Shown: one piece after another, positions 1 through 64,000 of the stretch | Layout of the letters: each line of letters starts with the position of its first letter | How positions within the stretch are numbered: the stretch's first letter is position 1 | Assembly: GCF_000526515.1 (NCBI RefSeq) | Contig: NZ_JAGF01000001.1 | Coordinates: 248,001-312,000 of the forward strand | Length of the DNA stretch: 64,000 nucleotides | Source of the DNA: Cellulomonas sp. KRMCY2 | Lineage (GTDB): Bacteria > Actinomycetota > Actinomycetes > Actinomycetales > Cellulomonadaceae | Reading direction: 5' to 3' | Program-made: the position numbers and the translations under genes | The notes under the pieces: model-generated | Seen by the model: the letters and a program-made list of their open reading frames with translations, nothing else | Told to the model about the DNA's origin: nothing | Databases searched by the model: none

Positions 1-271
1 TCACGCCCTTCGCCGCCCACGTGGCATAGATGTCGTCGACCGCCGCCGCCGATCCGGGCACCATGAGCCCGACCTCGAACGCGCGCGGCGTCTCGGACGT
101 GACCTGCTCGCTGCGGCCGTTCCAGAGCGCGAACAGCACGCCGGGGGCGACCTGGAAGGGCACGTAGCGGGGTGTGAGGGCGACGGGTTCGATCTCGAAC
201 AGATCACGATAGAACGTCGTGGCGCGCTCGATGTCGGTCACGTAGACGAGGAAGAGATTGGGCGCGGACAT
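1..271 (-). CDS. VOC/glyoxalase-fold protein (partial)
   Basis: The frame is open at the left window edge, so only about 90 N-terminal residues are seen. It begins MSAPNLFLVYVTDIERATTF, the typical first strand and helix of a glyoxalase/bleomycin-resistance (VOC) domain, followed by the FYRDLF motif. An AGGAG box precedes the ATG at 271. It is divergent from the WYL regulator to its right, which may control it. The substrate cannot be told from sequence. This is chromosomal flank, outside the integrated element. Confidence 0.8.
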   Translation of the reverse strand, partial: MSAPNLFLVYVTDIERATTFYRDLFEIEPVALTPRYVPFQVAPGVLFALWNGRSEQVTSETPRAFEVGLMVPGSAAAVDDIYATWAAKGV

Positions 272-369
272 GGGGATCTCCTGACGAAGGGCAGGCGCGG
301 ATCGACTGCAAGACCACGATGACCCGATAATCGGACAAGAGCTGTCATGTTTCACGAGGAGGCTGGACC

Positions 370-1332
370 ACGAGTCGACCGCAGAGAGTCATCGGCATCC
401 TTGCCGCGCTCCAGACCCGGCGGCACACGACTGCGGACGCGCTCGCAGCGGAGTTCGGCGTCTCGACCCGGACGATCCTCCGAGACATCCGGTCACTTGT
501 GGACGTTGAGATCCCGATACTCACCGAACGAGGGAGGTACGGCGGAATCAGCCTGCTCCCGGGCGATCAGGTAGATCTCTCCAAGCTGACCGCCTCGGAA
601 GCCGACGTCTTCCGTGCGGTCGGTGTCGACCTGGACCGGGCTCGGCAGCTCGGCGCGGAGGTTGCTGCCCGAGGTGCGCTCAGCAAGCTGGCCACCCGGC
701 GTCGGACACCACCGCCGCGGCACGAGGCCATGCCGCTGTCCCTCGCCGAGGTCGTCACGGTCGACAACCGCGGCTGGTTCGGCACGGAGGAAACCGTGGA
801 CGTCGCCGGCCTCGCCCATGACCTCCGGCGGGCCCGGCGACTGCGCATCCGCTACCGGAGAAGCGATGCCCCCGAACCCCGGACTCTGGTCGTCGACCCC
901 TATGGGTTGCTGCTCCGAGTCGACCGTTGGTACCTCATCGCCGACCTCGACGCTGAGCCGCGGATGTTCGCCATGACCCGACTTGAAGAATGGGCCGTGC
1001 TCGACGAGTCACGGCGACTGCGGACCGGCGCCACGCTCGAGGGTGTCGCCCATCACCTCGGCCAGGCGCTCGAAGGACGCAACGAGGTCACGGTCACTGC
1101 ACTCCTCGACGCCGACCGCGTCGATCTCGCCCGCAGAGTCCTCGGCGGCAGACTCAGGTCGATCGACCAGACGCGACAGCCACGACGGGCGACCCTCACC
1201 ATCGGCTACGACCAGATCGAGGGCGTCCGACAGCTGCTCCAGTTCGCTGACCACATCGAGGTCATCGCACCGATCGCGGCCCGCGAGCTCATCCGACGCC
1301 TCGCGCGAGAAGTGGCACTCGCCCACAGCTGA
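370..1332 (+). CDS. WYL-domain transcriptional regulator (DeoR/YafY type)
   Basis: An N-terminal winged HTH (TADALAAEFGVSTRTILRDI) is followed by a linker and a WYL effector-binding domain, as in YafY/PafC-type regulators. About 320 residues is the normal family length. The frame has no ATG, GTG or TTG before the HTH. A GGAGG box at 357-361 points to a start near 364-370, where the codons are TGG, ACC and ACG. The first in-frame GTG, at 499, would delete the HTH. I placed the start at ACG 370; a mutated ATG or a base error is also possible. It is divergent from the VOC gene. Confidence 0.75.
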   Translation, partial: TSRPQRVIGILAALQTRRHTTADALAAEFGVSTRTILRDIRSLVDVEIPILTERGRYGGISLLPGDQVDLSKLTASEADVFRAVGVDLDRARQLGAEVAARGALSKLATRRRTPPPRHEAMPLSLAEVVTVDNRGWFGTEETVDVAGLAHDLRRARRLRIRYRRSDAPEPRTLVVDPYGLLLRVDRWYLIADLDAEPRMFAMTRLEEWAVLDESRRLRTGATLEGVAHHLGQALEGRNEVTVTALLDADRVDLARRVLGGRLRSIDQTRQPRRATLTIGYDQIEGVRQLLQFADHIEVIAPIAARELIRRLAREVALAHS

Positions 1333-1357
1333 CAGCGCCGTCGCGCGCCGTCGGGAG

Positions 1358-1387
1358 CTAGACGTTGAAGCGGAACTCCACCACGTT
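1358..1387 (-). other. attL with displaced native 3' end of ychF
   Basis: Read on the minus strand this stretch encodes NVVEFRFNV and then TAG, the usual C-terminus of YchF, with no gene attached. It matches the DVVEFRF just before the altered tail of the ychF copy at 57182. The shared crossover segment (minus strand GTGGAGTTCCG) is at 1371-1381. This is the left junction of the element. Confidence 0.88.
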
Positions 1388-1467
1388 CCGCGCTCGAACA
1401 ACACCACGATCCCCTGTCCAGGTGTTGAACCGCGTCCGTTCGTAGTACCGACGTGGGAGAATGGAGC

Positions 1468-2949
1468 GTGCTCCCACCCGTGCCTCTGACGCCCGCCCAG
1501 GCGGCGATCTACCTGCGGATCAGCCTCGATGCGACCGGTGAGGGCCTCGCTATCACCCGGCAGCGCGAGGATTGCATGAAGATCCTCGCCGACCGCAAGT
1601 GGGTCCTGTACGACGTGTACGAGGACTCTTCGATCTCCGCGTCGGACCGGCGGAAGGTTCGTCCTGACTACAACCGCCTCGTAGCTGATGCGAAGGCGGG
1701 GCGCTTCGAGCACGTGATCTGCTACGACCTGGACCGCCTCACCCGGCAGCCCCGCCAGCTCGAAGACTGGATCGACCTTGCTGAGGGCCGTGGTGTCACC
1801 CTCGTCACCGCGAACGGTGAGGCCGACCTCGCGACCGACGGCGGTCAGCTCTTCGCTCGGATCAAGGCGTCCGTGGCTCGGGCGGAGGTCGCGGCGAAGT
1901 CCCGCCGACAGACCCGTGCCGCTCAGCAACGAGCCGAACGGGGGCGCCCACCACTCGGCCCACGCCTGACCGCGTACCTGCCGGACGGGACTGTCGTTCC
2001 CGGTGAGGCTGAGATCGTGCAGCTGATCTTCGAACGGTTCGCCCGTGGTGACTCCCTCCGCTCCATCGCTGCCCTCCTGACAGCGAGCGACGTTCCCACG
2101 CGAACTGCGCAACGTGCAGCCCTCAAAGAAGAAGGAGAAGGAGGGGAGCGAGTGACGGTCGGGCCGGGACGGTGGAACGTTTCCTCGGTGGTCTCCATCC
2201 TCCGCAACCCCAGGTACGCCGGCCTCGTCGTCTACCAAGGGAAGCTCACCGGGACGCGGGGCACGTGGACACCGCTGGTGACCGAGGACGCGTGGCACCT
2301 CGTGCAGAACACCCTCGATGACCCTCGCCGGAAGTCGAACCGTGCTGGTACCGATCGGAAGCACATCGGGTCGGGCCTGTACCTGTGTGCCGAGTGCTTG
2401 CGGCCCATCCAGGCGTGGTCTGGTGACCGGTACCGGTGCGTTCCCTGCTCGATGGCCCGCTCCGCCGGTCCCATCGACCAGTTGGTCCTCGGACTGGTCG
2501 CAGCTCGTCTCGCACAACCTGACATCGTCGAGCTCCTCGCACCCACCATCGACGAGGACACGGTTCGCACCCTCGACTATCAGGCCCGCGTCCTGCGAGA
2601 CAAGATCGCCGTGATCGAAGCCCAGTTCGACGACGACGAGATCGACCTACCCCGCTACAAGTCCAAGAAGGGGAAGAGGGTCGCCGAACTCCAGGAAGTC
2701 GAACGCCAGCGGCTGGCGCTCGCGGGCAACAGTGCCGCGTCCCACCTCCTCCGTCATGGCGACCCCGCAGCGGCGTTCCTCGGCGAGACACTCATGGTCC
2801 AGAGGGCTGTGATCGACGCTCTGGTCGAGATCCTGCTGGTGCGTCAGCCGAGAGGCTCGCGAACGTTCAGGCCAGAGAGCGTCATTCCGACGTGGCGTCG
2901 CAGCGAGGTGGCTACGCGGCCACGTCTGAGCGTCGTACCGGCTTCCTAA
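1468..2949 (+). CDS. Large serine recombinase (site-specific integrase)
   Basis: This is a 493-residue serine integrase. The N-terminal resolvase domain has the catalytic serine in YLRIS (residue 19) and the downstream arginine-rich helix region. A recombinase domain follows, then a zinc ribbon (CAEC...CVPC, about residues 306-330), a coiled-coil stretch and a C-terminal tail. I chose the GTG at 1468 because GGGAG precedes it by about 9 bases; an in-frame GTG at 1453 is the alternative. Its position next to attL identifies it as the enzyme that inserts the element into ychF. The 3' end overlaps a small antisense gene. Confidence 0.92.
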   Translation: MLPPVPLTPAQAAIYLRISLDATGEGLAITRQREDCMKILADRKWVLYDVYEDSSISASDRRKVRPDYNRLVADAKAGRFEHVICYDLDRLTRQPRQLEDWIDLAEGRGVTLVTANGEADLATDGGQLFARIKASVARAEVAAKSRRQTRAAQQRAERGRPPLGPRLTAYLPDGTVVPGEAEIVQLIFERFARGDSLRSIAALLTASDVPTRTAQRAALKEEGEGGERVTVGPGRWNVSSVVSILRNPRYAGLVVYQGKLTGTRGTWTPLVTEDAWHLVQNTLDDPRRKSNRAGTDRKHIGSGLYLCAECLRPIQAWSGDRYRCVPCSMARSAGPIDQLVLGLVAARLAQPDIVELLAPTIDEDTVRTLDYQARVLRDKIAVIEAQFDDDEIDLPRYKSKKGKRVAELQEVERQRLALAGNSAASHLLRHGDPAAAFLGETLMVQRAVIDALVEILLVRQPRGSRTFRPESVIPTWRRSEVATRPRLSVVPAS

Positions 2950-3109
2950 CCGCGACGCTCGGAGAGAGCAGAGCCTGCAACTGCCGGCCTTGCTCGACGG
3001 TGAGCGGTGGAGCGTCGGCGACCATCCGCGCGATGTACTCGGCGATGGGGTCTGCAGGCACGACGACGGCGAGGGCCGCGGTCCGCTCATCGGGGCTGCA
3101 GGAGGTCAT
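2912..3109 (-). CDS. Small protein beside the integrase (unknown)
   Basis: A 65-residue acidic-to-neutral protein with no recognised fold. It is convergent with the integrase and overlaps its last 38 bases. Upstream of its ATG (minus strand) lie CATCGT six bases before the start, fitting a leaderless -10, and the GTATAGAC palindrome 7 bases further up. That operator recurs at other element promoters. Position, size and regulation would suit a recombination directionality factor or regulator, but nothing in the sequence proves this. Confidence 0.6.
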   Translation of the reverse strand: MTSCSPDERTAALAVVVPADPIAEYIARMVADAPPLTVEQGRQLQALLSPSVAVRKPVRRSDVAA

Positions 3110-3128
3110 GTCACTACGATGGCATCCC

Positions 3129-3136
3129 GTCTATAC
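3129..3136. promoter_or_regulatory. GTCTATAC operator-like site
   Basis: An 8-bp site located 7 bases upstream of the presumed -10 box (CATCGT) of the minus-strand gene starting at 3109. It is one of ten exact copies of GTCT(A)(G/T)AC in element promoters. Confidence 0.5.
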
Positions 3137-3375
3137 GCTCCTGGTGGCCGCGAGCAGGGCTGATCGGTCAAGTCGACTCGAATTGGACACCGCTAGCACG
3201 TAGACGTACTGCTCCGAGGGTGGAATGTGACGAGCATCACCCAGCACGGCTGACTAGACGACCCCGAAAGGGCGGCGACTCCCCCGGAGGCCGGTCGCGT
3301 CAGTCCGCCTCGGCCTCGAGCGCGTCGAGCGTGAACCACCCCGCCCAACCGGCCCTCCCCCGCTACGGTCAGGGC

Positions 3376-3915
3376 ATGCCCCGGATCGTGGTTCCCGTCC
3401 TGCTCGTCCTCGTCGGGGCACTCACGGGGTGCGCAGCCGACGCACCCACGAGCGCTGAGGGGGACACAGATACGGCCGTGGTGTCGAGCGAGTGCGGGCC
3501 GTCCACCGACCCGGCAGTGCTGACGGCCGTGACCCTCACCGACGACGCTGACGGCCTGGCAATCGCTTGGGCCACCGCTGGCACTGCCAGTCGGGAGACC
3601 GTCCTGTGGTCTGTCGTCGTCCAGGACGCGGCCTACGAAGCCGCGTACCAGATCGGCGTGAAGGTCACCGGCGGTGCGACCACCGCCTTCGTCTTCGACC
3701 AGCTCGACTACACCCAGGAGAACCTGACCGCGTCCCCCGAGATCACGGACGGTGGGGCGGCCGTGGTCGTGCCGTGGGAGGCGCTCCCCGGCCTCGAGAC
3801 GGGGACCATCGAGTGGCGCGGAGCCCTCAACGTCGACGGAACCGACGTGGCCGTCTGCCCGCTGCCCGGCGATGACCTACTCGACCCAGCGAAGGCCGCA
3901 CTCGACCGCGAGTAG
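3376..3915 (+). CDS. Secreted lipoprotein, unknown function
   Basis: A 179-residue lipoprotein. The N-terminus is a short hydrophobic signal ending in the lipobox LTGC, with lipidation predicted at Cys19, followed by an acidic Ala/Thr/Asp linker and a beta-rich domain with a distal Cys pair. The ATG at 3376 was chosen because TACGGT lies 6 bases upstream (leaderless promoter) and the signal peptide starts there; the upstream frame extension has no start signal and no signal-peptide character. No family was recognised. It probably sits on the outer face of the membrane. Confidence 0.8.
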   Translation: MPRIVVPVLLVLVGALTGCAADAPTSAEGDTDTAVVSSECGPSTDPAVLTAVTLTDDADGLAIAWATAGTASRETVLWSVVVQDAAYEAAYQIGVKVTGGATTAFVFDQLDYTQENLTASPEITDGGAAVVVPWEALPGLETGTIEWRGALNVDGTDVAVCPLPGDDLLDPAKAALDRE

Positions 3916-4148
3916 GGCATGCGCCGGCCGAGCGGAGCCTCCCGGGCCACCACTCCCCCGGTGGGTTGTACGGGGCTGTACGGGGGCGGGGGGCACCGCG
4001 CCGACCACGCGAACGACAGCCGGCCGGGGTGCAGAGCAGGTGGGTCTCTGACCGCGACCAAACCCAAGCGCGTCGCAATGTGACGTCCCCGCGCGGGTCA
4101 GACCGCCTCGGTACGCTCCACCCGTGAGCCCCGGACGTCGCGCCGCTG

Positions 4149-4472
4149 ATGGATGACCGGTCCGATCCGGACCAGGCCGGACTCTCGCCCCAGGAGCGCA
4201 TCACAAGGTACCTTGTGCTCGGTGGGGGCGGTGACCCGTGGCGGTTCCTGATCCTTCCGAGTGCCTACCGGCACCGAGTGGGAGACGACGACATGATCCA
4301 CGCCGTCACGCACTACCTGAAACTCTTCGACGCCGGTGAAGGGATGACGATGGTCCTCGGCCAAGCTTCGAATGCCCAGCTCCTCGAGGTGGGCATCGTG
4401 GTCTGGCACGGCGACCTCGCCATCGTCCACGCCATGCCAGCCCGCACGCAGTTCCTAAGCTTCCTGAGGTGA
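4149..4472 (+). CDS. Toxin-like small protein of a two-gene operon
   Basis: A 107-residue protein. The C-terminal half (IHAVTHYLKLFD...LEVGIVVWHGDLAIVHAMPARTQFL) resembles the short BrnT/DUF4258-like RNase-toxin fold common in actinobacterial toxin-antitoxin loci. The gene ends 10 bases before the ATG of an HTH protein. The start lacks a Shine-Dalgarno. A leaderless 10-codon reading frame begins at GTG 4124 after TACGCT and stops at 4156, overlapping this ATG, so translation may be coupled to it. Family assignment is from memory of the pattern only. Confidence 0.65.
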   Translation: MDDRSDPDQAGLSPQERITRYLVLGGGGDPWRFLILPSAYRHRVGDDDMIHAVTHYLKLFDAGEGMTMVLGQASNAQLLEVGIVVWHGDLAIVHAMPARTQFLSFLR

Positions 4473-4482
4473 GGTGACCACC

Positions 4483-4848
4483 ATGCCGCGATCCCTTGAC
4501 GACCTGCTCAACCAGGCCGATGACCTCGCCGCCCGCTTCGAGGCGTACGAGCCGACGGCCGGTGACCTCGGCACGGTTGATCCAGTCACCGCGCTCCGCC
4601 TCGCCGCCCTACGACGCGCAGAAGCTGAACGAGAGCTCGCCTACGTCGTCGAGCGCGCCCGGAAACAGTCGCTCGCGTGGCAGCAGATCGGCGCCGCCAT
4701 CGGCACCACCGGGGAAGCCGCACGGCAGAAGTACACACGGGTCTCCGAGGGCAGGTTGGGCCGGCACATCCAGGAAAGGAAGGGACGCCGGGTCACCGAG
4801 TCATCGGCGGAACCGCGCGTCCGCCAACCGGCACCCCCATCCGCCTGA
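4483..4848 (+). CDS. HTH partner protein (antitoxin candidate)
   Basis: A 121-residue protein with an acidic N-terminus (LDDLLNQADDLAARFEAYEP), a helical middle and a predicted HTH, LAWQQIGAAIGTTGEAARQK. The same HTH type is seen at 51910-52290. The ATG at 4483 follows GAGGTGAGGTG with proper spacing and lies 10 bases after the upstream stop. In this family the HTH protein usually follows its small partner and may act as repressor or antitoxin; that role is inferred from gene order. Confidence 0.7.
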   Translation: MPRSLDDLLNQADDLAARFEAYEPTAGDLGTVDPVTALRLAALRRAEAERELAYVVERARKQSLAWQQIGAAIGTTGEAARQKYTRVSEGRLGRHIQERKGRRVTESSAEPRVRQPAPPSA

Positions 4849-4858
4849 CACCCCTCCC

Positions 4859-4885
4859 CGCCACCGTGGGGCACCCACGGTGGCG
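4859..4885. terminator. Stem-loop downstream of the toxin-antitoxin-like pair
   Basis: An inverted repeat of 12-base arms (CGCCACCGTGGG / CCCACGGTGGCG) with a 3-base loop begins 11 bases after the stop at 4848. There is no T-run, as is common for actinobacterial terminators. Confidence 0.6.
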
Positions 4886-5069
4886 GCCTGCCACTCGGCC
4901 TGTCGTGGGCTCCCAGGGGGTCGTACGGGGCTGTCCGGGGGTGCCGGCGTGGGCCGTGGGGAGCACGCGCGCTCCCCGCCGACGTTTCGCATTGACGCAC
5001 GGCATCTTGCGCCTAGGCGAAACGTCCGGAGCCGGGCCGTGGGGGTCCGTCACGTGCGAGCGTGGGGGC

Positions 5070-5145
5070 TCGGAATCCGGACCCCCTCAGAGTCAGGGGG
5101 GTTCGGATTCCGGACCCCCTTAACGTGAGGGGGTTCGGAATCCGA
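5070..5145. repeat. Three interleaved copies of an 18-bp inverted/direct repeat
   Basis: The unit TCGGAATCCGGACCCCCT occurs at 5070-5087 and, with one change, at 5103-5120. An inverted version is at 5128-5145, and the bases at 5095-5113 also pair with the first copy. Two mutually exclusive hairpins can form, one between the first and second copies and one between the second and third. The array lies in the 360-base non-coding gap 4849-5208, downstream of the minus-strand gene ending at 5209, so it could terminate that gene or bind a protein. Confidence 0.7.
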
Positions 5146-5208
5146 GGGGGCAGGGGTCACTGCCCGCCCAGGAGGCCCGTGGCGCGCGCGCCGGGGTCTT
5201 GTTGCGCC

Positions 5209-6684
5209 TTACGCGACGTACTCCTCACCGAACATCTCCGCCATCTCGCGATAGCTTGCCTGCAGGCGCGCCTCCTGGGCGGTTAGGCGGGCCTGCGAAG
5301 GCCCGGTAAGGGGGGTGTCCTCGTCGAACTCGGCGTCCTGGATGTCGTCCTCCGGGTCCTCGGTGTACTCGGCCTCCGGGTCCTTGGTGTACTCGGCCGC
5401 CGGGTCCTTGGTGTACTCGGCCCACGGGGCCTGGTTGCCGTCCTGGAACGCCCCGACCGTAGGAGCAGGAGCGGGCGTGGGTGTCTCTGCGCGGGCTGCT
5501 GCGGACGCGGCGGTCGCCCGTGCGTGGATCTTGCCCATCGCCTCGGCGTAGCCCGCAGGGTGCTCCGGGCCGGGCTGGTACGGGGCCGGGTCCGGCGAGA
5601 GGGAGGCGTCAATGAGCGCGTCCAGGGCGGCACCCTCATCGGCGGTGCCGCGAGCGGCGTCGTACGCGGCCACAGCTTCCTTCTCCGCGATCGCCGCGGC
5701 GCGCTTGGCCGTGCGCGTCTCCTTCTTGAGGTGGTCGGCGGGAGAGCACAGCTCGTCGGGGATGAGCAGCTTCTTCACGTCTGAGGGGCGGGTGATCGCC
5801 ACCGCGTCGAGCCATCCGCCGAAGACACCGGCGGTGACCTCTGCGGGTGTCCACCCGGCATCGGTCAGGACCTTGAAGCACGCCTTGGCAACGATCCGGT
5901 TCTGCGCCTGTCCACGGCCCGCCCAGTACGTCCGGAGCGCCTCGAGCGCCAGATCGGTGTCCGACTCGGCCGGCACGGGTGCCACCTCAGGCTCCCCCCA
6001 CCCGGCATCGGTCATGCCGGCCGGTAGTGCAGGGCTGACGCTGACCACCAGGACGCGGGCAGGTGCACCCTTGGTGTCGCTGAACCACGCGCCCAGCATC
6101 GCGGGGATCGCCATCGCCACCGTGTCGGCGGGCGCGGTGGCCTGGGCCTGCCAGCCACGCATGATCGTCGGGGTTTCGCGGCGCCACAGCTCGACCAGGG
6201 CGTCGACGACCTGAGCGGCGGTCGTCTCGGCCGTGACCGTCAGGTCGCCGGCTGTCGCGGGCCACTGCGCCCGGTGGCCGTGCAGGTGCACGATCGCCGC
6301 CCGGCGGGTGTGCTGCAGCATCGGGTCGGCCCGGTGGGGCAGAACGACGCGAGTCAGGGAGGGCCCGTAGCCGCCCGGAACGGTCCGCTCGAGCAGAGGA
6401 ACGACCAGCAGGGGGCGGAGGCGCTTCGTGACGGCGTCACGGTTGATCTCGAACCACCCGCCCATCACCTCGAGGCTGAACTGGCGAGTGAGCCGCGTCT
6501 CGTGGATCGCGAGGACATTCTCGGCGGAACGGTCGTTGGTGACGCCGGTCCACTCGGTTTCGAACTCGTTGATCTCATCACAAATGCGCTCGTAGAGCAG
6601 GTAGGCGGCCTTGGGGAGAGAGGCGACGACGCTGCCCTTGATCGCGCGCTGCTGCCGCGCGTAGCGCACTAGGTGCTTTCCCAT
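5209..6684 (-). CDS. Unknown 491-residue protein, possibly replication-related
   Basis: No confident family. The N-terminus is basic (GKHLVRYARQQRAIKGSV) with a helical segment that could be a winged-helix DNA-binding region; the middle is alpha/beta; the C-terminus is acidic and low-complexity with a tandem AEYTKDP-type repeat at about residues 420-450. The ATG at 6684 was chosen because AGAAGGG precedes it; the longer frame from 6729 adds 15 residues without support. Its place next to iterons, an RHH protein and a replication-relaxation-like gene makes a replication or maintenance role plausible but unproven. Confidence 0.65.
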   Translation of the reverse strand: MGKHLVRYARQQRAIKGSVVASLPKAAYLLYERICDEINEFETEWTGVTNDRSAENVLAIHETRLTRQFSLEVMGGWFEINRDAVTKRLRPLLVVPLLERTVPGGYGPSLTRVVLPHRADPMLQHTRRAAIVHLHGHRAQWPATAGDLTVTAETTAAQVVDALVELWRRETPTIMRGWQAQATAPADTVAMAIPAMLGAWFSDTKGAPARVLVVSVSPALPAGMTDAGWGEPEVAPVPAESDTDLALEALRTYWAGRGQAQNRIVAKACFKVLTDAGWTPAEVTAGVFGGWLDAVAITRPSDVKKLLIPDELCSPADHLKKETRTAKRAAAIAEKEAVAAYDAARGTADEGAALDALIDASLSPDPAPYQPGPEHPAGYAEAMGKIHARATAASAAARAETPTPAPAPTVGAFQDGNQAPWAEYTKDPAAEYTKDPEAEYTEDPEDDIQDAEFDEDTPLTGPSQARLTAQEARLQASYREMAEMFGEEYVA

Positions 6685-6770
6685 CGTGGTACCCTTCTGT
6701 TGGAGCTTGGATGACGACGCCCCCGCCACGACTTTCGCGAGTCGTGAACCAGCGGGGGTGTCGTCGTATG

Positions 6771-7025
6771 TCAGTGGCTTGTGGTCTGGTGGGCGCCGGC
6801 GTGGGCGCGACCCTCGCGGATCAGGGCGTAGACGCGCTGGTGCGACGTTTCGAGGGCCGCACCGAGGGCGTAGGTGCTGTACCCGCCGGTGCGGTAGACC
6901 CGCTCGACGGTCAGGGCGTACGCGGCTCGCGCGGCCGTCAGGGCCGCCTCAGCGTCTACGCGCCCGTCGAGCGCAGCCTCGAGCTCGGTGATGTGGTCGT
7001 CCGTGACGACCTGCTGCTTCGCCAT
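6771..7025 (-). CDS. Small HTH protein
   Basis: An 84-residue protein: an N-terminal helical segment (ITELEAALDGRVDAEAALT), then an HTH-like stretch YALGAALETSHQRVYALIRE. It is probably a small DNA-binding regulator of the element. It lies upstream of the 491-residue gene on the same strand, 86 bases away. A GTCTATAC site lies 29 bases upstream of its ATG. Confidence 0.7.
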   Translation of the reverse strand: MAKQQVVTDDHITELEAALDGRVDAEAALTAARAAYALTVERVYRTGGYSTYALGAALETSHQRVYALIREGRAHAGAHQTTSH

Positions 7026-7053
7026 GATGGCTCCTTGATCGGTTCGGGCTGTC

Positions 7054-7061
7054 GTATAGAC
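7054..7061. promoter_or_regulatory. GTATAGAC operator-like site
   Basis: Lies 29 bases upstream of the ATG at 7025 (minus strand). It reads GTCTATAC in the direction of transcription. Confidence 0.5.
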
Positions 7062-7206
7062 ACTACGTCACAGCTCCGACAACTTCTACGGCGAGGTAGC
7101 AGTCCGGTTATTGTGACGTGCGTCACACTGGCAGTCGAGCGAGGAAAACCCCCGGCTGAACGGCGGGCGCAGCGCCGCAACCCGTCCCGATCCTGGCGAA
7201 CAGCCA

Positions 7207-7461
7207 ATGTATGCCCAGGGATACATTGGCCTAGCGTGCCTTAAGAGCAGTGCCGCTCGGCTTGGTCTTCCTCACGCTCAAGAGCGAGCAAGGATGAAAT
7301 GGCATCAGCTGGCTGCCCGCGCGCCGGCGAAGCGCAGCGCCGCCGGGAACACTCACTCACCTCCGTACTGGTTACCTTCACTGCAACATACTTACGGGTA
7401 TCCCTGGGCATACATAGATGTATGCCCAGGGATACATTGATGTATGCTCAGGGATACATTG
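7207..7461. repeat. 22-bp iterons (four copies)
   Basis: The 22-bp unit starts ATGTATGCCCAGGGATACAT and ends in TG. It occurs at 7207-7228, head to tail at 7418-7439 and 7440-7461 (the last with one C-to-T change), and inverted at 7398-7415. Each unit is itself a near palindrome (ATGTATGCCC / GGGATACAT), and the first is extended to CCAATGTAT...ATACATTGG. No gene is seen between 7062 and 7560. The arrangement is typical of plasmid replication iterons or partition sites. Confidence 0.88.
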
Positions 7462-7560
7462 CCTCACCGGAGGGGGTGTCACCGGTGACACCCCCTGTCT
7501 GCGCTCAACGCAGAGGGGGGCAACAGATCCTGTGGCCCACCCCCTACCCACCCTCGGGCC

Positions 7561-7932
7561 TCAGGTGCCTGGTGGCCGGCGGTGCGTGACGTAGCGGACC
7601 TGGGCGTCCGGGGCGCTGTCGACATAGCCGCGCATTGCCTCCTCGACAACGTCCGTGACCGTCCGGCCCCCCTCCAGCGCGGCTTTTGCCCGAACGCGCA
7701 TCAATAGCCTCGCCGGTAGCCGCATCGCCGTCATGACACGCAAATCGGGCGCCGGTAGTTCGTCGGGCGGTGCGAGAGATGAGAGCTTGCGGCCGTGGCC
7801 CTGCTGGATACGGCCGACCCGGCGGGCGTGCGCCAGTGCTTCATGGTCGCTGATCGGCCTGCCGCTCGCCCGGCGCTCCGGGCTGAAGAGAGCGCCGGTG
7901 TCGTCCTCGGGTGGGGGTGCGGTGGCCGACAT
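7561..7932 (-). CDS. Ribbon-helix-helix (CopG/Arc-like) DNA-binding protein
   Basis: A 123-residue protein. A disordered N-terminus is followed by a central region and a C-terminal RHH domain, in which MTAMRLPARLLMRVRAKAAL forms the strand and first helix and TVTDVVEEAMRGYV the second. A paralogue is at 38192-38503. The ATG at 7932 is preceded at 6 bases by TACGCT (leaderless), with GTCTACAC, a variant of the element operator, 4 bases above that. The iterons lie 100-350 bases past its 3' end, suggesting it may be their binding protein for partition or copy control. Confidence 0.75.
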   Translation of the reverse strand: MSATAPPPEDDTGALFSPERRASGRPISDHEALAHARRVGRIQQGHGRKLSSLAPPDELPAPDLRVMTAMRLPARLLMRVRAKAALEGGRTVTDVVEEAMRGYVDSAPDAQVRYVTHRRPPGT

Positions 7933-7948
7933 GCCGGAAGCGTACAAC

Positions 7949-7956
7949 GTGTAGAC
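7949..7956. promoter_or_regulatory. Variant operator GTGTAGAC
   Basis: One base away from the GTCTAGAC consensus. It lies just above the TACGCT -10 box of the RHH gene starting at 7932. Confidence 0.4.
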
Positions 7957-8107
7957 GCGCGGGCGATAGATTCCCAGGTGGGCGGCCATATGCGCCTAGA
8001 CGCCGCCAGCCCCGTAGAGCCCCCAGGACGGCTTGGGGGCACCGGTGGGGCCGTGGTGCGCGCTACGGCCCGCAGCGGACGCCGGGCGGGCCGTGGTGGG
8101 GCATAAG

Positions 8108-8140
8108 GAAGGGGACCAGACGCAGTGTCTGGTCCCCTTC
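8108..8140. terminator. Terminator after the replication-relaxation-like gene
   Basis: A perfect 13-base stem (GAAGGGGACCAGA / TCTGGTCCCCTTC) with a 7-base loop, 17 bases beyond the stop at 8157 (minus strand). Confidence 0.75.
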
Positions 8141-8156
8141 GGTGGCGCCGGGTCGG

Positions 8157-9491
8157 TCAGGCGGCCTTGGGGACCTTCCGGGCGGTCTTCGCGGTCTCTT
8201 CCCGGATGGTCTTGCTGATCGCCTTGACCATCAGCGCCCTCGTTGGCCGCGACCCGTTGTCCTCGAGGTACCGCTCGGCGCGAGCGTCGACCTGCAGGGC
8301 GATCCGCATCGCTGCCTTCGCCGTGGTGATCCCTTCCCTTGTTGCCCAGGCACCCAGCGCCTCGGACCATCCGTCGATGATCTGCTCGGCGAGCGGTTCG
8401 ACCCACACCCGGCGGGCGAGGGTCGCCTTGACCTTCGCGGCCATTGCCGCCCGAACCTCGGCTGTCCTGTTCGGACCGGTGCGCCACTCCGCGGACCAGT
8501 CCGTCTGTCCGCGCTGCTCGGTCTGGCCGAGGCCCATCGGGTGGTGGTTCGGCCACATCGCCCACGCGGCTTCGACGGTCAGAGTGGAGAGCTCGGGGGC
8601 AACTGCCGGGCCGGGCTGGGCCGCCGACGTCCGGAAGCGCAGGTCCGCGGTGATCCCGACGCCGTCGACCAGGTCAGGCATGAACCGGTAGAACATCCCT
8701 GGCAGGACGCCCGGATCGCCGGGGTACTGGGCTTCCCTTCCCCTGAGGGCCACCCTCATCCGCTTGCGGGTCGTCGTGTGGTAGATATGCCACGCCTGCC
8801 ACCGGGAAGAGTCGCGCCGGCCGTTGTTGGCCCGGATGGCCATCTGGATCCGCTCCGCGGACTTCGGGCTGATTTCCGCTTCGACGACGACCTCCTGCCC
8901 GCCCGGCAGGACGACGCCCAGGTCTGGCTGGTGGGCGAGGGTCTGCCGCCGCCCCCCGGTGAGCCGGACCCACAGGTCCATGCTCATCACATCCCGGGTG
9001 ACCACGGCCGTCCAGTACGGCTCGCTGGACGGGGTGAACGTCGACTCCCGCTCCGAGGCGATGATCTGCCGTTCCCAGGCGATCTGCGCGCCGTACATGC
9101 GGTACCAGATCGCCAAGTCGACCATTGCGAGGCTGTGGTCGAGGGTCCCACCCTTCGGCGGGCCGGTCATCAAGCCGAGCTGGACGACCGCCCCGGACCC
9201 GGCAACCTCCACCGGTCCCAGGTGCGCCCGTGCCCGGCCGGTCAGGCCGTACACGATGGTCGGTGACGGCACCGGCAGCGCCGACCCCTCGACCGTCAGC
9301 CGGGGCACCGCGGGGTATTTCCGGATCACCCCGGCCCGGCCCATGACCCCGAGGCGCTTCGCGACGTGCGGCCCAGATGCGGCCGTCCACGCGACGATCT
9401 GGTGGGCGCGCGCATGCCCGGCGTTGAGGAGGAAGGCCATGATCGCCACGTCGAGAGCGATCGGGCAGTAGGGGGGCGGCTTGGTTGACAT
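8157..9491 (-). CDS. Replication-relaxation-like protein
   Basis: A 444-residue protein. It has an N-terminal winged HTH (AHQIVAWTAASGPHVAKRLG, then a wing near VYGLTGRARAHLG) and the block LDHSLAMVDLAIWY. The segment PDLGVVLPGGQEVVVEAEIS resembles a PD-(D/E)XK-like core, as in the replication-relaxation family (Pfam Replic_Relax) of actinobacterial plasmids and integrative elements. The ATG at 9491 follows GGAGGT. A GTCTAGAC site lies 42 bases upstream. It is thought to assist transfer or replication at an origin; the long non-coding stretch upstream may hold that origin. Confidence 0.68.
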   Translation of the reverse strand: MSTKPPPYCPIALDVAIMAFLLNAGHARAHQIVAWTAASGPHVAKRLGVMGRAGVIRKYPAVPRLTVEGSALPVPSPTIVYGLTGRARAHLGPVEVAGSGAVVQLGLMTGPPKGGTLDHSLAMVDLAIWYRMYGAQIAWERQIIASERESTFTPSSEPYWTAVVTRDVMSMDLWVRLTGGRRQTLAHQPDLGVVLPGGQEVVVEAEISPKSAERIQMAIRANNGRRDSSRWQAWHIYHTTTRKRMRVALRGREAQYPGDPGVLPGMFYRFMPDLVDGVGITADLRFRTSAAQPGPAVAPELSTLTVEAAWAMWPNHHPMGLGQTEQRGQTDWSAEWRTGPNRTAEVRAAMAAKVKATLARRVWVEPLAEQIIDGWSEALGAWATREGITTAKAAMRIALQVDARAERYLEDNGSRPTRALMVKAISKTIREETAKTARKVPKAA

Positions 9492-9532
9492 GGTCACTAC
9501 CTCCGAGCTTGAACCACGTCGGCGTGCCCGGC

Positions 9533-9540
9533 GTCTAGAC
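9533..9540. promoter_or_regulatory. GTCTAGAC operator-like site
   Basis: A perfect palindrome 42 bases upstream of the start at 9491 (minus strand). Confidence 0.55.
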
Positions 9541-10893
9541 ACGAATCTACGTGGTCGCGACCACCGCCGAAAGGGCAACTGCGGCGCCAACCTCAACATT
9601 TCGTAGCCCCCGCCTGGTGCCAGACCTTCGTCCCAGCATCCTGACCTGCGCGAACACCCGATTTGTCCCCCATGCGGCCTCGTCCCGCACACCCCCTTTA
9701 TTGGTGGTTAGGGGCGGGGATGTCTGGACCGTGCTGGGTGGTGGCGTCTTGGTGGTGTTGACGTGGGGGGTGACCTTCGGCCTCGGTCAGTGCGATCTGT
9801 CTCTCTGTCCCGGTCCGTGCTTCCCGAACGTGCTGTGCCGCACTGTGCTGTCCGGCTGGTCGGTCCGGGTCGGTCGCCCACGGCGGGACCACTGCCGTCG
9901 CTGCGCTCCGTCACTGGCCGCAGCCGTGGGCTCCCTTCTGCTGGGTGGTCCGGTCGCCGACGGTCGAACCACTGGCCCTCGCTGCGCTCGGTCCACTGGC
10001 CGCGCCCGCCAGCTCCCTACTTGGGGGTGGTCGGGTTGGGCGGTAGATAGCGCTGGCTGGGGTAGAGCAACAGTCCGTAACCGTGGCTGGGGTGACCGCT
10101 GTCGTGCCGTCACGGAGCGGACCAGTTTGGTCGGTCCGGTCGGGGGCGCACACGGTCGTGGCCGGGCCGGACGGGGCGGTGACCCGAGGGTGGGTGCGCT
10201 GTGGCCGGCCGAGTGCGATTCGGTGCGTTCACGCATGGCTGAGCCACGCGACGGGGTTGGCATTGCGCGCCGCACTACCCGCCCTACCGAAGCGGCAGCA
10301 CACGTCACCGCGAAGAACCAGCCATGTGGTTGCGACCCACCCTCTACGAGCAGGGCAGACGACCGGGGGCACGCGCCCCGGCGCGTAGCCAACGGGCGAC
10401 GCCCGCGACCGCACCAAGAAGACCAAGGAGGGTGGGCCACAGCACGGGGTCACTCGGCCTACGAGCGAGATGAGCGCGAACGACTGGCCCCCCAGGGGCC
10501 AGATCGGGCGAGCGAAACTCGCGCTGGTGACCACCCTTAGCCTTGGCCGGGACCACACCAATGCGGCGACAGCTTCGCGCGGGGTGGGCTGGTCAGCTGC
10601 CGAAGGACCAAGAGAGCACGGGGTGGTGGATGGGTTCGTTGCGCTGCGTCCGATCCGGTCACCGGCGGGCAGCACCCGATGAGGTACTTGGTCTTCCGCC
10701 GAAGAACGAGAACCGGAACGGGAGGTGGGCACCCTCCCGGCGGCGGCGGTTCGGGCCGTTCCGATCCGCGGCGAACCACGGTTCGGTGGGGCTGGGGGGC
10801 CACCGGTGGGCGGGGGTTGTCCACCCTGCCGCTCCCGCTCGCCGTGCGCTCCGATCCCCGGCCGGGGCGGGGCCGGCGGCAACCCCCTCGGAA
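9541..10893. other. 1.35-kb stretch without a convincing gene (candidate origin region)
   Basis: Open frames here run on both strands and all six overlap, with no start signals, domain motifs or family features, so I do not call genes. The stretch contains an imperfect 67-bp direct repeat (see 9871-10018). It lies between the replication-relaxation-like gene and a small HTH gene, where an oriT or replication origin would be expected. Confidence 0.5.
9871..10018. repeat. Imperfect 67-bp direct repeat
   Basis: Copies at about 9871-9937 and 9951-10018 share CGGTCGCC, then ACCACTG, CGCTGCGCTC, ACTGGCCGC and a closing CTCCCT at matching spacing, giving a period near 80 bp. Both are non-coding. 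Confidence 0.6.
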
Positions 10894-10932
10894 ACCCTGT
10901 CGATGGTGCCAACGACAGGGTATCGTCTAGAC
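10894..10932 (+). promoter_or_regulatory. Operator-promoter of the small HTH gene
   Basis: Inverted repeat ACCCTGTCG / CGACAGGGT (9-base arms, 10-base spacer, 10894-10921). TATCGT (10921-10926) lies 6 bases before the ATG as a leaderless -10, and the palindrome GTCTAGAC (10925-10932) directly touches the ATG at 10933. Binding of either site would block the promoter. Confidence 0.65.
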
Positions 10933-11301
10933 ATGGACCTTGACACCAGCGCGACCACCCCCGCCTCCGACCCCACCTCCGAGCAGGCCAGAGCTGACCT
11001 CCGGGAGCCCTTTGCCCGGCTGGTCACCGTCGCCGACCTCGCCGGACGCTTCGGGTGCGCGCAGTCGACCATTAGGGCCGCCACACGTGGGCCTAGGCCG
11101 TGGGTGCCCGCCCCCGACTACATCGCCGGGAGGACCGGTTTTTGGCTCCCTGAGGCGGTCGCTGGGATCGTGCGCCCCCGGCCTGGTCGCCCCCGGCGGG
11201 TCGTCGTCGAGGCTGTCGAGGCCGACCAGCCCGCCAAGGTCATCCCCGAAGCTGTGGCTCCGATGTCCGCGCTCGCGGGGGCCTTCGCCGGCCGGTCTTA
11301 G
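10933..11301 (+). CDS. Small HTH DNA-binding protein
   Basis: A 122-residue protein with an N-terminal HTH (VTVADLAGRFGCAQSTIRAA), followed by a wing-like segment (WVPAPDYIAGRTGFWLPEA) and a C-terminal tail. This matches the fold of excisionase/MerR-like small regulators. Transcription appears leaderless: the ATG directly follows GTCTAGAC. It is probably an autoregulated control protein of the element. The GAACC repeat array starts 100 bases downstream. Confidence 0.75.
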   Translation: MDLDTSATTPASDPTSEQARADLREPFARLVTVADLAGRFGCAQSTIRAATRGPRPWVPAPDYIAGRTGFWLPEAVAGIVRPRPGRPRRVVVEAVEADQPAKVIPEAVAPMSALAGAFAGRS

Positions 11302-11401
11302 GCCGGATGCCCACCACCGTCGGGGACACCGAAACGGTCCTCGGCGGTGGTGGGGCGGGGTCGCAGGTTGGTCCGTGGTTCGTGCCGCCCCTGTTCGCCG
11401 C

Positions 11402-11660
11402 GAACCGCCCCGCTGAACCGCCACCCCGGTTCGCACCGAGCTGCCCCACGAACCGGGGTGGTTCGCAGTGAACCACCCCACAGAGCTGCCCCGCTGCCCC
11501 ACGAACCGGTCCATGAACCGCCCCGCTGAACCGGTCCTGGTTCGCGGTGAACCGGTCCGGCCGAACCACCTGAACCGCCCTGGTGGTTCGCAGTGAACCG
11601 GTCTGGTCGAACCGCGCCGCTGAACCGCGAACCGGTCCGCGAACCGCCCCGGCCGAACCG
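11402..11660. repeat. GAACC/GGTTC short-repeat array
   Basis: Within about 260 bases there are some 16 GAACC pentamers, mostly in the contexts TGAACCGCC and CGAACCGGTCC, plus four inverted GGTTC copies. Spacing is often 9-14 bases. The stretch 11302-11669 has no gene. Such a dense array is unlike the surrounding DNA and could be a protein-loading site, for example an origin, transfer or recognition sequence. Confidence 0.75.
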
Positions 11661-11669
11661 GGCACAGCA

Positions 11670-11700
11670 ACGGCCCCCCACCGGGAAGGTGAGGGGCCGT
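11670..11700. terminator. Stem-loop after the excisionase-like gene
   Basis: ACGGCCCC and GGGGCCGT pair across a 15-base loop that can itself pair (CCACC/GGTGA). It lies 18 bases beyond the stop of the minus-strand gene ending at 11718. Confidence 0.6.
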
Positions 11701-11717
11701 GTGCGTACCAGTGGGGG

Positions 11718-11996
11718 TCACTCGGGAGCGTCCTCCGGCGTCGGCGGCTTCCGCTCCGGCCGGTACCCCGGCCCGAAGTTGGGGTTGCCCAGGGGGCGGG
11801 GAACGGCCTCGATTCCCTCGAGGTCGGAGGTGAGCCAGACCCACCTGCCGGCGAGCTTCGTCGGCTTGGGCACGTAGGGGCGCTCGTGGGAGAGGTGCTG
11901 GTAGAGGGTCCGCCGCGAGATCCCCAACCGCGCGGCGAGGGTGGCGGCGTCGGTGTAGGCGCTCGGCGGCGGCGAGGTCGGTGCTGGTTCGCTCAT
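11718..11996 (-). CDS. Excisionase-like HTH protein
   Basis: A 92-residue protein with the HTH YTDAATLAARLGISRRTLYQ and a short wing (KLAGRWVWLTSDLEGIEAV), as in AlpA/Xis-type proteins. The ATG at 11996 is leaderless: TAGACT lies 6 bases before it. It is divergent from the DUF2637 gene, with the shared control region 11997-12098 carrying a GTCTAGAC site. It could be the excision or transfer regulator of the element. Confidence 0.75.
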   Translation of the reverse strand: MSEPAPTSPPPSAYTDAATLAARLGISRRTLYQHLSHERPYVPKPTKLAGRWVWLTSDLEGIEAVPRPLGNPNFGPGYRPERKPPTPEDAPE

Positions 11997-12052
11997 GGCC
12001 CAAGTCTACGTGCATCTACAGACGCATTGGCGTAGAAGTTGTCTGGAGTACC

Positions 12053-12060
12053 GTCTAGAC
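12053..12060. promoter_or_regulatory. GTCTAGAC operator-like site
   Basis: Sits in the divergent region between the genes starting at 11996 (minus) and 12099 (plus). It overlaps a TAGACT -10-like sequence for the plus gene. Confidence 0.55.
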
Positions 12061-12098
12061 TAGGGCTACTGCACCAGCGAACGACACTTAGGGGCGAC

Positions 12099-13088
12099 GT
12101 GACCAGCACCGCCCGGCCCGCCTGGGGGATCAACCCCGAGGCCCCCGCCTACCGGCTCGTTGTCGTCGCGCTGGTCGCAAGCCTGTTCGCCTCGGCGTTC
12201 GCTCTCTCGGCCTCCGCGCTGGTCGACGTCGCCGGCTGGGCGAACGTCCACCCCGGCCTCGAGTGGCTCATGGCCGTGACAGTCGACGCAGGCATCCTCA
12301 TCGGGACCGCGATGGCCCTGCACGAGCGGCAGCGCGGGACCGTCGGCCGGGTCCGTGCCCTGTGGGTCGCCGTCGCCAGCCTGACCCTGATCTCCGCCGT
12401 CCTGAACGCCGCGCACGCCCTTGACGGCCCCGCTGCGGGCTGGCAGGAGATCGTCGGCGCTGCCTACGCCGCGATCCCCCCGCTTCTCGTGTGGTGGGCC
12501 ACGCACCTGCTCGCGTGGGTCGCGACGTCGACGCCTGCCGAGATCGCCGCCCAGGAAGCCGCCCACGCCGCAGCCGTTGAAGCCCAGCACGTCGAGCACG
12601 CCCACCGGGCGAAGGAACGCCGTGCTGCGGACCGCTCCCGCGCCGCCCAGGAACGCCAGGACGTCGCTGCCGGGCAGATCGACGCCGCCCGTCGGGCCGC
12701 CCAGGTGGCCGCCGAGGTCGCCCGCCTCGAAGCCGAAACCGTTGCCGCTCGGGGCCTCGCTCGCCTCGAAGCCGAAGCGAAGGTCGCCGGCCGCCGCACC
12801 GCCGCCGAGGCAGCCCTCCGCGAGGCTGGCGTGGCAGTGGATGCCCCCGCGCAGGCCACCACAGCCCGCCCGGCCACCCCTGCCGCCCCCGTTCTCCCTC
12901 TGGTGGCTCGCACCCCTGTGGTCGCCCCGGTCGCCGTAGGGGCTTCTGCCGAAGAGGCCGCGGTTGCTGAGCTCCGTGCCGAGGGCCTGTCCGAGCGGGC
13001 GATCGCCGAGCGTCTCGGGCTCGGGAAGTCACGGGTCCACAGGATCCTCGCCGACCGCACCGCTACGGGGGAGGTCGCCGCCGCCTGA
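12099..13088 (+). CDS. DUF2637-type membrane protein with C-terminal HTH
   Basis: A 329-residue protein. The N-terminal about 160 residues hold four hydrophobic segments (LVVVALVASLFASAFALSAS, LEWLMAVTVDAGILIGTAM, then VRALWVAVASLTLISAVLNA, and IPPLLVWWATHLLAWV), the DUF2637 pattern common in Streptomyces-type conjugative elements. A long Ala/Glu/Arg coiled-coil-like middle follows, then a C-terminal HTH (LSERAIAERLGLGKSRVHRI). The GTG at 12099 follows AGGGG. It is probably an inner-membrane protein of the transfer or spread functions. Confidence 0.82.
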   Translation: MTSTARPAWGINPEAPAYRLVVVALVASLFASAFALSASALVDVAGWANVHPGLEWLMAVTVDAGILIGTAMALHERQRGTVGRVRALWVAVASLTLISAVLNAAHALDGPAAGWQEIVGAAYAAIPPLLVWWATHLLAWVATSTPAEIAAQEAAHAAAVEAQHVEHAHRAKERRAADRSRAAQERQDVAAGQIDAARRAAQVAAEVARLEAETVAARGLARLEAEAKVAGRRTAAEAALREAGVAVDAPAQATTARPATPAAPVLPLVARTPVVAPVAVGASAEEAAVAELRAEGLSERAIAERLGLGKSRVHRILADRTATGEVAAA

Positions 13089-13124
13089 ACCGCTTCACCG
13101 CCCCACCCACCACCCTGGGGGCAC

Positions 13125-13145
13125 GTCTAGACATCAACGTACGAT
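13125..13145 (+). promoter_or_regulatory. GTCTAGAC site and -10 box of the pseudopilin gene
   Basis: GTCTAGAC at 13125-13132 lies 7 bases before TACGAT (13140-13145), a good actinobacterial -10. The same spacing is seen at 3129. Confidence 0.6.
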
Positions 13146-13171
13146 CGGTCCTCAAAGGTGGGAGAAGCATC

Positions 13172-15781
13172 ATGATCAGCAAGATTCGCACCGGCCTCCG
13201 CAGCCGCTACCGCGCCGAACCCCGCGACGGGGGAAACTCGCTCGTTGAGCTCCTCGTCGCGATGGGTCTGGCGGTGCTCCTCGGCGCAATCGGCGTGGGG
13301 GCGATGAACCTCATCAACCGGACGATGGTCGAGCACACGGAACGGGTCGAGCAGTGGGCCGGCCTGCGGAACGCATCCGGTCAGCTCACCCGCGACGTCG
13401 ACGAGGCCGTCAGCATCCGGATTGCTGAACCTCAGAGGCTGACGGTCGCAGTGGTCAGGCTCGGGGTCTGCAACCTCCGCGAGTACGTCGCCGACCCGGT
13501 CGCTGGCACCCTGACCGTCGCCACGGTCTTCTTCGCGCAGGAAGCGTGCGAGGGGCCCTCTGAGCGCTCCGAGAAGGTCCTCGTCTCCGCCCGGTACACC
13601 CAGACGGCAACGTTCTCCTACCTGGCGGAAACGCTCCGGACGATCGATCTTCCGATCACGGATTTCCGGGCTATCGCACTCGTCCGATGGTCGCTGGTCG
13701 CCGACCCGTACTCGACCCGGACCGACGCCCTTCCTCTCGAAATGTCCACCGCTGCGGCCTTCGACGGGGTCGGGGAGACACCCGGGACCGACGAGCCGTT
13801 CGTTCACGCCACCGCACCTCTGCTTGAGATCGTCACGGTCGTGCCCGGCCGGGACCACCCGGTCCTGAGGTGGACCGACTTGTCACCGACCGCCACGACC
13901 ATGTGGACGGTCTACCGCGCGATGCAGCCTGAAGTTGCTGGCGACTTGGCGATCCCCGCGTGGACTCCGATCGCCCCGTGGACTCCGATCATGAACGTCC
14001 CCAAGGACCCCAACTCCGACATCTACACCTGGACGGACCTCGGAGTCCCGGACGGGTACGTCGCGATCTATCTCGTGGCGGTGCGGACGATCCACAACCA
14101 GTCGGGTCCGGAGTCGAACGTAGTCGTGGCCGGCAAGCGCCCCGCCGCACCGACCACAGTGACCGCAACCGGTGCACCCACAACGATCGCCGTGACCTGG
14201 TCGGATGTGATCGGTGCGACCTCCTACGACGTCTACCGCGACGACGCCCTCGTTGCGACCCTCGGTGACGTCCTGACCTGGACGGACCCCCTGACGTACG
14301 GGCACTCCCACACCTACCGGGTGGTGGCTGTCAACCGGTTCGAGCAGAAGCTGAGCACCGGTAGCGAAGACGGTCGCATCCCGATCGGCTCAGGGGTCAC
14401 CGCGGCGTCCACGTTCGTTGGTGGGGCCCGTATCCTGTCCGCCGCGATGGTCTCCGCGGGGGCGTTCACCGCACCAGCCGCACTCACCCTGACTGCGACC
14501 CCGAACGACTCCTGGCAGAACGTCGTGACCCGCACGTACGCCCCATGGGTTGGTGCCGGGCCAACCTCGAAGGCTGGTGTCAGCCGGGATCGCGGGTGGG
14601 TCACCGAGGGCCGAACCCTCGCGGGGACGTTCAGCGCCCTGTGGGGTGAGACGGCTGCGGCCACCCAGACGCACACGTCACGCCCCGGTGGCCGGTACGC
14701 CTACTACCAGGCGCAGGCATGCAACGCGTCGGGCTGCTCACCGTGGTCTGGTACGTCGTTCGCCCTGCAACGCCCAGCGACCCCCACGTGCACTACTGGG
14801 GCGATCAGCACCCGCGGGATGACCGTGACCGTCAACCCCGCCGCCACTGACGCGGGCACGAACGCGTTCTCGACCACTGGTGGGGTGGGTGCACCGACCG
14901 GTACCGGGGTTCAGGCGGCGGCGCCGTTCGTCATCGACCAGCTCACCCACGGGACCGGGAACACGTTCACGGTCAAGACCGAGAACACGACCGGGTGGTC
15001 CGACCCGGCCACGTGCGCAGGCACAACCCTGACCTTGGGGGTTGGAATCACCTCGGCGTCCTCAACGACCCGGTCGATCACCGCGTCCATGGCTACCGCG
15101 AATGGGAACGCGTCATCCCTGACCCTCGAGTTCGTCCGGTCCGACGCCAACGTCACAACCTCCACGTGGGACCCACTCACGCACGGAACCGACTTCCTGG
15201 TGACCGCCCGCAACTCTGACGGGTGGAACGACGTGGCCGTGCAGATTTCAGCGTCCACGCAGACCTTGACGGCGGCGGCACCCAGCTGCTCGCTCTCTGG
15301 CGGCGGGGAAGCACCGGGTGGCTGGGCCACGATCAACGCCTCCGGTGGCACCGGGGACTACGAATACTCCCCCGCCCACTACCGCACCGGCCTGAACGCC
15401 GGTACGTACACCGGGTCGGCGCGGACCCGGAACACTGACGGTTGGAACACCGTCTACTCCGGCTGGGTGGGCTGCGGGTCCGTGACTGTCACCCCACCGC
15501 CACCCCCGGTGATCCCGGCCGGGTACACGACCACGTTCCCCTCCGGATGCACCGGCGGCGGAACGGTCAGCCCCGGCTCCCTGGAAGGCACGTGGCTGAG
15601 CAACTTCTCCGCGAACTACTTCAAGCCGTCACCGTTCATCCTCAACTACAAGGTCAACTCCTACGACGGTGACGGCAAGCCGATCAGCGCCTCCTGGGGG
15701 ATCAACGCTGAGAAGAAGGTAGACAGCCAGCCCGACTGGACTGGCGGGATCTGGACGTGCGAGGGGCAGGTCGGAGTCTGA
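13172..15781 (+). CDS. Pseudopilin-like surface protein with Fn3-like domains
   Basis: An 869-residue protein. The N-terminus is a class III (type IV pilin) signal: a basic leader, then GGNSLVELLVAMG with the predicted cut after Gly21 and the conserved Glu at +5, and a hydrophobic helix. After a PilW-like pilin region come at least two fibronectin-III-like modules (for example VTWSDVIGATSYDVYRDD) and Thr/Gly-rich beta domains. The ATG at 13172 follows GGTGGGAGAAG. It would be exported to the cell surface, perhaps as a recipient-contact adhesin. The matching prepilin peptidase is not in the window. Confidence 0.78.
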   Translation: MISKIRTGLRSRYRAEPRDGGNSLVELLVAMGLAVLLGAIGVGAMNLINRTMVEHTERVEQWAGLRNASGQLTRDVDEAVSIRIAEPQRLTVAVVRLGVCNLREYVADPVAGTLTVATVFFAQEACEGPSERSEKVLVSARYTQTATFSYLAETLRTIDLPITDFRAIALVRWSLVADPYSTRTDALPLEMSTAAAFDGVGETPGTDEPFVHATAPLLEIVTVVPGRDHPVLRWTDLSPTATTMWTVYRAMQPEVAGDLAIPAWTPIAPWTPIMNVPKDPNSDIYTWTDLGVPDGYVAIYLVAVRTIHNQSGPESNVVVAGKRPAAPTTVTATGAPTTIAVTWSDVIGATSYDVYRDDALVATLGDVLTWTDPLTYGHSHTYRVVAVNRFEQKLSTGSEDGRIPIGSGVTAASTFVGGARILSAAMVSAGAFTAPAALTLTATPNDSWQNVVTRTYAPWVGAGPTSKAGVSRDRGWVTEGRTLAGTFSALWGETAAATQTHTSRPGGRYAYYQAQACNASGCSPWSGTSFALQRPATPTCTTGAISTRGMTVTVNPAATDAGTNAFSTTGGVGAPTGTGVQAAAPFVIDQLTHGTGNTFTVKTENTTGWSDPATCAGTTLTLGVGITSASSTTRSITASMATANGNASSLTLEFVRSDANVTTSTWDPLTHGTDFLVTARNSDGWNDVAVQISASTQTLTAAAPSCSLSGGGEAPGGWATINASGGTGDYEYSPAHYRTGLNAGTYTGSARTRNTDGWNTVYSGWVGCGSVTVTPPPPPVIPAGYTTTFPSGCTGGGTVSPGSLEGTWLSNFSANYFKPSPFILNYKVNSYDGDGKPISASWGINAEKKVDSQPDWTGGIWTCEGQVGV

Positions 15782-15793
15782 CCCGCCCATAGA

Positions 15794-15825
15794 GAAGGCC
15801 CCGGAGCACACGCTCCGGGGCCTTC
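15794..15825. terminator. Bidirectional terminator
   Basis: A 14-base stem (GAAGGCCCCGGAGC / GCTCCGGGGCCTTC) with a 4-base loop, between the convergent genes ending at 15781 (plus) and 15836 (minus). Confidence 0.8.
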
Positions 15826-15835
15826 CCTATGTCGC

Positions 15836-16471
15836 TCAGCTGGCGAGGACCACGATCTCGTAGATCGCCGGGTCGGGCTGCGCGTCGATGCGGGCCTGTG
15901 CGATGGCAGTGGCGCCCTCGATGGTGTCCGCGTTGCCCCCTGGGGCGCGCAGCTCGGTCGCGCTCGTGACGACCGCATACAGAACCTTCTCGATGGTTCC
16001 GTCCTGCCCGTACTGACCACCGGCCACGACGAACACCAGGCGCTTGCCCGCTTCTGCGGCCCGCTCGCCGGTGCCCAAGAGGGAGGCCGTCCGCGCCTCC
16101 CGGGTGGCGTCGTCCGGAGCAGCTGTTGCTCCATAGCCACTCGCCGCTGCCTCGTCGAGGATGACCTGCGGGGCCGGTGCGGCCGGGTCGATGACGACCA
16201 GCTCACCAGTGGCCGTGGTGTAGACGCCCAGGCCGGCTGCCTCAGCTGCGGCGACCTCAGCGTCGGTGATGACCGCGCCGACAGCCGGTGCGGCAACGAC
16301 CGGCACCTCGGGGGCGACGGTCGCCTCGACGGGGGCCGGCTCGAGGGCGGTCGCCTCGGCGCGCGGGGTGGGTGCCTCGGCCTCGGTCGGCGAGCACCCG
16401 GTCAGGGCGAGCGCGAGGCCGGCACCGAGCGCGAGAGCTGCGGCGAACCGTGCGGTGCGGCTGGTGTTCAT
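15836..16471 (-). CDS. Secreted lipoprotein, unknown function
   Basis: A 211-residue lipoprotein: basic start, hydrophobic stretch and lipobox LTGC at about residue 26, then an Ala/Pro/Glu-rich linker and a C-terminal domain of about 150 residues with no recognised family. The ATG at 16471 follows GGGAGAA. It shares a mirrored promoter region with the two-HTH protein at 16732, so both are likely controlled by the same DNA-binding protein. It could be an entry-exclusion or surface protein of the element, but this is inference. Confidence 0.75.
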   Translation of the reverse strand: MNTSRTARFAAALALGAGLALALTGCSPTEAEAPTPRAEATALEPAPVEATVAPEVPVVAAPAVGAVITDAEVAAAEAAGLGVYTTATGELVVIDPAAPAPQVILDEAAASGYGATAAPDDATREARTASLLGTGERAAEAGKRLVFVVAGGQYGQDGTIEKVLYAVVTSATELRAPGGNADTIEGATAIAQARIDAQPDPAIYEIVVLAS

Positions 16472-16523
16472 GGCGTTCTCCCTGTCTTGTGAGCCGAACA
16501 TGTGTTCGACCTTCTACTACTAT

Positions 16524-16724
16524 CGTACGCGTACGCCCATACGGTTACCAGACCTAGAACCGTGCGGCCGATGTTTGGACAGTCCGCGTGCTCAGAAGGC
16601 CCCCGGAGCGCCCCACGGCCCTCTCATCGGCATCCCAGCCGCACGCAGTGAGCCCCCTCGCCCCCGCCGCCCGCCGCCGCGCCGGTTACAGGTCTGGTAA
16701 CCCGTCCGGGCGTACGCGTACGAT
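16524..16724. promoter_or_regulatory. Mirrored divergent promoter pair
   Basis: The sequence around 16524-16554 and its reverse complement at 16691-16722 share GGTCTGGTAACC and CGTACGCGTACG at the same distance, each followed by TACGAT as a -10. The left copy drives the lipoprotein gene (minus) and the right copy drives the gene at 16732 (plus). Identical architecture implies joint control by one regulator. Confidence 0.75.
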
Positions 16725-16731
16725 GGTGCTC

Positions 16732-17298
16732 ATGGACCCGGACCTGACATTCGACATCCCCGCCGCGGACCGAGCTCTCGCCGAGCTGGTCGCCCGGGCC
16801 ACAAGCATCCCCGATGCCCGCGAACGGTCCTTGGTCCTCGAGCACATCCTGCGCCGGCTGACCGGTCCCAGCGCCGGGATCATGCTCGCGCTCCGTACCA
16901 GCCTCAGCGTCACCCTGCGCGGGCGCCTCGAAGCTGGCGAGACACTCACTCAGATCGCAGCGGCTGACGGCATCGCGAAGCCGAAGGTGCACCTTCTGGT
17001 CCACCGTGACGACGCATTGACCCCCGTCGCCCGCCAGGCCCGTGCGGACGCGGCCGAAGCTCGCCGTCTCGCCGCGCTCCCAGCCCGGCAGGCAGCAGCC
17101 GCCGCCCGGCAAGCAGAACGCCGCGCCACCCGTGCGGCCGCAAGAGCAGCCCAGGCAGCACAGCGCGCGACCGCTGGTGCGGCGTGGCTTGCCCGTCTCG
17201 AGGCCGGCGAACCCCTGACCGCCCTCGCAGCCGAAGCCGGCATGACGCGTCAGGGCCTCACCGTCCTGGTCACCGCCGCTCGCCACGCACGACCGTGA
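16732..17298 (+). CDS. Protein with two HTH repeats (candidate regulator)
   Basis: A 188-residue protein. Two related HTH segments, RLEAGETLTQIAAADGIAKP (about residue 64) and RLEAGEPLTALAAEAGMTRQ (about residue 162), flank a long Ala/Arg-rich helical linker. Two matching HTH units joined by a rod fit binding to the two mirrored operator copies at 16524-16722. The ATG at 16732 is leaderless, with TACGAT ending 7 bases upstream. No named family was recognised. Confidence 0.7.
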   Translation: MDPDLTFDIPAADRALAELVARATSIPDARERSLVLEHILRRLTGPSAGIMLALRTSLSVTLRGRLEAGETLTQIAAADGIAKPKVHLLVHRDDALTPVARQARADAAEARRLAALPARQAAAAARQAERRATRAAARAAQAAQRATAGAAWLARLEAGEPLTALAAEAGMTRQGLTVLVTAARHARP

Positions 17299-17340
17299 GC
17301 CCTGCCTAGGGCTTCGCTGACCCGCTGGGATGACCGTCAC

Positions 17341-17374
17341 GACACCCGCCTCCACCACGGGGGCGGGTGTCTTT
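17341..17374. terminator. Terminator after the two-HTH gene
   Basis: A 10-base stem (GACACCCGCC / GGCGGGTGTC) closed by an 11-base loop and followed by TTT, 43 bases after the stop at 17298. Confidence 0.75.
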
Positions 17375-17478
17375 ACGTCACCAGGCGGCCCGTTCCTCGA
17401 TGGTCGGCGCGCAGATACCGCTGACCTCCGCGTGTGTGCTACACGACAGTATTTTTGGCGCCTGTTTGAGCCGCCACT

Positions 17479-17486
17479 GTCTAGAC
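17479..17486. promoter_or_regulatory. GTCTAGAC operator-like site
   Basis: A perfect palindrome 9 bases above a CAGACT -10-like box that ends 6 bases before the ATG at 17508. It controls the head of the transfer-like operon. Confidence 0.55.
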
Positions 17487-17507
17487 GTTTGCGGGCAGAC
17501 TGGGAGC

Positions 17508-17717
17508 ATGAGCAGCCACGAGCGGACACCAGCGGACACCAACGACCCGGAGCGCCTGTCGGTGGCCGGGGCAGCACGGCTGACCTCCCTATCGACGCGC
17601 ACCCTTCGCCGGGCGATCCAGGCCGGGCACCTGCCCGCGAGCCGGCCCACCCCCAGGCGTGTGCTCATCCGCCCTGCCGACCTGAGCGCATGGCTCGACA
17701 CTCCCTCAGCCCGATGA
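17508..17717 (+). CDS. Excisionase-type HTH protein
   Basis: A 69-residue protein, nearly all one helix-turn-helix_17-like domain: LSVAGAARLTSLSTRTLRRA, then the wing SRPTPRRVLIRPADLSAWL. The stop TGA overlaps an ATG in the frame of the next gene (ATGA at 17714), suggesting translational coupling. It is the first gene of an operon with TrbL-like, wall-hydrolase and small membrane proteins. Confidence 0.78.
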   Translation: MSSHERTPADTNDPERLSVAGAARLTSLSTRTLRRAIQAGHLPASRPTPRRVLIRPADLSAWLDTPSAR

Positions 17718-17758
17718 CCCGGCCCCGCACGACCAGCGCACGGAAGGACGTGGCAACC

Positions 17759-20176
17759 ATGACCGCACCCGCCCAGGCCCCAGCCCCCGCTCGCCGGTGG
17801 TGGCAGCGGCGAGCGATCACCGCGTCGCTCACGGCAGTCCTCGTCGGCAGCGCACTGATCGTCGGCGCCCTCGCTGGTGCTCAGCCGGCCGCCGCCGGGC
17901 CGTGCGACCCGAACCAGACCTTGGCGCCGATCGCGGGCACGGGCACCGCCGGGGTGACCAACCAGCTCCTGGATGTGGATGGGTACGCGGTCGTCACTTC
18001 TGCTGGTGGGCGCGAGGGCTACCCCGCTGGCCTGGGGCTGACTTTCAGCTCGTTCGGCCTGACCCCGTGCGGGGATGCTTTGCAGAGTGGGGCGGTCGGC
18101 ACCGCCAAGGTCTTGTGGGATGTTTTCGCCCTCCTCCCGTTGCGCTTCCTTGGTCTGATCCTCGATTTCTCACTCGGCGGGTCGCTCGCTGAAACGCTCT
18201 TGGGCTTCGCGCAGGGCCTGGTGACGGCCCTCCAGCAGCACGTTTTCGTCGCCTGGGCGCCGCTGGTGATCACCCTCGCGCTGATCACGGTCATCCTCGG
18301 GATCGCCCGCGGCCGAGGACAGAAGGGCTGGGGTGATCTGGCGTGGATGCTGATCGTCATCGCGATCGCGGGCATTTTCGCCACCCCCACGGGGATCGGG
18401 CTCGCTCAGACCGCGAACCGCGCGACCGCACAGCTGACCCGCTGTGCCGCCCTCGCACCCTCGGGCGGGTGCGAATCCGGGTCAATCTCCGACTCCGTCC
18501 TGGAGGTGTTGGTCGGCGACACGTGGGCCGCGGGGGTTCTTGGTGAGCTCGGCGCGCAGCCAGCACCGTCGAGCCTGCACTTCACCGCCGACGGGGGCGT
18601 GCCGGATATTTCCCAGGCGTGGGATGTGACAGTCCCGGTCCAGGCGATCCCGGCGCGGGTCGAGAACCAGCCCACTTGGGGTGAGGTGTGGCGGTGGACC
18701 GGGGCGTACACCGCCGCTGAGTCCTCGAGGATCTTGTCCGCCCCGGACGCGCGGTGCTCAATCTCCGGGAGCTCGCCGGAGACCATCGACATTTCGAACC
18801 CCGACTTTGCCGACCTCGAGAAGGGGGAGCTCTGCAGCTACAAGTGGGTCGTCCGTACGGCGATGCTTTCCGAGCTGGCGACCAGCTTCCCCGACAGCTA
18901 CCAGGACGCCCGCGGAGCGACCAGCTCGGGCATGACGGCCTCCCTTACCGCGCTCGGGCTGATCCCCGCGATGGTCGGCGTCGCGGCCCTCGGCATCGCC
19001 GTCTTGATGGCCGAGATCGAACTGATCCTGCTCATCGTCATCTCGCCAGTCGTCGCGCTGTTCGCCCTCAAGGACGTCGCCACTGGCCGGCGGTGGGCCG
19101 AGAAGGTCGTGGCGACGATCATCAGGAGGATCACCACCGGCGTGGTCCTGGGCCTCGTCATCTTCATGCTCGCCGCCCTGCAGCAGCTGGTCGCCGGCAC
19201 CCTGGTCGGTGCGCCCGCCGGTGCCCCGGTCGTGCCAGTGCTGCTCCGGCCGTTGGCGGTCGGTCTGCTCGGTGTCGTGGTCGCGATCGCGGGGTTCAAG
19301 CTCGCCGGGCAGGTCCGGGATATGGCACTGTCCGCTGCGGGTCTCCCTGAGGGTGACGGTCACGGCGACAAGGCGACGGGCGCAGCCAAGCAGCTCGGCC
19401 TGGGCGCGGTCGCCGCTGGTGTTGGTGCGGCGACTGCGGGTAAGGGTGCGCACTTTGCCGGGGCGGGGAAGGCCCTCCTGCACAACGGCGGCGGGCACTC
19501 CCTCCGGTCGGCGGTCAGGACCGGAGTACACGCGGGTCGTGGTGCTTCCCGTGGCCCGGTCGCCAAGGCAACCCCCGGCGACGCCGGGGACAGCGGCGAT
19601 AGCGGCGGCTTCAGCCGGGCACCCGGCGGGGAGGCGTTCGACCAGGACCCTCAAGGACACGTCGATGCTGGCCGTCGGACCAGCGACGCGTGGGCGAAGG
19701 TCATGGAGGTCCCGCAGCTGGCGGAGGCGCGTGCGGCGTCCCTGCGGGCGGCGGCAGCCCAACTCGCCGCGGCGAAGGCCGAGCTCACGGTCGCGGAGGC
19801 CCGACAGGTTGCCGCCCGTGACGCAGGTCAGGTCGCTGCGACGGCCCGCGTTGAGCAGCTCGTCGCGCAGGGCGTCGAACCTGCTGCGGCGGCCTGGCAG
19901 GCGGACGCCGAGCTGAGCGAGCGCCTCGCACCGACCATCCAGCTGGTGGCCGCCGCCCAGGAGCGAGTCGGTGCCGCGAACGTGCGGGTTGCTGCCGCGG
20001 AGCAGGGTGACGGTACAGCCCTGGCGGAAGCGGTCCGGGACGCGATCGTCGCCGGTCAGTCCGCTGACGAGGTCGCAGCCCGCCACGGCCTGGACGGTGA
20101 CGCCAGGGTTGCCCTTCGGGGCTTCGAGGACGCGCGAAGGTTCGAGCTCCGCATGGCCTACCCATCGGACTACTGA
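17759..20176 (+). CDS. TrbL/VirB6-like conjugation membrane protein
   Basis: An 805-residue protein. It has an N-terminal signal or anchor helix, an extracytoplasmic segment with Cys pairs, and several long hydrophobic helices (AWAPLVITLALITVILGIA, LGLIPAMVGVAALGIAVLM, LRPLAVGLLGVVVAIAGFKL). The C-terminal cytoplasmic region of about 250 residues is Ala/Gln-rich, helical and coiled-coil-like. Layout and size fit the TrbL/VirB6 polytopic channel subunit of actinobacterial type IV secretion. The ATG at 17759 follows GGAAGGA; an in-frame ATG at 17714 overlaps the upstream stop and is the alternative. Confidence 0.72.
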   Translation: MTAPAQAPAPARRWWQRRAITASLTAVLVGSALIVGALAGAQPAAAGPCDPNQTLAPIAGTGTAGVTNQLLDVDGYAVVTSAGGREGYPAGLGLTFSSFGLTPCGDALQSGAVGTAKVLWDVFALLPLRFLGLILDFSLGGSLAETLLGFAQGLVTALQQHVFVAWAPLVITLALITVILGIARGRGQKGWGDLAWMLIVIAIAGIFATPTGIGLAQTANRATAQLTRCAALAPSGGCESGSISDSVLEVLVGDTWAAGVLGELGAQPAPSSLHFTADGGVPDISQAWDVTVPVQAIPARVENQPTWGEVWRWTGAYTAAESSRILSAPDARCSISGSSPETIDISNPDFADLEKGELCSYKWVVRTAMLSELATSFPDSYQDARGATSSGMTASLTALGLIPAMVGVAALGIAVLMAEIELILLIVISPVVALFALKDVATGRRWAEKVVATIIRRITTGVVLGLVIFMLAALQQLVAGTLVGAPAGAPVVPVLLRPLAVGLLGVVVAIAGFKLAGQVRDMALSAAGLPEGDGHGDKATGAAKQLGLGAVAAGVGAATAGKGAHFAGAGKALLHNGGGHSLRSAVRTGVHAGRGASRGPVAKATPGDAGDSGDSGGFSRAPGGEAFDQDPQGHVDAGRRTSDAWAKVMEVPQLAEARAASLRAAAAQLAAAKAELTVAEARQVAARDAGQVAATARVEQLVAQGVEPAAAAWQADAELSERLAPTIQLVAAAQERVGAANVRVAAAEQGDGTALAEAVRDAIVAGQSADEVAARHGLDGDARVALRGFEDARRFELRMAYPSDY

Positions 20177-20177
20177 C

Positions 20178-21479
20178 GTGGGCGCCATCCTCGGGCGGCT
20201 GGCGCTCCAGCTCGCCGCCCAAGCGCTGCAGACCAAGAAGGGGCGGGCGGTGATCGCCGGGGCCGCCGCCCTGGTGTTGCTGCTCCCGCTCGCCCTGATC
20301 CTCGGGGTGGCGACGATCAGCACGGCCGCCGCACAGGATGCCTCGACCCTCGCCATCCAGGAGGAGGAAGCGATCACGGGCCGGTGCTTCGCTGACCCGG
20401 TCGCAACCGAGCAGGACGCGACACTCTGGGCGGACCTGACCGTCGCCCAGCAGGAAGCTGCGACCACAATCGTCGGGGTCGTGCGGTCTGCGACGGTCGT
20501 GCCCGGTGGGGCTGACGATCTGACCGCCCGGCAGGCGGCGGTCGTGGCGATCGCGGCATCCATGCAGGAGTCCCGCCTGACGAACCTGGGCGGCGGCGAC
20601 CAGGACTCCCTCGGTCTGTTCCAGCAGCGCCCCTCAATGGGGTGGGGGACGACGGAACAGCTCGGCGATCCGATCTACGCCACGACGGCATTCCTCTACG
20701 GCGCGACCACCAACCCCGGCCTCGTCGATGTGCCCGGCTGGCCGACCCTCTCGCTGACGATCGCAGCCCAGGCCGTCCAAAGGTCCGGGTACCCGGCCGC
20801 ATATGCGCAATGGCAGGGCTTCGCCCAGGACGTGGTCGACGAGCTGTGGGCGACCACCCCGCTCGCCGGGGTCCACCCAGCCTTGGACCGCCCCGACCTG
20901 GGTGACGCGACCACGGCGATCCTCCGGCCGGTGACCTTGGAGATCCGGGGCGGTGACGCCGGGTGCGAGCTCGTCGGGGTCGACGCCCCCACAACCACCT
21001 GGGACGGGGTCTACCGGAAGCCTGTCGAGTGGGGCGGGTACGCCAACGGGCATATTCCACCGGCCGCCATGTGCATCATCCCGTGGGCACCGACGCACCT
21101 GGCGCGCTGCGACGCGGTCACCGCCCTGACCCAGCTCAACGAGCTGTACAAGGCCGACCACGGCGGCCAGCCCCTGGGAATCAGTTCGTCCTACCGGAAC
21201 TTTGACCGGCAGGTCGAGCTCAAGCGGCAGCTGGGATACCTCGCCGCCGAGGCCGGCAAGTCGAACCACGGCCTGGGCATGGCCCTAGACCTCATCGGGT
21301 TCGGTGGGGTCGGCGACTACACCAAGCCGAACTACCTGTGGATGATGGCCAACGCCCCCGCCTTCGGGTGGGTTTCGCCCCCGTGGACGTTGCCGGGCGT
21401 CCAGGGCCCAGACGAGCCGTGGCACTGGGAGTTCATGGGCTCACCCGAGCCGCCACCGGTCGTCGCCCCCACCCCGTAG
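20178..21479 (+). CDS. VirB1-like bifunctional cell-wall hydrolase
   Basis: A 433-residue protein. An N-terminal membrane anchor (about residues 25-50) is followed by a lysozyme-like transglycosylase region (AASMQESRLTNL, then DSLGLFQQRPSMGWG, about residues 130-155). The C-terminal M15/VanY D-Ala-D-Ala carboxypeptidase domain has zinc-site motifs SNHGLGMALD and EPWHWEF. It would open the wall locally for the transfer apparatus. The GTG start lies 1 base after the upstream stop, so the pair is probably translated together. Joining both wall activities in one protein is typical of conjugation loci in Gram-positives. Confidence 0.85.
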   Translation: MGAILGRLALQLAAQALQTKKGRAVIAGAAALVLLLPLALILGVATISTAAAQDASTLAIQEEEAITGRCFADPVATEQDATLWADLTVAQQEAATTIVGVVRSATVVPGGADDLTARQAAVVAIAASMQESRLTNLGGGDQDSLGLFQQRPSMGWGTTEQLGDPIYATTAFLYGATTNPGLVDVPGWPTLSLTIAAQAVQRSGYPAAYAQWQGFAQDVVDELWATTPLAGVHPALDRPDLGDATTAILRPVTLEIRGGDAGCELVGVDAPTTTWDGVYRKPVEWGGYANGHIPPAAMCIIPWAPTHLARCDAVTALTQLNELYKADHGGQPLGISSSYRNFDRQVELKRQLGYLAAEAGKSNHGLGMALDLIGFGGVGDYTKPNYLWMMANAPAFGWVSPPWTLPGVQGPDEPWHWEFMGSPEPPPVVAPTP

Positions 21480-21522
21480 TCGCCCGCTCCACCGCTGGAA
21501 TCGCACCCGAAGGAGACCGATC

Positions 21523-21720
21523 ATGACCATGACCGCAACCGCAACCATGACCGAACCGTCTGCCACCCAGACGGTCGCCTGGTGCATCCTCACGGGTGCC
21601 CCGGTCCCGGCCGAGGGCCTGACCGCCGTCCAGGTCGCCGTGGTGGGCCGGTGGGTCAGGTGGGGGCAGTACGCCGCCGCCGCCCTCGCTGCCTACGTGG
21701 CGGCCGTCGCCCTGATCTGA
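21523..21720 (+). CDS. Small membrane protein of the transfer operon
   Basis: A 65-residue protein with a Thr-rich start and a C-terminal hydrophobic helix (YAAAALAAYVAAVALI). AAGGAG precedes the ATG. It is the last gene before the terminator at 21741. Function unknown; probably an accessory subunit. Confidence 0.7.
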   Translation: MTMTATATMTEPSATQTVAWCILTGAPVPAEGLTAVQVAVVGRWVRWGQYAAAALAAYVAAVALI

Positions 21721-21740
21721 CCCTCCGCCCCTGGTCGACC

Positions 21741-21772
21741 CGAAGCCCCGCTGCTCAGCCGGCGGGGCTTCG
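21741..21772. terminator. Bidirectional terminator
   Basis: A perfect 11-base stem (CGAAGCCCCGC / GCGGGGCTTCG) followed by TTG, between the convergent genes ending at 21720 (plus) and 21783 (minus). Confidence 0.8.
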
Positions 21773-21782
21773 TTGTAAAGGG

Positions 21783-22049
21783 TCAGGGTGTGTCGTGCTT
21801 GAGTGCGCGGGCGATCGTTTCGTGGTGGACGCCGGCAGCACGAGCGATGAACGCCCGCGCACCCCACCCCCCGCCACGTTCGGTGTGGACCTGGTGAACG
21901 GTCGCGACCCACTGGTCACGCGCGGCGGATGGGGTCCACCGAGTAGGTCGCCGTCCACCCGCAGCGGCCGTGTACTCCACCCATGCCGCTGCGACGAGCT
22001 CAGCGTGGGCGAGATCGCGGCGCGCCGCTGTGACCGCCGGGGTGGTCAT
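21783..22049 (-). CDS. Small protein with HTH-like C-terminus
   Basis: An 88-residue protein. The C-terminal segment GARAFIARAAGVHHETIARA looks like an HTH recognition unit; the N-terminus is helical. Its ATG overlaps the stop of the upstream gene (TGATG), so the two are translationally coupled. No family recognised. Confidence 0.68.
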   Translation of the reverse strand: MTTPAVTAARRDLAHAELVAAAWVEYTAAAGGRRPTRWTPSAARDQWVATVHQVHTERGGGWGARAFIARAAGVHHETIARALKHDTP

Positions 22050-22531
22050 CAGTCGTTCTCGGCGGTGAGGTCGTGCCGCTCCATCGCGGCGCTGAGCTCG
22101 TCGGCCGTGACGATCTGCACCCAGCGGGCGCTACCCGACTGGTCGTACCGGACCTCGAAGCAGTCGTTGACGATCTCGTCGTAGTCGAAGCTCTCGGCGT
22201 AGTCACCGGCCATGGTCCGCAGGCCGTCCACGACCTGCCCGCGGTCCTGGTGGACCTCGCCCTGACCGCTGTCCGTGACGTATGCCTCCCACGTGGTCCA
22301 CGTGACCCCGTCGCCGGTGTGGTCGGAGAGCTCCTCGCCGATGGTGTAACCCGAGTACTCGGCATAGGGGTCGGCGAGGGCCGCCAGGGCGTCGGTGCTG
22401 TCGGCCTCGACCGTGGGGAGTGCAATCTCGGCGACGGTTTCCGTCGAGGTCTCGATGGTGAGGGTGCGGGCGATGATCTCGCCCTCGTCGTTGGTGACGG
22501 TGATGATCTTGACGGCCGCGGGTGCACTCAT
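22049..22531 (-). CDS. Unknown acidic protein
   Basis: A 160-residue, strongly acidic protein starting MSAPAAVKIITVTNDEGEII. It has a beta-rich N-terminus and a helical C-terminus. The ATG at 22531 was preferred over one 15 bases upstream because AAGGG lies about 9 bases before it. A GTCTATAC site lies 32 bases upstream. Acidic charge and coupling to an HTH-like protein could mean an antirestriction or anti-repressor role, but no motif supports that firmly. Confidence 0.7.
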   Translation of the reverse strand: MSAPAAVKIITVTNDEGEIIARTLTIETSTETVAEIALPTVEADSTDALAALADPYAEYSGYTIGEELSDHTGDGVTWTTWEAYVTDSGQGEVHQDRGQVVDGLRTMAGDYAESFDYDEIVNDCFEVRYDQSGSARWVQIVTADELSAAMERHDLTAEND

Positions 22532-22562
22532 TGGACTGCCCTTCATGGATCGGATGCTGCCT

Positions 22563-22570
22563 GTCTATAC
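22563..22570. promoter_or_regulatory. GTCTATAC operator-like site
   Basis: Lies 32 bases upstream of the ATG at 22531 (minus strand), next to a TAGGAT box that could be the -10. Confidence 0.55.
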
Positions 22571-22672
22571 ATCCATCCTATCGGCGCGATTTCTCGCACA
22601 TAAGGGATCGGGGCCCACATTCTCACAATCTCACTCGAATGAGTGAATGTGCAGGTCAGAGCCGCACAGAAA

Positions 22673-22723
22673 TAGCACACGAGCGTGCTAGCGCACTCTT
22701 GGGAATAGCACTCTGGCGTGCTA
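22673..22723. promoter_or_regulatory. Two TAGCAC-N6-GTGCTA operator-like palindromes
   Basis: TAGCACACGAGCGTGCTA at 22673-22690 and TAGCACTCTGGCGTGCTA at 22706-22723 are 33 bases apart. They lie between the end of the minus-strand HEPN-type operon and the start region of the gene at 22531. Related sites occur at 38655, 40478, 41435 and about 50873. Confidence 0.65.
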
Positions 22724-22900
22724 CCGGCTGCCTTTGCAATAGCAGCACCGGCTGGGGCCCCGCTGCTCCCCCTTCGCGGCGAGGGCGGCGGCGACCTCCC
22801 GGTCGATGCGGACCTGTAGGGCCCGCACCCGCGCGACCTGCGCCGGGGTCAGCGGCCGGCGGCGGGGGCGGGCAAGGCGCACCTTAATGACGACGGTCAC
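22721..22900 (-). CDS. Small basic partner of the HEPN-like protein (copy 1)
   Basis: A 59-residue protein, basic at its N-terminus (KVRLARPRRRPLTPAQVARV), then a helix, and ending in a Cys cluster (RCCYCKG). The GTG at 22900 overlaps the stop of the upstream HEPN-like gene (GTGA). Its paralogue at 27848-28030 shares RRRPLTPAQ.ARVRA.Q.RIDREV in the same coupled arrangement, which strongly supports it as a real gene. It could be an antitoxin-like or RNA-binding partner. Confidence 0.72.
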   Translation of the reverse strand: MTVVIKVRLARPRRRPLTPAQVARVRALQVRIDREVAAALAAKGEQRGPSRCCYCKGSR

Positions 22901-23337
22901 TGTGCGGCTCCGTCCACCAGAGCGATCGCGAGGTCGATCATGGACTCCGCGAGCTGGACGGCGGCCTCCACGTCGTCCCAGGCGACCTCCACGGTGATGC
23001 CGGCCTCTTCCGCATCGACTACCAACTGCTGCCAGGCAGGGACCAGCCCATCGAGCTCAGGCGATGCCCCGGTCGCCGCCAGGAGCACGTCGTCAAGCTT
23101 TGCCTCCCGTGCTGTCTCGCTGACCACCACGGCATAGCCCTGGTGCGCCGCGACCGCGACGAGTGCCCGCCGGCCCGCGGACGCGCACGCCCACAGGGCC
23201 GGGACGGGGCTCTCAAGGAGGCTCACGGCGCGGATGCCCTCGCGCGCAAGGACCAGCGAACGGCGCGCCATGCCTGCGGGGGCTGGTGCTTCGAGCCGCC
23301 CAGCAGCCACCAGGGCGTCGACGCTCAGAGGCTCCAT
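22897..23337 (-). CDS. HEPN-like helical protein (copy 1)
   Basis: A 146-residue all-helical protein. It starts MEPLSVDALVAAGRLEAPAP and carries ACASAGRRALVAVAAHQGYA, the pattern of the small HEPN family in toxin-antitoxin and defence loci. The usual RNase motif (R-N-x4-H) is not visible where expected, near WQQLVVDAEEAG, so catalysis is doubtful. Closely related to the gene at 28027-28470, and each is followed by the same small basic protein. Confidence 0.68.
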   Translation of the reverse strand: MEPLSVDALVAAGRLEAPAPAGMARRSLVLAREGIRAVSLLESPVPALWACASAGRRALVAVAAHQGYAVVVSETAREAKLDDVLLAATGASPELDGLVPAWQQLVVDAEEAGITVEVAWDDVEAAVQLAESMIDLAIALVDGAAQ

Positions 23338-23425
23338 CAGCTAAGCGTGCCACGAGCGGCGCGCGACCGGGGAGCTCTCGTTGCCGCGCACTCGGCCAGT
23401 TGGGGACCGGGCTACGCTCCGACCC

Positions 23426-23770
23426 ATGGGTCTCAAGGAGTGGGCAGCCAAAGCGCCGATGGCGACCTTCGGGTTCAAGGACCAGATCGTCCTCTACCGA
23501 GATCGGGTACAGCACGGCAAGGATGAGTTCCCCCTGACCGGCGTGTCCGCTCGCGTCGAGGCGGGCTCTGAGATCCAGCAGCGAGTCACGGCCACCCGGC
23601 TGCTGGCCATCGGCATCTTCGCGTTGGCCGCCAAGAAGAAGTCCGGGGGCGAGTCCTACCTGACAGTCGAGGGCCCGGACTTCTTCTGGACGCTCGAGGT
23701 GGATCGGAAGGAGCAGGCCAAGGCGCGGGAGTTTGCCGCGAAGGTGAACAACCAGGTTCGCTCGGCCTAG
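23426..23770 (+). CDS. Small PH-like domain protein
   Basis: A 114-residue protein. Alternating strands (DQIVLYRDRVQHGKDEFPLT, then the Val/Ala segment and SYLTVEGPDFFWTLEVD) and a C-terminal helix resemble the bacterial PH-like fold of short actinobacterial proteins. The ATG at 23426 is leaderless, with TACGCT 7 bases before it. It is divergent from the HEPN-like operon. Function unknown. Confidence 0.68.
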   Translation: MGLKEWAAKAPMATFGFKDQIVLYRDRVQHGKDEFPLTGVSARVEAGSEIQQRVTATRLLAIGIFALAAKKKSGGESYLTVEGPDFFWTLEVDRKEQAKAREFAAKVNNQVRSA

Positions 23771-23807
23771 CGCCGCACGGGTCTCTGGGCGGGGCACCGC
23801 AGCGTTC

Positions 23808-23921
23808 TCAGCCCTTGCCGAGTGTCGCGCCGGCCTTGGACTTCGCGGCTTTGCTCGAGCCGTCGGACGCGAGCGTCGCACCAGCCTTGGAGAGTGCTGT
23901 CTTCGAAGGTTTGCCCATCAT
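23808..23921 (-). CDS. 37-residue basic SKAGATL-repeat protein
   Basis: A short frame too small for most gene callers: MMGKPSKTALSKAGATLASD followed by SSKAAKSKAGATLGKG. It contains two SKAGATL repeats and about a quarter Lys. GAGGAGG lies 6 bases before the ATG at 23921. Similar tiny Lys/Ala proteins are common near regulatory and toxin-antitoxin genes in actinobacteria; the role is unknown. Confidence 0.62.
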   Translation of the reverse strand: MMGKPSKTALSKAGATLASDGSSKAAKSKAGATLGKG

Positions 23922-24001
23922 GATCGCCTCCTCTGCGGGCGTCACTGCCAGGGTCTCAAGCGCCACTGACATCCCAAGGCGGGCGTCGCTAGGGTCGTCG
24001 C

Positions 24002-24628
24002 GTGAGGAAGCCGAGGGCGGATGAGCCGAAGCCGATCCGCCTGTTGGATGAGCACCCAGCGACGGACTACAACCGGCTGATCATCCGGTACCCGTACCGG
24101 ACGGACTCGGACTACGCGTTCGCGTACCACGAGGCGGCCAAGAGGCTCGCCGCGAGCTTCCGGGGCGAAGCGATCGACGACACGATCCTCATCCCGTACC
24201 TGATGCTGTATCGGCATGCGTTCGAGTTGCAGTTGAAGTCGATGGTCCGCCAGCTCGCTGCTTGGCGGCGCTACTACGAGCGCGAGTATGGCGTGGAGGT
24301 CAACGCCGCCTCCGTAGAGGAGCGACTGAAGGCCAGCCATGGACACGTGCTCCACAAGGTCCTGAACGAACTACAGAAGCACTACTCCGCGATCGAACCC
24401 TCGCAGCCGTTCCCCGAGAGCGTCGAGAGACTGATCCTCGCGTTTCACGAGGCCGACAAGAGCGGGATGGCGTTCCGCTACACCGGCTACCTACCAGACA
24501 CCCAGGAGCGGGTCGACTTCCACCACTTGCGCGAGCATCTTGACGACCAGTTCGACTTGCTCAGAGTGGTCCTAGATCCCATCGAGGCAGGGTACGACGC
24601 CATGCCCGACCCGGACGAGTACATGTAG
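24002..24628 (+). CDS. HEPN-type helical protein, unknown function
   Basis: A 208-residue mostly helical protein. The block YLMLYRHAFELQLKSMVRQL resembles the conserved helix of HEPN-like proteins found in defence islands, followed by a His-rich stretch (SHGHVLHKVLNELQ). The GTG at 24002 is leaderless, with TAGGGT 6 bases before it. It neighbours two nuclease genes. Whether it is an RNase is not decided by the sequence. Confidence 0.65.
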   Translation: MRKPRADEPKPIRLLDEHPATDYNRLIIRYPYRTDSDYAFAYHEAAKRLAASFRGEAIDDTILIPYLMLYRHAFELQLKSMVRQLAAWRRYYEREYGVEVNAASVEERLKASHGHVLHKVLNELQKHYSAIEPSQPFPESVERLILAFHEADKSGMAFRYTGYLPDTQERVDFHHLREHLDDQFDLLRVVLDPIEAGYDAMPDPDEYM

Positions 24629-24710
24629 GAACCCCCGCTGCCACGACCTATCCCCGGGCGCGTGCCCTCGCTCGACCGCCGTTCCTGAGCACGTCGAGTC
24701 CCATGCGAGT

Positions 24711-26069
24711 TCACGCATCGGTGCCAGCATCCTCGTCGCCTGCTGGGGCGGCGGGGTTCGCGTCCGACCCAGCCACGGGCCGTCGCCATCGGGTCACGGC
24801 CTGTCGCAGTGACTCCCGCACCTCCGCGGCGGTGACCGTTCCGGTGGCTACATCTCGCCACGCCAGGTAGAGGTCGCGGGTGTCGATCAGTGCCCCGTCT
24901 GCCGTGGTGAGGGGGTTGAGGTCAAGGTCCGAGGGAATCGCGGGTGGCCTGCTTGAGGGGTCCGTGCCGAGGAAGCTGTTCACCACGTGCCACACGCTGC
25001 TCGGCGGGCGCCCCTCTTCGGCGGCGTAGTGGACTGACGGGCGTCCGGTGATCTGCTGGACGTCGTTGACCTTCGCACCCTTGGTGTAGCCCTTGACCTC
25101 GACGAGGCACTCCCAGGCATGGTCGTCGGAGTCGCTGACTCGAAGGTCTTCGAGCTTCGCGCCGGTCTTGGCATCGTGGTGGCCATCCATGTCTCGGACA
25201 TCGAACCCGAGGTCCCTGAGGGCATCCGTCACGGCCGCGATCAGGTCGTCGCCCTGCGCCGTCAGCAGTCGCCACACACCGGCAGCTGCCACGCGAACTT
25301 GCGACTCGACCTCTTCGGCGAGCTCACGCCGCTTCTCTTCGAACACCGTTTGTGCAGCGGCCCAGTCGACTTCGAGGTCCGCGCGGCGTCGCATGACCAC
25401 GCCGAGCGGCGGTGGTGCCCACGTCTCGCGGGTCTGCCATGACGGGTCGGATGGGAACTTGTCAGGGTCGTAGACGCGCAACTGGTCGAGCACGTACAGG
25501 AGCCACTCGCGATGACCCGCCGTCTCGGCGGGTAGCGCCCAGCACAGCGTCGGGTGCTCCCGCCGGGGGTCGCGCGGGCGATGCAGGGCGTACACGAACC
25601 GCTCCTCGCCGACGTGGACCAGCGGCTCGCACGCACCGTCAAGGTCGTCCGTCATGTCAATGTCGTCGGGGCCCGAGAACGGATCGCCCCACGAGACCAT
25701 CCAAGTGGTCCTCTCGTCCGGACTGATTCGCTCGACGACCGTGCGACGCACCAGTCCTGCGAGGTCTGGCGCGACGCCATGCGCGACGTCGCCGCCGCGC
25801 GCGTGAGTCGTGTTCGCCTTCCGCAGGGCGCTTCCGTGACTGCCCTTGTAGACGAGGTCGAGATGCTCGGCACCGAAACTCAGGATGTGCAGCGCGCCTT
25901 CGCGGCTCCCTGCGTCCCACGAGAACGTGACGAGCAGGTCCCAGTCCGATGCATGGATCGGGTCGTCGTTCCCGATCTGGATCGCCGTCCCGACGAGCGG
26001 AGCAAGTTCGCTGAACACGTCGTCGGGCACGTCCTCGAACAAGACACGCGGGTGCGGTGCTTCGCTCAC
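24711..26069 (-). CDS. PD-(D/E)XK nuclease-domain protein (defence candidate)
   Basis: A 452-residue protein. Residues about 290-345 form a restriction-endonuclease-like core: LGFDVRDMDGHHDAKTGAKL with upstream acids, then WECLVEVKGYTKGA carrying the E-x-K catalytic pair. The N-terminal about 270 residues are an unknown alpha/beta region. The GTG at 26069 is leaderless, with TACCGT 7 bases before it. It is divergent from a GIY-YIG nuclease gene only 72 bases away, so the two may form one system. Confidence 0.72.
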   Translation of the reverse strand: MSEAPHPRVLFEDVPDDVFSELAPLVGTAIQIGNDDPIHASDWDLLVTFSWDAGSREGALHILSFGAEHLDLVYKGSHGSALRKANTTHARGGDVAHGVAPDLAGLVRRTVVERISPDERTTWMVSWGDPFSGPDDIDMTDDLDGACEPLVHVGEERFVYALHRPRDPRREHPTLCWALPAETAGHREWLLYVLDQLRVYDPDKFPSDPSWQTRETWAPPPLGVVMRRRADLEVDWAAAQTVFEEKRRELAEEVESQVRVAAAGVWRLLTAQGDDLIAAVTDALRDLGFDVRDMDGHHDAKTGAKLEDLRVSDSDDHAWECLVEVKGYTKGAKVNDVQQITGRPSVHYAAEEGRPPSSVWHVVNSFLGTDPSSRPPAIPSDLDLNPLTTADGALIDTRDLYLAWRDVATGTVTAAEVRESLRQAVTRWRRPVAGSDANPAAPAGDEDAGTDA

Positions 26070-26141
26070 GCTGGCGACGGTACCCCCGCAACACGCCGTA
26101 GCCGCGCCATCTCGCGACCTTGGACCTGAGATGATCCGATC

Positions 26142-27221
26142 ATGGGCAATGCGGCGGTCTCCTACGACGGCGGGCGCTGGTACGTCTATGCGCTGATCGA
26201 CCCGGCAACCTACCGGCAGACAGGCAGCCAGCTGCTGAGCGTCATCTACGTCGGCAAGGGCACCAAGGACCGCGCCGACCAGCACGTCAACGACGAACGG
26301 AACGCACTCAAGCACACACTCACGGCAATCCCGATGTCGGGGTCGAAGTCCGAGCGGATTCAGTGGCTACTTGGCTCCGGCGAGACAATCCCCGCGATCA
26401 CGCTCGTGTCCGGGCTCGTGAACGAGGACGACGCCTATAAGACAGAAACCCTCGCGATGGAGCTGATCGGACGCCTCCTTTCGGCGCACGGTCTCGACCC
26501 GCTGACGAACGCGACCCCCGGACACGGTCAGAGCGCGGGCATGGCGGTGACCGGCATGCCGCAGTCCCTGGGCGGTCCGGAACCCGCCACGGTCACGCCC
26601 GCGCCTGTCAAGGACGAACCTGCGTACGAGATCCGGTCCGTCGCGCGGGCGCTGCAGGCGTCGACGTCCGTGCGGGTTGACTGGCGCGCCGGCGGTGTCA
26701 TCCCCCGCCCGACGGTCCTCGTCAAGGGCAGCTCCGACACCCTGCCCGGAGGCAGCCACCCCCACCTGCCGGCCAGCAGCATGCCCAGCGGCCTGGTCGA
26801 TGTGGCTGACCGGATCACTCTCTTGGGTTCCGACGTCCTGCCCGAGTCCGAGTTCACCCGGCGCGGGTACGACCCCGACCAGCCGTGGTCGGACCACGAA
26901 GCCCGCGAACGGGCCGCACGCTACTGGCCGTTCGCGCGGTCCACCGTCCGCAAGTGGCTCGACGACCCGGACACGATGCCTACCGACCTTCTGTTGGCGA
27001 TACCCGGCAGCGGCGGTACCACCGTGCGATACGCGTGGGAGATCGACAGGACCGCCAAGGTCGAGTACTTCCCCGACATGAACCGGTGGGGATTCCCGCT
27101 CGGGCAGCCCTTGCTCGACCATCCGGCGCTCGGCCGCTGCCTCGTCGAGGATCGAGAGGCGCGCACCGGCGTGCAGGCTCTCGCGAACCACATCTCAGGC
27201 TGCCGACTGCTGTTGCCCTGA
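26142..27221 (+). CDS. GIY-YIG nuclease with unknown C-terminal domain
   Basis: A 359-residue protein. The N-terminal about 125 residues carry a LEM3-type GIY-YIG core: WYVYALIDP for strand 1, IYVGKGTKDRADQH for the YIG strand and catalytic Arg/His region, and ETLAMELIGRLL with a Glu on the last helix. The C-terminal about 190 residues are unrecognised and may bind DNA or a partner. GATGAT lies 6 bases before the ATG. It pairs divergently with the PD-(D/E)XK gene. Confidence 0.74.
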   Translation: MGNAAVSYDGGRWYVYALIDPATYRQTGSQLLSVIYVGKGTKDRADQHVNDERNALKHTLTAIPMSGSKSERIQWLLGSGETIPAITLVSGLVNEDDAYKTETLAMELIGRLLSAHGLDPLTNATPGHGQSAGMAVTGMPQSLGGPEPATVTPAPVKDEPAYEIRSVARALQASTSVRVDWRAGGVIPRPTVLVKGSSDTLPGGSHPHLPASSMPSGLVDVADRITLLGSDVLPESEFTRRGYDPDQPWSDHEARERAARYWPFARSTVRKWLDDPDTMPTDLLLAIPGSGGTTVRYAWEIDRTAKVEYFPDMNRWGFPLGQPLLDHPALGRCLVEDREARTGVQALANHISGCRLLLP

Positions 27222-27434
27222 CAACCAGCTCGACAGACTCGAGACGGACCGCGTCTCATCGAGGGATGGGACATCTCGGGGTGCGACAGGAGCCGTCCCG
27301 AAGCGGGTCGTGATGTCCGCGTGCAGCGTCCGCAGGGTCTGCTTCGCGCCGGAGGGGGCCTCAGCGCTGGCAGATGGGGAACCACCGCCATGCCTGTGTA
27401 GGTTCGTTCGCTCGGTAGGGCTAACCTCCGCTGC

Positions 27435-27704
27435 ATGGACCACGCTGCAACCACAGGTGCCAGCGTCTACGAGCATGACGGGGTCTGGATGCTTGCCCTT
27501 GAGTCCTCAACGGGTGAAGTGGTGGAGCGACTCACTACGGCTTGGGACGGCACCGGCAGCTTCGAGCTCCGGGGCCTGGATTTCGTCGCGCCATTACTGA
27601 CTGCGCGCGGCTTGGTCTACACAGGGTGGTTCGACCAGGACGGTCGACACGTGGCGGTCCTGCACCGCCAGGCGTCGTGGGGGCCGAACGCAAGCAACGA
27701 CTGA
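27435..27704 (+). CDS. Small protein, unknown
   Basis: An 89-residue beta-rich protein (YEHDGVWMLALESSTGEVVE, then GLVYTGWFDQDGRHVAVLHR). The ATG at 27435 has TAACCT 7 bases upstream, fitting leaderless transcription. No family is recognised. The stretch 27222-27434 before it shows no gene. Confidence 0.58.
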   Translation: MDHAATTGASVYEHDGVWMLALESSTGEVVERLTTAWDGTGSFELRGLDFVAPLLTARGLVYTGWFDQDGRHVAVLHRQASWGPNASND

Positions 27705-27847
27705 ACCGTCCCTCTTGCAGCCCGGGTGAGCCCTCGATCATGGCCGCCGGACTCGCCGCGTGACCACGTTGGCCCCGTCGACCACAGGTCCGGGACGCCC
27801 ACGGCTACGGTGGGCAGTTGAAGGCGCGGGCAGGTCTCCGCGTTTGG

Positions 27848-28030
27848 CTAGGGCGAGGGCTCCGCGGGTGCACCTGCGGAGCCTCCGTCATGGGAACGGC
27901 CCCGCGCGAGGCTCTCGCGCACTTCTCGGTCGATCCGGTCCTGCATGGCGCGCACCCTGGCGATCTGAGCCGGTGTCAGGGGCCGGCGGCGGGGGGCAAG
28001 GCGCGCCTCGATCACGACGGCCACGGTCAC
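27848..28030 (-). CDS. Small basic partner of the HEPN-like protein (copy 2)
   Basis: A 60-residue paralogue of 22721-22900, sharing the basic RRRPLTPAQIARVRAMQDRI core, but with an Arg/Gly/Pro tail instead of the Cys cluster. Its GTG overlaps the stop of the HEPN-like gene (GTGA), as in copy 1. Confidence 0.72.
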   Translation of the reverse strand: MTVAVVIEARLAPRRRPLTPAQIARVRAMQDRIDREVRESLARGRSHDGGSAGAPAEPSP

Positions 28031-28470
28031 GGGGTGTCTCCGTCCACCATGGCGATCGCGATGTCGATCATGGACTCCGCCAGCGCGGTGGCGGCCGCCA
28101 CGTCGTCCTCGGTGACCTCCTTGGTGATGCCGGCCGCTTCCGCGTCGAGCACGAGCTGCTGCCAGACCGGGATGAGCTCATCGAGCGCAGGCGATGCCCC
28201 GGTCGCCGCCACCAGGAGCGCCTCCTCGAGCTCGCTCTCCCGGACGGGCTCGCGGACGACCACCGCGAAACCGCGATGGGCTGCGGCTGCGACGAGTGCC
28301 CGCCGGCCCGCAACCGCGCACATCGCCAGAGCGGGCACGGGATGCTCAAGGAGGCTGACCGCGCGGATGTGCTGCCGTGCGACCTCGACGCTCAGGCGCG
28401 CCAGGGTTGCGGGGGCTGGTGCTTCGAGCCGACCAGCGGCCACCAGGTCGTCGATGCTCAGGGGCTCCAT
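28027..28470 (-). CDS. HEPN-like helical protein (copy 2)
   Basis: A 147-residue paralogue of 22897-23337: MEPLSIDDLVAAGRLEAPAP, then MCAVAGRRALVAAAAHRGFA and the C-terminal helix LAESMIDIAIAMVDG. The ATG at 28470 is the homologous start; a longer open frame to 28674 is not conserved in copy 1. The bases just upstream (AGCGTGCCACGAGCGGCGCG) are also shared, so the duplication includes the promoter region. The R-N-x4-H motif is again not visible. Confidence 0.7.
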   Translation of the reverse strand: MEPLSIDDLVAAGRLEAPAPATLARLSVEVARQHIRAVSLLEHPVPALAMCAVAGRRALVAAAAHRGFAVVVREPVRESELEEALLVAATGASPALDELIPVWQQLVLDAEAAGITKEVTEDDVAAATALAESMIDIAIAMVDGDTP

Positions 28471-28819
28471 CGGCTCAGCGTGCCACGAGCGGCGCGTGTA
28501 CTCAGAGTCTGCCTCGCCGCTGCTGGCGACGGCAGGTCGAAGGCGAGGCCAGCGCTGACGGGTGGCTGTCGCACGCCTCAACTCAGAGCGGGGGCCCGCG
28601 CGCGTCAGGATCGCCCGCTGCACACGATGCGTCCTTGCCGATGCGCTGCCTCTTCGAGGGGTCGCACCCTTCATTGCGCCCTTGCGTTCCGCACACAGGT
28701 ACAGCTCTATTCGTCCGGTTGGGTGATGGGTGAGCCGTTTCCCCTTCGCGGTACCCGCTCAGTCCCTACGATCAGCGATGAGGTGGCCGGCACGGCTTCC
28801 CTGACGATGGGGGATCGTC

Positions 28820-31800
28820 TTGCGCGCGCGCCGTGGTGTTCTTGTCTACCTGCTCAGCTCTGCTCTTGTTCTGGTCGGGCTCGCGCCGGCGTCGGCGTCG
28901 CCGCGCGGCGACGCCGTCCAGTCGGCTACCGTGCCGACGCTCTCGTCTCTGGCCAGCCCCGTGCCGGTACCGCCGAGTGTGGTGCCGTTGGTCGCACCGC
29001 GCGCCATGTCTGTGGCGACAGCTGCCGCGCCTCCACGCAGTGGTCAGCTGGTGATGTGGGGGTACAACGTATTAGGGCAGGTCGGGGACGGCACGACCGT
29101 CGACAGACTGACTCCCGCCGAGGTGCCGGGGATGACCGGCGTGACCAGTGTCGCCAAGGGGTACTACTCCACGTACGCTGCGCGCTCCGATGGCACGGCT
29201 TGGGCATGGGGGTACAACGGGCAGGGTCAGCTGGGAATCGGGAACGAAGTCAACAAGACGGCACCCGTTCAGATCGGTGGGCTCAGCGGCGTTGTCGCTG
29301 TAGCTGCCGCTTCCACCTCGGGATACGCGCTGACCTCGGATGGGCGAGTGTGGTCGTGGGGCTACAACTACCACGGGCAACTCGGGCTCGGCCACGGCTA
29401 CCGCGAGGCGTCGCCTCAACTGATCACTTCCCTGGCGGATGTCGTTGCGATCGCTGGGGGGTACGAGTCGGCGCTGGCGCTGCGTTCTGACGGCACCGTG
29501 TGGGCCTGGGGATGGAATTCGAGCGGGCAGTTGGGCGTCGACTACACGACGATGCCCCAGAGCAATGTCCCGGTCCAGGTGGCTGGCGTGACCGACGTGA
29601 CAGCGATCGCGACGACTGGCGGAACGTCGTACGCGTTGCGGTCGGATGGCACCGTGTGGGCGTGGGGCGAGAACAGCATGGGCCAGGGCGGGCACGGGAC
29701 CTGGGAAGACGGAACGGTCCTGGTCCCGACCCAGGTCACCGGCTTGACGGACGTGACGGCGATCGCGGCCGCCTACCTGACCGCTTACGCATTGCGTAGT
29801 GACGGCACGGTGTGGGCGTGGGGGTATAGCGAGGCGGGCGCCCTCGGCAACGGATCCGTGGGCGGCGGCAGCGGCGCGAGCAGCCTCGTTCCGTCCCAGG
29901 TGATCGGGCTCGGCGCCGCCACAGCCATCGGGGCGACCATCGGAAACCAGAACGCGCAAGCTCTGCTTGCCGACGGGACGGTGTGGACTTGGGGTGAGGG
30001 CGCGCATGGTGCTCTCGGCAACGGGAGCGTCGAGAGCTCCGGTACGCCGGTCCAGGTGACCGGGGTCGGGGAAGTGAGCTCCATCTCGGGTGATGTCGGG
30101 CTTGCTGTTATCGCCGGTTGGCCAGCTCCTCAGGCGCTGTCGCTAGGTCAGACCTTTGGGTGCGACTGCTTCGCAGGACACTCGAGCGGGAACCAGGTTC
30201 TTGCGGCTGACCCGGTGAACACCGCCACCGGGGGGCTCGTCGAGCGCTTCTCCGACCTGTCTGTCGTCTCGGTCGGGGCGCCGGTGGACTGGTCGCGGAC
30301 GTACAACTCGCTGGACACTTCTACCGGTCCGTTCGGGCCGGGATGGTCGTTCGCGTATGGCGCCAGCCTGACACCGAACGCAGCCGGTGAGCTGGTGCTG
30401 CGCGATGGTTCAGGTACCCAGACCCGCTTCGCTGCGGTCGAAGGCGGGTACACGCCGGTGGACCCGGCTGTCTCCGCGACGCTCTCAGCCGGTGCCGGCG
30501 GCACGCACGTAGCGCGTGCGCTGTCTGGCTCCACCATGACGTTCGACGGCACGGGGCGCCTGGTCGCTCTCGCGGACGAGCGCGGTCGCGGGTTGGCCCT
30601 CGGGTACGCGGGGGCGGTTTTGACCTCGATCACCGACAGCCTTGGCCAGACCTTGAGCATCACGTGGGACGCGGGCACCGGCGCTGACGCGCGGATCGCA
30701 TCCGTCAAGAGCTCGGACGAGCGCTCGGTGTCCTACGTCTACACGGTGACCGGCGGCACCAAGCTCCTGACCGGTGTCACCGGCGTTGACGGCAAGATCA
30801 CGACGTTCGCGTACACCGCGGCGGGGCTTCTCTCCCAGATCACCGACCCGCTGGGCTACGTCAGTGCGCGCAGTGAGTTCGACACCTCCGGCCGGGTGAT
30901 CAGCCAGCTCGACGAGATGGGTGCGAAGACCACCTTCGCGTACCACACGGGAGCTCAGACCACAGCGACGACGGTCACCGACCCGAGCGGTCGCTCGCGG
31001 CAGTACGTCTACAGCGGCCACAACCTCGTCAAGCAGGTCGACGGTGAGGGGAACGCCAGCGAGGTCTTCTACTCGGCGGACAACGCTCCGGCCATGACCG
31101 TGGACCCGCTCGGGCAGGTGTTCGCGAGCGAGTACGACGCCCGCGACAACCTCATCAGGCGCACCGCGCCATCACCTTTGGACTACGTCGAGACGTGGAC
31201 GTACGACGATGCCAACCACATCACGACCTACACCGACCCCGCCGGCAACCTCACGTCCTACACGTACACGGTCAGTGGCCTGCTGCAGACGGTGACGGCG
31301 GCCGACGGCGGGGTGACGCGATACGCGTACACGACCGGCGCCGGCGGAGTGCCGGCAGATCTGCTTGCCAGCCTCACCGACCCCCTCGGGCGAGTCACGG
31401 CGTACGCATACAACGCCAAGGGCGACCTGACGTCGAGCACCAGCCCACTGGGCCGAGTCACGTCCTACACGTACGACGCGGCCCACCGCGTCCTGACGTC
31501 GACAACTCCCAAGGGGGAGGTCACGTCATACACCTATGACGCCGCCGGACGGCTCCTGACGACCACTGACCCGCTGGGCGGTGTCACGACCAACGTCTAC
31601 GACGCCGCTGGTCGGCTGACGAAGACGACCGACGCGGCGGCGCGGTGGGAGTCCTACACCTACGACATGGCCGACCGCCTGCTGCAGACCACGTACTCCT
31701 CGGGGCGGGTCATCAAGCAGAGTTACGACACGGCCGGCCGCGTTGCCACGTCGACCGACGCGCGGGGGAAGGTCACCACCTTCCGCTACGACGACAGCGG

Positions 31801-34800
31801 CCGACTGTTCACCACCACCGACCCACTGGGCCGCCTCACGGCCAACACCTACGACTCCCTGGGCCAGCTCGTCGCTGTGAGGGATTCCCTCGATGCGATC
31901 ACCCAGTACACCTACGACCCCCTGGGGCAGCTGATCAGCGTCACCGACCCCGACGGCATCACGGAGACCACCACCTACGACCCGCTGGGCAATGTCACCG
32001 CCACCATCAACGGGGCCGGCGGCACCCACACCACGACGTACGACGCGATGAGTCACGTCCTGAAGGCGCTCGACAGTGACGGCGTGAGCACCCGCTACTC
32101 CTATGACCTTGCGGGACAGCTCGCCAGCGTGGCCGTCGACCGCTCGACCACGACGCCAGTCCCCGGCTACACCGAAGACCGCACCACCTTCACCTACGAC
32201 GCCGACGGCAACCACACCACCACGACCGACCCTCGCGGCAACGTGCCCGGCGCCGTCCCGGCCAACTACACGTCGACAGTCACCTACGACGCGAACGGTC
32301 GACCCGTCACCAGCACCGACCAGCTTGGGCGCATCATCAGCACCACCTACGACACTCTCGGCCGGCCACTGACCGTGACCGACCCTGCGGGGAAGGTGAC
32401 GACCACCGCCTACGACAAGATCGGGCGGGCTACGCAGGTCACCGGTCCGTCCGGGGCCATCACCAAGTACACCTACAACGCGAACAACGACCTCACCCAG
32501 GTGACCGACCCGCGCGGCCGGCTCACCAAGTACACCTACGACGCCGCGGGCAACACGCTGACCACGACGAACCCGCTCGGACGAGTCACCGCGATGACCT
32601 ACGACGCGTCGGGGGCACTGGCGACGTCCACCAAGCCCTCCGGCACGGCCACCACGACGGTCGGCGATTCCATGCTGACCTACCGCTACGACCGCGCTGG
32701 CCGGCTCACCGGTGTCGACTACAGCGACACCACCCCCGACTTGACGTACACCTACACGCCAGCCGGGCGACCTGACGTCCTGACCCGCGCGGCCGACGCC
32801 CTTGGCGCGGCCACCATTGAGTACACCTACGACGACGCCGGACGACCCACCGCGCTGGCGCGGACTGGCCCTCGCCCGACGACAGCGACCTACACCTACA
32901 CCCCTTCCGGGCGGATCGCAGGCGCCACCTGGTCGACCGGACAGACCGTCGCCTACGCCTACAACACCGCCGGACAGCTGACGACCGTTAACCCCGCCGG
33001 CACTCCCGCCGTCCCGGCGATCACTCTGGGCTACGACCCTGCCGGCAACACCACCAGCGTCACCCGCGCCGGGGCAGCACCCACGGTCAGCACCTACACC
33101 TACGACCGAGCCGGACAGCTATCGGCCTTGAACCACAAGGCCGGGTCCACTCTCGTCGCCGACTACCAGCTCGCCCGGGACCCCCGCGGGTATCCAACGC
33201 AGGTCACCAGCACGTTCCTCAACCCCGCGACCGGCACAACCCCGGCAACGACGAACCTTTACACCTACGACGCCAACGGGTGGCTCACGGCCGAGTGCAG
33301 CCCGACTACCGGCACGACCTGCACCAGCACCTCATCCAAGACTGCCTACACCTACGACACCGCCGGGGTCCGCAAGTCCACCGCCGTGACCCGCCTGTCC
33401 GGCACGACGCCGCAGACCACCACCACCACCTACGGCTACGACGCCGCCGACCAGCTCCTCACCCTCAAGGTCGGCACCACCACCAACACGACCAACACCT
33501 GGACCCGCGACGGCGCCATCGCCACCACCACCACGACGGCCGGAACCCGCACCTACACCACCGACCTCGCCGACGAGATCAAGACCATCAAGCTCGAGGA
33601 CAACCGCACCATCGGCTACTCCTACGACCCGATCGGCAACCGCACCGCCCGCACCACCAACAACGCGATCGACACCACCTGGGCCTGGGACGACCTCACC
33701 GGCCTCCCCACGCGCATCGGGGAGTACAACGCCGCCGACGCCATGACCACCAGCTGGCTCCCCGACCCCACCTCCACCACGGGGTCTCCCTACGCCGTCA
33801 CCGCCGGCAACGACTCCAGCTGGCTTCTCACCGACCCCTTCAGCAACACCGTGGCCTCGATCGCCACCACGGGTTCGACGACGGGCGCCAAGACTCAAGC
33901 CGTTGACGCGTTCGGCAACCCCCTAAGCACGGCGACACCCATCGGAGCGATCGGCTTCGCCGGCCAGTACAAGGACAGTGCGTCGGGCCTGTATGACATG
34001 CGCGCCCGCGACTACAACCCCGTCACCGGCCAGTTCCTCTCGATCGACCCGCTGGTCAACCAGACCCGGCAGCCGTACCAGTACGGCAACAACAACCCAC
34101 TCGCCTTCATCGACCCCACCGGACTGGTCGCATGCGGCCCGATGGACAGCGGCGACTGCAACGGCCGCAACTTGATCCCCCTGCTCAATGGCATGGCCAG
34201 GGCGTTGGACGACACCGGGTACCTCGCGCTCCACGGCAGCTTGACGCACGATCAAAGGGCCGAGATCGGCTACGACGAGATGAGCCGCATCAACATCGAG
34301 GCGGTCAACCGGCAACAGCACATGCAGGTCTGCTCAGAACAAGAGGGGTGCCTGCCACCATGTCCCGACAAGGGATACCAGGCGTGTCAGCTAGCGCGCG
34401 GCGGGAAGTTGCTCGCCACTTATGCTGCAGGGCAGGCCGCTGGGATGGTGTTCGTCTCGCTGTTGGGCCGGGCGTGCGCCGCCGACGCCGCGGCGGCGGC
34501 TGGTGCTGCAGCGAAGACTGCGAGGGCCGACTCCTCAGCGGTTGCCGCAGAGTCCGGAGGGTCGGTCGCAGGGCGCGATGCTCTCGGTCGCTTCACCGGT
34601 GCGGGAGGCTACGGTGCCGAGGCGGAGGCGATCGGACTGTCGGAGTACGAACTCGCCACAGGGCAGACTGTCATCCGAAACCAGGTCAGGGCGACCTTGT
34701 CTGAAGGTGGTCCGGGCCGCTACTACGACGGTCTCGTCAGGAACGCCGACGGAACGTATGCCGGTATAGAGGTCAAGAGCGGAGGCGCCTCGCTCAGCGC

Positions 34801-34909
34801 CAGCCAGCGGGCGTTCGATAGCACCGTCAACGGAGGCGCAGTAGCGCGTGCGACGCTAGACGGGCAACCCATTGAGATCACCTCCACGGACTTGGTGCGT
34901 GTCCCATGA
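28820..34909 (+). CDS. RCC1-Rhs polymorphic toxin (2029 residues)
   Basis: A giant secreted toxin. A signal peptide (cleavage near APASA) is followed by about seven RCC1-type repeats (LRSDGTVWAWG...GQLG, residues about 70-445), an Rhs N-terminal cap (near CDCFAGHSSGN), some 20 YD repeats (about 600-1700) and the Rhs core end (LYDMRARDYNPVTGQFLSID, PLAFIDPTG near residue 1768). The variable C-terminal about 260 residues end in a restriction-endonuclease-like tip with YYDGLVRNADG and IEVKSGGASLSASQ. The TTG at 28820 follows GGGGGA and starts the signal peptide. It would act against neighbouring cells. RCC1 as the N-terminal module is uncommon for Rhs proteins. Confidence 0.9.
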   Translation: MRARRGVLVYLLSSALVLVGLAPASASPRGDAVQSATVPTLSSLASPVPVPPSVVPLVAPRAMSVATAAAPPRSGQLVMWGYNVLGQVGDGTTVDRLTPAEVPGMTGVTSVAKGYYSTYAARSDGTAWAWGYNGQGQLGIGNEVNKTAPVQIGGLSGVVAVAAASTSGYALTSDGRVWSWGYNYHGQLGLGHGYREASPQLITSLADVVAIAGGYESALALRSDGTVWAWGWNSSGQLGVDYTTMPQSNVPVQVAGVTDVTAIATTGGTSYALRSDGTVWAWGENSMGQGGHGTWEDGTVLVPTQVTGLTDVTAIAAAYLTAYALRSDGTVWAWGYSEAGALGNGSVGGGSGASSLVPSQVIGLGAATAIGATIGNQNAQALLADGTVWTWGEGAHGALGNGSVESSGTPVQVTGVGEVSSISGDVGLAVIAGWPAPQALSLGQTFGCDCFAGHSSGNQVLAADPVNTATGGLVERFSDLSVVSVGAPVDWSRTYNSLDTSTGPFGPGWSFAYGASLTPNAAGELVLRDGSGTQTRFAAVEGGYTPVDPAVSATLSAGAGGTHVARALSGSTMTFDGTGRLVALADERGRGLALGYAGAVLTSITDSLGQTLSITWDAGTGADARIASVKSSDERSVSYVYTVTGGTKLLTGVTGVDGKITTFAYTAAGLLSQITDPLGYVSARSEFDTSGRVISQLDEMGAKTTFAYHTGAQTTATTVTDPSGRSRQYVYSGHNLVKQVDGEGNASEVFYSADNAPAMTVDPLGQVFASEYDARDNLIRRTAPSPLDYVETWTYDDANHITTYTDPAGNLTSYTYTVSGLLQTVTAADGGVTRYAYTTGAGGVPADLLASLTDPLGRVTAYAYNAKGDLTSSTSPLGRVTSYTYDAAHRVLTSTTPKGEVTSYTYDAAGRLLTTTDPLGGVTTNVYDAAGRLTKTTDAAARWESYTYDMADRLLQTTYSSGRVIKQSYDTAGRVATSTDARGKVTTFRYDDSGRLFTTTDPLGRLTANTYDSLGQLVAVRDSLDAITQYTYDPLGQLISVTDPDGITETTTYDPLGNVTATINGAGGTHTTTYDAMSHVLKALDSDGVSTRYSYDLAGQLASVAVDRSTTTPVPGYTEDRTTFTYDADGNHTTTTDPRGNVPGAVPANYTSTVTYDANGRPVTSTDQLGRIISTTYDTLGRPLTVTDPAGKVTTTAYDKIGRATQVTGPSGAITKYTYNANNDLTQVTDPRGRLTKYTYDAAGNTLTTTNPLGRVTAMTYDASGALATSTKPSGTATTTVGDSMLTYRYDRAGRLTGVDYSDTTPDLTYTYTPAGRPDVLTRAADALGAATIEYTYDDAGRPTALARTGPRPTTATYTYTPSGRIAGATWSTGQTVAYAYNTAGQLTTVNPAGTPAVPAITLGYDPAGNTTSVTRAGAAPTVSTYTYDRAGQLSALNHKAGSTLVADYQLARDPRGYPTQVTSTFLNPATGTTPATTNLYTYDANGWLTAECSPTTGTTCTSTSSKTAYTYDTAGVRKSTAVTRLSGTTPQTTTTTYGYDAADQLLTLKVGTTTNTTNTWTRDGAIATTTTTAGTRTYTTDLADEIKTIKLEDNRTIGYSYDPIGNRTARTTNNAIDTTWAWDDLTGLPTRIGEYNAADAMTTSWLPDPTSTTGSPYAVTAGNDSSWLLTDPFSNTVASIATTGSTTGAKTQAVDAFGNPLSTATPIGAIGFAGQYKDSASGLYDMRARDYNPVTGQFLSIDPLVNQTRQPYQYGNNNPLAFIDPTGLVACGPMDSGDCNGRNLIPLLNGMARALDDTGYLALHGSLTHDQRAEIGYDEMSRINIEAVNRQQHMQVCSEQEGCLPPCPDKGYQACQLARGGKLLATYAAGQAAGMVFVSLLGRACAADAAAAAGAAAKTARADSSAVAAESGGSVAGRDALGRFTGAGGYGAEAEAIGLSEYELATGQTVIRNQVRATLSEGGPGRYYDGLVRNADGTYAGIEVKSGGASLSASQRAFDSTVNGGAVARATLDGQPIEITSTDLVRVP

Positions 34910-35376
34910 CAGCGGCTCATGCAGTCACCATGAACGGCCGGATCACGACCGTGCTGAAGCCCATGTCGGGTAGGTCAATCCAAGAAGAGCTCAGCGCGCG
35001 CCTAGCCCTGCTCGACGGCAAGAGCAGGTTCGCGCTCCTGCTCTGGCGACTACCCGACGGGGTGCCGTTTGACCTACTAGACCTTGATTCGGGACCCGGG
35101 GAGTACATCCAGTGCGCAGGGGGCGTCGCCGGTCGCTTCACCTGTGAGGTTCGTCGACTCAGCGCCGACGGCAGTCCCAGACAAGAGGTCATCGGGCGGC
35201 CGACACGTGACGAAACGTCGACCGTTCGGACTGAAACCATCGATTGGGCGGAGAACAAGACGACTGTTCGGCAGAACGAGGTCCTGGACTTTGGCGAGGT
35301 CTGCGAGCTATTTGGCTCACATCTGGCTTCCGGCGATATCCCGGCATCGTACGAAACCCGACTGTTGTCTCCGTGA
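34906..35376 (+). CDS. Immunity protein for the Rhs toxin
   Basis: A 156-residue cytoplasmic-looking protein whose ATG overlaps the toxin stop (ATGA), the normal place for the cognate immunity gene. The C-terminal half (ENKTTVRQNEVLDFGEVCEL, then a GDIPASYETRLL tail) resembles Imm1-type immunity proteins, but the match is weak. An in-frame ATG at 34930 is an alternative start. Confidence 0.75.
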   Translation: MTAAHAVTMNGRITTVLKPMSGRSIQEELSARLALLDGKSRFALLLWRLPDGVPFDLLDLDSGPGEYIQCAGGVAGRFTCEVRRLSADGSPRQEVIGRPTRDETSTVRTETIDWAENKTTVRQNEVLDFGEVCELFGSHLASGDIPASYETRLLSP

Positions 35377-35504
35377 GCCGCCGCCGCCACCTCGTTTTGC
35401 TGCTCGCTGCCTTCCTCGGACTCGCCGTGGTCTTGGCCGGCATCACCGTTGCGGCTGTCCCGCCCGCAGCCGGAAACCGCGCCGGGCCTCAACGCCGATC
35501 TTGA
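35373..35504 (+). CDS. 43-residue membrane peptide
   Basis: The GTG overlaps the immunity stop (GTGA). The peptide is VSRRRHLVLLLAAFLGLAVV followed by LAGITVAAV: a basic start, one transmembrane helix and a short Pro/Arg tail. It could be a second immunity or membrane-anchor factor, or a remnant. It is tightly coupled in the operon. Confidence 0.5.
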   Translation: MSRRRHLVLLLAAFLGLAVVLAGITVAAVPPAAGNRAGPQRRS

Positions 35505-35833
35505 TCAACACCGTCAGGCCCGCGACCGACATCGCCGCAGGTCAGCGGCTAGGGAACGACCCTGCGCGGGCCGGATCGGTGGTGGCTACCGGTGTTGCCG
35601 CAAACACGGGAGCGGAGGCCACCGCGGCAGAGGGGGCCCTCGCCAACCTGCCCAGGGCCGCGCGCGAGTCGGCGAGGCCGCCTGGCTTCAACCCCGAGAC
35701 CTGGGAGTGGCGAGAGGGTTCGCAAGCGAACGTTCCGCGCTCCTGATGGGACCCTGAGGGCGGGGAGTGGCGTTTCCATCCTGAGGACAAGTGGCACGAC
35801 CCCCACTGGGACCAAAACCCGTGGGAGGAGTGA
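35501..35833 (+). pseudogene. Decayed Rhs/polymorphic toxin tip (Ntox37-like)
   Basis: Without a start, the plus frame reads TVRPATDIAAGQRLGN..., then GFNPETWEWREGSQANVPRS, an in-frame TGA, and WDPEGGEWRFHPEDKWHDPH ending PWEE. The W-rich GFNPxTWEWR/WDPxGGEWR pattern is that of the Ntox37-type bacterial toxin domain. Orphan toxin tips after an active Rhs-immunity pair are usual spare parts. The stop codon makes this copy inactive. Confidence 0.68.
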
Positions 35834-36077
35834 CGTCTCGATCCGGGCCGTTTCGGGAGGGTCAGAGTGACCTCCGGTTCACCCAGAGCCGTCGAGAGCG
35901 GTGAACGGTGCCGTCCCTTGCGGTTGCGTGGCCCGTCGGACAGTTGCGCGTCGGAGACCCTCACCCCTCGAAAATGCTCCTTCTCATTGGCTGTGTACTC
36001 GTTGGCTGTGTCGGTGTTGCCGGCTAGGTTCAAGAGCAGATGGAGCGACCCGCCGCTCCGAGAAGGCAGAGGGAACG

Positions 36078-37094
36078 ATGACCAGCACAGAGCTCATCGC
36101 GGTCGACCCGGCCGACGTCGTGCTGCTCGGCACTCCGACGATCAGCCGCGAGGAGGCCGACGAGATTCTCGAGCTTGCTGCGAGGGCTGTCTCCGATGGC
36201 ACGAAGCGCGCTTACGCCTCGAGCTGGCGGACCTGGACGGCGTGGTGCACCGCACGTGGGCACGAGCCGTGGTGCACCACGCCGGAGCATGCGGCCGTCC
36301 TCGGGGTGTGGATCAAGGAGCGGGCAGGGAGCGGCATCGCGATGTCCACGATCACCAAGGACCTCGCCGCGGTGTCCAAGGAGCACCTCGACGCGGGCCA
36401 ATCCGACCCGACGGCCGCGCGCGGGGTCCGCCAGGTCATGAAGGGTGCCAGGCAGAAGTACGGCATCGCTCCCAAGCGTCGCGCGCACGCCCTCACTACT
36501 GCGGAGATTCGCCGGGTGCTGGCGCAGATCGACCGGTCAACCCTGCGCGGGAAGCGTGACGCGGCGATCATCCTCACGGGCTTCGCTGGTGCGATGCGCC
36601 GCTCCGAGCTCGCGGCGCTGACTGTCGGCGACCTCGACTTCAAGGCTCGTGGTGCCGTCGTCACCCTGCGCAAGTCCAAGGCTGACCAGGAAGGCGCTGG
36701 GGTGCCCGTGGGCTTGCCCCGCGGTCAGCACCCCGAGACTGACCCGGTCGGTGCCCTACGCGCGTGGATCGCGGCCGCGAGCATCGAAGGTGCCGACCCG
36801 CTGTTCCAGCGGATCGGGCGCCGGGCCACGAAAGTCATGGACCAGGGGCTGTCCGGGGCGGCGATCTCGGAGATCCTCATCGAGCGGGCACGAGCAGCCG
36901 GCCTGGAAGACGAAGCCCTCCATGTCACGGGCCACTCTCTGCGCGCGGGTCACGCGACCCAGGCCGCCGAAGCGAAGGTCGACGTGGTCCGCCTCGCGCG
37001 CACCACCCGCCACGTCCGCCTGGAAACCCTCGCCGGCTACATCAGGCCCGCTGAGGTGCTGCACGACTCCACCGCGAACGACCTCGGGCTGTGA
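36078..37094 (+). CDS. Tyrosine recombinase (integrase/XerC-like)
   Basis: A 338-residue tyrosine recombinase. It has an N-terminal SAM-like core-binding domain (about residues 30-125) and a catalytic domain with Arg in GAMRRSEL (about 176), the H-x-x-R motif in GHSLRAGH (about 288-295) and the Tyr in LAGYIRP (about 322). GAGGGA precedes the ATG. It is a second integrase within a serine-integrase element and may mark a nested or captured element, or serve internal recombination. Two tiny coupled genes follow. Confidence 0.88.
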   Translation: MTSTELIAVDPADVVLLGTPTISREEADEILELAARAVSDGTKRAYASSWRTWTAWCTARGHEPWCTTPEHAAVLGVWIKERAGSGIAMSTITKDLAAVSKEHLDAGQSDPTAARGVRQVMKGARQKYGIAPKRRAHALTTAEIRRVLAQIDRSTLRGKRDAAIILTGFAGAMRRSELAALTVGDLDFKARGAVVTLRKSKADQEGAGVPVGLPRGQHPETDPVGALRAWIAAASIEGADPLFQRIGRRATKVMDQGLSGAAISEILIERARAAGLEDEALHVTGHSLRAGHATQAAEAKVDVVRLARTTRHVRLETLAGYIRPAEVLHDSTANDLGL

Positions 37095-37098
37095 TCCC

Positions 37099-37272
37099 GT
37101 GTTGACCCTTGCGCAGCATCTGGGCCTGGAACCTGTGACCGCCGCGCCCGCCACCCCACGGCCCGCACCCGCCACACCCTCGCCATGGGATCGCCCACCA
37201 GTCCGTGCGGGATGGGGCCGCACGGATGAGCTCGCGATCCTGCGGGCGCTGGGAGAACTCGATGAGCTCTGA
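37099..37272 (+). CDS. 57-residue protein after the recombinase
   Basis: Starts GTG 4 bases after the recombinase stop: VLTLAQHLGLEP, a Pro/Ala-rich middle, and a conserved-looking tail WGRTDELAILRALGELDEL. Its 3' end overlaps the next small gene. No family known; plausible because of the tight spacing. Confidence 0.5.
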   Translation: MLTLAQHLGLEPVTAAPATPRPAPATPSPWDRPPVRAGWGRTDELAILRALGELDEL

Positions 37273-37390
37273 CCCGGCCCCCGCCGCGCCGGGGAGCACC
37301 ACAGCGTTGGTGGTCGGCCCCATCGGGGTGCTCGAGGCTGCTGCCGTCGTGGCCGAGCTCGAGACATGGGCACCGGTCGAACTGCCCTAG
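37262..37390 (+). CDS. 42-residue protein, overlapping small gene
   Basis: The ATG lies inside the last codons of the previous gene (ATGAGCTCTGA). The peptide is MSSDPAPAAPGSTTALVVGP followed by IGVLEAAAVVAELETWAPVE. The overlap is the main support; function unknown. Confidence 0.42.
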   Translation: MSSDPAPAAPGSTTALVVGPIGVLEAAAVVAELETWAPVELP

Positions 37391-37546
37391 GAACGTGTGA
37401 AACGCGCCAATCGGAGGGGCCGTCCTTGGCATGTTCGGGCTCGACTGACTCAGGCGTCGGGCCGCGCACGCGCTCGGTGTCGCGCTGGCCCTCCTGGGGG
37501 GATAGCCCACCACGGAGCGGGAGGGCCGGCGAGCTACGATCGCCCC

Positions 37547-37723
37547 GTGGATGCCAAGACCGTTGGGTTCGCCTTCGACGACGAGGACCGGTCCATTCGT
37601 GAGGCGTCGCTGCGAGCGGCGGAAGCCCAGGCCCGCGCCGAGCGGCTCGTTGTGATCCAGGCGCGCATGCACGTCCAGCTCGGGCGAGCCCTCACCACCG
37701 AGGACGTCCCCGGTCCGGCGTAG
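37547..37723 (+). CDS. 58-residue helical protein
   Basis: The GTG at 37547 is leaderless, with TACGAT 6 bases before it. The product is VDAKTVGFAFDDEDRSIREA, then a charged amphipathic helix (ASLRAAEAQARAERLVVIQA). No family recognised. Confidence 0.52.
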   Translation: MDAKTVGFAFDDEDRSIREASLRAAEAQARAERLVVIQARMHVQLGRALTTEDVPGPA

Positions 37724-37789
37724 ACCCGCCACGATTCGCTGGGACCCGTTCGATGGCCGTGCACGGGTGCGCTGGAGATGTCGCCCCAG

Positions 37790-38104
37790 TCAGGGCAGCG
37801 TGAGCTGGCCCGGGCCGGCGATGGCGGTCACTTGCGACCGTGGGAGCCCGAGGATTCTTGCGACCCGAGCCGGCTTCACCCCGGCCCCGTGAACCGCTTC
37901 GTGGATCGCCTGGTAGTAGACCTGGCGGCGCCGAGCCCGCTCAGGGGTGCGGGGTGCCCTGCGGAGCTCACCAACGGCCATCCCGTCCCGGTAGGCGGCG
38001 TCAGCAGCGACGACGATCGCAAGTGCGGCACGCTCAGCCTGATCGTGTGCGCCGTCGGCGGCGAGGCGGTCCGCGGGAGTCAGCGGTGCAACGGGGGTGC
38101 TCAT
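37790..38104 (-). CDS. Small HTH protein
   Basis: A 104-residue protein with helical N-terminal part and C-terminal HTH, VKPARVARILGLPRSQVTAI. AAAGGA precedes the ATG at 38104. Together with the RHH gene upstream on the same strand it may form a small regulatory operon. Confidence 0.7.
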   Translation of the reverse strand: MSTPVAPLTPADRLAADGAHDQAERAALAIVVAADAAYRDGMAVGELRRAPRTPERARRRQVYYQAIHEAVHGAGVKPARVARILGLPRSQVTAIAGPGQLTLP

Positions 38105-38191
38105 TGGCGTGCGTCCTTTCGTGTCCTGCGGCTGGGAGTGCCTCCTGGTGGTGGCTGTCAGGGCCGGTGTGGTGTGGGCGCCCGAAGGGAG

Positions 38192-38503
38192 TTAGCGCTC
38201 GAAGGTCGTGGCGTCACCGACGGGGCCGGCGGCGTAGGCGGTCAGTGCAGCCACGATCACGTCGGTGACCTCCCTGCCCTCCATGTTCGCTCGAAGGCGC
38301 GCACGCATCAGCATCCGTGGGGGCATGCGGTGCGCGGACTGAACGAACCGGGCGTCAACCGCGGGAAGCTCGATGTTCTCGGAGGGGACCCTGATCGGGT
38401 GTCCGCGCCGCTCGAGGTCGCGGGCGATCGCTCTGGCGTGCGCCAGTACATCGCTGTCGGTGACCGGGAACCCGGTACAGGGGGGGATCTGCGTGCTGAT
38501 CAC
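38192..38503 (-). CDS. Ribbon-helix-helix protein (paralogue of 7561-7932)
   Basis: A 103-residue protein with a C-terminal RHH domain: PPRMLMRARLRANMEGREVT followed by DVIVAALTAYAA, matching the paralogue at 7561-7932 in both sequence and layout. The GTG at 38503 follows AAGGAG. Two GTCTATAC-type sites lie upstream (38555 and 38634). Confidence 0.75.
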   Translation of the reverse strand: MISTQIPPCTGFPVTDSDVLAHARAIARDLERRGHPIRVPSENIELPAVDARFVQSAHRMPPRMLMRARLRANMEGREVTDVIVAALTAYAAGPVGDATTFER

Positions 38504-38554
38504 GTCTTGCTCCTTGATCGATTCGGTCGTTCCGTTGCTCTCACTCTACCCGCT

Positions 38555-38562
38555 GTATAGAC
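38555..38562. promoter_or_regulatory. GTATAGAC operator-like site
   Basis: Lies 52 bases upstream of the RHH gene start at 38503. On the minus strand it is followed after 6 bases by a TAGAGT -10-like box. Confidence 0.55.
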
Positions 38563-38633
38563 ACTCTCTTCAGGACTTAGGTCCCGATTCGGGTGCGGAG
38601 AGGGCGCCGGCTTCCAAGAAGTCCCGCAAGGCA

Positions 38634-38641
38634 GTCTATAC
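38634..38641. promoter_or_regulatory. GTCTATAC operator-like site
   Basis: A second copy upstream of the RHH gene, 71 bases beyond the first. Confidence 0.45.
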
Positions 38642-38654
38642 AACTGCGGGTTTC

Positions 38655-38670
38655 AGCACACAGGTGTGCT
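38655..38670. promoter_or_regulatory. Perfect AGCACACA/GGTGTGCT-type palindrome
   Basis: AGCACACAGGTGTGCT, a member of the AGCAC-N6-GTGCT family, placed between the RHH gene promoter and the 3' end of the gene at 38746. Confidence 0.6.
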
Positions 38671-38745
38671 AGGCGTTGCCCTGAGAGGTGGTGGTGAGGG
38701 CCGCCGACGCGTTGGTGGCTGCCGGCGCTCATCGAGGTGCCTGAC

Positions 38746-39150
38746 TCAGCCGCCGGGGCGGCGGTAGACCTTCCACGACTCGTTCGGGTCCGGCTCCCGG
38801 CCCACAGGCACCGCATCGGCCGGCACCGGTTCGATCGCGGTGCAGCGCCGCTGAACCCAGCAGCGATGGTTGGTCGAGGTTGCGGGCTCGGGGTCGGTCC
38901 TCCAGTGATGCCGGTGACCGACACCGACAACCCCCACGGCCCCGTCGTCGCGAGTCAGGTGCACCATCGGCACCCAGCACCCGTCCCACGCTCCGCGGGT
39001 CGAGCCGGAGCCGGGCTGCCGCAGCAGCAAGTCATGGTCGGCGTCGATGTAGTACACGGTCACGCTCTCGCTGCGGATCGCCCAGACGCCCGTCGCGTCG
39101 GCGAGGTCCAACTCGGTGACAGGGGCAGGAGTGGGGGCGGGGGTGCTCAT
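38746..39150 (-). CDS. Unknown 134-residue protein
   Basis: A mixed alpha/beta protein with a Pro-rich start, then VWAIRSESVTVYYIDADHDL and a C-terminal Trp/Arg-rich end. The ATG at 39150 follows GGGAGGGTG, preferred over a start 30 bases upstream. No family is recognised. Confidence 0.65.
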   Translation of the reverse strand: MSTPAPTPAPVTELDLADATGVWAIRSESVTVYYIDADHDLLLRQPGSGSTRGAWDGCWVPMVHLTRDDGAVGVVGVGHRHHWRTDPEPATSTNHRCWVQRRCTAIEPVPADAVPVGREPDPNESWKVYRRPGG

Positions 39151-39268
39151 GTGTGGCACCCTCCCACGAGCCGCGGACATGCGTCCGCCCTGGTCAGCGG
39201 CCTATTACGCGTGCGTGCTAACCGACATCACCGCACCGCCCGGTCGATGCTCCGCACCGGGCCGGGTT

Positions 39269-39303
39269 CACCTTCCAGACACCTCTCAGGTGTCTGGAAG
39301 GTG
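39269..39303. terminator. Perfect 16-bp inverted repeat
   Basis: CACCTTCCAGACACCT pairs with AGGTGTCTGGAAGGTG across a 3-base loop. It lies 30 bases beyond the 3' end of the minus-strand gene ending at 39333, so it is probably its terminator, though the flawless match could also serve as a binding site. Confidence 0.65.
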
Positions 39304-39332
39304 GACCTACTCGGGTCCACTCCGCGTCGGGG

Positions 39333-40424
39333 TCAGGGCTGGGGCCGGCGCAGGATCTCGATAAGCTCACGGATGGCGGCCGTTAGCTCGCCCAGACCGT
39401 GGAGATCGAAAAGCGCCGCCCGCGCATCGTCCCTCGCCGCTGCCGCCTCGAGTTCGGCCAACCGGCGCTCGACGGCCGCGATCGCGGTGTCGTCGGCGGG
39501 GGTGACCACCACCGTCCGCCCCGGCCCGTCAGGGACACAGAAAGCTGCGGCGAGCTCCGTCGCCCGGCGGGGGTCCGGCAGGGACCGGGGCGGCAGTGGC
39601 AGCCCGTCCTCGGCGGACTCTCGCTCCCACGCCCGGTAGGCGTCGACCTCGGCCTCCCCGCCGAGCGGCCGGTCACGCTTAGGTGCGCGACGCGGTGCCT
39701 GGGAAGGTGCGACCAGCCCCGCCGCCACGAGCGCGGCAAGCGGGTCCGGCGGCTCTTCCCCCTCGAGGTCAGCATCTAGCGGGTCAGGGAGCGGCAGTTC
39801 GCCGGCGGCGGCAGCACGGAACTGTGCGAGCACGACGCGGCGCTCGTCCTCGCTCAGGAGGCCCGCGAACGGGCTCAGCTGGCGCAGATCGCGGCACCTC
39901 TCCGTAGTGCCAGTGAGCATCGCGATGAGTTCCTCGAGCGGCCCGTCCAGCAGGGCTGCCCAGGCGTCAAGGCCGGCCGTTGGGCCGTGCGTGCCGCCCG
40001 TAGAGCGCATCGTCGTCAGGTTGCGGCGGGCAACCACGCGCGCACGCACAGGGTCGGCCGCGATCCGCCCAGCCACCGCAGCCGCTAGCCACCAGCTCCG
40101 GCGTTGATCGCGAGTCCAGCCGGCCACAGTCGGCTGCGGGGGCTGCCGCAGCAGCGAGAGAGCAGCGGCGATGTCCGCCTCGATGTCGGGGTCCAACGGC
40201 CCGACGCGGGCGAGCGCCTCGCGGAGCTTCCGGCCCGCTGTCAGCGCGCGGAGGTCGTCCAGGTGCCCGGCGTGGGCGACCGTGTGGAGCGCGTCCCGCT
40301 GGGCCTGGGCGACGTCGTCCCCCTCCCAGGCGGCAAGCTCCTCCGCCGGCAGGGGGGCGTCGGCGTCGCCGGGCACGTGCGGCCCCCGCCCGAACCGCCG
40401 CTTTCCCTCGTTGTCGCTCGTCAC
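39333..40424 (-). CDS. Unknown 363-residue protein with RGPHV module
   Basis: Starts with GKRRFGRGPHVPGDADAPLP then AEELAAWEGDD, a module shared with the gene at 51910-52290. The rest is Ala/Arg-rich and helical, with a central PDPLDADLEGEEPPDPLAAL segment and a C-terminal coiled coil. The GTG at 40424 is leaderless (GACGAT 6 bases before), and an AGCAC-type palindrome lies 54 bases upstream. Function unknown. Confidence 0.65.
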   Translation of the reverse strand: MTSDNEGKRRFGRGPHVPGDADAPLPAEELAAWEGDDVAQAQRDALHTVAHAGHLDDLRALTAGRKLREALARVGPLDPDIEADIAAALSLLRQPPQPTVAGWTRDQRRSWWLAAAVAGRIAADPVRARVVARRNLTTMRSTGGTHGPTAGLDAWAALLDGPLEELIAMLTGTTERCRDLRQLSPFAGLLSEDERRVVLAQFRAAAAGELPLPDPLDADLEGEEPPDPLAALVAAGLVAPSQAPRRAPKRDRPLGGEAEVDAYRAWERESAEDGLPLPPRSLPDPRRATELAAAFCVPDGPGRTVVVTPADDTAIAAVERRLAELEAAAARDDARAALFDLHGLGELTAAIRELIEILRRPQP

Positions 40425-40477
40425 GCTCTCATCGTCGCACCGGCACCCGACATTCAGCGAGGATGTTTCCGCAGGTC

Positions 40478-40493
40478 AGCACGCTAGGGTGCT
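40478..40493. promoter_or_regulatory. AGCAC-N6-GTGCT operator-like site
   Basis: AGCACGCTAGGGTGCT inside a 30-base stretch (TTTCCGCAGGTC ahead, ACCCG behind) that is almost identical at 41424-41455. It lies 54 bases upstream of the start at 40424. Confidence 0.6.
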
Positions 40494-40540
40494 ACCCGAC
40501 GCGGTGGGGCGCATCTCGTACCCCGCCGCTACCGTGAGGC

Positions 40541-40744
40541 ATGACCACCCCCCTGAGTGCCCGTGACCGGGCTGCGGCGCGGTGGGGCCGCCCTCCCGAA
40601 CCAGCCGACGACGGCCAGCCGCTGAACGTCTGGGAGCACTACGAGCAGCAGGCCGCTGCCGAACTGGTGCGGGGTGCGGTGAGCATCGAACAGCGGCTCG
40701 CATGGGCGGCCCGGATCGACCCCCGCCCGCCTCAGTGCCAGTGA
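40541..40744 (+). CDS. 67-residue protein, unknown
   Basis: The ATG at 40541 has TACCGT 5 bases upstream. The protein contains SARDRAAARWGRPPEPADDG, then a Trp/Tyr helix (LNVWEHYEQQAAAELV) and WAARIDPRP. Divergent from the RGPHV gene. Confidence 0.5.
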   Translation: MTTPLSARDRAAARWGRPPEPADDGQPLNVWEHYEQQAAAELVRGAVSIEQRLAWAARIDPRPPQCQ

Positions 40745-40795
40745 AGCCGTGGACGCGATGCTCGACGCCCTCGCGGTCGGCTGGTTCGAAACCGC

Positions 40796-41371
40796 TTAGG
40801 TGCCGGGGTGCACGTCGACGTCGACCAGATCCGGGTCGATCCCGAGAGTCACGGCCACGTACTCCCGCACCGCCTGTGGCACCGTTGCGCGTGTCGCTGC
40901 CTGGGTGTGGCCGTCCATCTCGGGGATGCTGACCTCGAGCCACCGGGTACCGCCTGGGCGGCTCACGTTGGCGGTGACCCGCACCCGGTGGGCGGGTTCG
41001 TCGGGGTCCTCACGGGCCCGGGTGAGCGCCTCGTGAAGCGCCCGCTCGACGCCACGCCGCACCGCCTGGAGCGCGAGGTCGCTGCCCGGCGTTGCGGCGA
41101 CCTCCGCGGCGGGCACCTCGACGTCGAGCTCGCCGATCGGAACCCATCCCGACCGGTCGGGCTCGGGAGTCGCCAGCCCAAGCGCGAAGAGCTCGACCAC
41201 AAGCTCGGGGGGCAGGACGACCGGCAGTGCCGAGGTCAGCAGGCGCAAGCTCACCGTGCCACCCGTAGGGAGCACTGCTGCGGTGGGCACCGCAGAACCG
41301 AAGACTGTTCGGACGCCATCGTGTGCTGACACCGCGATCTCCGCGTCCCCGCCGCCGCCGCCCTCGTCCAT
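40796..41371 (-). CDS. Unknown protein; paralogous remnant at 51.8 kb
   Basis: A 191-residue protein. The C-terminal block WLEVSIPEMDGHTQAATRAT then VPQAVREYVAVTLGIDPDLV resembles HicB-like antitoxin segments (domain of a partially degraded RNase-H fold plus helix). The start is uncertain: ATG 41371 or 36 bases upstream at 41407. A decayed copy of this C-terminal part lies at 51800-51970 with an in-frame stop. An AGCAC-type palindrome lies 28-80 bases upstream, depending on the start. Confidence 0.62.
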   Translation of the reverse strand: MDEGGGGGDAEIAVSAHDGVRTVFGSAVPTAAVLPTGGTVSLRLLTSALPVVLPPELVVELFALGLATPEPDRSGWVPIGELDVEVPAAEVAATPGSDLALQAVRRGVERALHEALTRAREDPDEPAHRVRVTANVSRPGGTRWLEVSIPEMDGHTQAATRATVPQAVREYVAVTLGIDPDLVDVDVHPGT

Positions 41372-41434
41372 GCCGCTGAGACTGGCACCCGACGGGACGG
41401 TCCGCAAGGCCCGACATCTGCGTTTCCGCAGGTC

Positions 41435-41450
41435 AGCACGCTAGCGCGCT
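41435..41450. promoter_or_regulatory. AGCAC-N6-GCGCT operator-like site
   Basis: AGCACGCTAGCGCGCT in the same 30-base context as the site at 40478, upstream of the gene at 40796-41371. Confidence 0.58.
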
Positions 41451-41521
41451 ACCCGCTCCAGCTCGCACACCCGCACCGAGCATCTTCGACGCACGCGTCG
41501 CCTTCGACGGGTGACGGCTAG

Positions 41522-42088
41522 TCAGGAGTCGGGTCCGCCGTCGATCAGGGCGCAGCCTGTTTCGCCGATGATTCCGGTGCCTCCGGGGCCGGCGAACATC
41601 TGCAGGGTGGCACCGTCGGGTGTGGTTGCGGCCAGGGCCTCGGCACCACCGGCAGTTCCACGGGTGATGGTGTAGCCCTTGTCACGCCAGAGCTGCTCGA
41701 CCGTGTCCAGGGTGGCTGTTGGGTCTGCGACCGGTCCGTCTTCGACAGAGTGCAGGAAGTAGCTCACGCCGTCTCGGCCGTCGTTGCGACGACAGGACAG
41801 GGGTGCCTCACGTTCGGCCAACAGCTCGCTGCTGATGCCCGCCAGCGTGGCGCTCTCCACGATGACCTCGTCCATGGCCAGGCGGTTCTCCCACGCCGAT
41901 GACTCCAGAGCGTCACGCTCAGCCTGCACGCGATCATTCCTCTCGTTCCGCTCGTTGACCGCGACGATCCCCGCCACACCAGCAACAGCGACCACACCGA
42001 CGACAACCCAGGTCAGTACCCGTCGCCTCCGGTCCTTTGGACCTGGCGGTGGACCCGCCGCGGTCTGATCGGTGGCGTTGTCGATCAC
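41522..42088 (-). CDS. Membrane-anchored protein of the WXG100-like operon
   Basis: A 188-residue protein with a Pro/Arg-rich cytoplasmic start, one transmembrane helix (VLTWVVVGVVAVAGVAGIVA) and an extracytoplasmic domain. The GTG overlaps the stop of the hydrolase gene (GTGA). In loci with WXG100-type proteins such a protein can be the immunity or docking partner; this is inferred from operon position. Confidence 0.72.
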   Translation of the reverse strand: MIDNATDQTAAGPPPGPKDRRRRVLTWVVVGVVAVAGVAGIVAVNERNERNDRVQAERDALESSAWENRLAMDEVIVESATLAGISSELLAEREAPLSCRRNDGRDGVSYFLHSVEDGPVADPTATLDTVEQLWRDKGYTITRGTAGGAEALAATTPDGATLQMFAGPGGTGIIGETGCALIDGGPDS

Positions 42089-43743
42089 GGCTGATCCTCT
42101 CCGGCGTTCGGTTCGACGGTCACAGCCTCAGGATGCCCTGTGATGACCGATGAGATGTTCCACAAGCTCTCAGTGTTCTGCCCGTAGTACTCCGAGTGCC
42201 CCTCCGCTTCGAGGGTGACCGCCTCCGCCAGGGGGTGGCTGCCGCCGTCAGTCTGGAACTGAGTTGCCCCGAAGTAGTCACTGTCCGGCCGGCGGCTGAA
42301 GTTCCCGGACAACCCGACGAGGTCACCGTCAGCCGTGCCGACGAAGACGTGGTCCTCGCTCCGGCCCATCTCGCCGACCGTCTCCGCACCGACCCCTGGT
42401 GAGCCGATGAGCACCCAGTCGTCCATCGGTGCGTCTGTTCGTGCGGTGAGCCCTCCGACCAGAGAGCCGTAGGAATGGGTCACCGCGGTCACGTGTGGCG
42501 CGTCCCCGCTGACCACGCGTGACTCACGGATGCCCCACAGGGTCGAGGCGAGTGCCGGGGCGCCCTGACGCGCGGCGTGGTCCGAGAGCACGTCAATGTC
42601 CATGGGGGCGTGGTACCCGATCCATGCGATCGTCGCAACGGTGCCCGAGCCGCCGCCCGCAGCGCTGATGGCACTGGCTGTGTGCTCAACGCGTGCCGCG
42701 TTCTCAGTGATGGTGTGCATGTAGTTGGTCACGTGGGAGCCCATGCCTGGGACAAGGACCGCGATGTGGTCGGCGGTGGCGACGTCCCCGATCGCAATTG
42801 CGGCTCTGCCCGGCAGCTCGGTGTCGAGCAGCATCAGGTGGTAGTCACCTGCGCCGTTGCCGAGCTCGTCGCGGACTGCTTCGAGCATCGTCAACTGCTC
42901 GCGGGCGTCCGCCATCTGCTGGGCGATCTGGACGTGGGGTGACGACGGGCCGGCGCGCCCGGTGATCGGCCCCAGGGCGTCGAGGCGGGCTTGCAGGCCC
43001 GTGAGGGTGGCGGCGAGCCCGCTGATCGTCGTGGTCAGTACCGACCGGTTCGCGCGGTCCCGGGCGGCAACGGGCACCCCGTCGAGGTTGCCGATCCGTT
43101 CGGGGTGACGAGCGATGAGCAAGGCCCGGGCGGTTGCGGACAGGCTCGTCCACCATGCTGCGACGAAACGCGGGTGGGCGTCAGCCGCAGGGATGTCCCG
43201 CAGGGCGATCTCGGTGACCAAGGCCCGGTCGGTGGGGTCGGAGGTGCTCCCGTCGGCGGCGGCGGTGAAGATCGAACGAACGGCGTGGGCGGCGTCCCGG
43301 TCGGCCTCCCACGCGGCCCGGATCGCCTCCTGGGCGAACCGTTCAGCGTCCTTCGCTGCCCGGTAGGCGTCTGGTTCCTGGGCGCGGTCACCACGGAAGG
43401 TGACGTACCCCTGGGTGCTGACACGCATCCCGTACTGACCGGCGAGGTCGTCGGCCCGATCAAGCAGAGCTTTGGCCGCGGTCAGTGCGTCGGCGGCGGC
43501 CACCAGTGACCGGCGCAGCATCCCGAGGGCTTCGTTGAGCACATCGAGCCGGCGCAGGGTCGTGCGGGCGTTCGCTGCGGCCGCGTCGGCCGCGTCACCT
43601 TCCCAGACACCGTTGCGGGTCAGGGCCGTCACGTCAGTGAACTCACCGGTGGCGGTGTCCACCGTGCGGCGGATCGCCTCAATGTCCCCGGAGGACACCT
43701 CCAACGCACCAGGCCGCCACGAGCGCAACAGCGGCGCGGTCAT
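42085..43743 (-). CDS. Alpha/beta-hydrolase (DUF1023-like) with WXG100-type N-terminus
   Basis: A 552-residue protein. The N-terminal about 200 residues are helical and WXG-like (TRNGVWEGDAADAAAANART). The C-terminal about 300 residues are an alpha/beta hydrolase with the nucleophile elbow THSYGSLVGG, preceded by HIAVLVPGMGSHV and followed by the acid and His regions. This matches the DUF1023 (Pfam Abhydrolase_8) proteins linked to type VII secretion in actinobacteria. The ATG at 43743 overlaps the upstream stop (ATGA). It is likely exported; a lipase or peptidase-like effector role is possible. Confidence 0.82.
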   Translation of the reverse strand: MTAPLLRSWRPGALEVSSGDIEAIRRTVDTATGEFTDVTALTRNGVWEGDAADAAAANARTTLRRLDVLNEALGMLRRSLVAAADALTAAKALLDRADDLAGQYGMRVSTQGYVTFRGDRAQEPDAYRAAKDAERFAQEAIRAAWEADRDAAHAVRSIFTAAADGSTSDPTDRALVTEIALRDIPAADAHPRFVAAWWTSLSATARALLIARHPERIGNLDGVPVAARDRANRSVLTTTISGLAATLTGLQARLDALGPITGRAGPSSPHVQIAQQMADAREQLTMLEAVRDELGNGAGDYHLMLLDTELPGRAAIAIGDVATADHIAVLVPGMGSHVTNYMHTITENAARVEHTASAISAAGGGSGTVATIAWIGYHAPMDIDVLSDHAARQGAPALASTLWGIRESRVVSGDAPHVTAVTHSYGSLVGGLTARTDAPMDDWVLIGSPGVGAETVGEMGRSEDHVFVGTADGDLVGLSGNFSRRPDSDYFGATQFQTDGGSHPLAEAVTLEAEGHSEYYGQNTESLWNISSVITGHPEAVTVEPNAGEDQP

Positions 43744-44039
43744 CGCCACGCTGGTCGCCCCGGCCGGCCGACCTGGTCGCTGGCATGGGTGTCGGTCTCG
43801 GTGTACGACCTGGCGGACGCGTCAGCGGCCTCACCCCAGGAGGCAACAGCGGTCGCAGCCGCGTTGAGCCGGTCGGAGACCTGGGCGCGGATCTCGGCCA
43901 GAGCCACGGCAAGGTCGCCACCACTGGTCGCACCCGCAGCAGACGTCAGCGGGGTCTCGGCGTCGAGCTGGCGAAGACGCGCACCGGTGTCGGTCGCGTC
44001 CACACCTGCGGTGCGCAGCCGTGCCAGGTCAACCCGCAT
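43740..44039 (-). CDS. WXG100/ESX-like small protein
   Basis: A 99-residue, two-helix protein (MRVDLARLRTAGVDATDTGA at the start, then VASWGEAADASARSYTETDT near the end). The W-G turn and the YxxxD/E-like tail fit WXG100-type substrates of type VII secretion. First gene of a coupled three-gene operon. The ATG at 44039 is preceded by AAAGGGGGC. Confidence 0.72.
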   Translation of the reverse strand: MRVDLARLRTAGVDATDTGARLRQLDAETPLTSAAGATSGGDLAVALAEIRAQVSDRLNAAATAVASWGEAADASARSYTETDTHASDQVGRPGRPAWR

Positions 44040-44111
44040 CACATGCCCCCTTTGTGCGCATCCTTCCATGTGGACCGCCGCGCCGGTGGGCAGTCCACAG
44101 GACGGCTGGGG

Positions 44112-45401
44112 CTAGACGTTGCCCCGGTACTCGGCGCTGGAGACGATGCTGGCGATGATCTGCTCGTCGCGTGCGCCGCTCTGGATGGCCCCGACCCAGG
44201 TGATAGTCCCCGACGGGTCGATGTTGCGGCGGAGCAGGTCGAGGTAGTACCCGTCCACGACGCTGGTCAGGTGCTCGGTGGAGTACAGGAACCCGATCGC
44301 GACGGTCCAGCGGTTCGCACCGTTGGCCAGCCGCTCCACCCAGTAGGTGATCTCGGCTTCCGCAGGCGCGCGGTCCAGGACGGTCGCATACAGGTCGATG
44401 ACCCACTGGCGCGGATCGGAGCCGGCCTTGGCGTAGAACTCCGGGGAGGCGATGAACCCGGCCTGCATCTGTTCGATGTGCAGGCCACGGTCCATCTCCT
44501 GCAGCCAGCCTTCGAGGCCGGCGGCGTCGGGTTCACGGCCGAGGTACCGCTGGTAGGAGGACCGGATCAGGCTGGCGCGGAACTCGCGGCTGTAGGTGAT
44601 CCCGTTGGCGACCTCACCGTAGGCCGTGCCCTGGGCCAGGGCCGTGGTCCAGCCCGCCAGGCCGGCCGGGTCGGGGTCACGGTCGAACAGGTCGCGGTAG
44701 ACCTTGGTCACGTACGCGGCGATCGCCGCGGTACTCGACGGTGTGCTCGCCCGCGGCGGCACCTCGGCGGTCGCACCAGCACACGGGCCAGCAAGCAGGG
44801 TGTTGAGGGCGTCGACCTCGGCCTGGTCGGCGGTCAGGTTCCACCGGTACTTCACCACGACCCAGTCGCTGATGTACCGGCACGTGGCTCCGCTGCTCGG
44901 GGGCAGCCACTGGGCCGGGTCCTTCTCGCCCTTGGATTGGTTGATGTTGTCGGTGACCGCCACCAGCGAGGCGCCGATGGTCAGGTCGTTGGCGTAGTCG
45001 CGCCGCTGCTCGGCGGTCCAGGCGTTCGCACCGGAGTCCCACGCCTCCGACAACGGCACCATGTGGTCGATGTCGACATCGCCTGGAACCGTCCACACTC
45101 CACCGTCGTACCAGGACTCCCAACGGCCCGAGGTCACCGTGCAGGTGCCCGAGCGGACGACCGGCACCGTGGACTCGGCGACCAGCACCTCCTGGCGGGT
45201 ATCGCACCCGTTGCCGTCGGCGTCGATCCAGTGCTCGAAGTAGGCGCGGTCGTAGGTGGTGGTGTTCTCAGCCTCGACCGGCACCGCCCGCAGCAGGTCG
45301 GCGACCGACGAGCTCACCGCGACCGCCGGCGGGGCGATCGCCACCGCACCACCCGCGACGAAGGCAACCACGGTCAGGAACGCGCAGCGACGCAGACGCA
45401 T
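44112..45401 (-). CDS. Secreted HNH nuclease with DUF4214 repeats
   Basis: A 429-residue protein. After a signal peptide (ending near PPAVAV) comes an HNH (DUF1524/GmrSD-like) nuclease: DIDHMVPLSEAWDSGA, a central Asn in RDYANDLTIG, and NQSKGEKDPAQWLPP with Cys pairs. The C-terminal about 200 residues hold DUF4214-type helical repeats (YRDLFDRDPDPAGLAGW, then YLGREPDAAGLEGWL). The ATG at 45401 lies only 7 bases from the broken end of an IS3 transposase gene, with no Shine-Dalgarno; promoter and RBS were probably lost to the insertion. Confidence 0.82.
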   Translation of the reverse strand: MRLRRCAFLTVVAFVAGGAVAIAPPAVAVSSSVADLLRAVPVEAENTTTYDRAYFEHWIDADGNGCDTRQEVLVAESTVPVVRSGTCTVTSGRWESWYDGGVWTVPGDVDIDHMVPLSEAWDSGANAWTAEQRRDYANDLTIGASLVAVTDNINQSKGEKDPAQWLPPSSGATCRYISDWVVVKYRWNLTADQAEVDALNTLLAGPCAGATAEVPPRASTPSSTAAIAAYVTKVYRDLFDRDPDPAGLAGWTTALAQGTAYGEVANGITYSREFRASLIRSSYQRYLGREPDAAGLEGWLQEMDRGLHIEQMQAGFIASPEFYAKAGSDPRQWVIDLYATVLDRAPAEAEITYWVERLANGANRWTVAIGFLYSTEHLTSVVDGYYLDLLRRNIDPSGTITWVGAIQSGARDEQIIASIVSSAEYRGNV

Positions 45402-45408
45402 GTTGAAC

Positions 45409-46077
45409 GCTGTAGGGGTTGTCGTTGCTCACCCGGGGCCGGCTGTGAGACTTGGTGACCTCGAGATCGGCCAGCAGCGTCGCGACGGTCTTACTCGTCA
45501 TGGACGTGCCGCGGTCGGCGTGCACGACGTGCGGGACGCCGTGGACAGCGAAGATCTCCCGCATCATCTCCGTCGCTAGGACGGCGGACTCGTGGGCGTG
45601 CACGTGCGCGCCGACGATGTAGCGGGAGTAGATGTCGATCATCACGTACGCGTCGAAGTACTTGCCCTTGACCGGCCCCGCGAGCTTGGTGATGTCCCAC
45701 GTGTAGACCTGCCCGGGGGCGGTGGCGACGAGCTCGGGGATCGCCCTGGCGGGGTGCCGGGCCAGGCGGCGGCGCTCTTTGACCTGCGCGTTCGCCGTCA
45801 GGACGCGGTAGATCGTGGAGATCGACCCCAGATACACGCCCTCGTCGAGCAGGTGCGCGTAGATCTGGATCGGGGGCAGATCCACGAACCGGGCCGAGTT
45901 CACGACCGCCAAGATCTCGGCCCGCTCGTCGCCGGTCAGCCTGTTCACCGGCACCCTCGATCTGGTCACCACCGGGGTGCGGGGCCGGCGGGTCGCGGTC
46001 GCCCGCGCCACCTCGACCAGGACCGCCGCGGCCCTGGTCGGGACCCCGTGGCTGGACAGTTCACGGTAGGTGGCCAT
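45409..46077 (-). pseudogene. Truncated IS3-family OrfB transposase
   Basis: An rve/DDE transposase with WDITKLAGPVKG (first D) and HADRGTSMTS (second D) that breaks off at SNDNPYS, before the catalytic Glu. From 45408 the frame runs into the start region of the secreted HNH gene. So the distal quarter of the IS and its terminal repeat are gone. The ATG overlaps the OrfA stop (TGATG). Confidence 0.85.
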
Positions 46078-46508
46078 CAGCGTGCGCTGGGCCCGTGCTC
46101 GTCCCGCGAGCTCTTGGATATCTCCTCCAAGAGCTCGTGTGCTTTTCCCATGATCGCAAGCGCCACTTCCGTGGTCGCCAACCTCCGCTCGGCCTTATCG
46201 AGCTGGCGCCGCAACCGGGCGATCTCCGCCTGCTCAGCGGTCAGCTTGCCGATCCGCTCCCCGGGTTGCTTGCCCGCCAGGACCCCCGCGTCCCGCAATC
46301 GGCGCCACTCGCTGATCAGCGACGAGTACAACCCGTGCTCACGCAGATACGCCCCACCCTGGCCGTTCTCCAGGGCCACCTCGTACGCGGCCAGATGCTC
46401 AACCTTCTGCGCCGAGGAGAACGACCTCCTCGAGGTCGGACCCCCCGAGCGAGGCCCAGGGCTACTCATACGACCATCGTCGCGCACCGCGATCAAAGAC
46501 GAACTCAT
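46077..46508 (-). CDS. IS3-family OrfA
   Basis: A 143-residue OrfA: HTH region (SSAQKVEHLAAYEVALENGQ), a GLYSSLISEWRRLRDAG motif and a C-terminal leucine-zipper coiled coil (LRRQLDKAERRLATTEVALA). Intact, but the element is inactive because OrfB is truncated. The 255 bases beyond it (46509-46763) show no further gene. Confidence 0.82.
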   Translation of the reverse strand: MSSSLIAVRDDGRMSSPGPRSGGPTSRRSFSSAQKVEHLAAYEVALENGQGGAYLREHGLYSSLISEWRRLRDAGVLAGKQPGERIGKLTAEQAEIARLRRQLDKAERRLATTEVALAIMGKAHELLEEISKSSRDEHGPSAR

Positions 46509-46763
46509 GATGAAGACTTCCTGGTTCTCGCCCCACGCCAACAGCGGACTTGCTATGAACCACCGGCCTCAACTCACCCTGACCCGTAGGGCCACGCCCC
46601 TCAGCTGGCCCCTCCGCGTCAGCCGAGGAGACACCCGAGCGTTGGATCTGACCTGGGCTGTGACCGCCGGTATCAGCGCTGTTGACACGATGAGCGCGCG
46701 ACCGAGAGACTCACGTGCCGCCTCGCCGCTTGAGCGAGGCCATCAAGGGGACGGGATACTTCA

Positions 46764-47201
46764 ATGGAATCTGCTGTGGTTGCCGCACACCCACACGCTC
46801 GTGCTCGCGCACTCGCTGTTATGGCAATGGTCTTTGCCCTCGTCATGAACGCCTCGTCCGCATCGGCGTATACGCGAACCTGGACCTACAGCGGAGAATT
46901 CAAAGCCAGTCTCCAGTCGGGAACCTTCAGCAACGCCGGCGGTGAGATCAAGATCACCGTCGACGCCGGAAACTGCACACCCGGCTACGATTACATCCGG
47001 TTCCAGCTCCAGAAGCAGGGCCAGCTCGCGAGTTGGGCCGATTACGGGACGAGGAAGAACGTGTACTGCGCGAGCGGCGTGTACACGTTCACTTATCCGT
47101 CCGCGCCCGCAGGGACTTATCGCATGTACTTCGATCGGAGCGGGCCCGTCAGTTTTGATGAGAACTGGAAGACCGTGAACGGGACTGTGTACTACTGGTA
47201 G
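46764..47201 (+). CDS. Small secreted protein, unknown
   Basis: A 145-residue protein with a signal peptide (VMAMVFALVMNASSASAYTR) and a mature beta-rich domain with two Cys (GNCTPGYDYIRF and KNVYCASGVYTF), ending FDENWKTVNGTVYYW. The fold looks like a small beta-sandwich. Its 3' end overlaps the VanZ-like gene on the other strand by about 50 bases. Confidence 0.7.
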   Translation: MESAVVAAHPHARARALAVMAMVFALVMNASSASAYTRTWTYSGEFKASLQSGTFSNAGGEIKITVDAGNCTPGYDYIRFQLQKQGQLASWADYGTRKNVYCASGVYTFTYPSAPAGTYRMYFDRSGPVSFDENWKTVNGTVYYW

Positions 47202-47775
47202 GCACTGATCGCTCCTCGCCTGCGCCCTCGGGTTCGCGCCAACGCGCCAGCCGAGGGCGCAGGACGTTCACTCCTACGACGGCACTGGCCAGGCCACCAA
47301 GGCTGTTCAAGACGACGTCAGAGAGCGTTGCAGCGCGACCGTCATTCATCCAGTACTGCATGGACTCGATAAACAATGACGCAGCCACGACGATTGCTGT
47401 GGTGGAAGGTACCTTCAGGCGCGGGATAAGGAGCGGTAAAAGAGCGCCAAGCCAACTTAGGAGCAAGAGATTGATGAGCAGCTGGGCGGCCGCCGTGGAC
47501 GAATGAGCGGCGTCCGCGGCCTGTTGGCCGATTTCGGTCAGAACATTGAGACTGAGATACCGGTCCGGTGCCGCCGCGCCCGCGCTGGGCAAGGTGATCG
47601 CAGCTGTGATCACTGCGGCGGCCGACATTCCCGCAGCGATCATCGCGGTGCTTGCCGCGACGCGCCGCTCGTGACCTCGCGCGATGCCCCATCGGGTGCC
47701 AGCGACTGCAAACACGCCAGCGACAAGCGCAACCGCGAAGAGAGGCGCTGCGTAGATCATTCGAAAGTACTGCAT
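47149..47775 (-). CDS. VanZ-like membrane protein
   Basis: A 208-residue protein with about five transmembrane helices and the VanZ-type motif of ESMQYWM, GRAATLSDVVLNSLGG. It ends in a charged Arg/Ser tail. VanZ-family proteins give low-level glycopeptide resistance or act in envelope processes; a specific role is not shown here. Confidence 0.75.
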   Translation of the reverse strand: MQYFRMIYAAPLFAVALVAGVFAVAGTRWGIARGHERRVAASTAMIAAGMSAAAVITAAITLPSAGAAAPDRYLSLNVLTEIGQQAADAAHSSTAAAQLLINLLLLSWLGALLPLLIPRLKVPSTTAIVVAASLFIESMQYWMNDGRAATLSDVVLNSLGGLASAVVGVNVLRPRLARWREPEGAGEERSVPTSSTQSRSRSSSSHQN

Positions 47776-48137
47776 TTGGCTCCCCCTGGTGGACCCTGCC
47801 GTGTCTGCTGTGCCCGAGTACCGTAATCCCTGCGGCGGACCCAGCGTGCGCTGTTGGCCGGAGTGTCGGCCGGGCGAACGCTCAAGGAAGCGTTGAACTG
47901 CCTGTCTGCGCAGACTCCCACGTCACGGGGGGATGTGACTCAACGGCTGGTTGCTGGGTCCGGGGACTCCTCCGATCGGGTGACGCCGAACCCACAACAC
48001 AATGGGGCAAGGCAGCACGGCGGGAGGTTGGGTGGGCAGCGACACCGGTACGAGCCAGGTCCACACCGATCAGCGGGCCGACGCGGGCCCTACATAGGCC
48101 AGGGTTGCCCGACCTCGGCGCTGCGGTCAGCTCCTCG

Positions 48138-48340
48138 ACGGCCGAGGCGGCAGGTGCCGGTCCAAGCTGGCCGAGTGATCCCGGTCTTGGCGACGATGTC
48201 CGCGATGGTGTGCCCGGTCTCGCGCAGGTGCGCGGCGCAGGCGAGCTTGAGAAGCGTCGGCGACCGTGGGCCGGCCGACCCGAGGGCCAGCAGCACGACG
48301 GCGAGCAGGGCCATCGGGTCGGCGGGTTGGTGGTGTCGAC
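48138..48340 (-). pseudogene. Remnant of a resolvase/invertase C-terminal HTH
   Basis: LLKLACAAHLRETGHTIADI then VAKTGITRPA is the HTH end of small serine resolvases, with no catalytic domain or start nearby. It lies in the 595-base gap 47776-48370, which otherwise shows no gene. Confidence 0.5.
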
Positions 48341-48370
48341 GCTGCGTGAAAACTGACCCCCTGGCGCCGG

Positions 48371-49665
48371 GGCGGATTCCAGCGGTCGACGCAACACGGC
48401 CTATGTCGAGATGAGCGTAGCGAGGCGGGCGGTGGGGGTGTCCCAGCCGAGTGTCTTGCGTGGTCGGGTGTTGAGCTCGGCGGCCACGAGTTCCAGATGC
48501 GAGGCGGGGTGCACGGACAGGTCGGAGCCCTTGGGGAACCAGTCGCGCAGCAGCCCGTTGGTGTTCTCGTTCGTTGGTCTCTGCCACGGGGAGTGCGGGT
48601 CAGCGAAGTAGACCGGCAGGTCCAGGACCGTGGTGATCTTCTCGTGCAACGCCATCTCGCTGCCCTGGTCCCACGTCAGGGTCCGGCGCAGGTGCGCCGG
48701 CAGCTGGGCGAGTGCCGCGACGACGGCCTCACGCACCGGTTCGGCGCCGTGGAACCGGCCCGGCAGGTGACCCAGGAGCGTGAACCGGGTGGTGCGCTCG
48801 ACGAGCGTGACGATCGCTGACTTGTTGGCGGACCCGACGATCAGGTCACCTTCCCAATGGCCGGGCTCGACCCGCTCGAGCACCGTCGCGGGCCGATGAC
48901 TGATCGAGACCATCCGCCCCATCGACCGCGGTCGGCGGGCCTGAGCATGGCGGCGTGCGACACGCTGACGGCGTCGGCGGCGCAGCACCCGCCCGGGCAG
49001 CTCACGCGGCAGGCCGCCGAGGTCGGGGCGGTAGACGGCCTGGTAGATCGTCTCGGTGCACACCCACCGCGACGGGTCGTCGGGGAAGACCACGCGCAGC
49101 TCGTGCGCGATCTGCTCCGGGCTCCAGTGCGCCTTGAGCTTGCAGGTCACGTACTCGCACAGCTGCTCATCGCCGGCCAGACGCGAGCGGCGCGGGCGAG
49201 CCAGTGCCTTGAGCGCCTGCCGGTGCGCCTCGAACGGCCGGTAGGACCCGTCCTCTCGGGCGTGGCGGCGCAGCTCGCGGCTGACCGTCGAAGGCGCCCG
49301 ACCCAGCCGTGCCGCGACCTGCCGGACCGAGAGCCCCTCGCGGCGCAGGTCGGCGATCCTGATCCGTTCGTCCTGGGACAAGCAGCGGACCGAGGGCTCA
49401 GGCCGGGAGCGTGTTGCGATCACCGGCGCATACTCCAGCACCCGCCCGCTGGAAGAGACGACCTTGCGTCCGTTGCGCCACCGCTTGCCCGTGCGCGGGT
49501 TGATCCCCACGATCCTCGACGCCTGCGCCGAGGACTCACCCCTGGCAATCAGCGCCGCGAACATCTCCCGCTTCGCCCCGTCCGGCTCCCGACCAGGCTT
49601 GCCTCGACCAGCCACTTCGACACCTCAATCACCTCAAGGTGTTGCGTCGTTCGCTGGAATCCGCC
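48371..49665. mobile_element. IS30-family insertion sequence
   Basis: Ends are inverted repeats: GGATTCCAGCG then CGACGCAACAC at 48374-48397 and the reverse complement at 49639-49662, 22 of 24 bases matching, with the match extending outward by three bases. One complete transposase gene lies between them. No clear target duplication is seen. Confidence 0.82.
48401..49615 (-). CDS. IS30-family transposase
   Basis: A 404-residue protein. N-terminal HTHs (including LSVRQVAARLGRAPSTVSRE) are followed by the IS30 DDE domain: GHWEGDLIVGSANKS (D), LTWDQGSEMA (D), HSPWQRPTNENTNGLL (E). Appears complete. Confidence 0.92.
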   Translation of the reverse strand: MAGRGKPGREPDGAKREMFAALIARGESSAQASRIVGINPRTGKRWRNGRKVVSSSGRVLEYAPVIATRSRPEPSVRCLSQDERIRIADLRREGLSVRQVAARLGRAPSTVSRELRRHAREDGSYRPFEAHRQALKALARPRRSRLAGDEQLCEYVTCKLKAHWSPEQIAHELRVVFPDDPSRWVCTETIYQAVYRPDLGGLPRELPGRVLRRRRRQRVARRHAQARRPRSMGRMVSISHRPATVLERVEPGHWEGDLIVGSANKSAIVTLVERTTRFTLLGHLPGRFHGAEPVREAVVAALAQLPAHLRRTLTWDQGSEMALHEKITTVLDLPVYFADPHSPWQRPTNENTNGLLRDWFPKGSDLSVHPASHLELVAAELNTRPRKTLGWDTPTARLATLIST

Positions 49666-50137
49666 AACTCCACGATTGGCCCCCAGTCCACCGGGCGCAC
49701 CATCGCGCCCGAAGGTCGACATGGCCGTCAACGTACTCGCTCGCTTCGGACCTGACGGCCGAGTCACGGGCGACGTTGGCGCGGCGATCGGCGACGAGGT
49801 CCCGGGGGTGTAGTTGGCATCCTCCAGGTGACACGATCAGTGGATGGACCGTGGCGAACGTGGGCGCGATCGTTCTCGGCCGTGGATCGCACCCCGGAGC
49901 GGGGGGTACTCCGCAGTCGGCGGCCACCCCCACACCGGTGGGCCCCCGCCGACGAACCCGGCGTCGGCCACGCCAGCACGCCGCGGGAGCCCTCCGTCCC
50001 CACCGGCCACGGCCGAAGACGCGTGCGACCGGGGCGAGGATGGCTGAGCCCTTTCCTGAGCGTTCGCGGCCCCTGCGCACGACGCGGCGCCTTCTCCGTT
50101 CCGCCCCGCGGTGGGACCTGTGGGGAGCGGCTGGACG
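49666..50137. other. Gap without a clear gene
   Basis: About 470 bases between the IS30 and the next gene. A 28-codon plus frame from ATG 49731 (MAVNVLARFGPDGRVTGDVG) could be the end of a gene cut by the IS, but nothing else supports it. Confidence 0.4.
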
Positions 50138-50728
50138 TCACCCGCAGTCGTCGCAGGTCCCGGTAGCGGGGAGTAGCAACCCGCACGTCGGGCACGTCTC
50201 GCTCAGGCGGCGCGCAGCCGGGGCGCGTGGGTGAGGTCGCTCGCCGGGGTACCAAATCGTCTGAGCGTCCACGACTTGACCCGCCACCGCGAGATGCAGG
50301 ACCTCCAGATGGGTCTTGTAGATCTGCGCAGCGATCCGCTCGCCGTCCACAGGGTCATCGCTGGCTGTGGGGACCAACCCACCGATCGCAAGGTACCCCG
50401 CAGTGGGTGGCATCCAGATGCGCACGAATCCACCGGGAGAGGCGAGCAGTTGGTCCAACTCGCGCACTGCGTCGTCCACGAACGGCTTCGTCACGTAGAA
50501 CATCCATCGGTACGCCGGGTCCGCCACGAACGCTGACCCCCATGCCCGGACGAGCTCCCGGGCCGCCGTCGACTGCAACCCGTAGGCGTCGAACGCGTCA
50601 TCCAGCGAACGAAACGACCGGCGCCGAGCCCACCTGCTCCGGTTCTCGACGTCCCAGTCGCGAACCATCTCCGGCGTCAACGGGACGGACCCGAAGTGGA
50701 AGTCGCCAGGCGATGGGTCTCCGGTCAT
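50138..50728 (-). CDS. Zinc-ribbon protein, unknown function
   Basis: A 196-residue alpha/beta protein with a C-terminal zinc ribbon (CPTCGLLLPATGTCDDCG). The N-terminal part shows VENRSRWARRRSFRSLDDAF. The ATG at 50728 has GGGAG upstream. An AGCAC-like half-palindrome in a TTCCGCAGGT context is about 145 bases upstream, near 50873. No family recognised. Confidence 0.68.
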   Translation of the reverse strand: MTGDPSPGDFHFGSVPLTPEMVRDWDVENRSRWARRRSFRSLDDAFDAYGLQSTAARELVRAWGSAFVADPAYRWMFYVTKPFVDDAVRELDQLLASPGGFVRIWMPPTAGYLAIGGLVPTASDDPVDGERIAAQIYKTHLEVLHLAVAGQVVDAQTIWYPGERPHPRAPAARRLSETCPTCGLLLPATGTCDDCG

Positions 50729-51189
50729 GGCCAACTCCCTGTGCTCACAGTCCGCAGACCATCAGCGTGGCACATCGTCCACGCCGCGCAGGCAACCCGT
50801 AGGGAGACTGGTCGACCACGACCGGCGGATCGGGGACGTAGGTGAGGATCCCGAGTCCCGGTGATTCCGCAGGTAGCACGCCTGCATGCAAGATCAAGTC
50901 CGTAGCTGGACAACCCGACGATCATGGAACTCTTCGCAGAAGGTCGTGAGTCCACCCGGCCGTGCAGATTCGACCAGACGCATTTCTCAGCCGGGCGTCT
51001 AGCGCGGCGCGAGGTCCCGCCGGCTGAGGCCGCCGGTCACCGGCCCTGGGCGCTGCGAGAACGTCTTCGCGTTAGGGCACGCCGCAATCTGCACGCGATC
51101 AGCAGCCGGGCCTTTCGTCCCACGAGCGCCACGGAAGGGGGGCGAACCTCAGGCGTCGAGAGCAGCGGCATGAGGCATGGGAGGTTCGG

Positions 51190-51702
51190 ATGTCCAGGTA
51201 TGACGCGGTTCACGAGGCGGTCGTCGCCCAGATCCGCGAGCTCATGAGTGCCGACCCGCCCCTTCCTCGTGCCGATGCCATCTCCGAGGTCGCCGCGGAG
51301 TTGGAGGCCGCGGCGTCACGGGAGGGCGGTCGCTCACCGGTGCGCAAGACCTTGGAGCGGTGGGTACCCAAGGACGTCCCGGCCGACCACGTCCCGGCGT
51401 CCGTGGTCTCGGCATCGCGGCCGGTCGCGGTCGTCCACCGGGAGGGCGGCGTGGTTACTTCGTACGACGACCGGGAGGACACTGCGGAGTCGCCGGAGGG
51501 CCCTCAGGTGACCGACCTGCGCCTCGCACTGGCCGACGTGCAGCAGCAGTTGCGGCATGCCACCACGATGCTCGGACTCCTCCGGGTGCAGCGAGCGCAC
51601 ACCCGGGAACTGCTCGAGCAGGTCCTGCTCGCGGCGGCGGACCCCGAACCCGACGCCCAGCGGGAACGGGCGAGGCCCCGCCCCTCATTGGGTGTCCGTT
51701 GA
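51190..51702 (+). CDS. Helical/coiled-coil protein, KfrA-like in outline
   Basis: A 170-residue protein. The N-terminal helical domain (MSRYDAVHEAVVAQIRELMS ... DAISEVAAELEAAA) resembles small DNA-binding heads, followed by a linker and a C-terminal coiled coil (LRLALADVQQQLRHATTMLG). GGGAGG precedes the ATG. The stretch 50729-51189 before it shows no gene. Similarity to KfrA-type plasmid proteins is only in layout. Confidence 0.6.
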   Translation: MSRYDAVHEAVVAQIRELMSADPPLPRADAISEVAAELEAAASREGGRSPVRKTLERWVPKDVPADHVPASVVSASRPVAVVHREGGVVTSYDDREDTAESPEGPQVTDLRLALADVQQQLRHATTMLGLLRVQRAHTRELLEQVLLAAADPEPDAQRERARPRPSLGVR

Positions 51703-51799
51703 TCTCCGCTTCTGGGCCGAGCTCATCTCGCCGTACGCGCTGACGGCCCGGGCGGCATGGCTCGGCTCTCAGAGTCGACGCCTGTGTCGGTGGGGTTGC

Positions 51800-51970
51800 C
51801 GTCCCGCACGTCGAAGTCGACCAGGTCCGGGGCGATCCCGAGAGTGGCTCCCGCCTACTCCTGCACCGCCTGGGGCACGGTTGCGAGCGCCGCCGCCCGG
51901 GTGTGGCCGTCAAGCTCCGGGATGGTGACCCCGAGCCACCGGCCGCTCCCGCCCGCCGTCACCCGCGCCC
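51800..51970 (-). pseudogene. Decayed C-terminal copy of the 40796-41371 gene
   Basis: The minus frame reads WLGVTIPELDGHTRAAALAT then VPQAVQE, an in-frame stop, and AGATLGIAPDLVDFDV. This aligns residue by residue with the C-terminus of the gene at 40796-41371, whose Tyr codon is a stop here. Confidence 0.72.
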
Positions 51971-52290
51971 TCCCAGGCGGAAAGCTCATCATCCGGAAGG
52001 GCGACGTCGACATCACCGGTCACGTGTGGTCCACGCCCGAACTGCCGGCGGGCGGTCAGCCCGGAGGTGCCCAGAGCAACGGAGATCGAAGCCCACGACT
52101 CGCCGGCCGCGCGAGCTTCGGCAACGGCGTCCCGGAGGCGCTGGTCGGCAGCGTCGGCAGCGTCTTGGGCTTCGGCGACGGCGCGAAGGTAGCGCCCGTT
52201 GCGGGCTGGGGTGGCCCCCGGGTCCAGGCCGTCGAGCCAAGCTTCGACACTCCCCCCGGCGGCGAGAGCGGGAGGCTCAGGGGTATCCAT
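51910..52290 (-). CDS. HTH protein with RGPHV module
   Basis: A 126-residue protein. The HTH segment ARAAGESWASISVALGTSGL is of the type in the antitoxin-like gene at 4483-4848. It is followed by RRQFGRGPHVTGDVDVALPD and DELSAWEG, shared with the N-terminus of 39333-40424. The C-terminus then runs out of frame into the decayed copy at 51800-51970. The ATG at 52290 is leaderless (TACGCT 6 bases before). Confidence 0.62.
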   Translation of the reverse strand: MDTPEPPALAAGGSVEAWLDGLDPGATPARNGRYLRAVAEAQDAADAADQRLRDAVAEARAAGESWASISVALGTSGLTARRQFGRGPHVTGDVDVALPDDELSAWEGAGDGGRERPVARGHHPGA

Positions 52291-52321
52291 CGGGCGAGCG
52301 TACGACCCCCCGACCGCATGG

Positions 52322-52357
52322 AGAAGGCCCCCACCCTCGAACCCGGTGGGGGCCTTC
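52322..52357. terminator. Terminator downstream of a small Cys-rich gene
   Basis: GAAGGCCCCCACC pairs with GGTGGGGGCCTTC across a 9-base loop, 14 bases beyond the stop at 52372 (minus strand). Confidence 0.75.
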
Positions 52358-52371
52358 ACGTCGGTAGGGGG

Positions 52372-52524
52372 TCAGGCTGCGTCGGCCAGCTCATCCGTGT
52401 CGAAGGTCGCGAGCGGGAGCAGCGGCGGGCCGGCGGGGAATGTGTCCTCGTACTGCGCCTCGCGCGCCGCAGCGGCCTTCCGCACCCGTGTAGGGCAGCA
52501 CAGTCCGGGCTTCCCGTTGCACAT
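52372..52524 (-). CDS. 50-residue Cys-containing protein
   Basis: A short frame: MCNGKPGLCCPTRVRKAAAA, then an acidic tail ending TDELADAA. Three Cys near the start could bind a metal. AGGAAGG precedes the ATG at 52524, and a terminator follows, which together support a real gene. The bases 52525-52652 show nothing more. Confidence 0.6.
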   Translation of the reverse strand: MCNGKPGLCCPTRVRKAAAAREAQYEDTFPAGPPLLPLATFDTDELADAA

Positions 52525-52652
52525 GATCGAGCCTTCCTGTGGGGGCACCGTCGTGCTGTCGACGGTATGTGACGCCTCCCACGGTCCCTCCGCCGCGCGG
52601 CGGGTCTGCTGGTGTGGGCCTTCATCGTCATCGGCGAGCGGCGATCAAACCG

Positions 52653-54328
52653 CTAGCCTCGATCTTTCGCGGTGCGGCTGAGGTCGGTGGGGCGGCCGTC
52701 GGTGGCGTCGCTGGGGTCTGATTGTTGCGGTTGGGTGTGACAGGTTCCCGGGTCTCGCCTCGGGTGGGCGCCGGTTCCATGGCCGGGGGTCGGGCGGGGT
52801 CGTGGGGACGAGTTCGCGGGGTTCAGCCCGGGGCGAGTTCGGCCAGGCGGCTCAGGCCGGTCAGGGTCGGGTGGGCCCAGGGGGATCGGGCCGACAGGTG
52901 CAGCCGGACGCGTCGTCCGGTGCGGGCCAGTGTCGCGGGGATGGTGAAGATCCGGTAGCGCAGCTTCTTGGGTTCCCAGCGGCGGGCCGCGGTGTCGGCG
53001 AACGCGAGCATCTGCATCCAGGCGGTGATGTCGGCGGCCAACGCGACGACGGCGCACCAGATCCGGTTGGCGGCGAAGGAGGCCAGGGGCAGGTTGGCCA
53101 GGCCGGTGTCCTTGGCGATGCGGATCCGGTCTTCGCAGCGGGCCCGGCGCCGGTGGCGCAGCTCCAGGTCGGGCAGCTGGCCGCGGACGGTGTTGGTCGC
53201 GAACGCGGTGATCCGCATCCCCTCAACGTCGTCGAACCGCAGCTGGGCTCCGGGGTGGGGCCGTTCCTTGCGGGCGATCACGCGCATCCCGGGCGGCCAG
53301 CCGGTCAGGTCCAGCAGGTGCGTAAGCTCGGCGACCCATGCCCCGTCCCGGACGGCGTCGTGGGCGTCACACGCCTCGGTCCACACGTGCTCGGGGATGA
53401 GTCGTAGCAGGTCAGGGGTGTTCTCGGGCAGGGTGAACCCGACCGAGTAGGACAACCGGCGACCGGTGAGCCAGTCGATGACCTTGTGGGTGGACCCCGC
53501 CCCGTCGATGCGCACCAGCACCGACTTCCCGCGCCGGGCTCCGGGCAGTTGACGCAACGCGGCGCTGATCACGGTGATGTGGTCGGCGGCGGTGTTCGAC
53601 CCGGCGTTCCCGGGCCGCAGCATGATGGCCAACGGTTCACCGGTCCCGGCGGGCCCGTGGTCGACGAACGCGCACAACGGGTGGAACCCGAAGCCCTTCT
53701 TGAACGTCGGGCGGGCGTTCTCCTTCTCCGAGTGCGCGATCACCAGGGTCGCGTCGACATCCACGACCAGCGGGGCGTCGGCGCTGACGTCATGGTCCGG
53801 GGCGCCGGCCCCGGCCCGCTCCCAGACCCGCGCTCGGGCCGTGGCCCTGGCCCGGTCGATCGCGGCCAGCGCCCGGTCGGCGTCGCCGGCAAGGGTCGCG
53901 ATCGTGCGCGAGAGCGTCGGGTCGGAGGCCACCGCCCCGAAGACCGCCGGCTCGGCGCGGACCACCGCCAGGTCTGAGCAGGTGTCCCCACCCAGGGCCA
54001 AGGTGATCGCCAGGTCCAGCAGGACCTTGGCCGGGTCATGCCTGGCCGTCGGCCGCCGCCACCTGGCCAGCTCGCCCGACAGGGCCACGTCCAGACCCGC
54101 AGCCCGGACCGTGGAGCACAACAGCACCCCACCGGCCTGGCCCACCGCTGTCCGCCCGCTCGTGTCGACCGTCAGCCGCGGATAGAACCCGGTAGTCTGC
54201 TTCACCTGAAAGGTGCTCCTCGAACTGGACTGACACGGCCCTCGACAAGCCACATCATCCCAGGTCAGGAGCACTTTTCACGTCACGCCACGACCCCAAC
54301 GCCCCCTGCCATGAAAGCGCGAGGCTAG
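52653..54328. mobile_element. IS1380-family insertion sequence
   Basis: Terminal inverted repeats CTAGCCTCG-N2-CTTTC-N2-GG at 52653-52672 and the reverse complement at 54309-54328. The 1676-bp length suits IS1380. One intact transposase gene. Target duplication not resolved. Confidence 0.82.
52823..54205 (-). CDS. IS1380-family transposase
   Basis: A 460-residue transposase starting VKQTTGFYPRL, as is usual for the family, with DDE motifs in PLVVDVDATLVIAHSEKENA (D), LVRIDGAGSTHKVIDWL (D) and the C-terminal Glu region (RARCEDRIRIAKDTGLANLP). The GTG at 54205 was chosen because the family begins there; GAGGAGC lies upstream. Confidence 0.9.
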   Translation of the reverse strand: MKQTTGFYPRLTVDTSGRTAVGQAGGVLLCSTVRAAGLDVALSGELARWRRPTARHDPAKVLLDLAITLALGGDTCSDLAVVRAEPAVFGAVASDPTLSRTIATLAGDADRALAAIDRARATARARVWERAGAGAPDHDVSADAPLVVDVDATLVIAHSEKENARPTFKKGFGFHPLCAFVDHGPAGTGEPLAIMLRPGNAGSNTAADHITVISAALRQLPGARRGKSVLVRIDGAGSTHKVIDWLTGRRLSYSVGFTLPENTPDLLRLIPEHVWTEACDAHDAVRDGAWVAELTHLLDLTGWPPGMRVIARKERPHPGAQLRFDDVEGMRITAFATNTVRGQLPDLELRHRRRARCEDRIRIAKDTGLANLPLASFAANRIWCAVVALAADITAWMQMLAFADTAARRWEPKKLRYRIFTIPATLARTGRRVRLHLSARSPWAHPTLTGLSRLAELAPG

Positions 54329-54378
54329 GCGCCGACGAACTGCGCACGGCGGGCTGATGTTCTCGATAGGTTCCGAGC

Positions 54379-54948
54379 ATGGACCCAGGCACCGCCGTCG
54401 CGCTCGTGCTCGGTGGCCTCGGCTTCGTGTGGAGCGGGTTCACCTACTTCCGCAACGAGCGCCGCGAGCACGAACGCGAGGAGGTCCGTGCTCATGGCGA
54501 ACGCGCGGCTGACCGCGAGAAGCGATGGGTGCAGGAGAAGCGCCTGATCTACGTAGAGATGCAGCGAGTGCTTCACGACCGCCTGTACGCCGTCGCCAAC
54601 CTCACGATGCACGACCCGACCGAGGACGGCCACGAAGCTCGCCAGAAGGACTCGGAGGCGGCCTGGAGCCGCTACCAGGAGGTCCTGGCCGAGATCGACA
54701 TGCTCGCGCCCGAGTCGGTGCGGCAGGCGATCTGGGACGCCACGAACGAGACCAACCACCTCCTGGCGCTCGCGAACGGCTTCGCACACCATGCGCTGCG
54801 GGACGACGAAGACCCGAGCTTCGACGGCGCCGAGTGGGAGTGCCACCTGGCGCTCGAAGCGATGCGCGCCGACCTAGGCGTCGAGCCGTTGCCCAGGACG
54901 CCGCGCAAGACGACCTGGGCTAGCGGGAGCACGGTTCAGGAGCGCTGA
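54379..54948 (+). CDS. Membrane-anchored helical protein
   Basis: A 189-residue protein with an N-terminal transmembrane helix (VALVLGGLGFVWSGFTYF), a charged coiled coil (RREHEREEVRAHGERAADRE) and a helical C-terminal domain. The ATG at 54379 is leaderless (TAGGTT 6 bases before). Similar single-pass helical proteins occur in defence islands; role unknown. Confidence 0.65.
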   Translation: MDPGTAVALVLGGLGFVWSGFTYFRNERREHEREEVRAHGERAADREKRWVQEKRLIYVEMQRVLHDRLYAVANLTMHDPTEDGHEARQKDSEAAWSRYQEVLAEIDMLAPESVRQAIWDATNETNHLLALANGFAHHALRDDEDPSFDGAEWECHLALEAMRADLGVEPLPRTPRKTTWASGSTVQER

Positions 54949-55057
54949 ATCGGCAACCCTGCAACACGCGCGACGTCTCGCAACCCGGCGCAGCGCGGCG
55001 GCCGGGGCCTTCGGTCGGCGAGGGGGCTCAGAATCGCCGCGCGTAGCGGCTGCCCCT

Positions 55058-55084
55058 GATTGCCAGATGTCACTAGGAACCGGA
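55058..55084. repeat. Second copy of the attR inner arm
   Basis: 27 bases, 24 of them identical to 57190-57216, the element-side arm of attR, including TTGCCAGATGT and GGAACCGGA. After CCGGA the sequences diverge, so no full core is present. The flanking bases 54949-55057 show no gene. Confidence 0.7.
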
Positions 55085-55106
55085 GGTTGACCAGTGCACG
55101 TGCGCC

Positions 55107-56591
55107 CTAAGCCCCGGACCCAGGAGAGACCAGCCACTCGCGCGCGGCCCGGGCCGTTGCCCTGAGTTGAGGATGCTCCTGCACGATGGCGCGCTGTCGC
55201 TCTGCGGGTAGCCCGAGCTCCTGCATGACGTTGAGGATGACGACGGCTGTGGTCACCTCCACGACGGCGAACAGCTCTTCGAAGGAGTGACCAGGCGTCG
55301 TGCCCTCATGCGCGAGGTCATTGCGCGCTCGTGTCGTGCGTCGCGCCCACCTGTCCACATCCGGCATGAGCAAACCGATGGCCTCCTGGTCGGGACGGGC
55401 GGCAAGCGCGAGGAGCCGGTCCCGAAGCGTCGGTTCATTGCGGATTGATCCCTTAAGCCTGTCCCGGTGCTCTTCAGGGACCTGCGCAAGCATCGCGCCA
55501 CGCATGGTATCGAAGACGTCCGGGGGAAACGGCCCTTCATCGATGCCGAGCCCGCGATGTAGTACCTCGGCGGCACCGACGGCGGTCAGAAGATTGCTCT
55601 CGATGTAGCGCGCGGGTGCGTATCGGAGACCCATGATCATGTTAGTTGCCGCCCGCAACCGCCCACGCGCTTCGCCCCAGCGGGGGACGATCGTCTCGAA
55701 CGGTATTGATTCGCACGTGAAGAAGACACGGTGGTGCTCGACGGCCTTGGCATCGTGCTTGCCGAGCGCTGGGGGCGCGTAGAGCACGTCAACGCTCCGG
55801 TGCAGGGCAGGACGGTCGGCGGGCGACGCTGCGCCGATCTCCGCCAGCTCGAGTCGAAGCCAGATCACGCCGGCGGCCTGGTGTGTGGCCAGCGCGATCA
55901 GGTCCTGTACGGACCCTGCGGCCTCCAGTGCGACCGTCAACGAGAACGGCTGTGAGGGGACAACCCTCACGAACACGGTGTCGCGCATGCGCCCTACCGT
56001 GCCGCCCTTGAGTTGATCGAGAAACGGCAGCGTGCGTCGGTGCGTGAGGCGGAACTCGGTGCCGTCGACCGTGACTGACTCGGAGCCCACCGGCTTCACG
56101 GAGATGCGTCCGCTTCCGTCCGGCTTGCCTCCGGTGGTTCCCCACGAGCCCTCGAAGACCGATGAGGCCGCCCAGAGCTCAAGGTCTTCCACGGACACCT
56201 CGGCTGCGGAGAACGCTGCCTCGCCCTGCCCCCTGACGTGCGCCCCGATCAACGCCGTCGTCGCCTTCACGATCTGTCTGTCCGGGCTCTTTACTCGCGC
56301 ACCGATGGTTCGCCTGGTGCGAGTTGGTACGCAGCCGAGGAGGGTGATCTCGCGCTGCTCCGCCGCACCGTGGATCACCTCCCACGTCAGGGTCCCTTCG
56401 TGGACCGCGACGACGCCAGGCGAAAGGCTCGACATGATGCGGTCCTCGAACGCGCCGATCAGCGAAAGCGCCAAGCCGGTCTCCGGCTCGTAGCGGAGCA
56501 CGCCTGCGATCCGCTCGTCAGGATCGTCCGGCAGCCACCAGATGCCGGCCCACTCGGCGGCCTCGTCGAGGTTCAGCGGATCATTCGCCAT
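55107..56591 (-). CDS. ApeA-like abortive-infection protein (HEPN RNase)
   Basis: A 494-residue protein. The N-terminal about 270 residues match the ApeA N-terminal domain pattern (AGIWWLPDDPDERIAGVLRY, LALSLIGAF). The C-terminal domain is an ApeA-type HEPN with the RNase motif RNDLAH (about residues 424-429, R-N-x3-H) on helix TTRARNDLAHEG. ApeA proteins are phage-defence RNases that shut down translation. The ATG at 56591 follows AAGGG; a longer open frame to 56642 lacks support. Next to the DUF2199 gene in a two-gene cassette at the element's right end. Confidence 0.8.
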   Translation of the reverse strand: MANDPLNLDEAAEWAGIWWLPDDPDERIAGVLRYEPETGLALSLIGAFEDRIMSSLSPGVVAVHEGTLTWEVIHGAAEQREITLLGCVPTRTRRTIGARVKSPDRQIVKATTALIGAHVRGQGEAAFSAAEVSVEDLELWAASSVFEGSWGTTGGKPDGSGRISVKPVGSESVTVDGTEFRLTHRRTLPFLDQLKGGTVGRMRDTVFVRVVPSQPFSLTVALEAAGSVQDLIALATHQAAGVIWLRLELAEIGAASPADRPALHRSVDVLYAPPALGKHDAKAVEHHRVFFTCESIPFETIVPRWGEARGRLRAATNMIMGLRYAPARYIESNLLTAVGAAEVLHRGLGIDEGPFPPDVFDTMRGAMLAQVPEEHRDRLKGSIRNEPTLRDRLLALAARPDQEAIGLLMPDVDRWARRTTRARNDLAHEGTTPGHSFEELFAVVEVTTAVVILNVMQELGLPAERQRAIVQEHPQLRATARAAREWLVSPGSGA

Positions 56592-56659
56592 GGTTTTCGC
56601 CCTTGCACCGTAGGACAGCTGCATTTCGCCAGCGGACTCCACCGCACCTCCATCGGCGC

Positions 56660-57172
56660 TTACCCGACCGGACGCACCGGATCCCCGTCAACCGCGGCCC
56701 AGGTCGAGGTCAGCAGCGACTGCAAGCGTGGGTCTGTGCTTGAGTCGCAGTAGGGAGTGTGCTCGGGATCGCGCACGACCAGGCGGACCGGTGCCCCGAC
56801 CTCTATGTCCGGCGGCAGTGCATTGGCGAGCCTCCCATCGATGACCAGCTCGGCGTACTCCGGCTCCCACCACACCTCGGAAGCGCGCTTCAGGTCGTCG
56901 GGCGTGACACCTATCCATACGCCGAACGTCAGCTTGTGCGAGCGTCCCAACTGCACTGGGAGGAGCGCTCGAACGAAAGAACCTAAGCCCGGCACCTGCA
57001 TGAAGACGGAAGTACGGGCGTCCCCGTCGTTCATCCACCAGTCTTCGGCGTCATGCCACGGTCCGGGTTCGAGGGCCGGATCGGGCAGCGTGAAGCGCTC
57101 GTGCCGGTCCGCGACATGGAGCGCGGCGCCGCAGCACGGGCACCGCCGCCGCCCCCGCGACCAGAGCCTCAT
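56660..57172 (-). CDS. DUF2199-family protein
   Basis: A 170-residue protein with an N-terminal zinc-binding CPCCG and the DUF2199 pattern (VPGLGSFVRALLPVQL, FGVWIGVTPDDLKRAS, LANALPPDIEVG). Its start lies only 10 bases from the stop of ychF on the same strand, so it is almost surely read from the ychF promoter or from within ychF. Function of the family is unknown; here it precedes an ApeA-like gene. Confidence 0.8.
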   Translation of the reverse strand: MRLWSRGRRRCPCCGAALHVADRHERFTLPDPALEPGPWHDAEDWWMNDGDARTSVFMQVPGLGSFVRALLPVQLGRSHKLTFGVWIGVTPDDLKRASEVWWEPEYAELVIDGRLANALPPDIEVGAPVRLVVRDPEHTPYCDSSTDPRLQSLLTSTWAAVDGDPVRPVG

Positions 57173-57181
57173 CGGCCGAAA

Positions 57182-58294
57182 CTACTTCTGGTTGCCAGAT
57201 GTTACTTGGAACCGGAACTCCACGACGTCGCCGTCGGCCATGACGTAGTCCTTGCCCTCGATGCGCGCCTTGCCTGCCGCACGGGCTGCGGCGATCGAGC
57301 CGGTCTCGACGAGGTCCTCGAAGCTGATCACCTCGGCCTTGATGAAGCCGCGCTCGAAGTCGGTGTGGATCACGCCCGCGGCCTGGGGTGCGGTCCAGCC
57401 CTGGCGGATGGTCCACGCGCGGGCCTCCTTCGGGCCGGCCGTGAGGTAGGTCTGCAGACCCAGGGTGTGGAAGCCGACGTGCGCGAGCTGCGCGAGCCCG
57501 GGCTCGGTCTGGCCCGACTCGGCGAGCATCTCCGCAGCGTCCTCCGGCTCGAGCTCGGTGAGCTCCGCCTCGAGCTTGGCGTCGAGGAAGATCGCATCGG
57601 CAGGAGCCACCAGGTCGCGCATCTGCGTCTTCATCGCCTCGTCGGCCAGGCCCGCGTCGTCGGTGTTGAAGACGTAGATGAACGGCTTGGTCGTCAGGAG
57701 CTGGAGCTCTCGCAGGGCGGCCGGCTCGACACCCGCCTTGGCCAGACGGTCCTGCGCCGCGAAGAGGGTCGAGCCCTCGGCAAGGACGATCTGCGCCTGC
57801 TGCGCGGCTACCAGGACGGCCGCGTCGGTCTTCTTGCCGCGGACCTCCTTCTCGATCCGCGGCAGGGCCTTCTCGACCGTCTGCAGGTCAGCCAGGACGA
57901 GCTCGGTGTTGACCGTCTCGATGTCGTCCGCCGGGTCGACGCGGCCCTCGACGTGCACGACGTCGTCGTCCACGAAAGACCGGATGACCTGGCAGATCGC
58001 GTCTGCCTCACGGATGTTAGCGAGGAACTTGTTGCCGAGCCCCTCCCCCTCGCTCGCACCGCGCACGATGCCGGCGATGTCGACGAAGGAGACCACGGCG
58101 GGCACGAGCCGCTCCGAGCTGAAGAGGTTCCCGAGGATCTGGAGGCGGGGGTCCGGAAGGGGCACGACGCCGATGTTGGGCTCGATCGTCGCGAACGGAT
58201 AGTTCGCGGCGAGCACCTGGTTGCAGGTCAGTGCGTTGAAGAGGGTGGACTTGCCGACGTTGGGCAGGCCGACGATGCCGATGGTGAGTGCCAC
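57182..58294 (-). CDS. ychF: YchF GTPase/ATPase with element-derived C-terminal tail
   Basis: A 370-residue Obg-related P-loop protein. G1 is GLPNVGKSTLF near the N-terminus, and G3 lies near DIAGIVRGASEGEGLGNKF. A helical insert follows, and the C-terminal TGS domain includes AWTIRQGWTAPQAAGVIHTD and ERGFIKAEVISFEDL. The native end (EFRFNV) is replaced by EFRFQVTSGNQK supplied by the integrated element, so the protein keeps its length apart from six extra residues. It starts with GTG. It is a translation-associated ATPase, and its 3' end is the attachment site of the element. Confidence 0.95.
   Translation of the reverse strand: MALTIGIVGLPNVGKSTLFNALTCNQVLAANYPFATIEPNIGVVPLPDPRLQILGNLFSSERLVPAVVSFVDIAGIVRGASEGEGLGNKFLANIREADAICQVIRSFVDDDVVHVEGRVDPADDIETVNTELVLADLQTVEKALPRIEKEVRGKKTDAAVLVAAQQAQIVLAEGSTLFAAQDRLAKAGVEPAALRELQLLTTKPFIYVFNTDDAGLADEAMKTQMRDLVAPADAIFLDAKLEAELTELEPEDAAEMLAESGQTEPGLAQLAHVGFHTLGLQTYLTAGPKEARAWTIRQGWTAPQAAGVIHTDFERGFIKAEVISFEDLVETGSIAAARAAGKARIEGKDYVMADGDVVEFRFQVTSGNQK
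57190..57223. other. attR
   Basis: The element arm (57190-57212) and core CGGAACTCCAC (57213-57223), followed by the chromosomal ychF coding sequence. The ychF stop (57182-57184) and last eight codons lie in element DNA. Confidence 0.85.
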
Positions 58295-58328
58295 GGGCGA
58301 CGAGTCTACGGTCCACGTGCACGGGGCC

Positions 58329-58480
58329 CGTCCGGGTGGTCGTGCGGGTGGTCGTGCGGGTGGTCGTGCGGGTGGTCGTGCGGGTGGTCGTGCGGGTGGT
58401 CGTGCGGGTTGTCGTGCGGGTGGTCGTGCGGGTGGTCGTGCGGGCTGTCGTGCGGGCTGTCGGCGGGTGGTCGTTCGGGT
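58329..58480. repeat. 12-bp tandem repeats upstream of ychF
   Basis: About twelve copies of GTGCGGGTGGTC with a few T or C changes, in the gap between ychF and an IS. It lies in the ychF promoter/5' region and could vary in copy number. Confidence 0.85.
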
Positions 58481-58526
58481 TGTCGTGCGACGCAGGCCTT
58501 GTCCGGTTCGTCCCGGTACGGTGGGA

Positions 58527-59576
58527 TTCGAACATACGTATTGGGTATCTGCTTGAGTCCAGTAGATTCTGGGGTATGGACGAGCGGATTCCGGTGGCAG
58601 GGGTGGACTACCCGCGCACCCATCAGCAGTTGGTGGCGTGGTTCTCCACGGAGGCGGACTGCCTGGCGTACCTGGCCCGGTTGCGCTGGCCGGGCGGGTT
58701 CGTGTGTCCGGGGTGCGGGTCGGACCGGGCGTGGCGCACCGCCCGGCGGGGGATGTGGATGTGCTCGGGGTGCGGGCGTCAGACGTCGGTCACGGCGGGC
58801 ACGATCTTCCACCGGTCCCACACACCGTTGACGACGTGGTTCGCGGCGATCTGGTTCGTCTGCGCGTCGAAGAACGGGGTCTCGGCCAGCACGTTGCAGC
58901 AGGTCCTGGGGTTCGGGTCCTATGAGACCGCCTGGGCGTGGATGCACAAGCTGCGCCGGGCGATGGTCCGCCCCGAGCGTGAGCTGCTGGCCGGGGTCGT
59001 CGAGCTGGACGAGACGATGGTCGGTGGGCGCGCGAAGAAGGCGTCGAGCGTGGTGATCACCAAGGTCCCGGTGATGGTCGCGGTCGAGACCCCCGGGGGC
59101 CGCAAGATCGGCCGGATCCGTCTGGCCAGGGCCGATGCACGCAACTCCAACCAGCTCGTGGACTTCGCCCACCGGGTGATAGCCCCCGGCGCGCACATCC
59201 GCACCGACGGCGCCCGCAACCTGCGCCAGCTCGGCGAGCAGGGCTTCACCCACGAGTACCGGGTCCTGATCTCCTCGGTCGAGCCGGCCCACGAGTACCT
59301 GCCCGGGGTCCACCTGGTTGCCTCGCTGCTCAAACGCTGGGTCGCCGGGACCCTGCACCACGGGATCTCCAAGCGCCAGCTGGACTACTACCTCGACGAG
59401 TTCACCTTCCGGTTCAACCGTCGCTCCTCACGCTCACGCGGCCTGCTGTTCTACCGCCTGCTCCAACAAGCCGTCGCCACCGACCCCCACCCCCTGACTA
59501 GCCTCATCGGCGGCACCGAAAACAGCGTCTGACCTGCACACTTGACTCAAGCAGATACCCAATACATATGTTCGAA
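58527..59576. mobile_element. IS1595-family insertion sequence
   Basis: Terminal inverted repeats of at least 33 bases (ends read TTCGAACATA, then GTATTGGGTATCTGCTTGA) at 58527-58559 and 59544-59576, with one mismatch. One complete transposase gene inside. No clear 8-bp target duplication. Confidence 0.85.
58576..59532 (+). CDS. IS1595-family transposase
   Basis: A 318-residue protein: N-terminal zinc ribbon (CPGCG...CSGCG, about residues 44-66), then the DDE/DDN domain with ELDETMVGG as the first acid block and RTDGARNLRQLG as the second. Complete. Confidence 0.9.
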   Translation: MDERIPVAGVDYPRTHQQLVAWFSTEADCLAYLARLRWPGGFVCPGCGSDRAWRTARRGMWMCSGCGRQTSVTAGTIFHRSHTPLTTWFAAIWFVCASKNGVSASTLQQVLGFGSYETAWAWMHKLRRAMVRPERELLAGVVELDETMVGGRAKKASSVVITKVPVMVAVETPGGRKIGRIRLARADARNSNQLVDFAHRVIAPGAHIRTDGARNLRQLGEQGFTHEYRVLISSVEPAHEYLPGVHLVASLLKRWVAGTLHHGISKRQLDYYLDEFTFRFNRRSSRSRGLLFYRLLQQAVATDPHPLTSLIGGTENSV

Positions 59577-59624
59577 CGATCGTCTGCCGATCACGAGTAC
59601 AGCAGGGGTTGAGGGGGTGGCCAG

Positions 59625-61067
59625 GTGTCGATGCCGTCGACGCGCTATCTCTCCTCCGTGCCCCGCACGGCGCAGACCCCGGCGGTGACGACGCGAGCGT
59701 CGTCGGTCGGCTCGGCCGTCGAGCGTCTGCGCGCGGCGGCCGCGACCCTTCGCGACGCCGCGCCTGCCGTCCAGGCACTTCGCGCCGACGAGCGTGGCGC
59801 ACTGCTCAAGCAGGTGGACCTGGTGATCGCCGAGCTGACCTCCATGCGTGGTGAGCTCCTGGTCGCGGAGCAGGTCGGCGGTGGCTGGCGGGGCTCGGGA
59901 GACCCGTCGTTCGAGGCGTGGCGAGGCAGGACGGCCCGCACCGGGGTCCGTGCTGCAGCGGCTCAGGTGCGCCAGGCAGAGGCCCTCGCCGAGCTGCCGC
60001 ACGTCCGGTCGGCCGCCGTCGAGGGAGCGATCACGCTCGAGCACGTCGACGTCCTGGCCCGGGTCGCGGCCGGGGTACCGGAACCGGTGCGCCAGGTGAT
60101 GACGTCAGACGCCGGCCAGGCCGAGCTGCTCGGGATCGCTCGCAGGGTCGACGCCGGCGCCTTCGGCCGCGCCGCGGCACGCTGGGCGGCCAGGGTCGAC
60201 GCCGAGGCGCACGAGCGCGGGCACCAGGCGCAGCGGGCGGCCCGCTACCTGCACCTGACCGAGACGCCCGACGGGACCAGGGTCAACGCACTCCTCGACG
60301 CGATGACCGGTCACCGTCTGCGACTCGCCCTCGAGTCCGTCTCACCGCGACCCGCCGTGGACGACGAACGCACCGCCGAGCAACGCCGCGCCGATGCGCT
60401 CGCCGTCCTGGCCGACACCTTGCTGGCCCTCCCCGAGACGCGCAGCGGCGCGGCCGCGCGTCCCCACGTGTCGTTCGTGATGGACGTCGAGACGTGGGCC
60501 GGTCTCCGCGACCGTCAGGCACGGGTGATCGGGGGCGGAGGGACGCAGCAGACGGACGCCGGGGAGGCCAGGCCGTTCGAGCCGGTCACGCTGGACGACG
60601 GCACACCGGTACCGATGAACGAGGTGGCACGGGCGCTCTGCGACTGCGAGCTCACCCGGATCGTGCTGGACGCGGACGGCGCTGCGGTCGACCTCGGCAG
60701 GACGCAGCGCACGTACACCGGGGCACAGCGACGCGCCGTCGTCGCCCGAGACCGGTCGTGCGGCTGGCCGACCTGCGGGGCACCCGCACGCTGGTGCGAG
60801 GTGCACCACATCCGCTGGTGGGACCGCGACGGCAGCCGTACCTCGGTGGAGAACGGCGCGCTCCTGTGCTCGTTCCACCATCACGAGGTCCATCGACGCG
60901 ACCTGACGATCACGCGGACAGCACCGGACCGCGACGACGGCGACGTCGCCCGGGCGCGCTACACGTTCGCCGCCCCGGGCGGTCAGGTGGTCGCGCCGGT
61001 CGCGCCGGTCGGGCCGGTCGCGCCGGTCGGGCCGGTCGGGCCGGTCGCGCCGGTCGGGCCTGACTGA
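59625..61067 (+). CDS. DUF222/HNH endonuclease-domain protein
   Basis: A 480-residue protein with an N-terminal DUF222 helical domain and a C-terminal HNH nuclease core (CGWPTCGAPARWCEVHHIRW, then ENGALLCSFHHHEVH). The tail is a hexapeptide repeat (APVGPV type, 60985-61064). The GTG at 59625 was used; an in-frame ATG follows two codons later. These proteins are abundant in Micrococcales genomes; role unclear, perhaps selfish or defensive. Chromosomal flank. Confidence 0.85.
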   Translation: MSMPSTRYLSSVPRTAQTPAVTTRASSVGSAVERLRAAAATLRDAAPAVQALRADERGALLKQVDLVIAELTSMRGELLVAEQVGGGWRGSGDPSFEAWRGRTARTGVRAAAAQVRQAEALAELPHVRSAAVEGAITLEHVDVLARVAAGVPEPVRQVMTSDAGQAELLGIARRVDAGAFGRAAARWAARVDAEAHERGHQAQRAARYLHLTETPDGTRVNALLDAMTGHRLRLALESVSPRPAVDDERTAEQRRADALAVLADTLLALPETRSGAAARPHVSFVMDVETWAGLRDRQARVIGGGGTQQTDAGEARPFEPVTLDDGTPVPMNEVARALCDCELTRIVLDADGAAVDLGRTQRTYTGAQRRAVVARDRSCGWPTCGAPARWCEVHHIRWWDRDGSRTSVENGALLCSFHHHEVHRRDLTITRTAPDRDDGDVARARYTFAAPGGQVVAPVAPVGPVAPVGPVGPVAPVGPD

Positions 61068-61160
61068 CGTGCCGGTGGCCCGACTGACCGCTCGGGAGGC
61101 GCCCGGTGGCACCGCTCGATGGCTCACCTCGATGTCAGAGCGTGCTGGGAGCCTGGCCGC

Positions 61161-62549
61161 ATGGACATCGTGATTGCCCTCATCGCTCTGGTCGTCGGTT
61201 GTGGCATCGGTGCTGCCGTGGCGGCCCAGCGAGGATCCTCACAGCTGCGTCAGGCCCAGGTGGATGCGGCGCAGGCGCGTGCCGAGCTGGCCGCGGAGCG
61301 TCGGCTCGCAGCCGAGCGGGTCGCGGCCCGCGAGGGTGACCAGCGGCGGCTCAGCGAGCAGTTCCGCGCCGTGGCAGCCGATGCGCTGGCCAGCAACAAC
61401 GAGCAGTTCCTCGCACTGGCCGACCAACGACTCGCGGCGAGCCACCAGACGCAGGTCAGCGAGCTCACGCAGCGCGAGCAGGCCGTCCGCGCGCTCGTCG
61501 AGCCGATCGCCAAGGTGCTCGACCAGGTCAAGGCCGAGATGACGAGCGCCGAACAGGCTCGAGCATCGAGTCACGCCGCGCTCGGCGAGCAGGTCCGTGC
61601 CATGCGCGAGACGTCGGACATGCTGCGCACCGAGACCGGGCAGCTCGTGACCGCGCTGCGTTCGTCCCAGGTGCGAGGGCGCTGGGGCGAGCTCCAGCTG
61701 CGCCGCGTCGTCGAGGCGGCCGGGATGGTCGACCACGTCGACTTCGTCGAGCAGAGCAGCGCTCGCACGGATGACGGCATCCAGCGTCCGGACATGGTCG
61801 TGCAGCTCGGTGGGGGCAAGCAGGTCGTGATCGACGCCAAGGTCGCGTTCCTCGGCTACCTCGAGGCCGTGCAGGCCACCGACGACACCATTCGGGCGCA
61901 GCGCATGGCGGCGCACGCACGCCACCTGCGCAAGCACATCGACGACCTCGCCGCCAAGCAGTACTGGGAGCAGTTCTCCCCTGCCCCCGAGTTCGTCGTG
62001 ATGTTCGTGCCGGCCGAGGCCTTCCTGCACGCCGCCATCGACGTCGACGCGGGCCTCTACGAGTATGCGATGGAGCGCAACGTCGTGCTGGCCACGCCGA
62101 TGACGCTTGTCGCACTCCTGCGCACCGTCGCCTACGCGTGGCGTCAGGAGGCCCTCGCAGCGAACGCCCAGCTGGTGCTCACACTCGGGCGTGAGCTGCA
62201 CGGCCGGCTCGCCACGCTCGGTGGTCACGTCGGCCGACTCGGCCGGCAGCTCGACGGTGCCGTGCGGGCCTACAACGAGTCGGTCAGCTCGCTCGAGTCT
62301 CGGGTCCTTGTCAGTGCGCGGCGGATGGCGGAGCTGCAGGTGACCGACGCGGAGCTCGAGACGCCGGCCCAGGTCGACCGGGTGGCACGCCAGCTCCAGG
62401 CGCCCGAGCTCGTCGCATCCCAGAGCCAGCGGGTCGTCGCCCTCGAGGACATCGCCACGCGCGAGGAGGTCAGCGGCCGGGAGGCGTTCGACAGCCTCGA
62501 GGACATCGGCGCGGACGGGCCCGGCAACGGGGTACGCACCGGCACATGA
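61161..62549 (+). CDS. rmuC: RmuC-type DNA recombination protein
   Basis: A 462-residue protein: N-terminal membrane anchor (VIALIALVVGCGIGAAVAA), a long coiled coil (about residues 25-170) and the RmuC nuclease-like domain (RGRWGELQLRRVVEAAGM, then KQVVIDAKVAFLGYLEA and FVPAEAFLHAAIDV). The ATG at 61161 begins the anchor. RmuC limits inversions at short inverted repeats. Located between the HNH gene and ispH. Confidence 0.9.
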   Translation: MDIVIALIALVVGCGIGAAVAAQRGSSQLRQAQVDAAQARAELAAERRLAAERVAAREGDQRRLSEQFRAVAADALASNNEQFLALADQRLAASHQTQVSELTQREQAVRALVEPIAKVLDQVKAEMTSAEQARASSHAALGEQVRAMRETSDMLRTETGQLVTALRSSQVRGRWGELQLRRVVEAAGMVDHVDFVEQSSARTDDGIQRPDMVVQLGGGKQVVIDAKVAFLGYLEAVQATDDTIRAQRMAAHARHLRKHIDDLAAKQYWEQFSPAPEFVVMFVPAEAFLHAAIDVDAGLYEYAMERNVVLATPMTLVALLRTVAYAWRQEALAANAQLVLTLGRELHGRLATLGGHVGRLGRQLDGAVRAYNESVSSLESRVLVSARRMAELQVTDAELETPAQVDRVARQLQAPELVASQSQRVVALEDIATREEVSGREAFDSLEDIGADGPGNGVRTGT

Positions 62550-62569
62550 CGCGCGACCGTCGGAGACGC

Positions 62570-62700
62570 CGGCTACGCCGGTCGAGGACCGGACCACCGG
62601 TCGCTGGTGCGAAGGCGCAGCTGATGACGGTCGCCGGTGCGTCGGTGCGACCGATGACCGGCGTTGGTGCGAAGACGCAGCCGATGACGGTCCCGGAGCG
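62570..62700. repeat. Degenerate 30-40 bp repeats between rmuC and ispH
   Basis: Three or so variants of GGTGCGAAG.CGCAG.TGATGACGGTC-like units lie in the rmuC-ispH gap. A 78-codon frame over them starts with ATGA at the rmuC stop but has repeat-only composition, so I do not call a gene. Confidence 0.45.
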
Positions 62701-62708
62701 CGTGGGGC

Positions 62709-63733
62709 TCAGACGGGCCCGACGGTCAGCGGACGGCGGCGACCCCGCTCGGGACGCGACGGGGCTTGACCTGCTGCCTTGAGGTCCGCCCTGAGCTCCT
62801 TGGGCAACGAGAACATGAGGTCCTCGGTGGCCGTCCGGACCTCCTCGACCGTCGCGAAGCCGTCCTGGGCGAGCCGCTCCAGGACGTCGCGCACCAGCAG
62901 CTCCGGTACGGAGGCGCCCGAGGTGACCCCCACCGTCGTGACACCGTCGAGCCAGGCCGGGTCGATCTCCGTGGCGCGGTCGATGCGGTACGAGGAGCGG
63001 GCTCCGGCGTCGAGGGCGACCTCGACCAGACGCACCGAGTTCGACGAGTTGGCCGAGCCGACCACGATCACCAGGTCACACTCCGGTGCAAGCTTCTTGA
63101 CGGCAACCTGCCGGTTCTGCGTCGCGTAGCAGATGTCGTCGCTCGGCGGGTCCTGCAGGCTCGGGAAGCGCTCACGCAGCCTCCGGACGGTCTCCATCGT
63201 CTCGTCGACCGACAGCGTCGTCTGCGAGAGCCACACGACCTTCTCGGGGTCACGCACGGTGACCAGGTCGACCTCGTCCGGTGAGTTGATCACCTGGATG
63301 TGCTCGGGCGCCTCGCCGGCCGTGCCCTCGACCTCCTCGTGACCGGCGTGACCGATCAGCAGGATGTCGAAGTCGTCACCGGCGAAGCGGACGGCCTCCT
63401 TGTGCACCTTGGTGACCAGCGGACAGGTCGCATCGATGGTCTGCAGTGACCGGACCGCGGCCGCAGCGTGCACGGCAGGCGAGACGCCGTGCGCTGAGAA
63501 GACCACCCGGGCGCCCTCGGGCACCTCGTCCGTCTCGTCGACGAAGACGGCGCCGCGTTCGGTCAGCGTCTCGACGACGTACTTGTTGTGCACGATCTCC
63601 TTGCGCACGTAGACCGGCGGACCGTAGTGCTCGAGCGCCTTCTCCACGGCGATGACAGCACGGTCGACACCTGCGCAGTAGCCGCGAGGCGCCGCGAGCA
63701 GGACACGCTTGAGGGCGGGGGCGAGGGGATCAC
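62709..63733 (-). CDS. ispH: 4-hydroxy-3-methylbut-2-enyl diphosphate reductase
   Basis: Last enzyme of the MEP isoprenoid pathway, an iron-sulfur reductase. The three cluster Cys are visible in [13 protein letters not shown] (near 63690), [11 protein letters not shown] and [12 protein letters not shown]. The coding frame is open upstream of the first motif but has no ATG/GTG/TTG before a TGA. A GTG at 63733 with a GAGGC box lies in the frame one base off. One more C in the C-run at 63715-63725 would join it, so a base error or frameshift is likely. Otherwise the first in-frame start is GTG 63647, which would lose GYCAGV. Confidence 0.85.
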
Positions 63734-63778
63734 CGCCTCAGTCTACGAAACGGCCACGCCACCGGGCTCCGGCTGCGC

Positions 63779-63896
63779 CGACGGCGCAACGGTCGTCGGA
63801 CGGCCGTCCGCGCAACGGCCGTCGCGCAACGATCGTCGGACGGCCGTCGGCCCAGCGGTCGTCGGGGCAACGGTCGTCGGACGACCGTCGTCGGAC
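63779..63896. repeat. Short GTCGGACGGCCGTC-type repeats
   Basis: Several direct and inverted variants of CAACGGTCGTCGGACGGCCG in the ispH-xseA intergenic gap. Strong local hairpins are possible. No gene is seen. Confidence 0.55.
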
Positions 63897-63948
63897 GTAT
63901 GGATGCACGGACGGTGGGACCGTCACCGGTCCGTGGCAGTCTTGGCCG

Positions 63949-64000
63949 GTGAGCGAGACGACCCGTCCGGCCAGGACCGTGCCTGTCGTGGGCACCGGGC
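63949..64000 (+). CDS. Possible xseA start (partial)
   Basis: A GTG with CAGTCT 6 bases upstream opens VSETTRPARTVPVVGTG to the window end. In many actinobacteria the gene divergent from ispH is xseA (exonuclease VII large subunit); the 17 residues seen do not prove it. Confidence 0.4.
   Translation, partial: MSETTRPARTVPVVGTG

Follow-up and report, generated by a model that had tools for sequence, protein, structure and literature searches.

A serine integrase-bearing element that replaces the C-terminus of YchF in Cellulomonas sp. KRMCY2, and related insertions across Actinomycetes

Results

An element within the last codons of ychF

The 64,000-nucleotide stretch of Cellulomonas sp. KRMCY2 DNA analyzed here (the window) carries an integrated, possibly composite element of 55,842 bp (1382–57223), delimited by its two junctions and by an overlap dinucleotide. 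It is very probable that the element's large serine recombinase (LSR) joined an attP site to an attB formed by the last codons of ychF, with the host keeping ychF up to a GT and taking the P' arm of attP as a new tail. An earlier note on this DNA had described a 55.8-kb element in the 3' end of ychF with both junctions visible, a large serine integrase just inside the left junction, and a re-made YchF with a new tail, and these claims are confirmed by our analysis. The ychF gene with the replaced C-terminus lies on the minus strand (57182–58294) and closes ...DGDVVEFRFQVTSGNQK-stop, so that its translation ends in FQVTSGNQK versus the native FNV; all 17 same-genus relatives compared end in FNV and none has the tail. 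DNA homology of ychF to its relatives ends at 57209 in 8 of 8 cases.

At the other junction, minus-strand positions 1358–1387 encode N-V-V-E-F-R-F-N-V-stop, within which the displaced YchF 3' end (VEFRFNV-stop) occupies 1358–1381. A degenerate search pattern for VEFRFNV-stop has a single hit in the window, and none of 100 shuffles contains it. The note had read NVVEFRFNV as the native end; it is indeed a YchF end, but its first N is encoded by element DNA, since the native sequence is DVVEFRFNV. The 11-base core CGGAACTCCAC, which the note had described as shared by the junctions, is present at both ends (1371–1381 and 57213–57223), and the point of exchange within it can now be refined.

The exchange point and the attP arms

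The overlap used by LSRs is short, two bases. The sequence common to both window ends, GTGGAGTTCCG, limits the crossover, and comparison of a second array (G272) with its empty site (G420) permits only GGT; taken together, the two limits leave GT. This GT, which belongs to the second Val codon of DVVEFRFNV, is the exchange point. It corresponds to AC 1380–1381 (attR, left junction) and AC 57222–57223 (attL, right junction), which read GT on the minus strand in the sense of ychF; the element is therefore 1382–57223. Around the short identical overlap, the two attP arms are arranged as an imperfect inverted repeat. Their dyad match, scored over 25 pairs of P and P' arms that come from related loci and include the pair of the window, peaks at this GT (0.514, versus 0.152–0.314 at 24 other centers). 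The P arm (1382–1412, minus strand) carries the CGGAAC... motif, while the P' arm (57182–57221, minus strand) is the new YchF tail, FQVTSGNQK-stop, including the shared GGAGTTCCG. Both arms have a half-site motif in common, with GTT.CG at positions 4–9, AAC at 19–21, and TC at 23–24 from the GT. Judged by this motif, the new tail is largely an attP half-site read as codons. An AlphaFold model of the tailed YchF, computed from a 14-row alignment, had a mean pLDDT of 53 with residues 343–370 below 50, and was not used.

Content of the element

The large serine integrase (1453–2949, plus strand; start codon uncertain, at 1453 (GTG) or 1480) has Resolvase and Recombinase domains (PF00239, 1.9e-27; PF07508, 2.8e-17) and a PHROG integrase match, and the integrase profile A1 matched TP901-1 and phiC31 chains. 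A second, tyrosine-type integrase is encoded at 36078–37094 (plus strand; Pfam Phage_integrase, PHROGs). Directly behind ychF, a DUF2199 gene (56660–57172, minus strand; 170 aa) starts 9 nt past the stop codon and is followed by an ApeA-like HEPN defence gene (55107–56591, minus strand; PADLOC PDC-S58), a 70% identical homologue of which adjoins the tail in the relative G038. For the relaxase and T4SS genes of an integrative conjugative element, the analysis gave only conjugal-transfer matches at 17714–20176 that are weak and below cut-off (9.8e-5 and 0.0027). Proteins of 820 and 869 aa gave neither Pfam or PHROG matches nor a useful PDB match.

Displaced ends form an array that extends left of the window

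Three further displaced ends lie outside the window at −174, −1506, and −11480, or 1.6, 2.9, and 12.9 kb further left. A whole-genome search (E 0.01) places all four displaced ends of this genome in this array, on the ychF strand, with 1358–1381 the innermost. At about −13.76 kb this genome returns to the backbone seen after ychF in 8 of 8 relatives. In one relative, G007, two extra short matches occur (−13.2 to −12.9 kb and −9.1 to −8.9 kb), and DNA located 1.15 kb past its ychF stop corresponds to a position 1.4 kb outside the outermost displaced end. Given the further displaced ends and the position of the backbone, 1358–1387, which the note had regarded as the native end, is probably not the original ychF end, even though its identification as a YchF end was correct. 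According to the note, its reading would be refuted by empty-site relatives in which 1333–1400 does not adjoin ychF. In form this outcome is observed, as the DNA beside ychF in 29 relatives has no match to window positions 1–1371; the array, rather than a missing insertion, explains this.

A WYL gene just outside the junction matched the flank of one relative only (38% identical, in the opposite orientation relative to ychF); tried as a marker of the native flank, it was uninformative, since a search of 10 genomes at 1e-20 recovered it from its own genome alone. An empty site for the window's own element was not found among the relatives compared, but another array of the family has a clean one, with G420 matching G272 at 99.1% over 1531 bp.

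Related integrases recur at ychF

YchF ends in VVEFRFNV in all 29 best-matching relatives (L004–L032). Among five further relatives, G032, G038, and G042 have changed tails, G035 ends in FNT, and G056 in FNV. G032 carries a different, 16.2-kb element with the tail SGLTSGNKK, a displaced NVVEFRFNV, and an LSR 43% identical to that of the window. Among 80 related LSR loci on genome contigs, 63, from 33 named genera, have an altered ychF end or a displaced one. By these junctions, the window integrase is a member of a large actinobacterial LSR set, most of which use the ychF site. The other 17 loci (16 with neither feature, and Rothia aeria with an unchanged end), several of which have short flanks, may in some cases have another target. 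On the integrase tree, many of whose loci have flanks too short to judge, the ychF-junction label requires at least 13 changes and seems not to mark one clean clade; the branch of the window integrase is long (0.87).

Microbacterium phage integrases are 42–46% identical over 65–77% of the query, with 41.5–41.8% in three more. The 6.9 kb around one of them contained no ychF core, and this integrase and two relatives grouping with it had no ychF junction. Searches of plasmids with the G186 integrase (1e-50) and of viral contigs with the window integrase returned no match, and a search of viral contigs with the G264 integrase returned one IMG/VR contig, in which the LSR adjoins a displaced end as in the window.

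Cargo behind the ychF stop and segments without an integrase

Behind each ychF we noted the first ORF on the same strand, whether cargo or integrase, that reaches 200 aa. This ORF begins at the stop or no more than 60 nt from it at 41 of 64 changed ends versus 8 of 52 native ends (Fisher 9e-8, ignoring relatedness), and overlaps the stop at 14 of 64 versus 0 of 52 (Fisher 2e-4, likewise ignoring relatedness), a pattern that suggests translational coupling of ychF and cargo. The window's own first ORF of this size is 540 nt from the stop, with the 170-aa DUF2199 gene nearer. PADLOC matches were obtained for 9 of 10 cargo proteins from 8 loci, a sample biased by hand-picking partly for restriction-modification-like sizes; because of this bias, 20 elements were drawn at random from the remainder. 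Some of the related actinobacterial elements at the ychF spot carry anti-virus genes and some are stacked in series. The idea that a changed tail locks the site against later insertion was dropped, as 5 internal tail-like junctions were found in 4 loci with a pattern that recognizes 60 of 73 known tails.

Integron gene cassettes are small units that lack an integrase, have exact ends, and stack up in series behind a host-proximal site that stays fixed. Here, 22 of 42 bounded segments lack an integrase, and 17 of these are shorter than 5 kb (0.6–4.5 kb) with exact ends. One 1,936-bp cassette, bounded by GT on either side, is present in three species, and the 1.5 kb that follows has no similar DNA. 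The cassettes of G042 and G143 are 95.7% identical and those of G042 and G346 91.6%, against 86.6% and 86.1% for ychF; between G346 and G143, the cassette (93.7%) falls below ychF (95.5%).

Alternative explanations

The commonness of LSRs in phages, together with PHROG tape-measure and endolysin matches at 20178–21479, would fit a prophage, but we consider this highly improbable. The ORF at 20178–21479 carries a VanY-type peptidase domain; the 40 larger ORFs searched with Pfam (38 of them inside the element) and the 10 searched with PHROGs included none for a capsid, portal, or terminase and no clear tail gene; and megablast of 20001–44000 gave no phage DNA record. We give as little credence to the proposal that TSGxxKK tails are native YchF variants with elements nearby by chance. 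In its favor, 14 genomes have changed ends with the family LSR absent from the stretch fetched, and 4 of these (G159, G220, G335, and G429) also lack a displaced end in that stretch. The earlier note had named a ychF naturally ending in QVTSGNQK without an element as counter-evidence, and these four genomes with changed ends bear on that point. In 12 such or related whole genomes, any LSR at E 1e-20 was found in 4, and the best (1.2e-42) is weaker than every order-wide match (limit 1e-70). Against this proposal, an FNV-type displaced end lies downstream in 8 of the 14 and an internal tail-like junction in 2 more, the flank that bounds the G272 array is the one found after ychF in the empty G420, and tail DNA follows the attP half-site, with the mirror motif in the P arm outside the gene. 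If the window were read alone, its intact junction would most simply make 1358–1387 the original ychF end, the window element the sole LSR insertion, and the other ends unrelated or separate. The array makes this unlikely: the ends at −174, −1506, and −11480 share the ychF strand and with 1381 are the genome's only four, the backbone shared with all eight relatives returns beyond them, and the post-ychF stretch of G007 maps past the outermost.

A stronger contender, to which we give only a little less than an even chance, concerns the small integrase-less segments, which might have arisen from homologous recombination of repeated ychF ends or from decay and not from an LSR acting in trans. The 309-bp repeat shared by two ends in G000 (308 positions identical), long copies of the ychF 3' part in G195 and G290, a ychF-like left arm in place of a P arm at the cassette's second junction in 2 of 3 species, cassette genomes without a close family LSR, and the lower cassette than ychF identity between G346 and G143 all point this way. 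The GT-to-GT limits of the cassette in three species with dissimilar DNA beyond, its greater identity than ychF in the two comparisons with G042, and the exact ends of the 17 short segments argue against it. Somewhat more tentatively, we propose that in Actinomycetes serine integrases operate the 3' end of ychF as a platform resembling an integron, in which the attP arm would be binding site, C-terminus, and coupled cargo start at once, and GT-bounded cassettes would move in trans and stack.

Discussion

Our preferred model is insertion by site-specific recombination. The LSR would recombine attP of the element with an attB consisting of the final ychF codons, exchanging strands at bases 1–2 of the second Val codon of DVVEFRFNV. 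Host ychF is kept as far as this GT, and the P' arm, a putative integrase-binding half-site, is read as codons to give a YchF ending in VEFR followed by FQVTSGNQK; the cut-off FRFNV end is left beyond the P arm at the opposite junction. Repeated use of the site in this genome has very probably yielded the array with four displaced ends. The window integrase presumably catalyzed the integration; the tailed YchF is presumably functional, and the cargo, DUF2199 and then ApeA, may be expressed from ychF via read-through or translational coupling.

Like LSRs of the phiC31, Bxb1, and TP901-1 type, the system has Resolvase and Recombinase domains, distinct attB and attP, and a short overlap; it differs in that its target is the last ychF codons and its attP arm provides a new C-terminus. 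It may work like integron cassettes, with small integrase-less segments that have exact ends and are stacked, but its sites are GT-centered ychF ends, the linked recombinase is an LSR, and the host gene is fused in frame. Phage 21 and e14 insert in the 3' end of E. coli icd and restore the gene. For the IME Tn7089, PMC10383233 describes insertion into the final 52 nt of rpsI in pneumococcus. In these elements too the host gene is re-completed with element DNA, whereas here the integrase is of the serine type and the tail is not a host copy (except for the FRFNVT type) and carries an integrase half-site. In the LSR survey of Durrant et al. (PMC10083194), as far as its main text goes, diverse LSRs share one conserved site inside a coding gene, that of a prolyl isomerase, as they do here, and ychF, GTPase, and DUF933 are absent from that main text. 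The pneumococcal prophages PPH005 (PMC8637289) and PhiBM6001.4 (PMC10383233) also adjoin ychF, but the attB described for them is intergenic, upstream of ychF, rather than in its 3' codons. No ychF LSR site was found in the portions consulted of the literature, including PMC8637289, PMC10083194, PMC5726852, PMC1796617, PMC8460829, PMC6951406, and PMC10383233.

Beyond the earlier note, the analysis adds the GT exchange point, the half-site tail, the recurrence, the array, the empty site, the integrase-less segments, and the proximity of ORFs to the ychF stop, from which coupling is suggested. It offers a family of LSRs, spread over many Actinomycetes, whose natural att sites are resolved to single bases and whose target is held constant by protein conservation, every Val codon starting with GT. 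It also offers a DNA-binding site that doubles as coding sequence for the C-terminus of an ancient GTPase. Comparison of natural tails makes the function of the YchF C-terminus testable. The site also points to a chromosomal spot where defence genes gather behind a host gene; if the platform proposal is true, each arrival would set its gene, often anti-phage, right behind a housekeeping gene.

The exchange point in ychF

The earlier note had proposed insertion into the 3′ end of ychF, and its junction features were recovered: the 11-base core CGGAACTCCAC is common to both junctions (1371-1381 and 57213-57223), a separate YchF end stands at the left junction, where the VEFRFNV-stop motif has its single occurrence in the window (1358-1381; 0 of 100 shuffles), and a large serine integrase (LSR) with Resolvase and Recombinase domains is located beside it (1453-2949, plus strand). 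The ychF product (57182-58294, minus strand) has 370 residues and the C-terminus DGDVVEFRFQVTSGNQK. Directly upstream of ychF is a tandem GTCGTGCGGGTG-type repeat (58330-58480), followed by an IS1595-family transposase (58576-59532).

Two limits define the predicted exchange point. The window's two ends have GTGGAGTTCCG in common; independently, the outer end of the G272 array carries the native GGTTGAATTTAG of genome G420, while G272 ychF itself has GGTGGAGTTCCG, placing the exchange inside GGT. The overlap of these limits predicts exchange at GT, the first two bases of a Val codon, a dinucleotide necessarily present in every YchF that keeps this Val. Reconstructed attP sites (P-GT-P′) form a dyad about GT, with a mean match of 0.514 versus 0.152-0.314 at 24 other centers (all 25 tail/displaced-end pairs within a locus, with multiple pairs from some loci).

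Reading outward from GT, the P′ arm consensus is gGAGTTCCG.a.cGGa.taAC.TCT (61 distinct arms) and that of the P arm is C.cgTt.CG......a..AAC.Tc (51 arms). Because the P′ frame encodes Gly as GGA (14-16), Thr as ACN (20-22), and Ser as TCT (23-25), the recurrent xGxTS peptide of the new tails is the coding product of the half-site; AAC and TC of this motif also occur in the P arms, outside the gene. The tail is thus a predicted integrase-binding half-site read as codons. Past xGxTS, tail length is variable, with two basic residues at the end in 49 of 63 distinct tails and K or R as the last residue in 55; these endings may serve the protein or a ribosome-binding site for the gene that follows. 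A group of Corynebacterium, Varibaculum, Arcanobacterium, and Actinotignum has the tail FRFNVT, the native end plus Thr, with TAACCT kept.

An array of displaced ends

The window's own ychF locus is an array of displaced ends, with further ends left of the window at −174, −1506, and −11480 (window numbering); searching the whole genome at the DNA level (E 0.01) gave four such places. The ends at −1506 and −11480 share a 309-bp repeat that differs at one base (308 identical) (−1803 to −1495 and −11777 to −11469; L215:18197-18505 and 8223-8531), with a 10-kb segment between the copies. Homology to ychF ends at 57209 in 8/8 relatives, and the backbone is common again from ∼−13.76 kb (G007 has two short matches nearer), such that the distance from ychF end to backbone is ∼1.5 to 9.5 kb in relatives versus ∼71 kb here. 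The outermost displaced end (−11480) is therefore the likeliest candidate for the original ychF end, and 1358-1381, which the earlier note took as native, stands as a YchF end but is probably not the original one. An empty site is seen for another array of the family: in G420, DNA after ychF is 99.1% identical over 1531 bp to that after the outermost displaced end of G272, but window 1-1371 had no match beside ychF in 29 relatives, and the empty site of the window element was not found.

Distribution of changed ends and integrases

YchF is present in 55 of 59 genomes, own genome included (E 1e-100), and the uninterrupted gene sought in relatives ends in VVEFRFNV in all 29 best-matching ones (17 same-genus). 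Five further relatives end in FNV (G056), FNT (G035), or changed tails (G032, G038, and G042). G032 is a second case, with ychF tail SGLTSGNKK, NVVEFRFNV-stop 16.2 kb downstream, and an LSR with 43% identity to that of the window. With the tailed YchF end as query, matches came from 389 of 396 genomes in the order. Ends were changed in 14 of the 30 loci read and in 16/16 further stretches picked from that search for a suspected tail (5 from genomes already among the 14); at least 27 of the 389 genomes, G000 (the window's own) and G194 included, have changed ends.

Among the best 80 of 178 LSR loci in genome contigs, 15 combined ychF with a displaced end, 34 had ychF alone, 15 had just a displaced end, and 16 had neither. 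Excluding Rothia aeria, a ychF-only locus with an unchanged end, 63 of these 80 carry a changed or displaced end, spanning 8 orders and 33 named genera (among them Corynebacterium, Nocardia, Mycolicibacterium, Brevibacterium, Kocuria, Rothia, Varibaculum, and Cutibacterium). In R. aeria (L193) the integrase lies ∼50 nt past ychF, whose end is FRFNV, and no P′ motif was seen there. On an IMG/VR contig (L109), a family integrase (408-1757) adjoins a displaced VEFRFNV end at 352, meaning that elements of this kind are catalogued with viral contigs. Full-text literature searches, with the LSR survey covered in its main text, turned up no paper that gives ychF as a target of LSRs.

In a quick tree of 114 integrases, 73 junction-labelled rows fall in one 92-row branch (72 without R. 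aeria). The label changes 14 times (shuffle mean 29.5; 0/500 shuffles as low), and is thus clustered without forming a single clade. Some rows are unlabelled because their flanks are short, as in Arthrobacter koreensis (L163), whose integrase is identical to that of G155, where the junction lies further out; others may use different targets. Three loci (L084, L085 of G195, and L086 of G290) have extra ychF 3′ halves of 146-159 codons ending FRFNV in series downstream of ychF; these elements carry in a long ychF stretch, which may be an alternative means of keeping the gene intact.

Segments without an integrase

Of 42 segments junction-bounded on both sides (30 loci), 20 have a family LSR and 22 none at 1e-10, 17 of the latter measuring 0.6-4.5 kb; the tail pattern used for this count finds 60 of 73 known tails, and some loci are near copies (e.g., L179 and L192). 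A 1,936-bp single-gene cassette is collinear from GT to GT in three species (G042, G346, and G143; L046:3060-4996, L095:1143-3079, and L107:811-2747, reverse strand). Its DUF262-type gene matches PADLOC Orf5/HEC-06 in G042 and G346. The cassette is 95.7% identical between G042 and G143 (ychF 86.6%) and 91.6% between G042 and G346 (ychF 86.1%); between G346 and G143 its identity does not exceed that of ychF (93.7% versus 95.5%). No DNA similarity was found among the three in the 1.5 kb after it, and the best LSR match in these genomes is 1.2e-42, covering profile positions 8-209. The left arm of the second junction in G346 and G143 is ychF-like, not P-like, for which no simple scheme accounts. 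In L095 and L107 the cassette's cargo protein continues into a YchF-like end, ...DGDxVEFRSGLTSGGK(K/R). Fourteen genomes have a changed ychF end and no family LSR in the fetched stretch: 8 have a displaced FNV-type end, 2 an internal tail-like junction, and G159, G220, G335, and G429 neither in that stretch.

Element content and cargo beside the tail

No virion genes were found among 40 ORFs searched in Pfam (38 inside the element), and conjugation signals were weak matches. Midway along the serine-integrase element lies a tyrosine-type integrase (36078-37094), perhaps a nested element. The 2029-residue ORF at 28820-34909 combines RCC1 and RHS repeats with a strong base skew (GC skew reaching −0.25) and likely encodes a polymorphic-toxin-type protein; 42085-43743 is a WXG100-like and α/β-hydrolase gene. 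Together with transposases, these genes suggest that the island is composite. Within 42085-45401 there is also a DUF4214 gene with a GmrSD_C match.

Adjoining the new tail are a DUF2199 gene, starting 9 nt past the ychF stop, and an ApeA-like HEPN gene (PADLOC PDC-S58); in G038 an ApeA gene 70% identical to the window's lies 17 nt past the tail. In a random draw of 20 elements from those still untested, the first same-strand ORF reaching 200 aa had a PADLOC match at 1e-10 in 8; of the 12 without a match, 8 have coordinates that identify the ORF as the integrase. Among native-end controls, 2 of 10 matched, and PADLOC's models for methyltransferases and ATPases are broad. Such an ORF shares four bases with the ychF stop in 14/64 changed versus 0/52 native ends (Fisher 2e-4), and its start is on the stop or no more than 60 nt away in 41/64 versus 8/52 (Fisher 9e-8), relatedness being ignored in both tests. 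In L173, the alignment of the type III methyltransferase begins with residue 1, at a GTG overlapping the ychF stop. From this arrangement of genes we infer that cargo is coupled to ychF.
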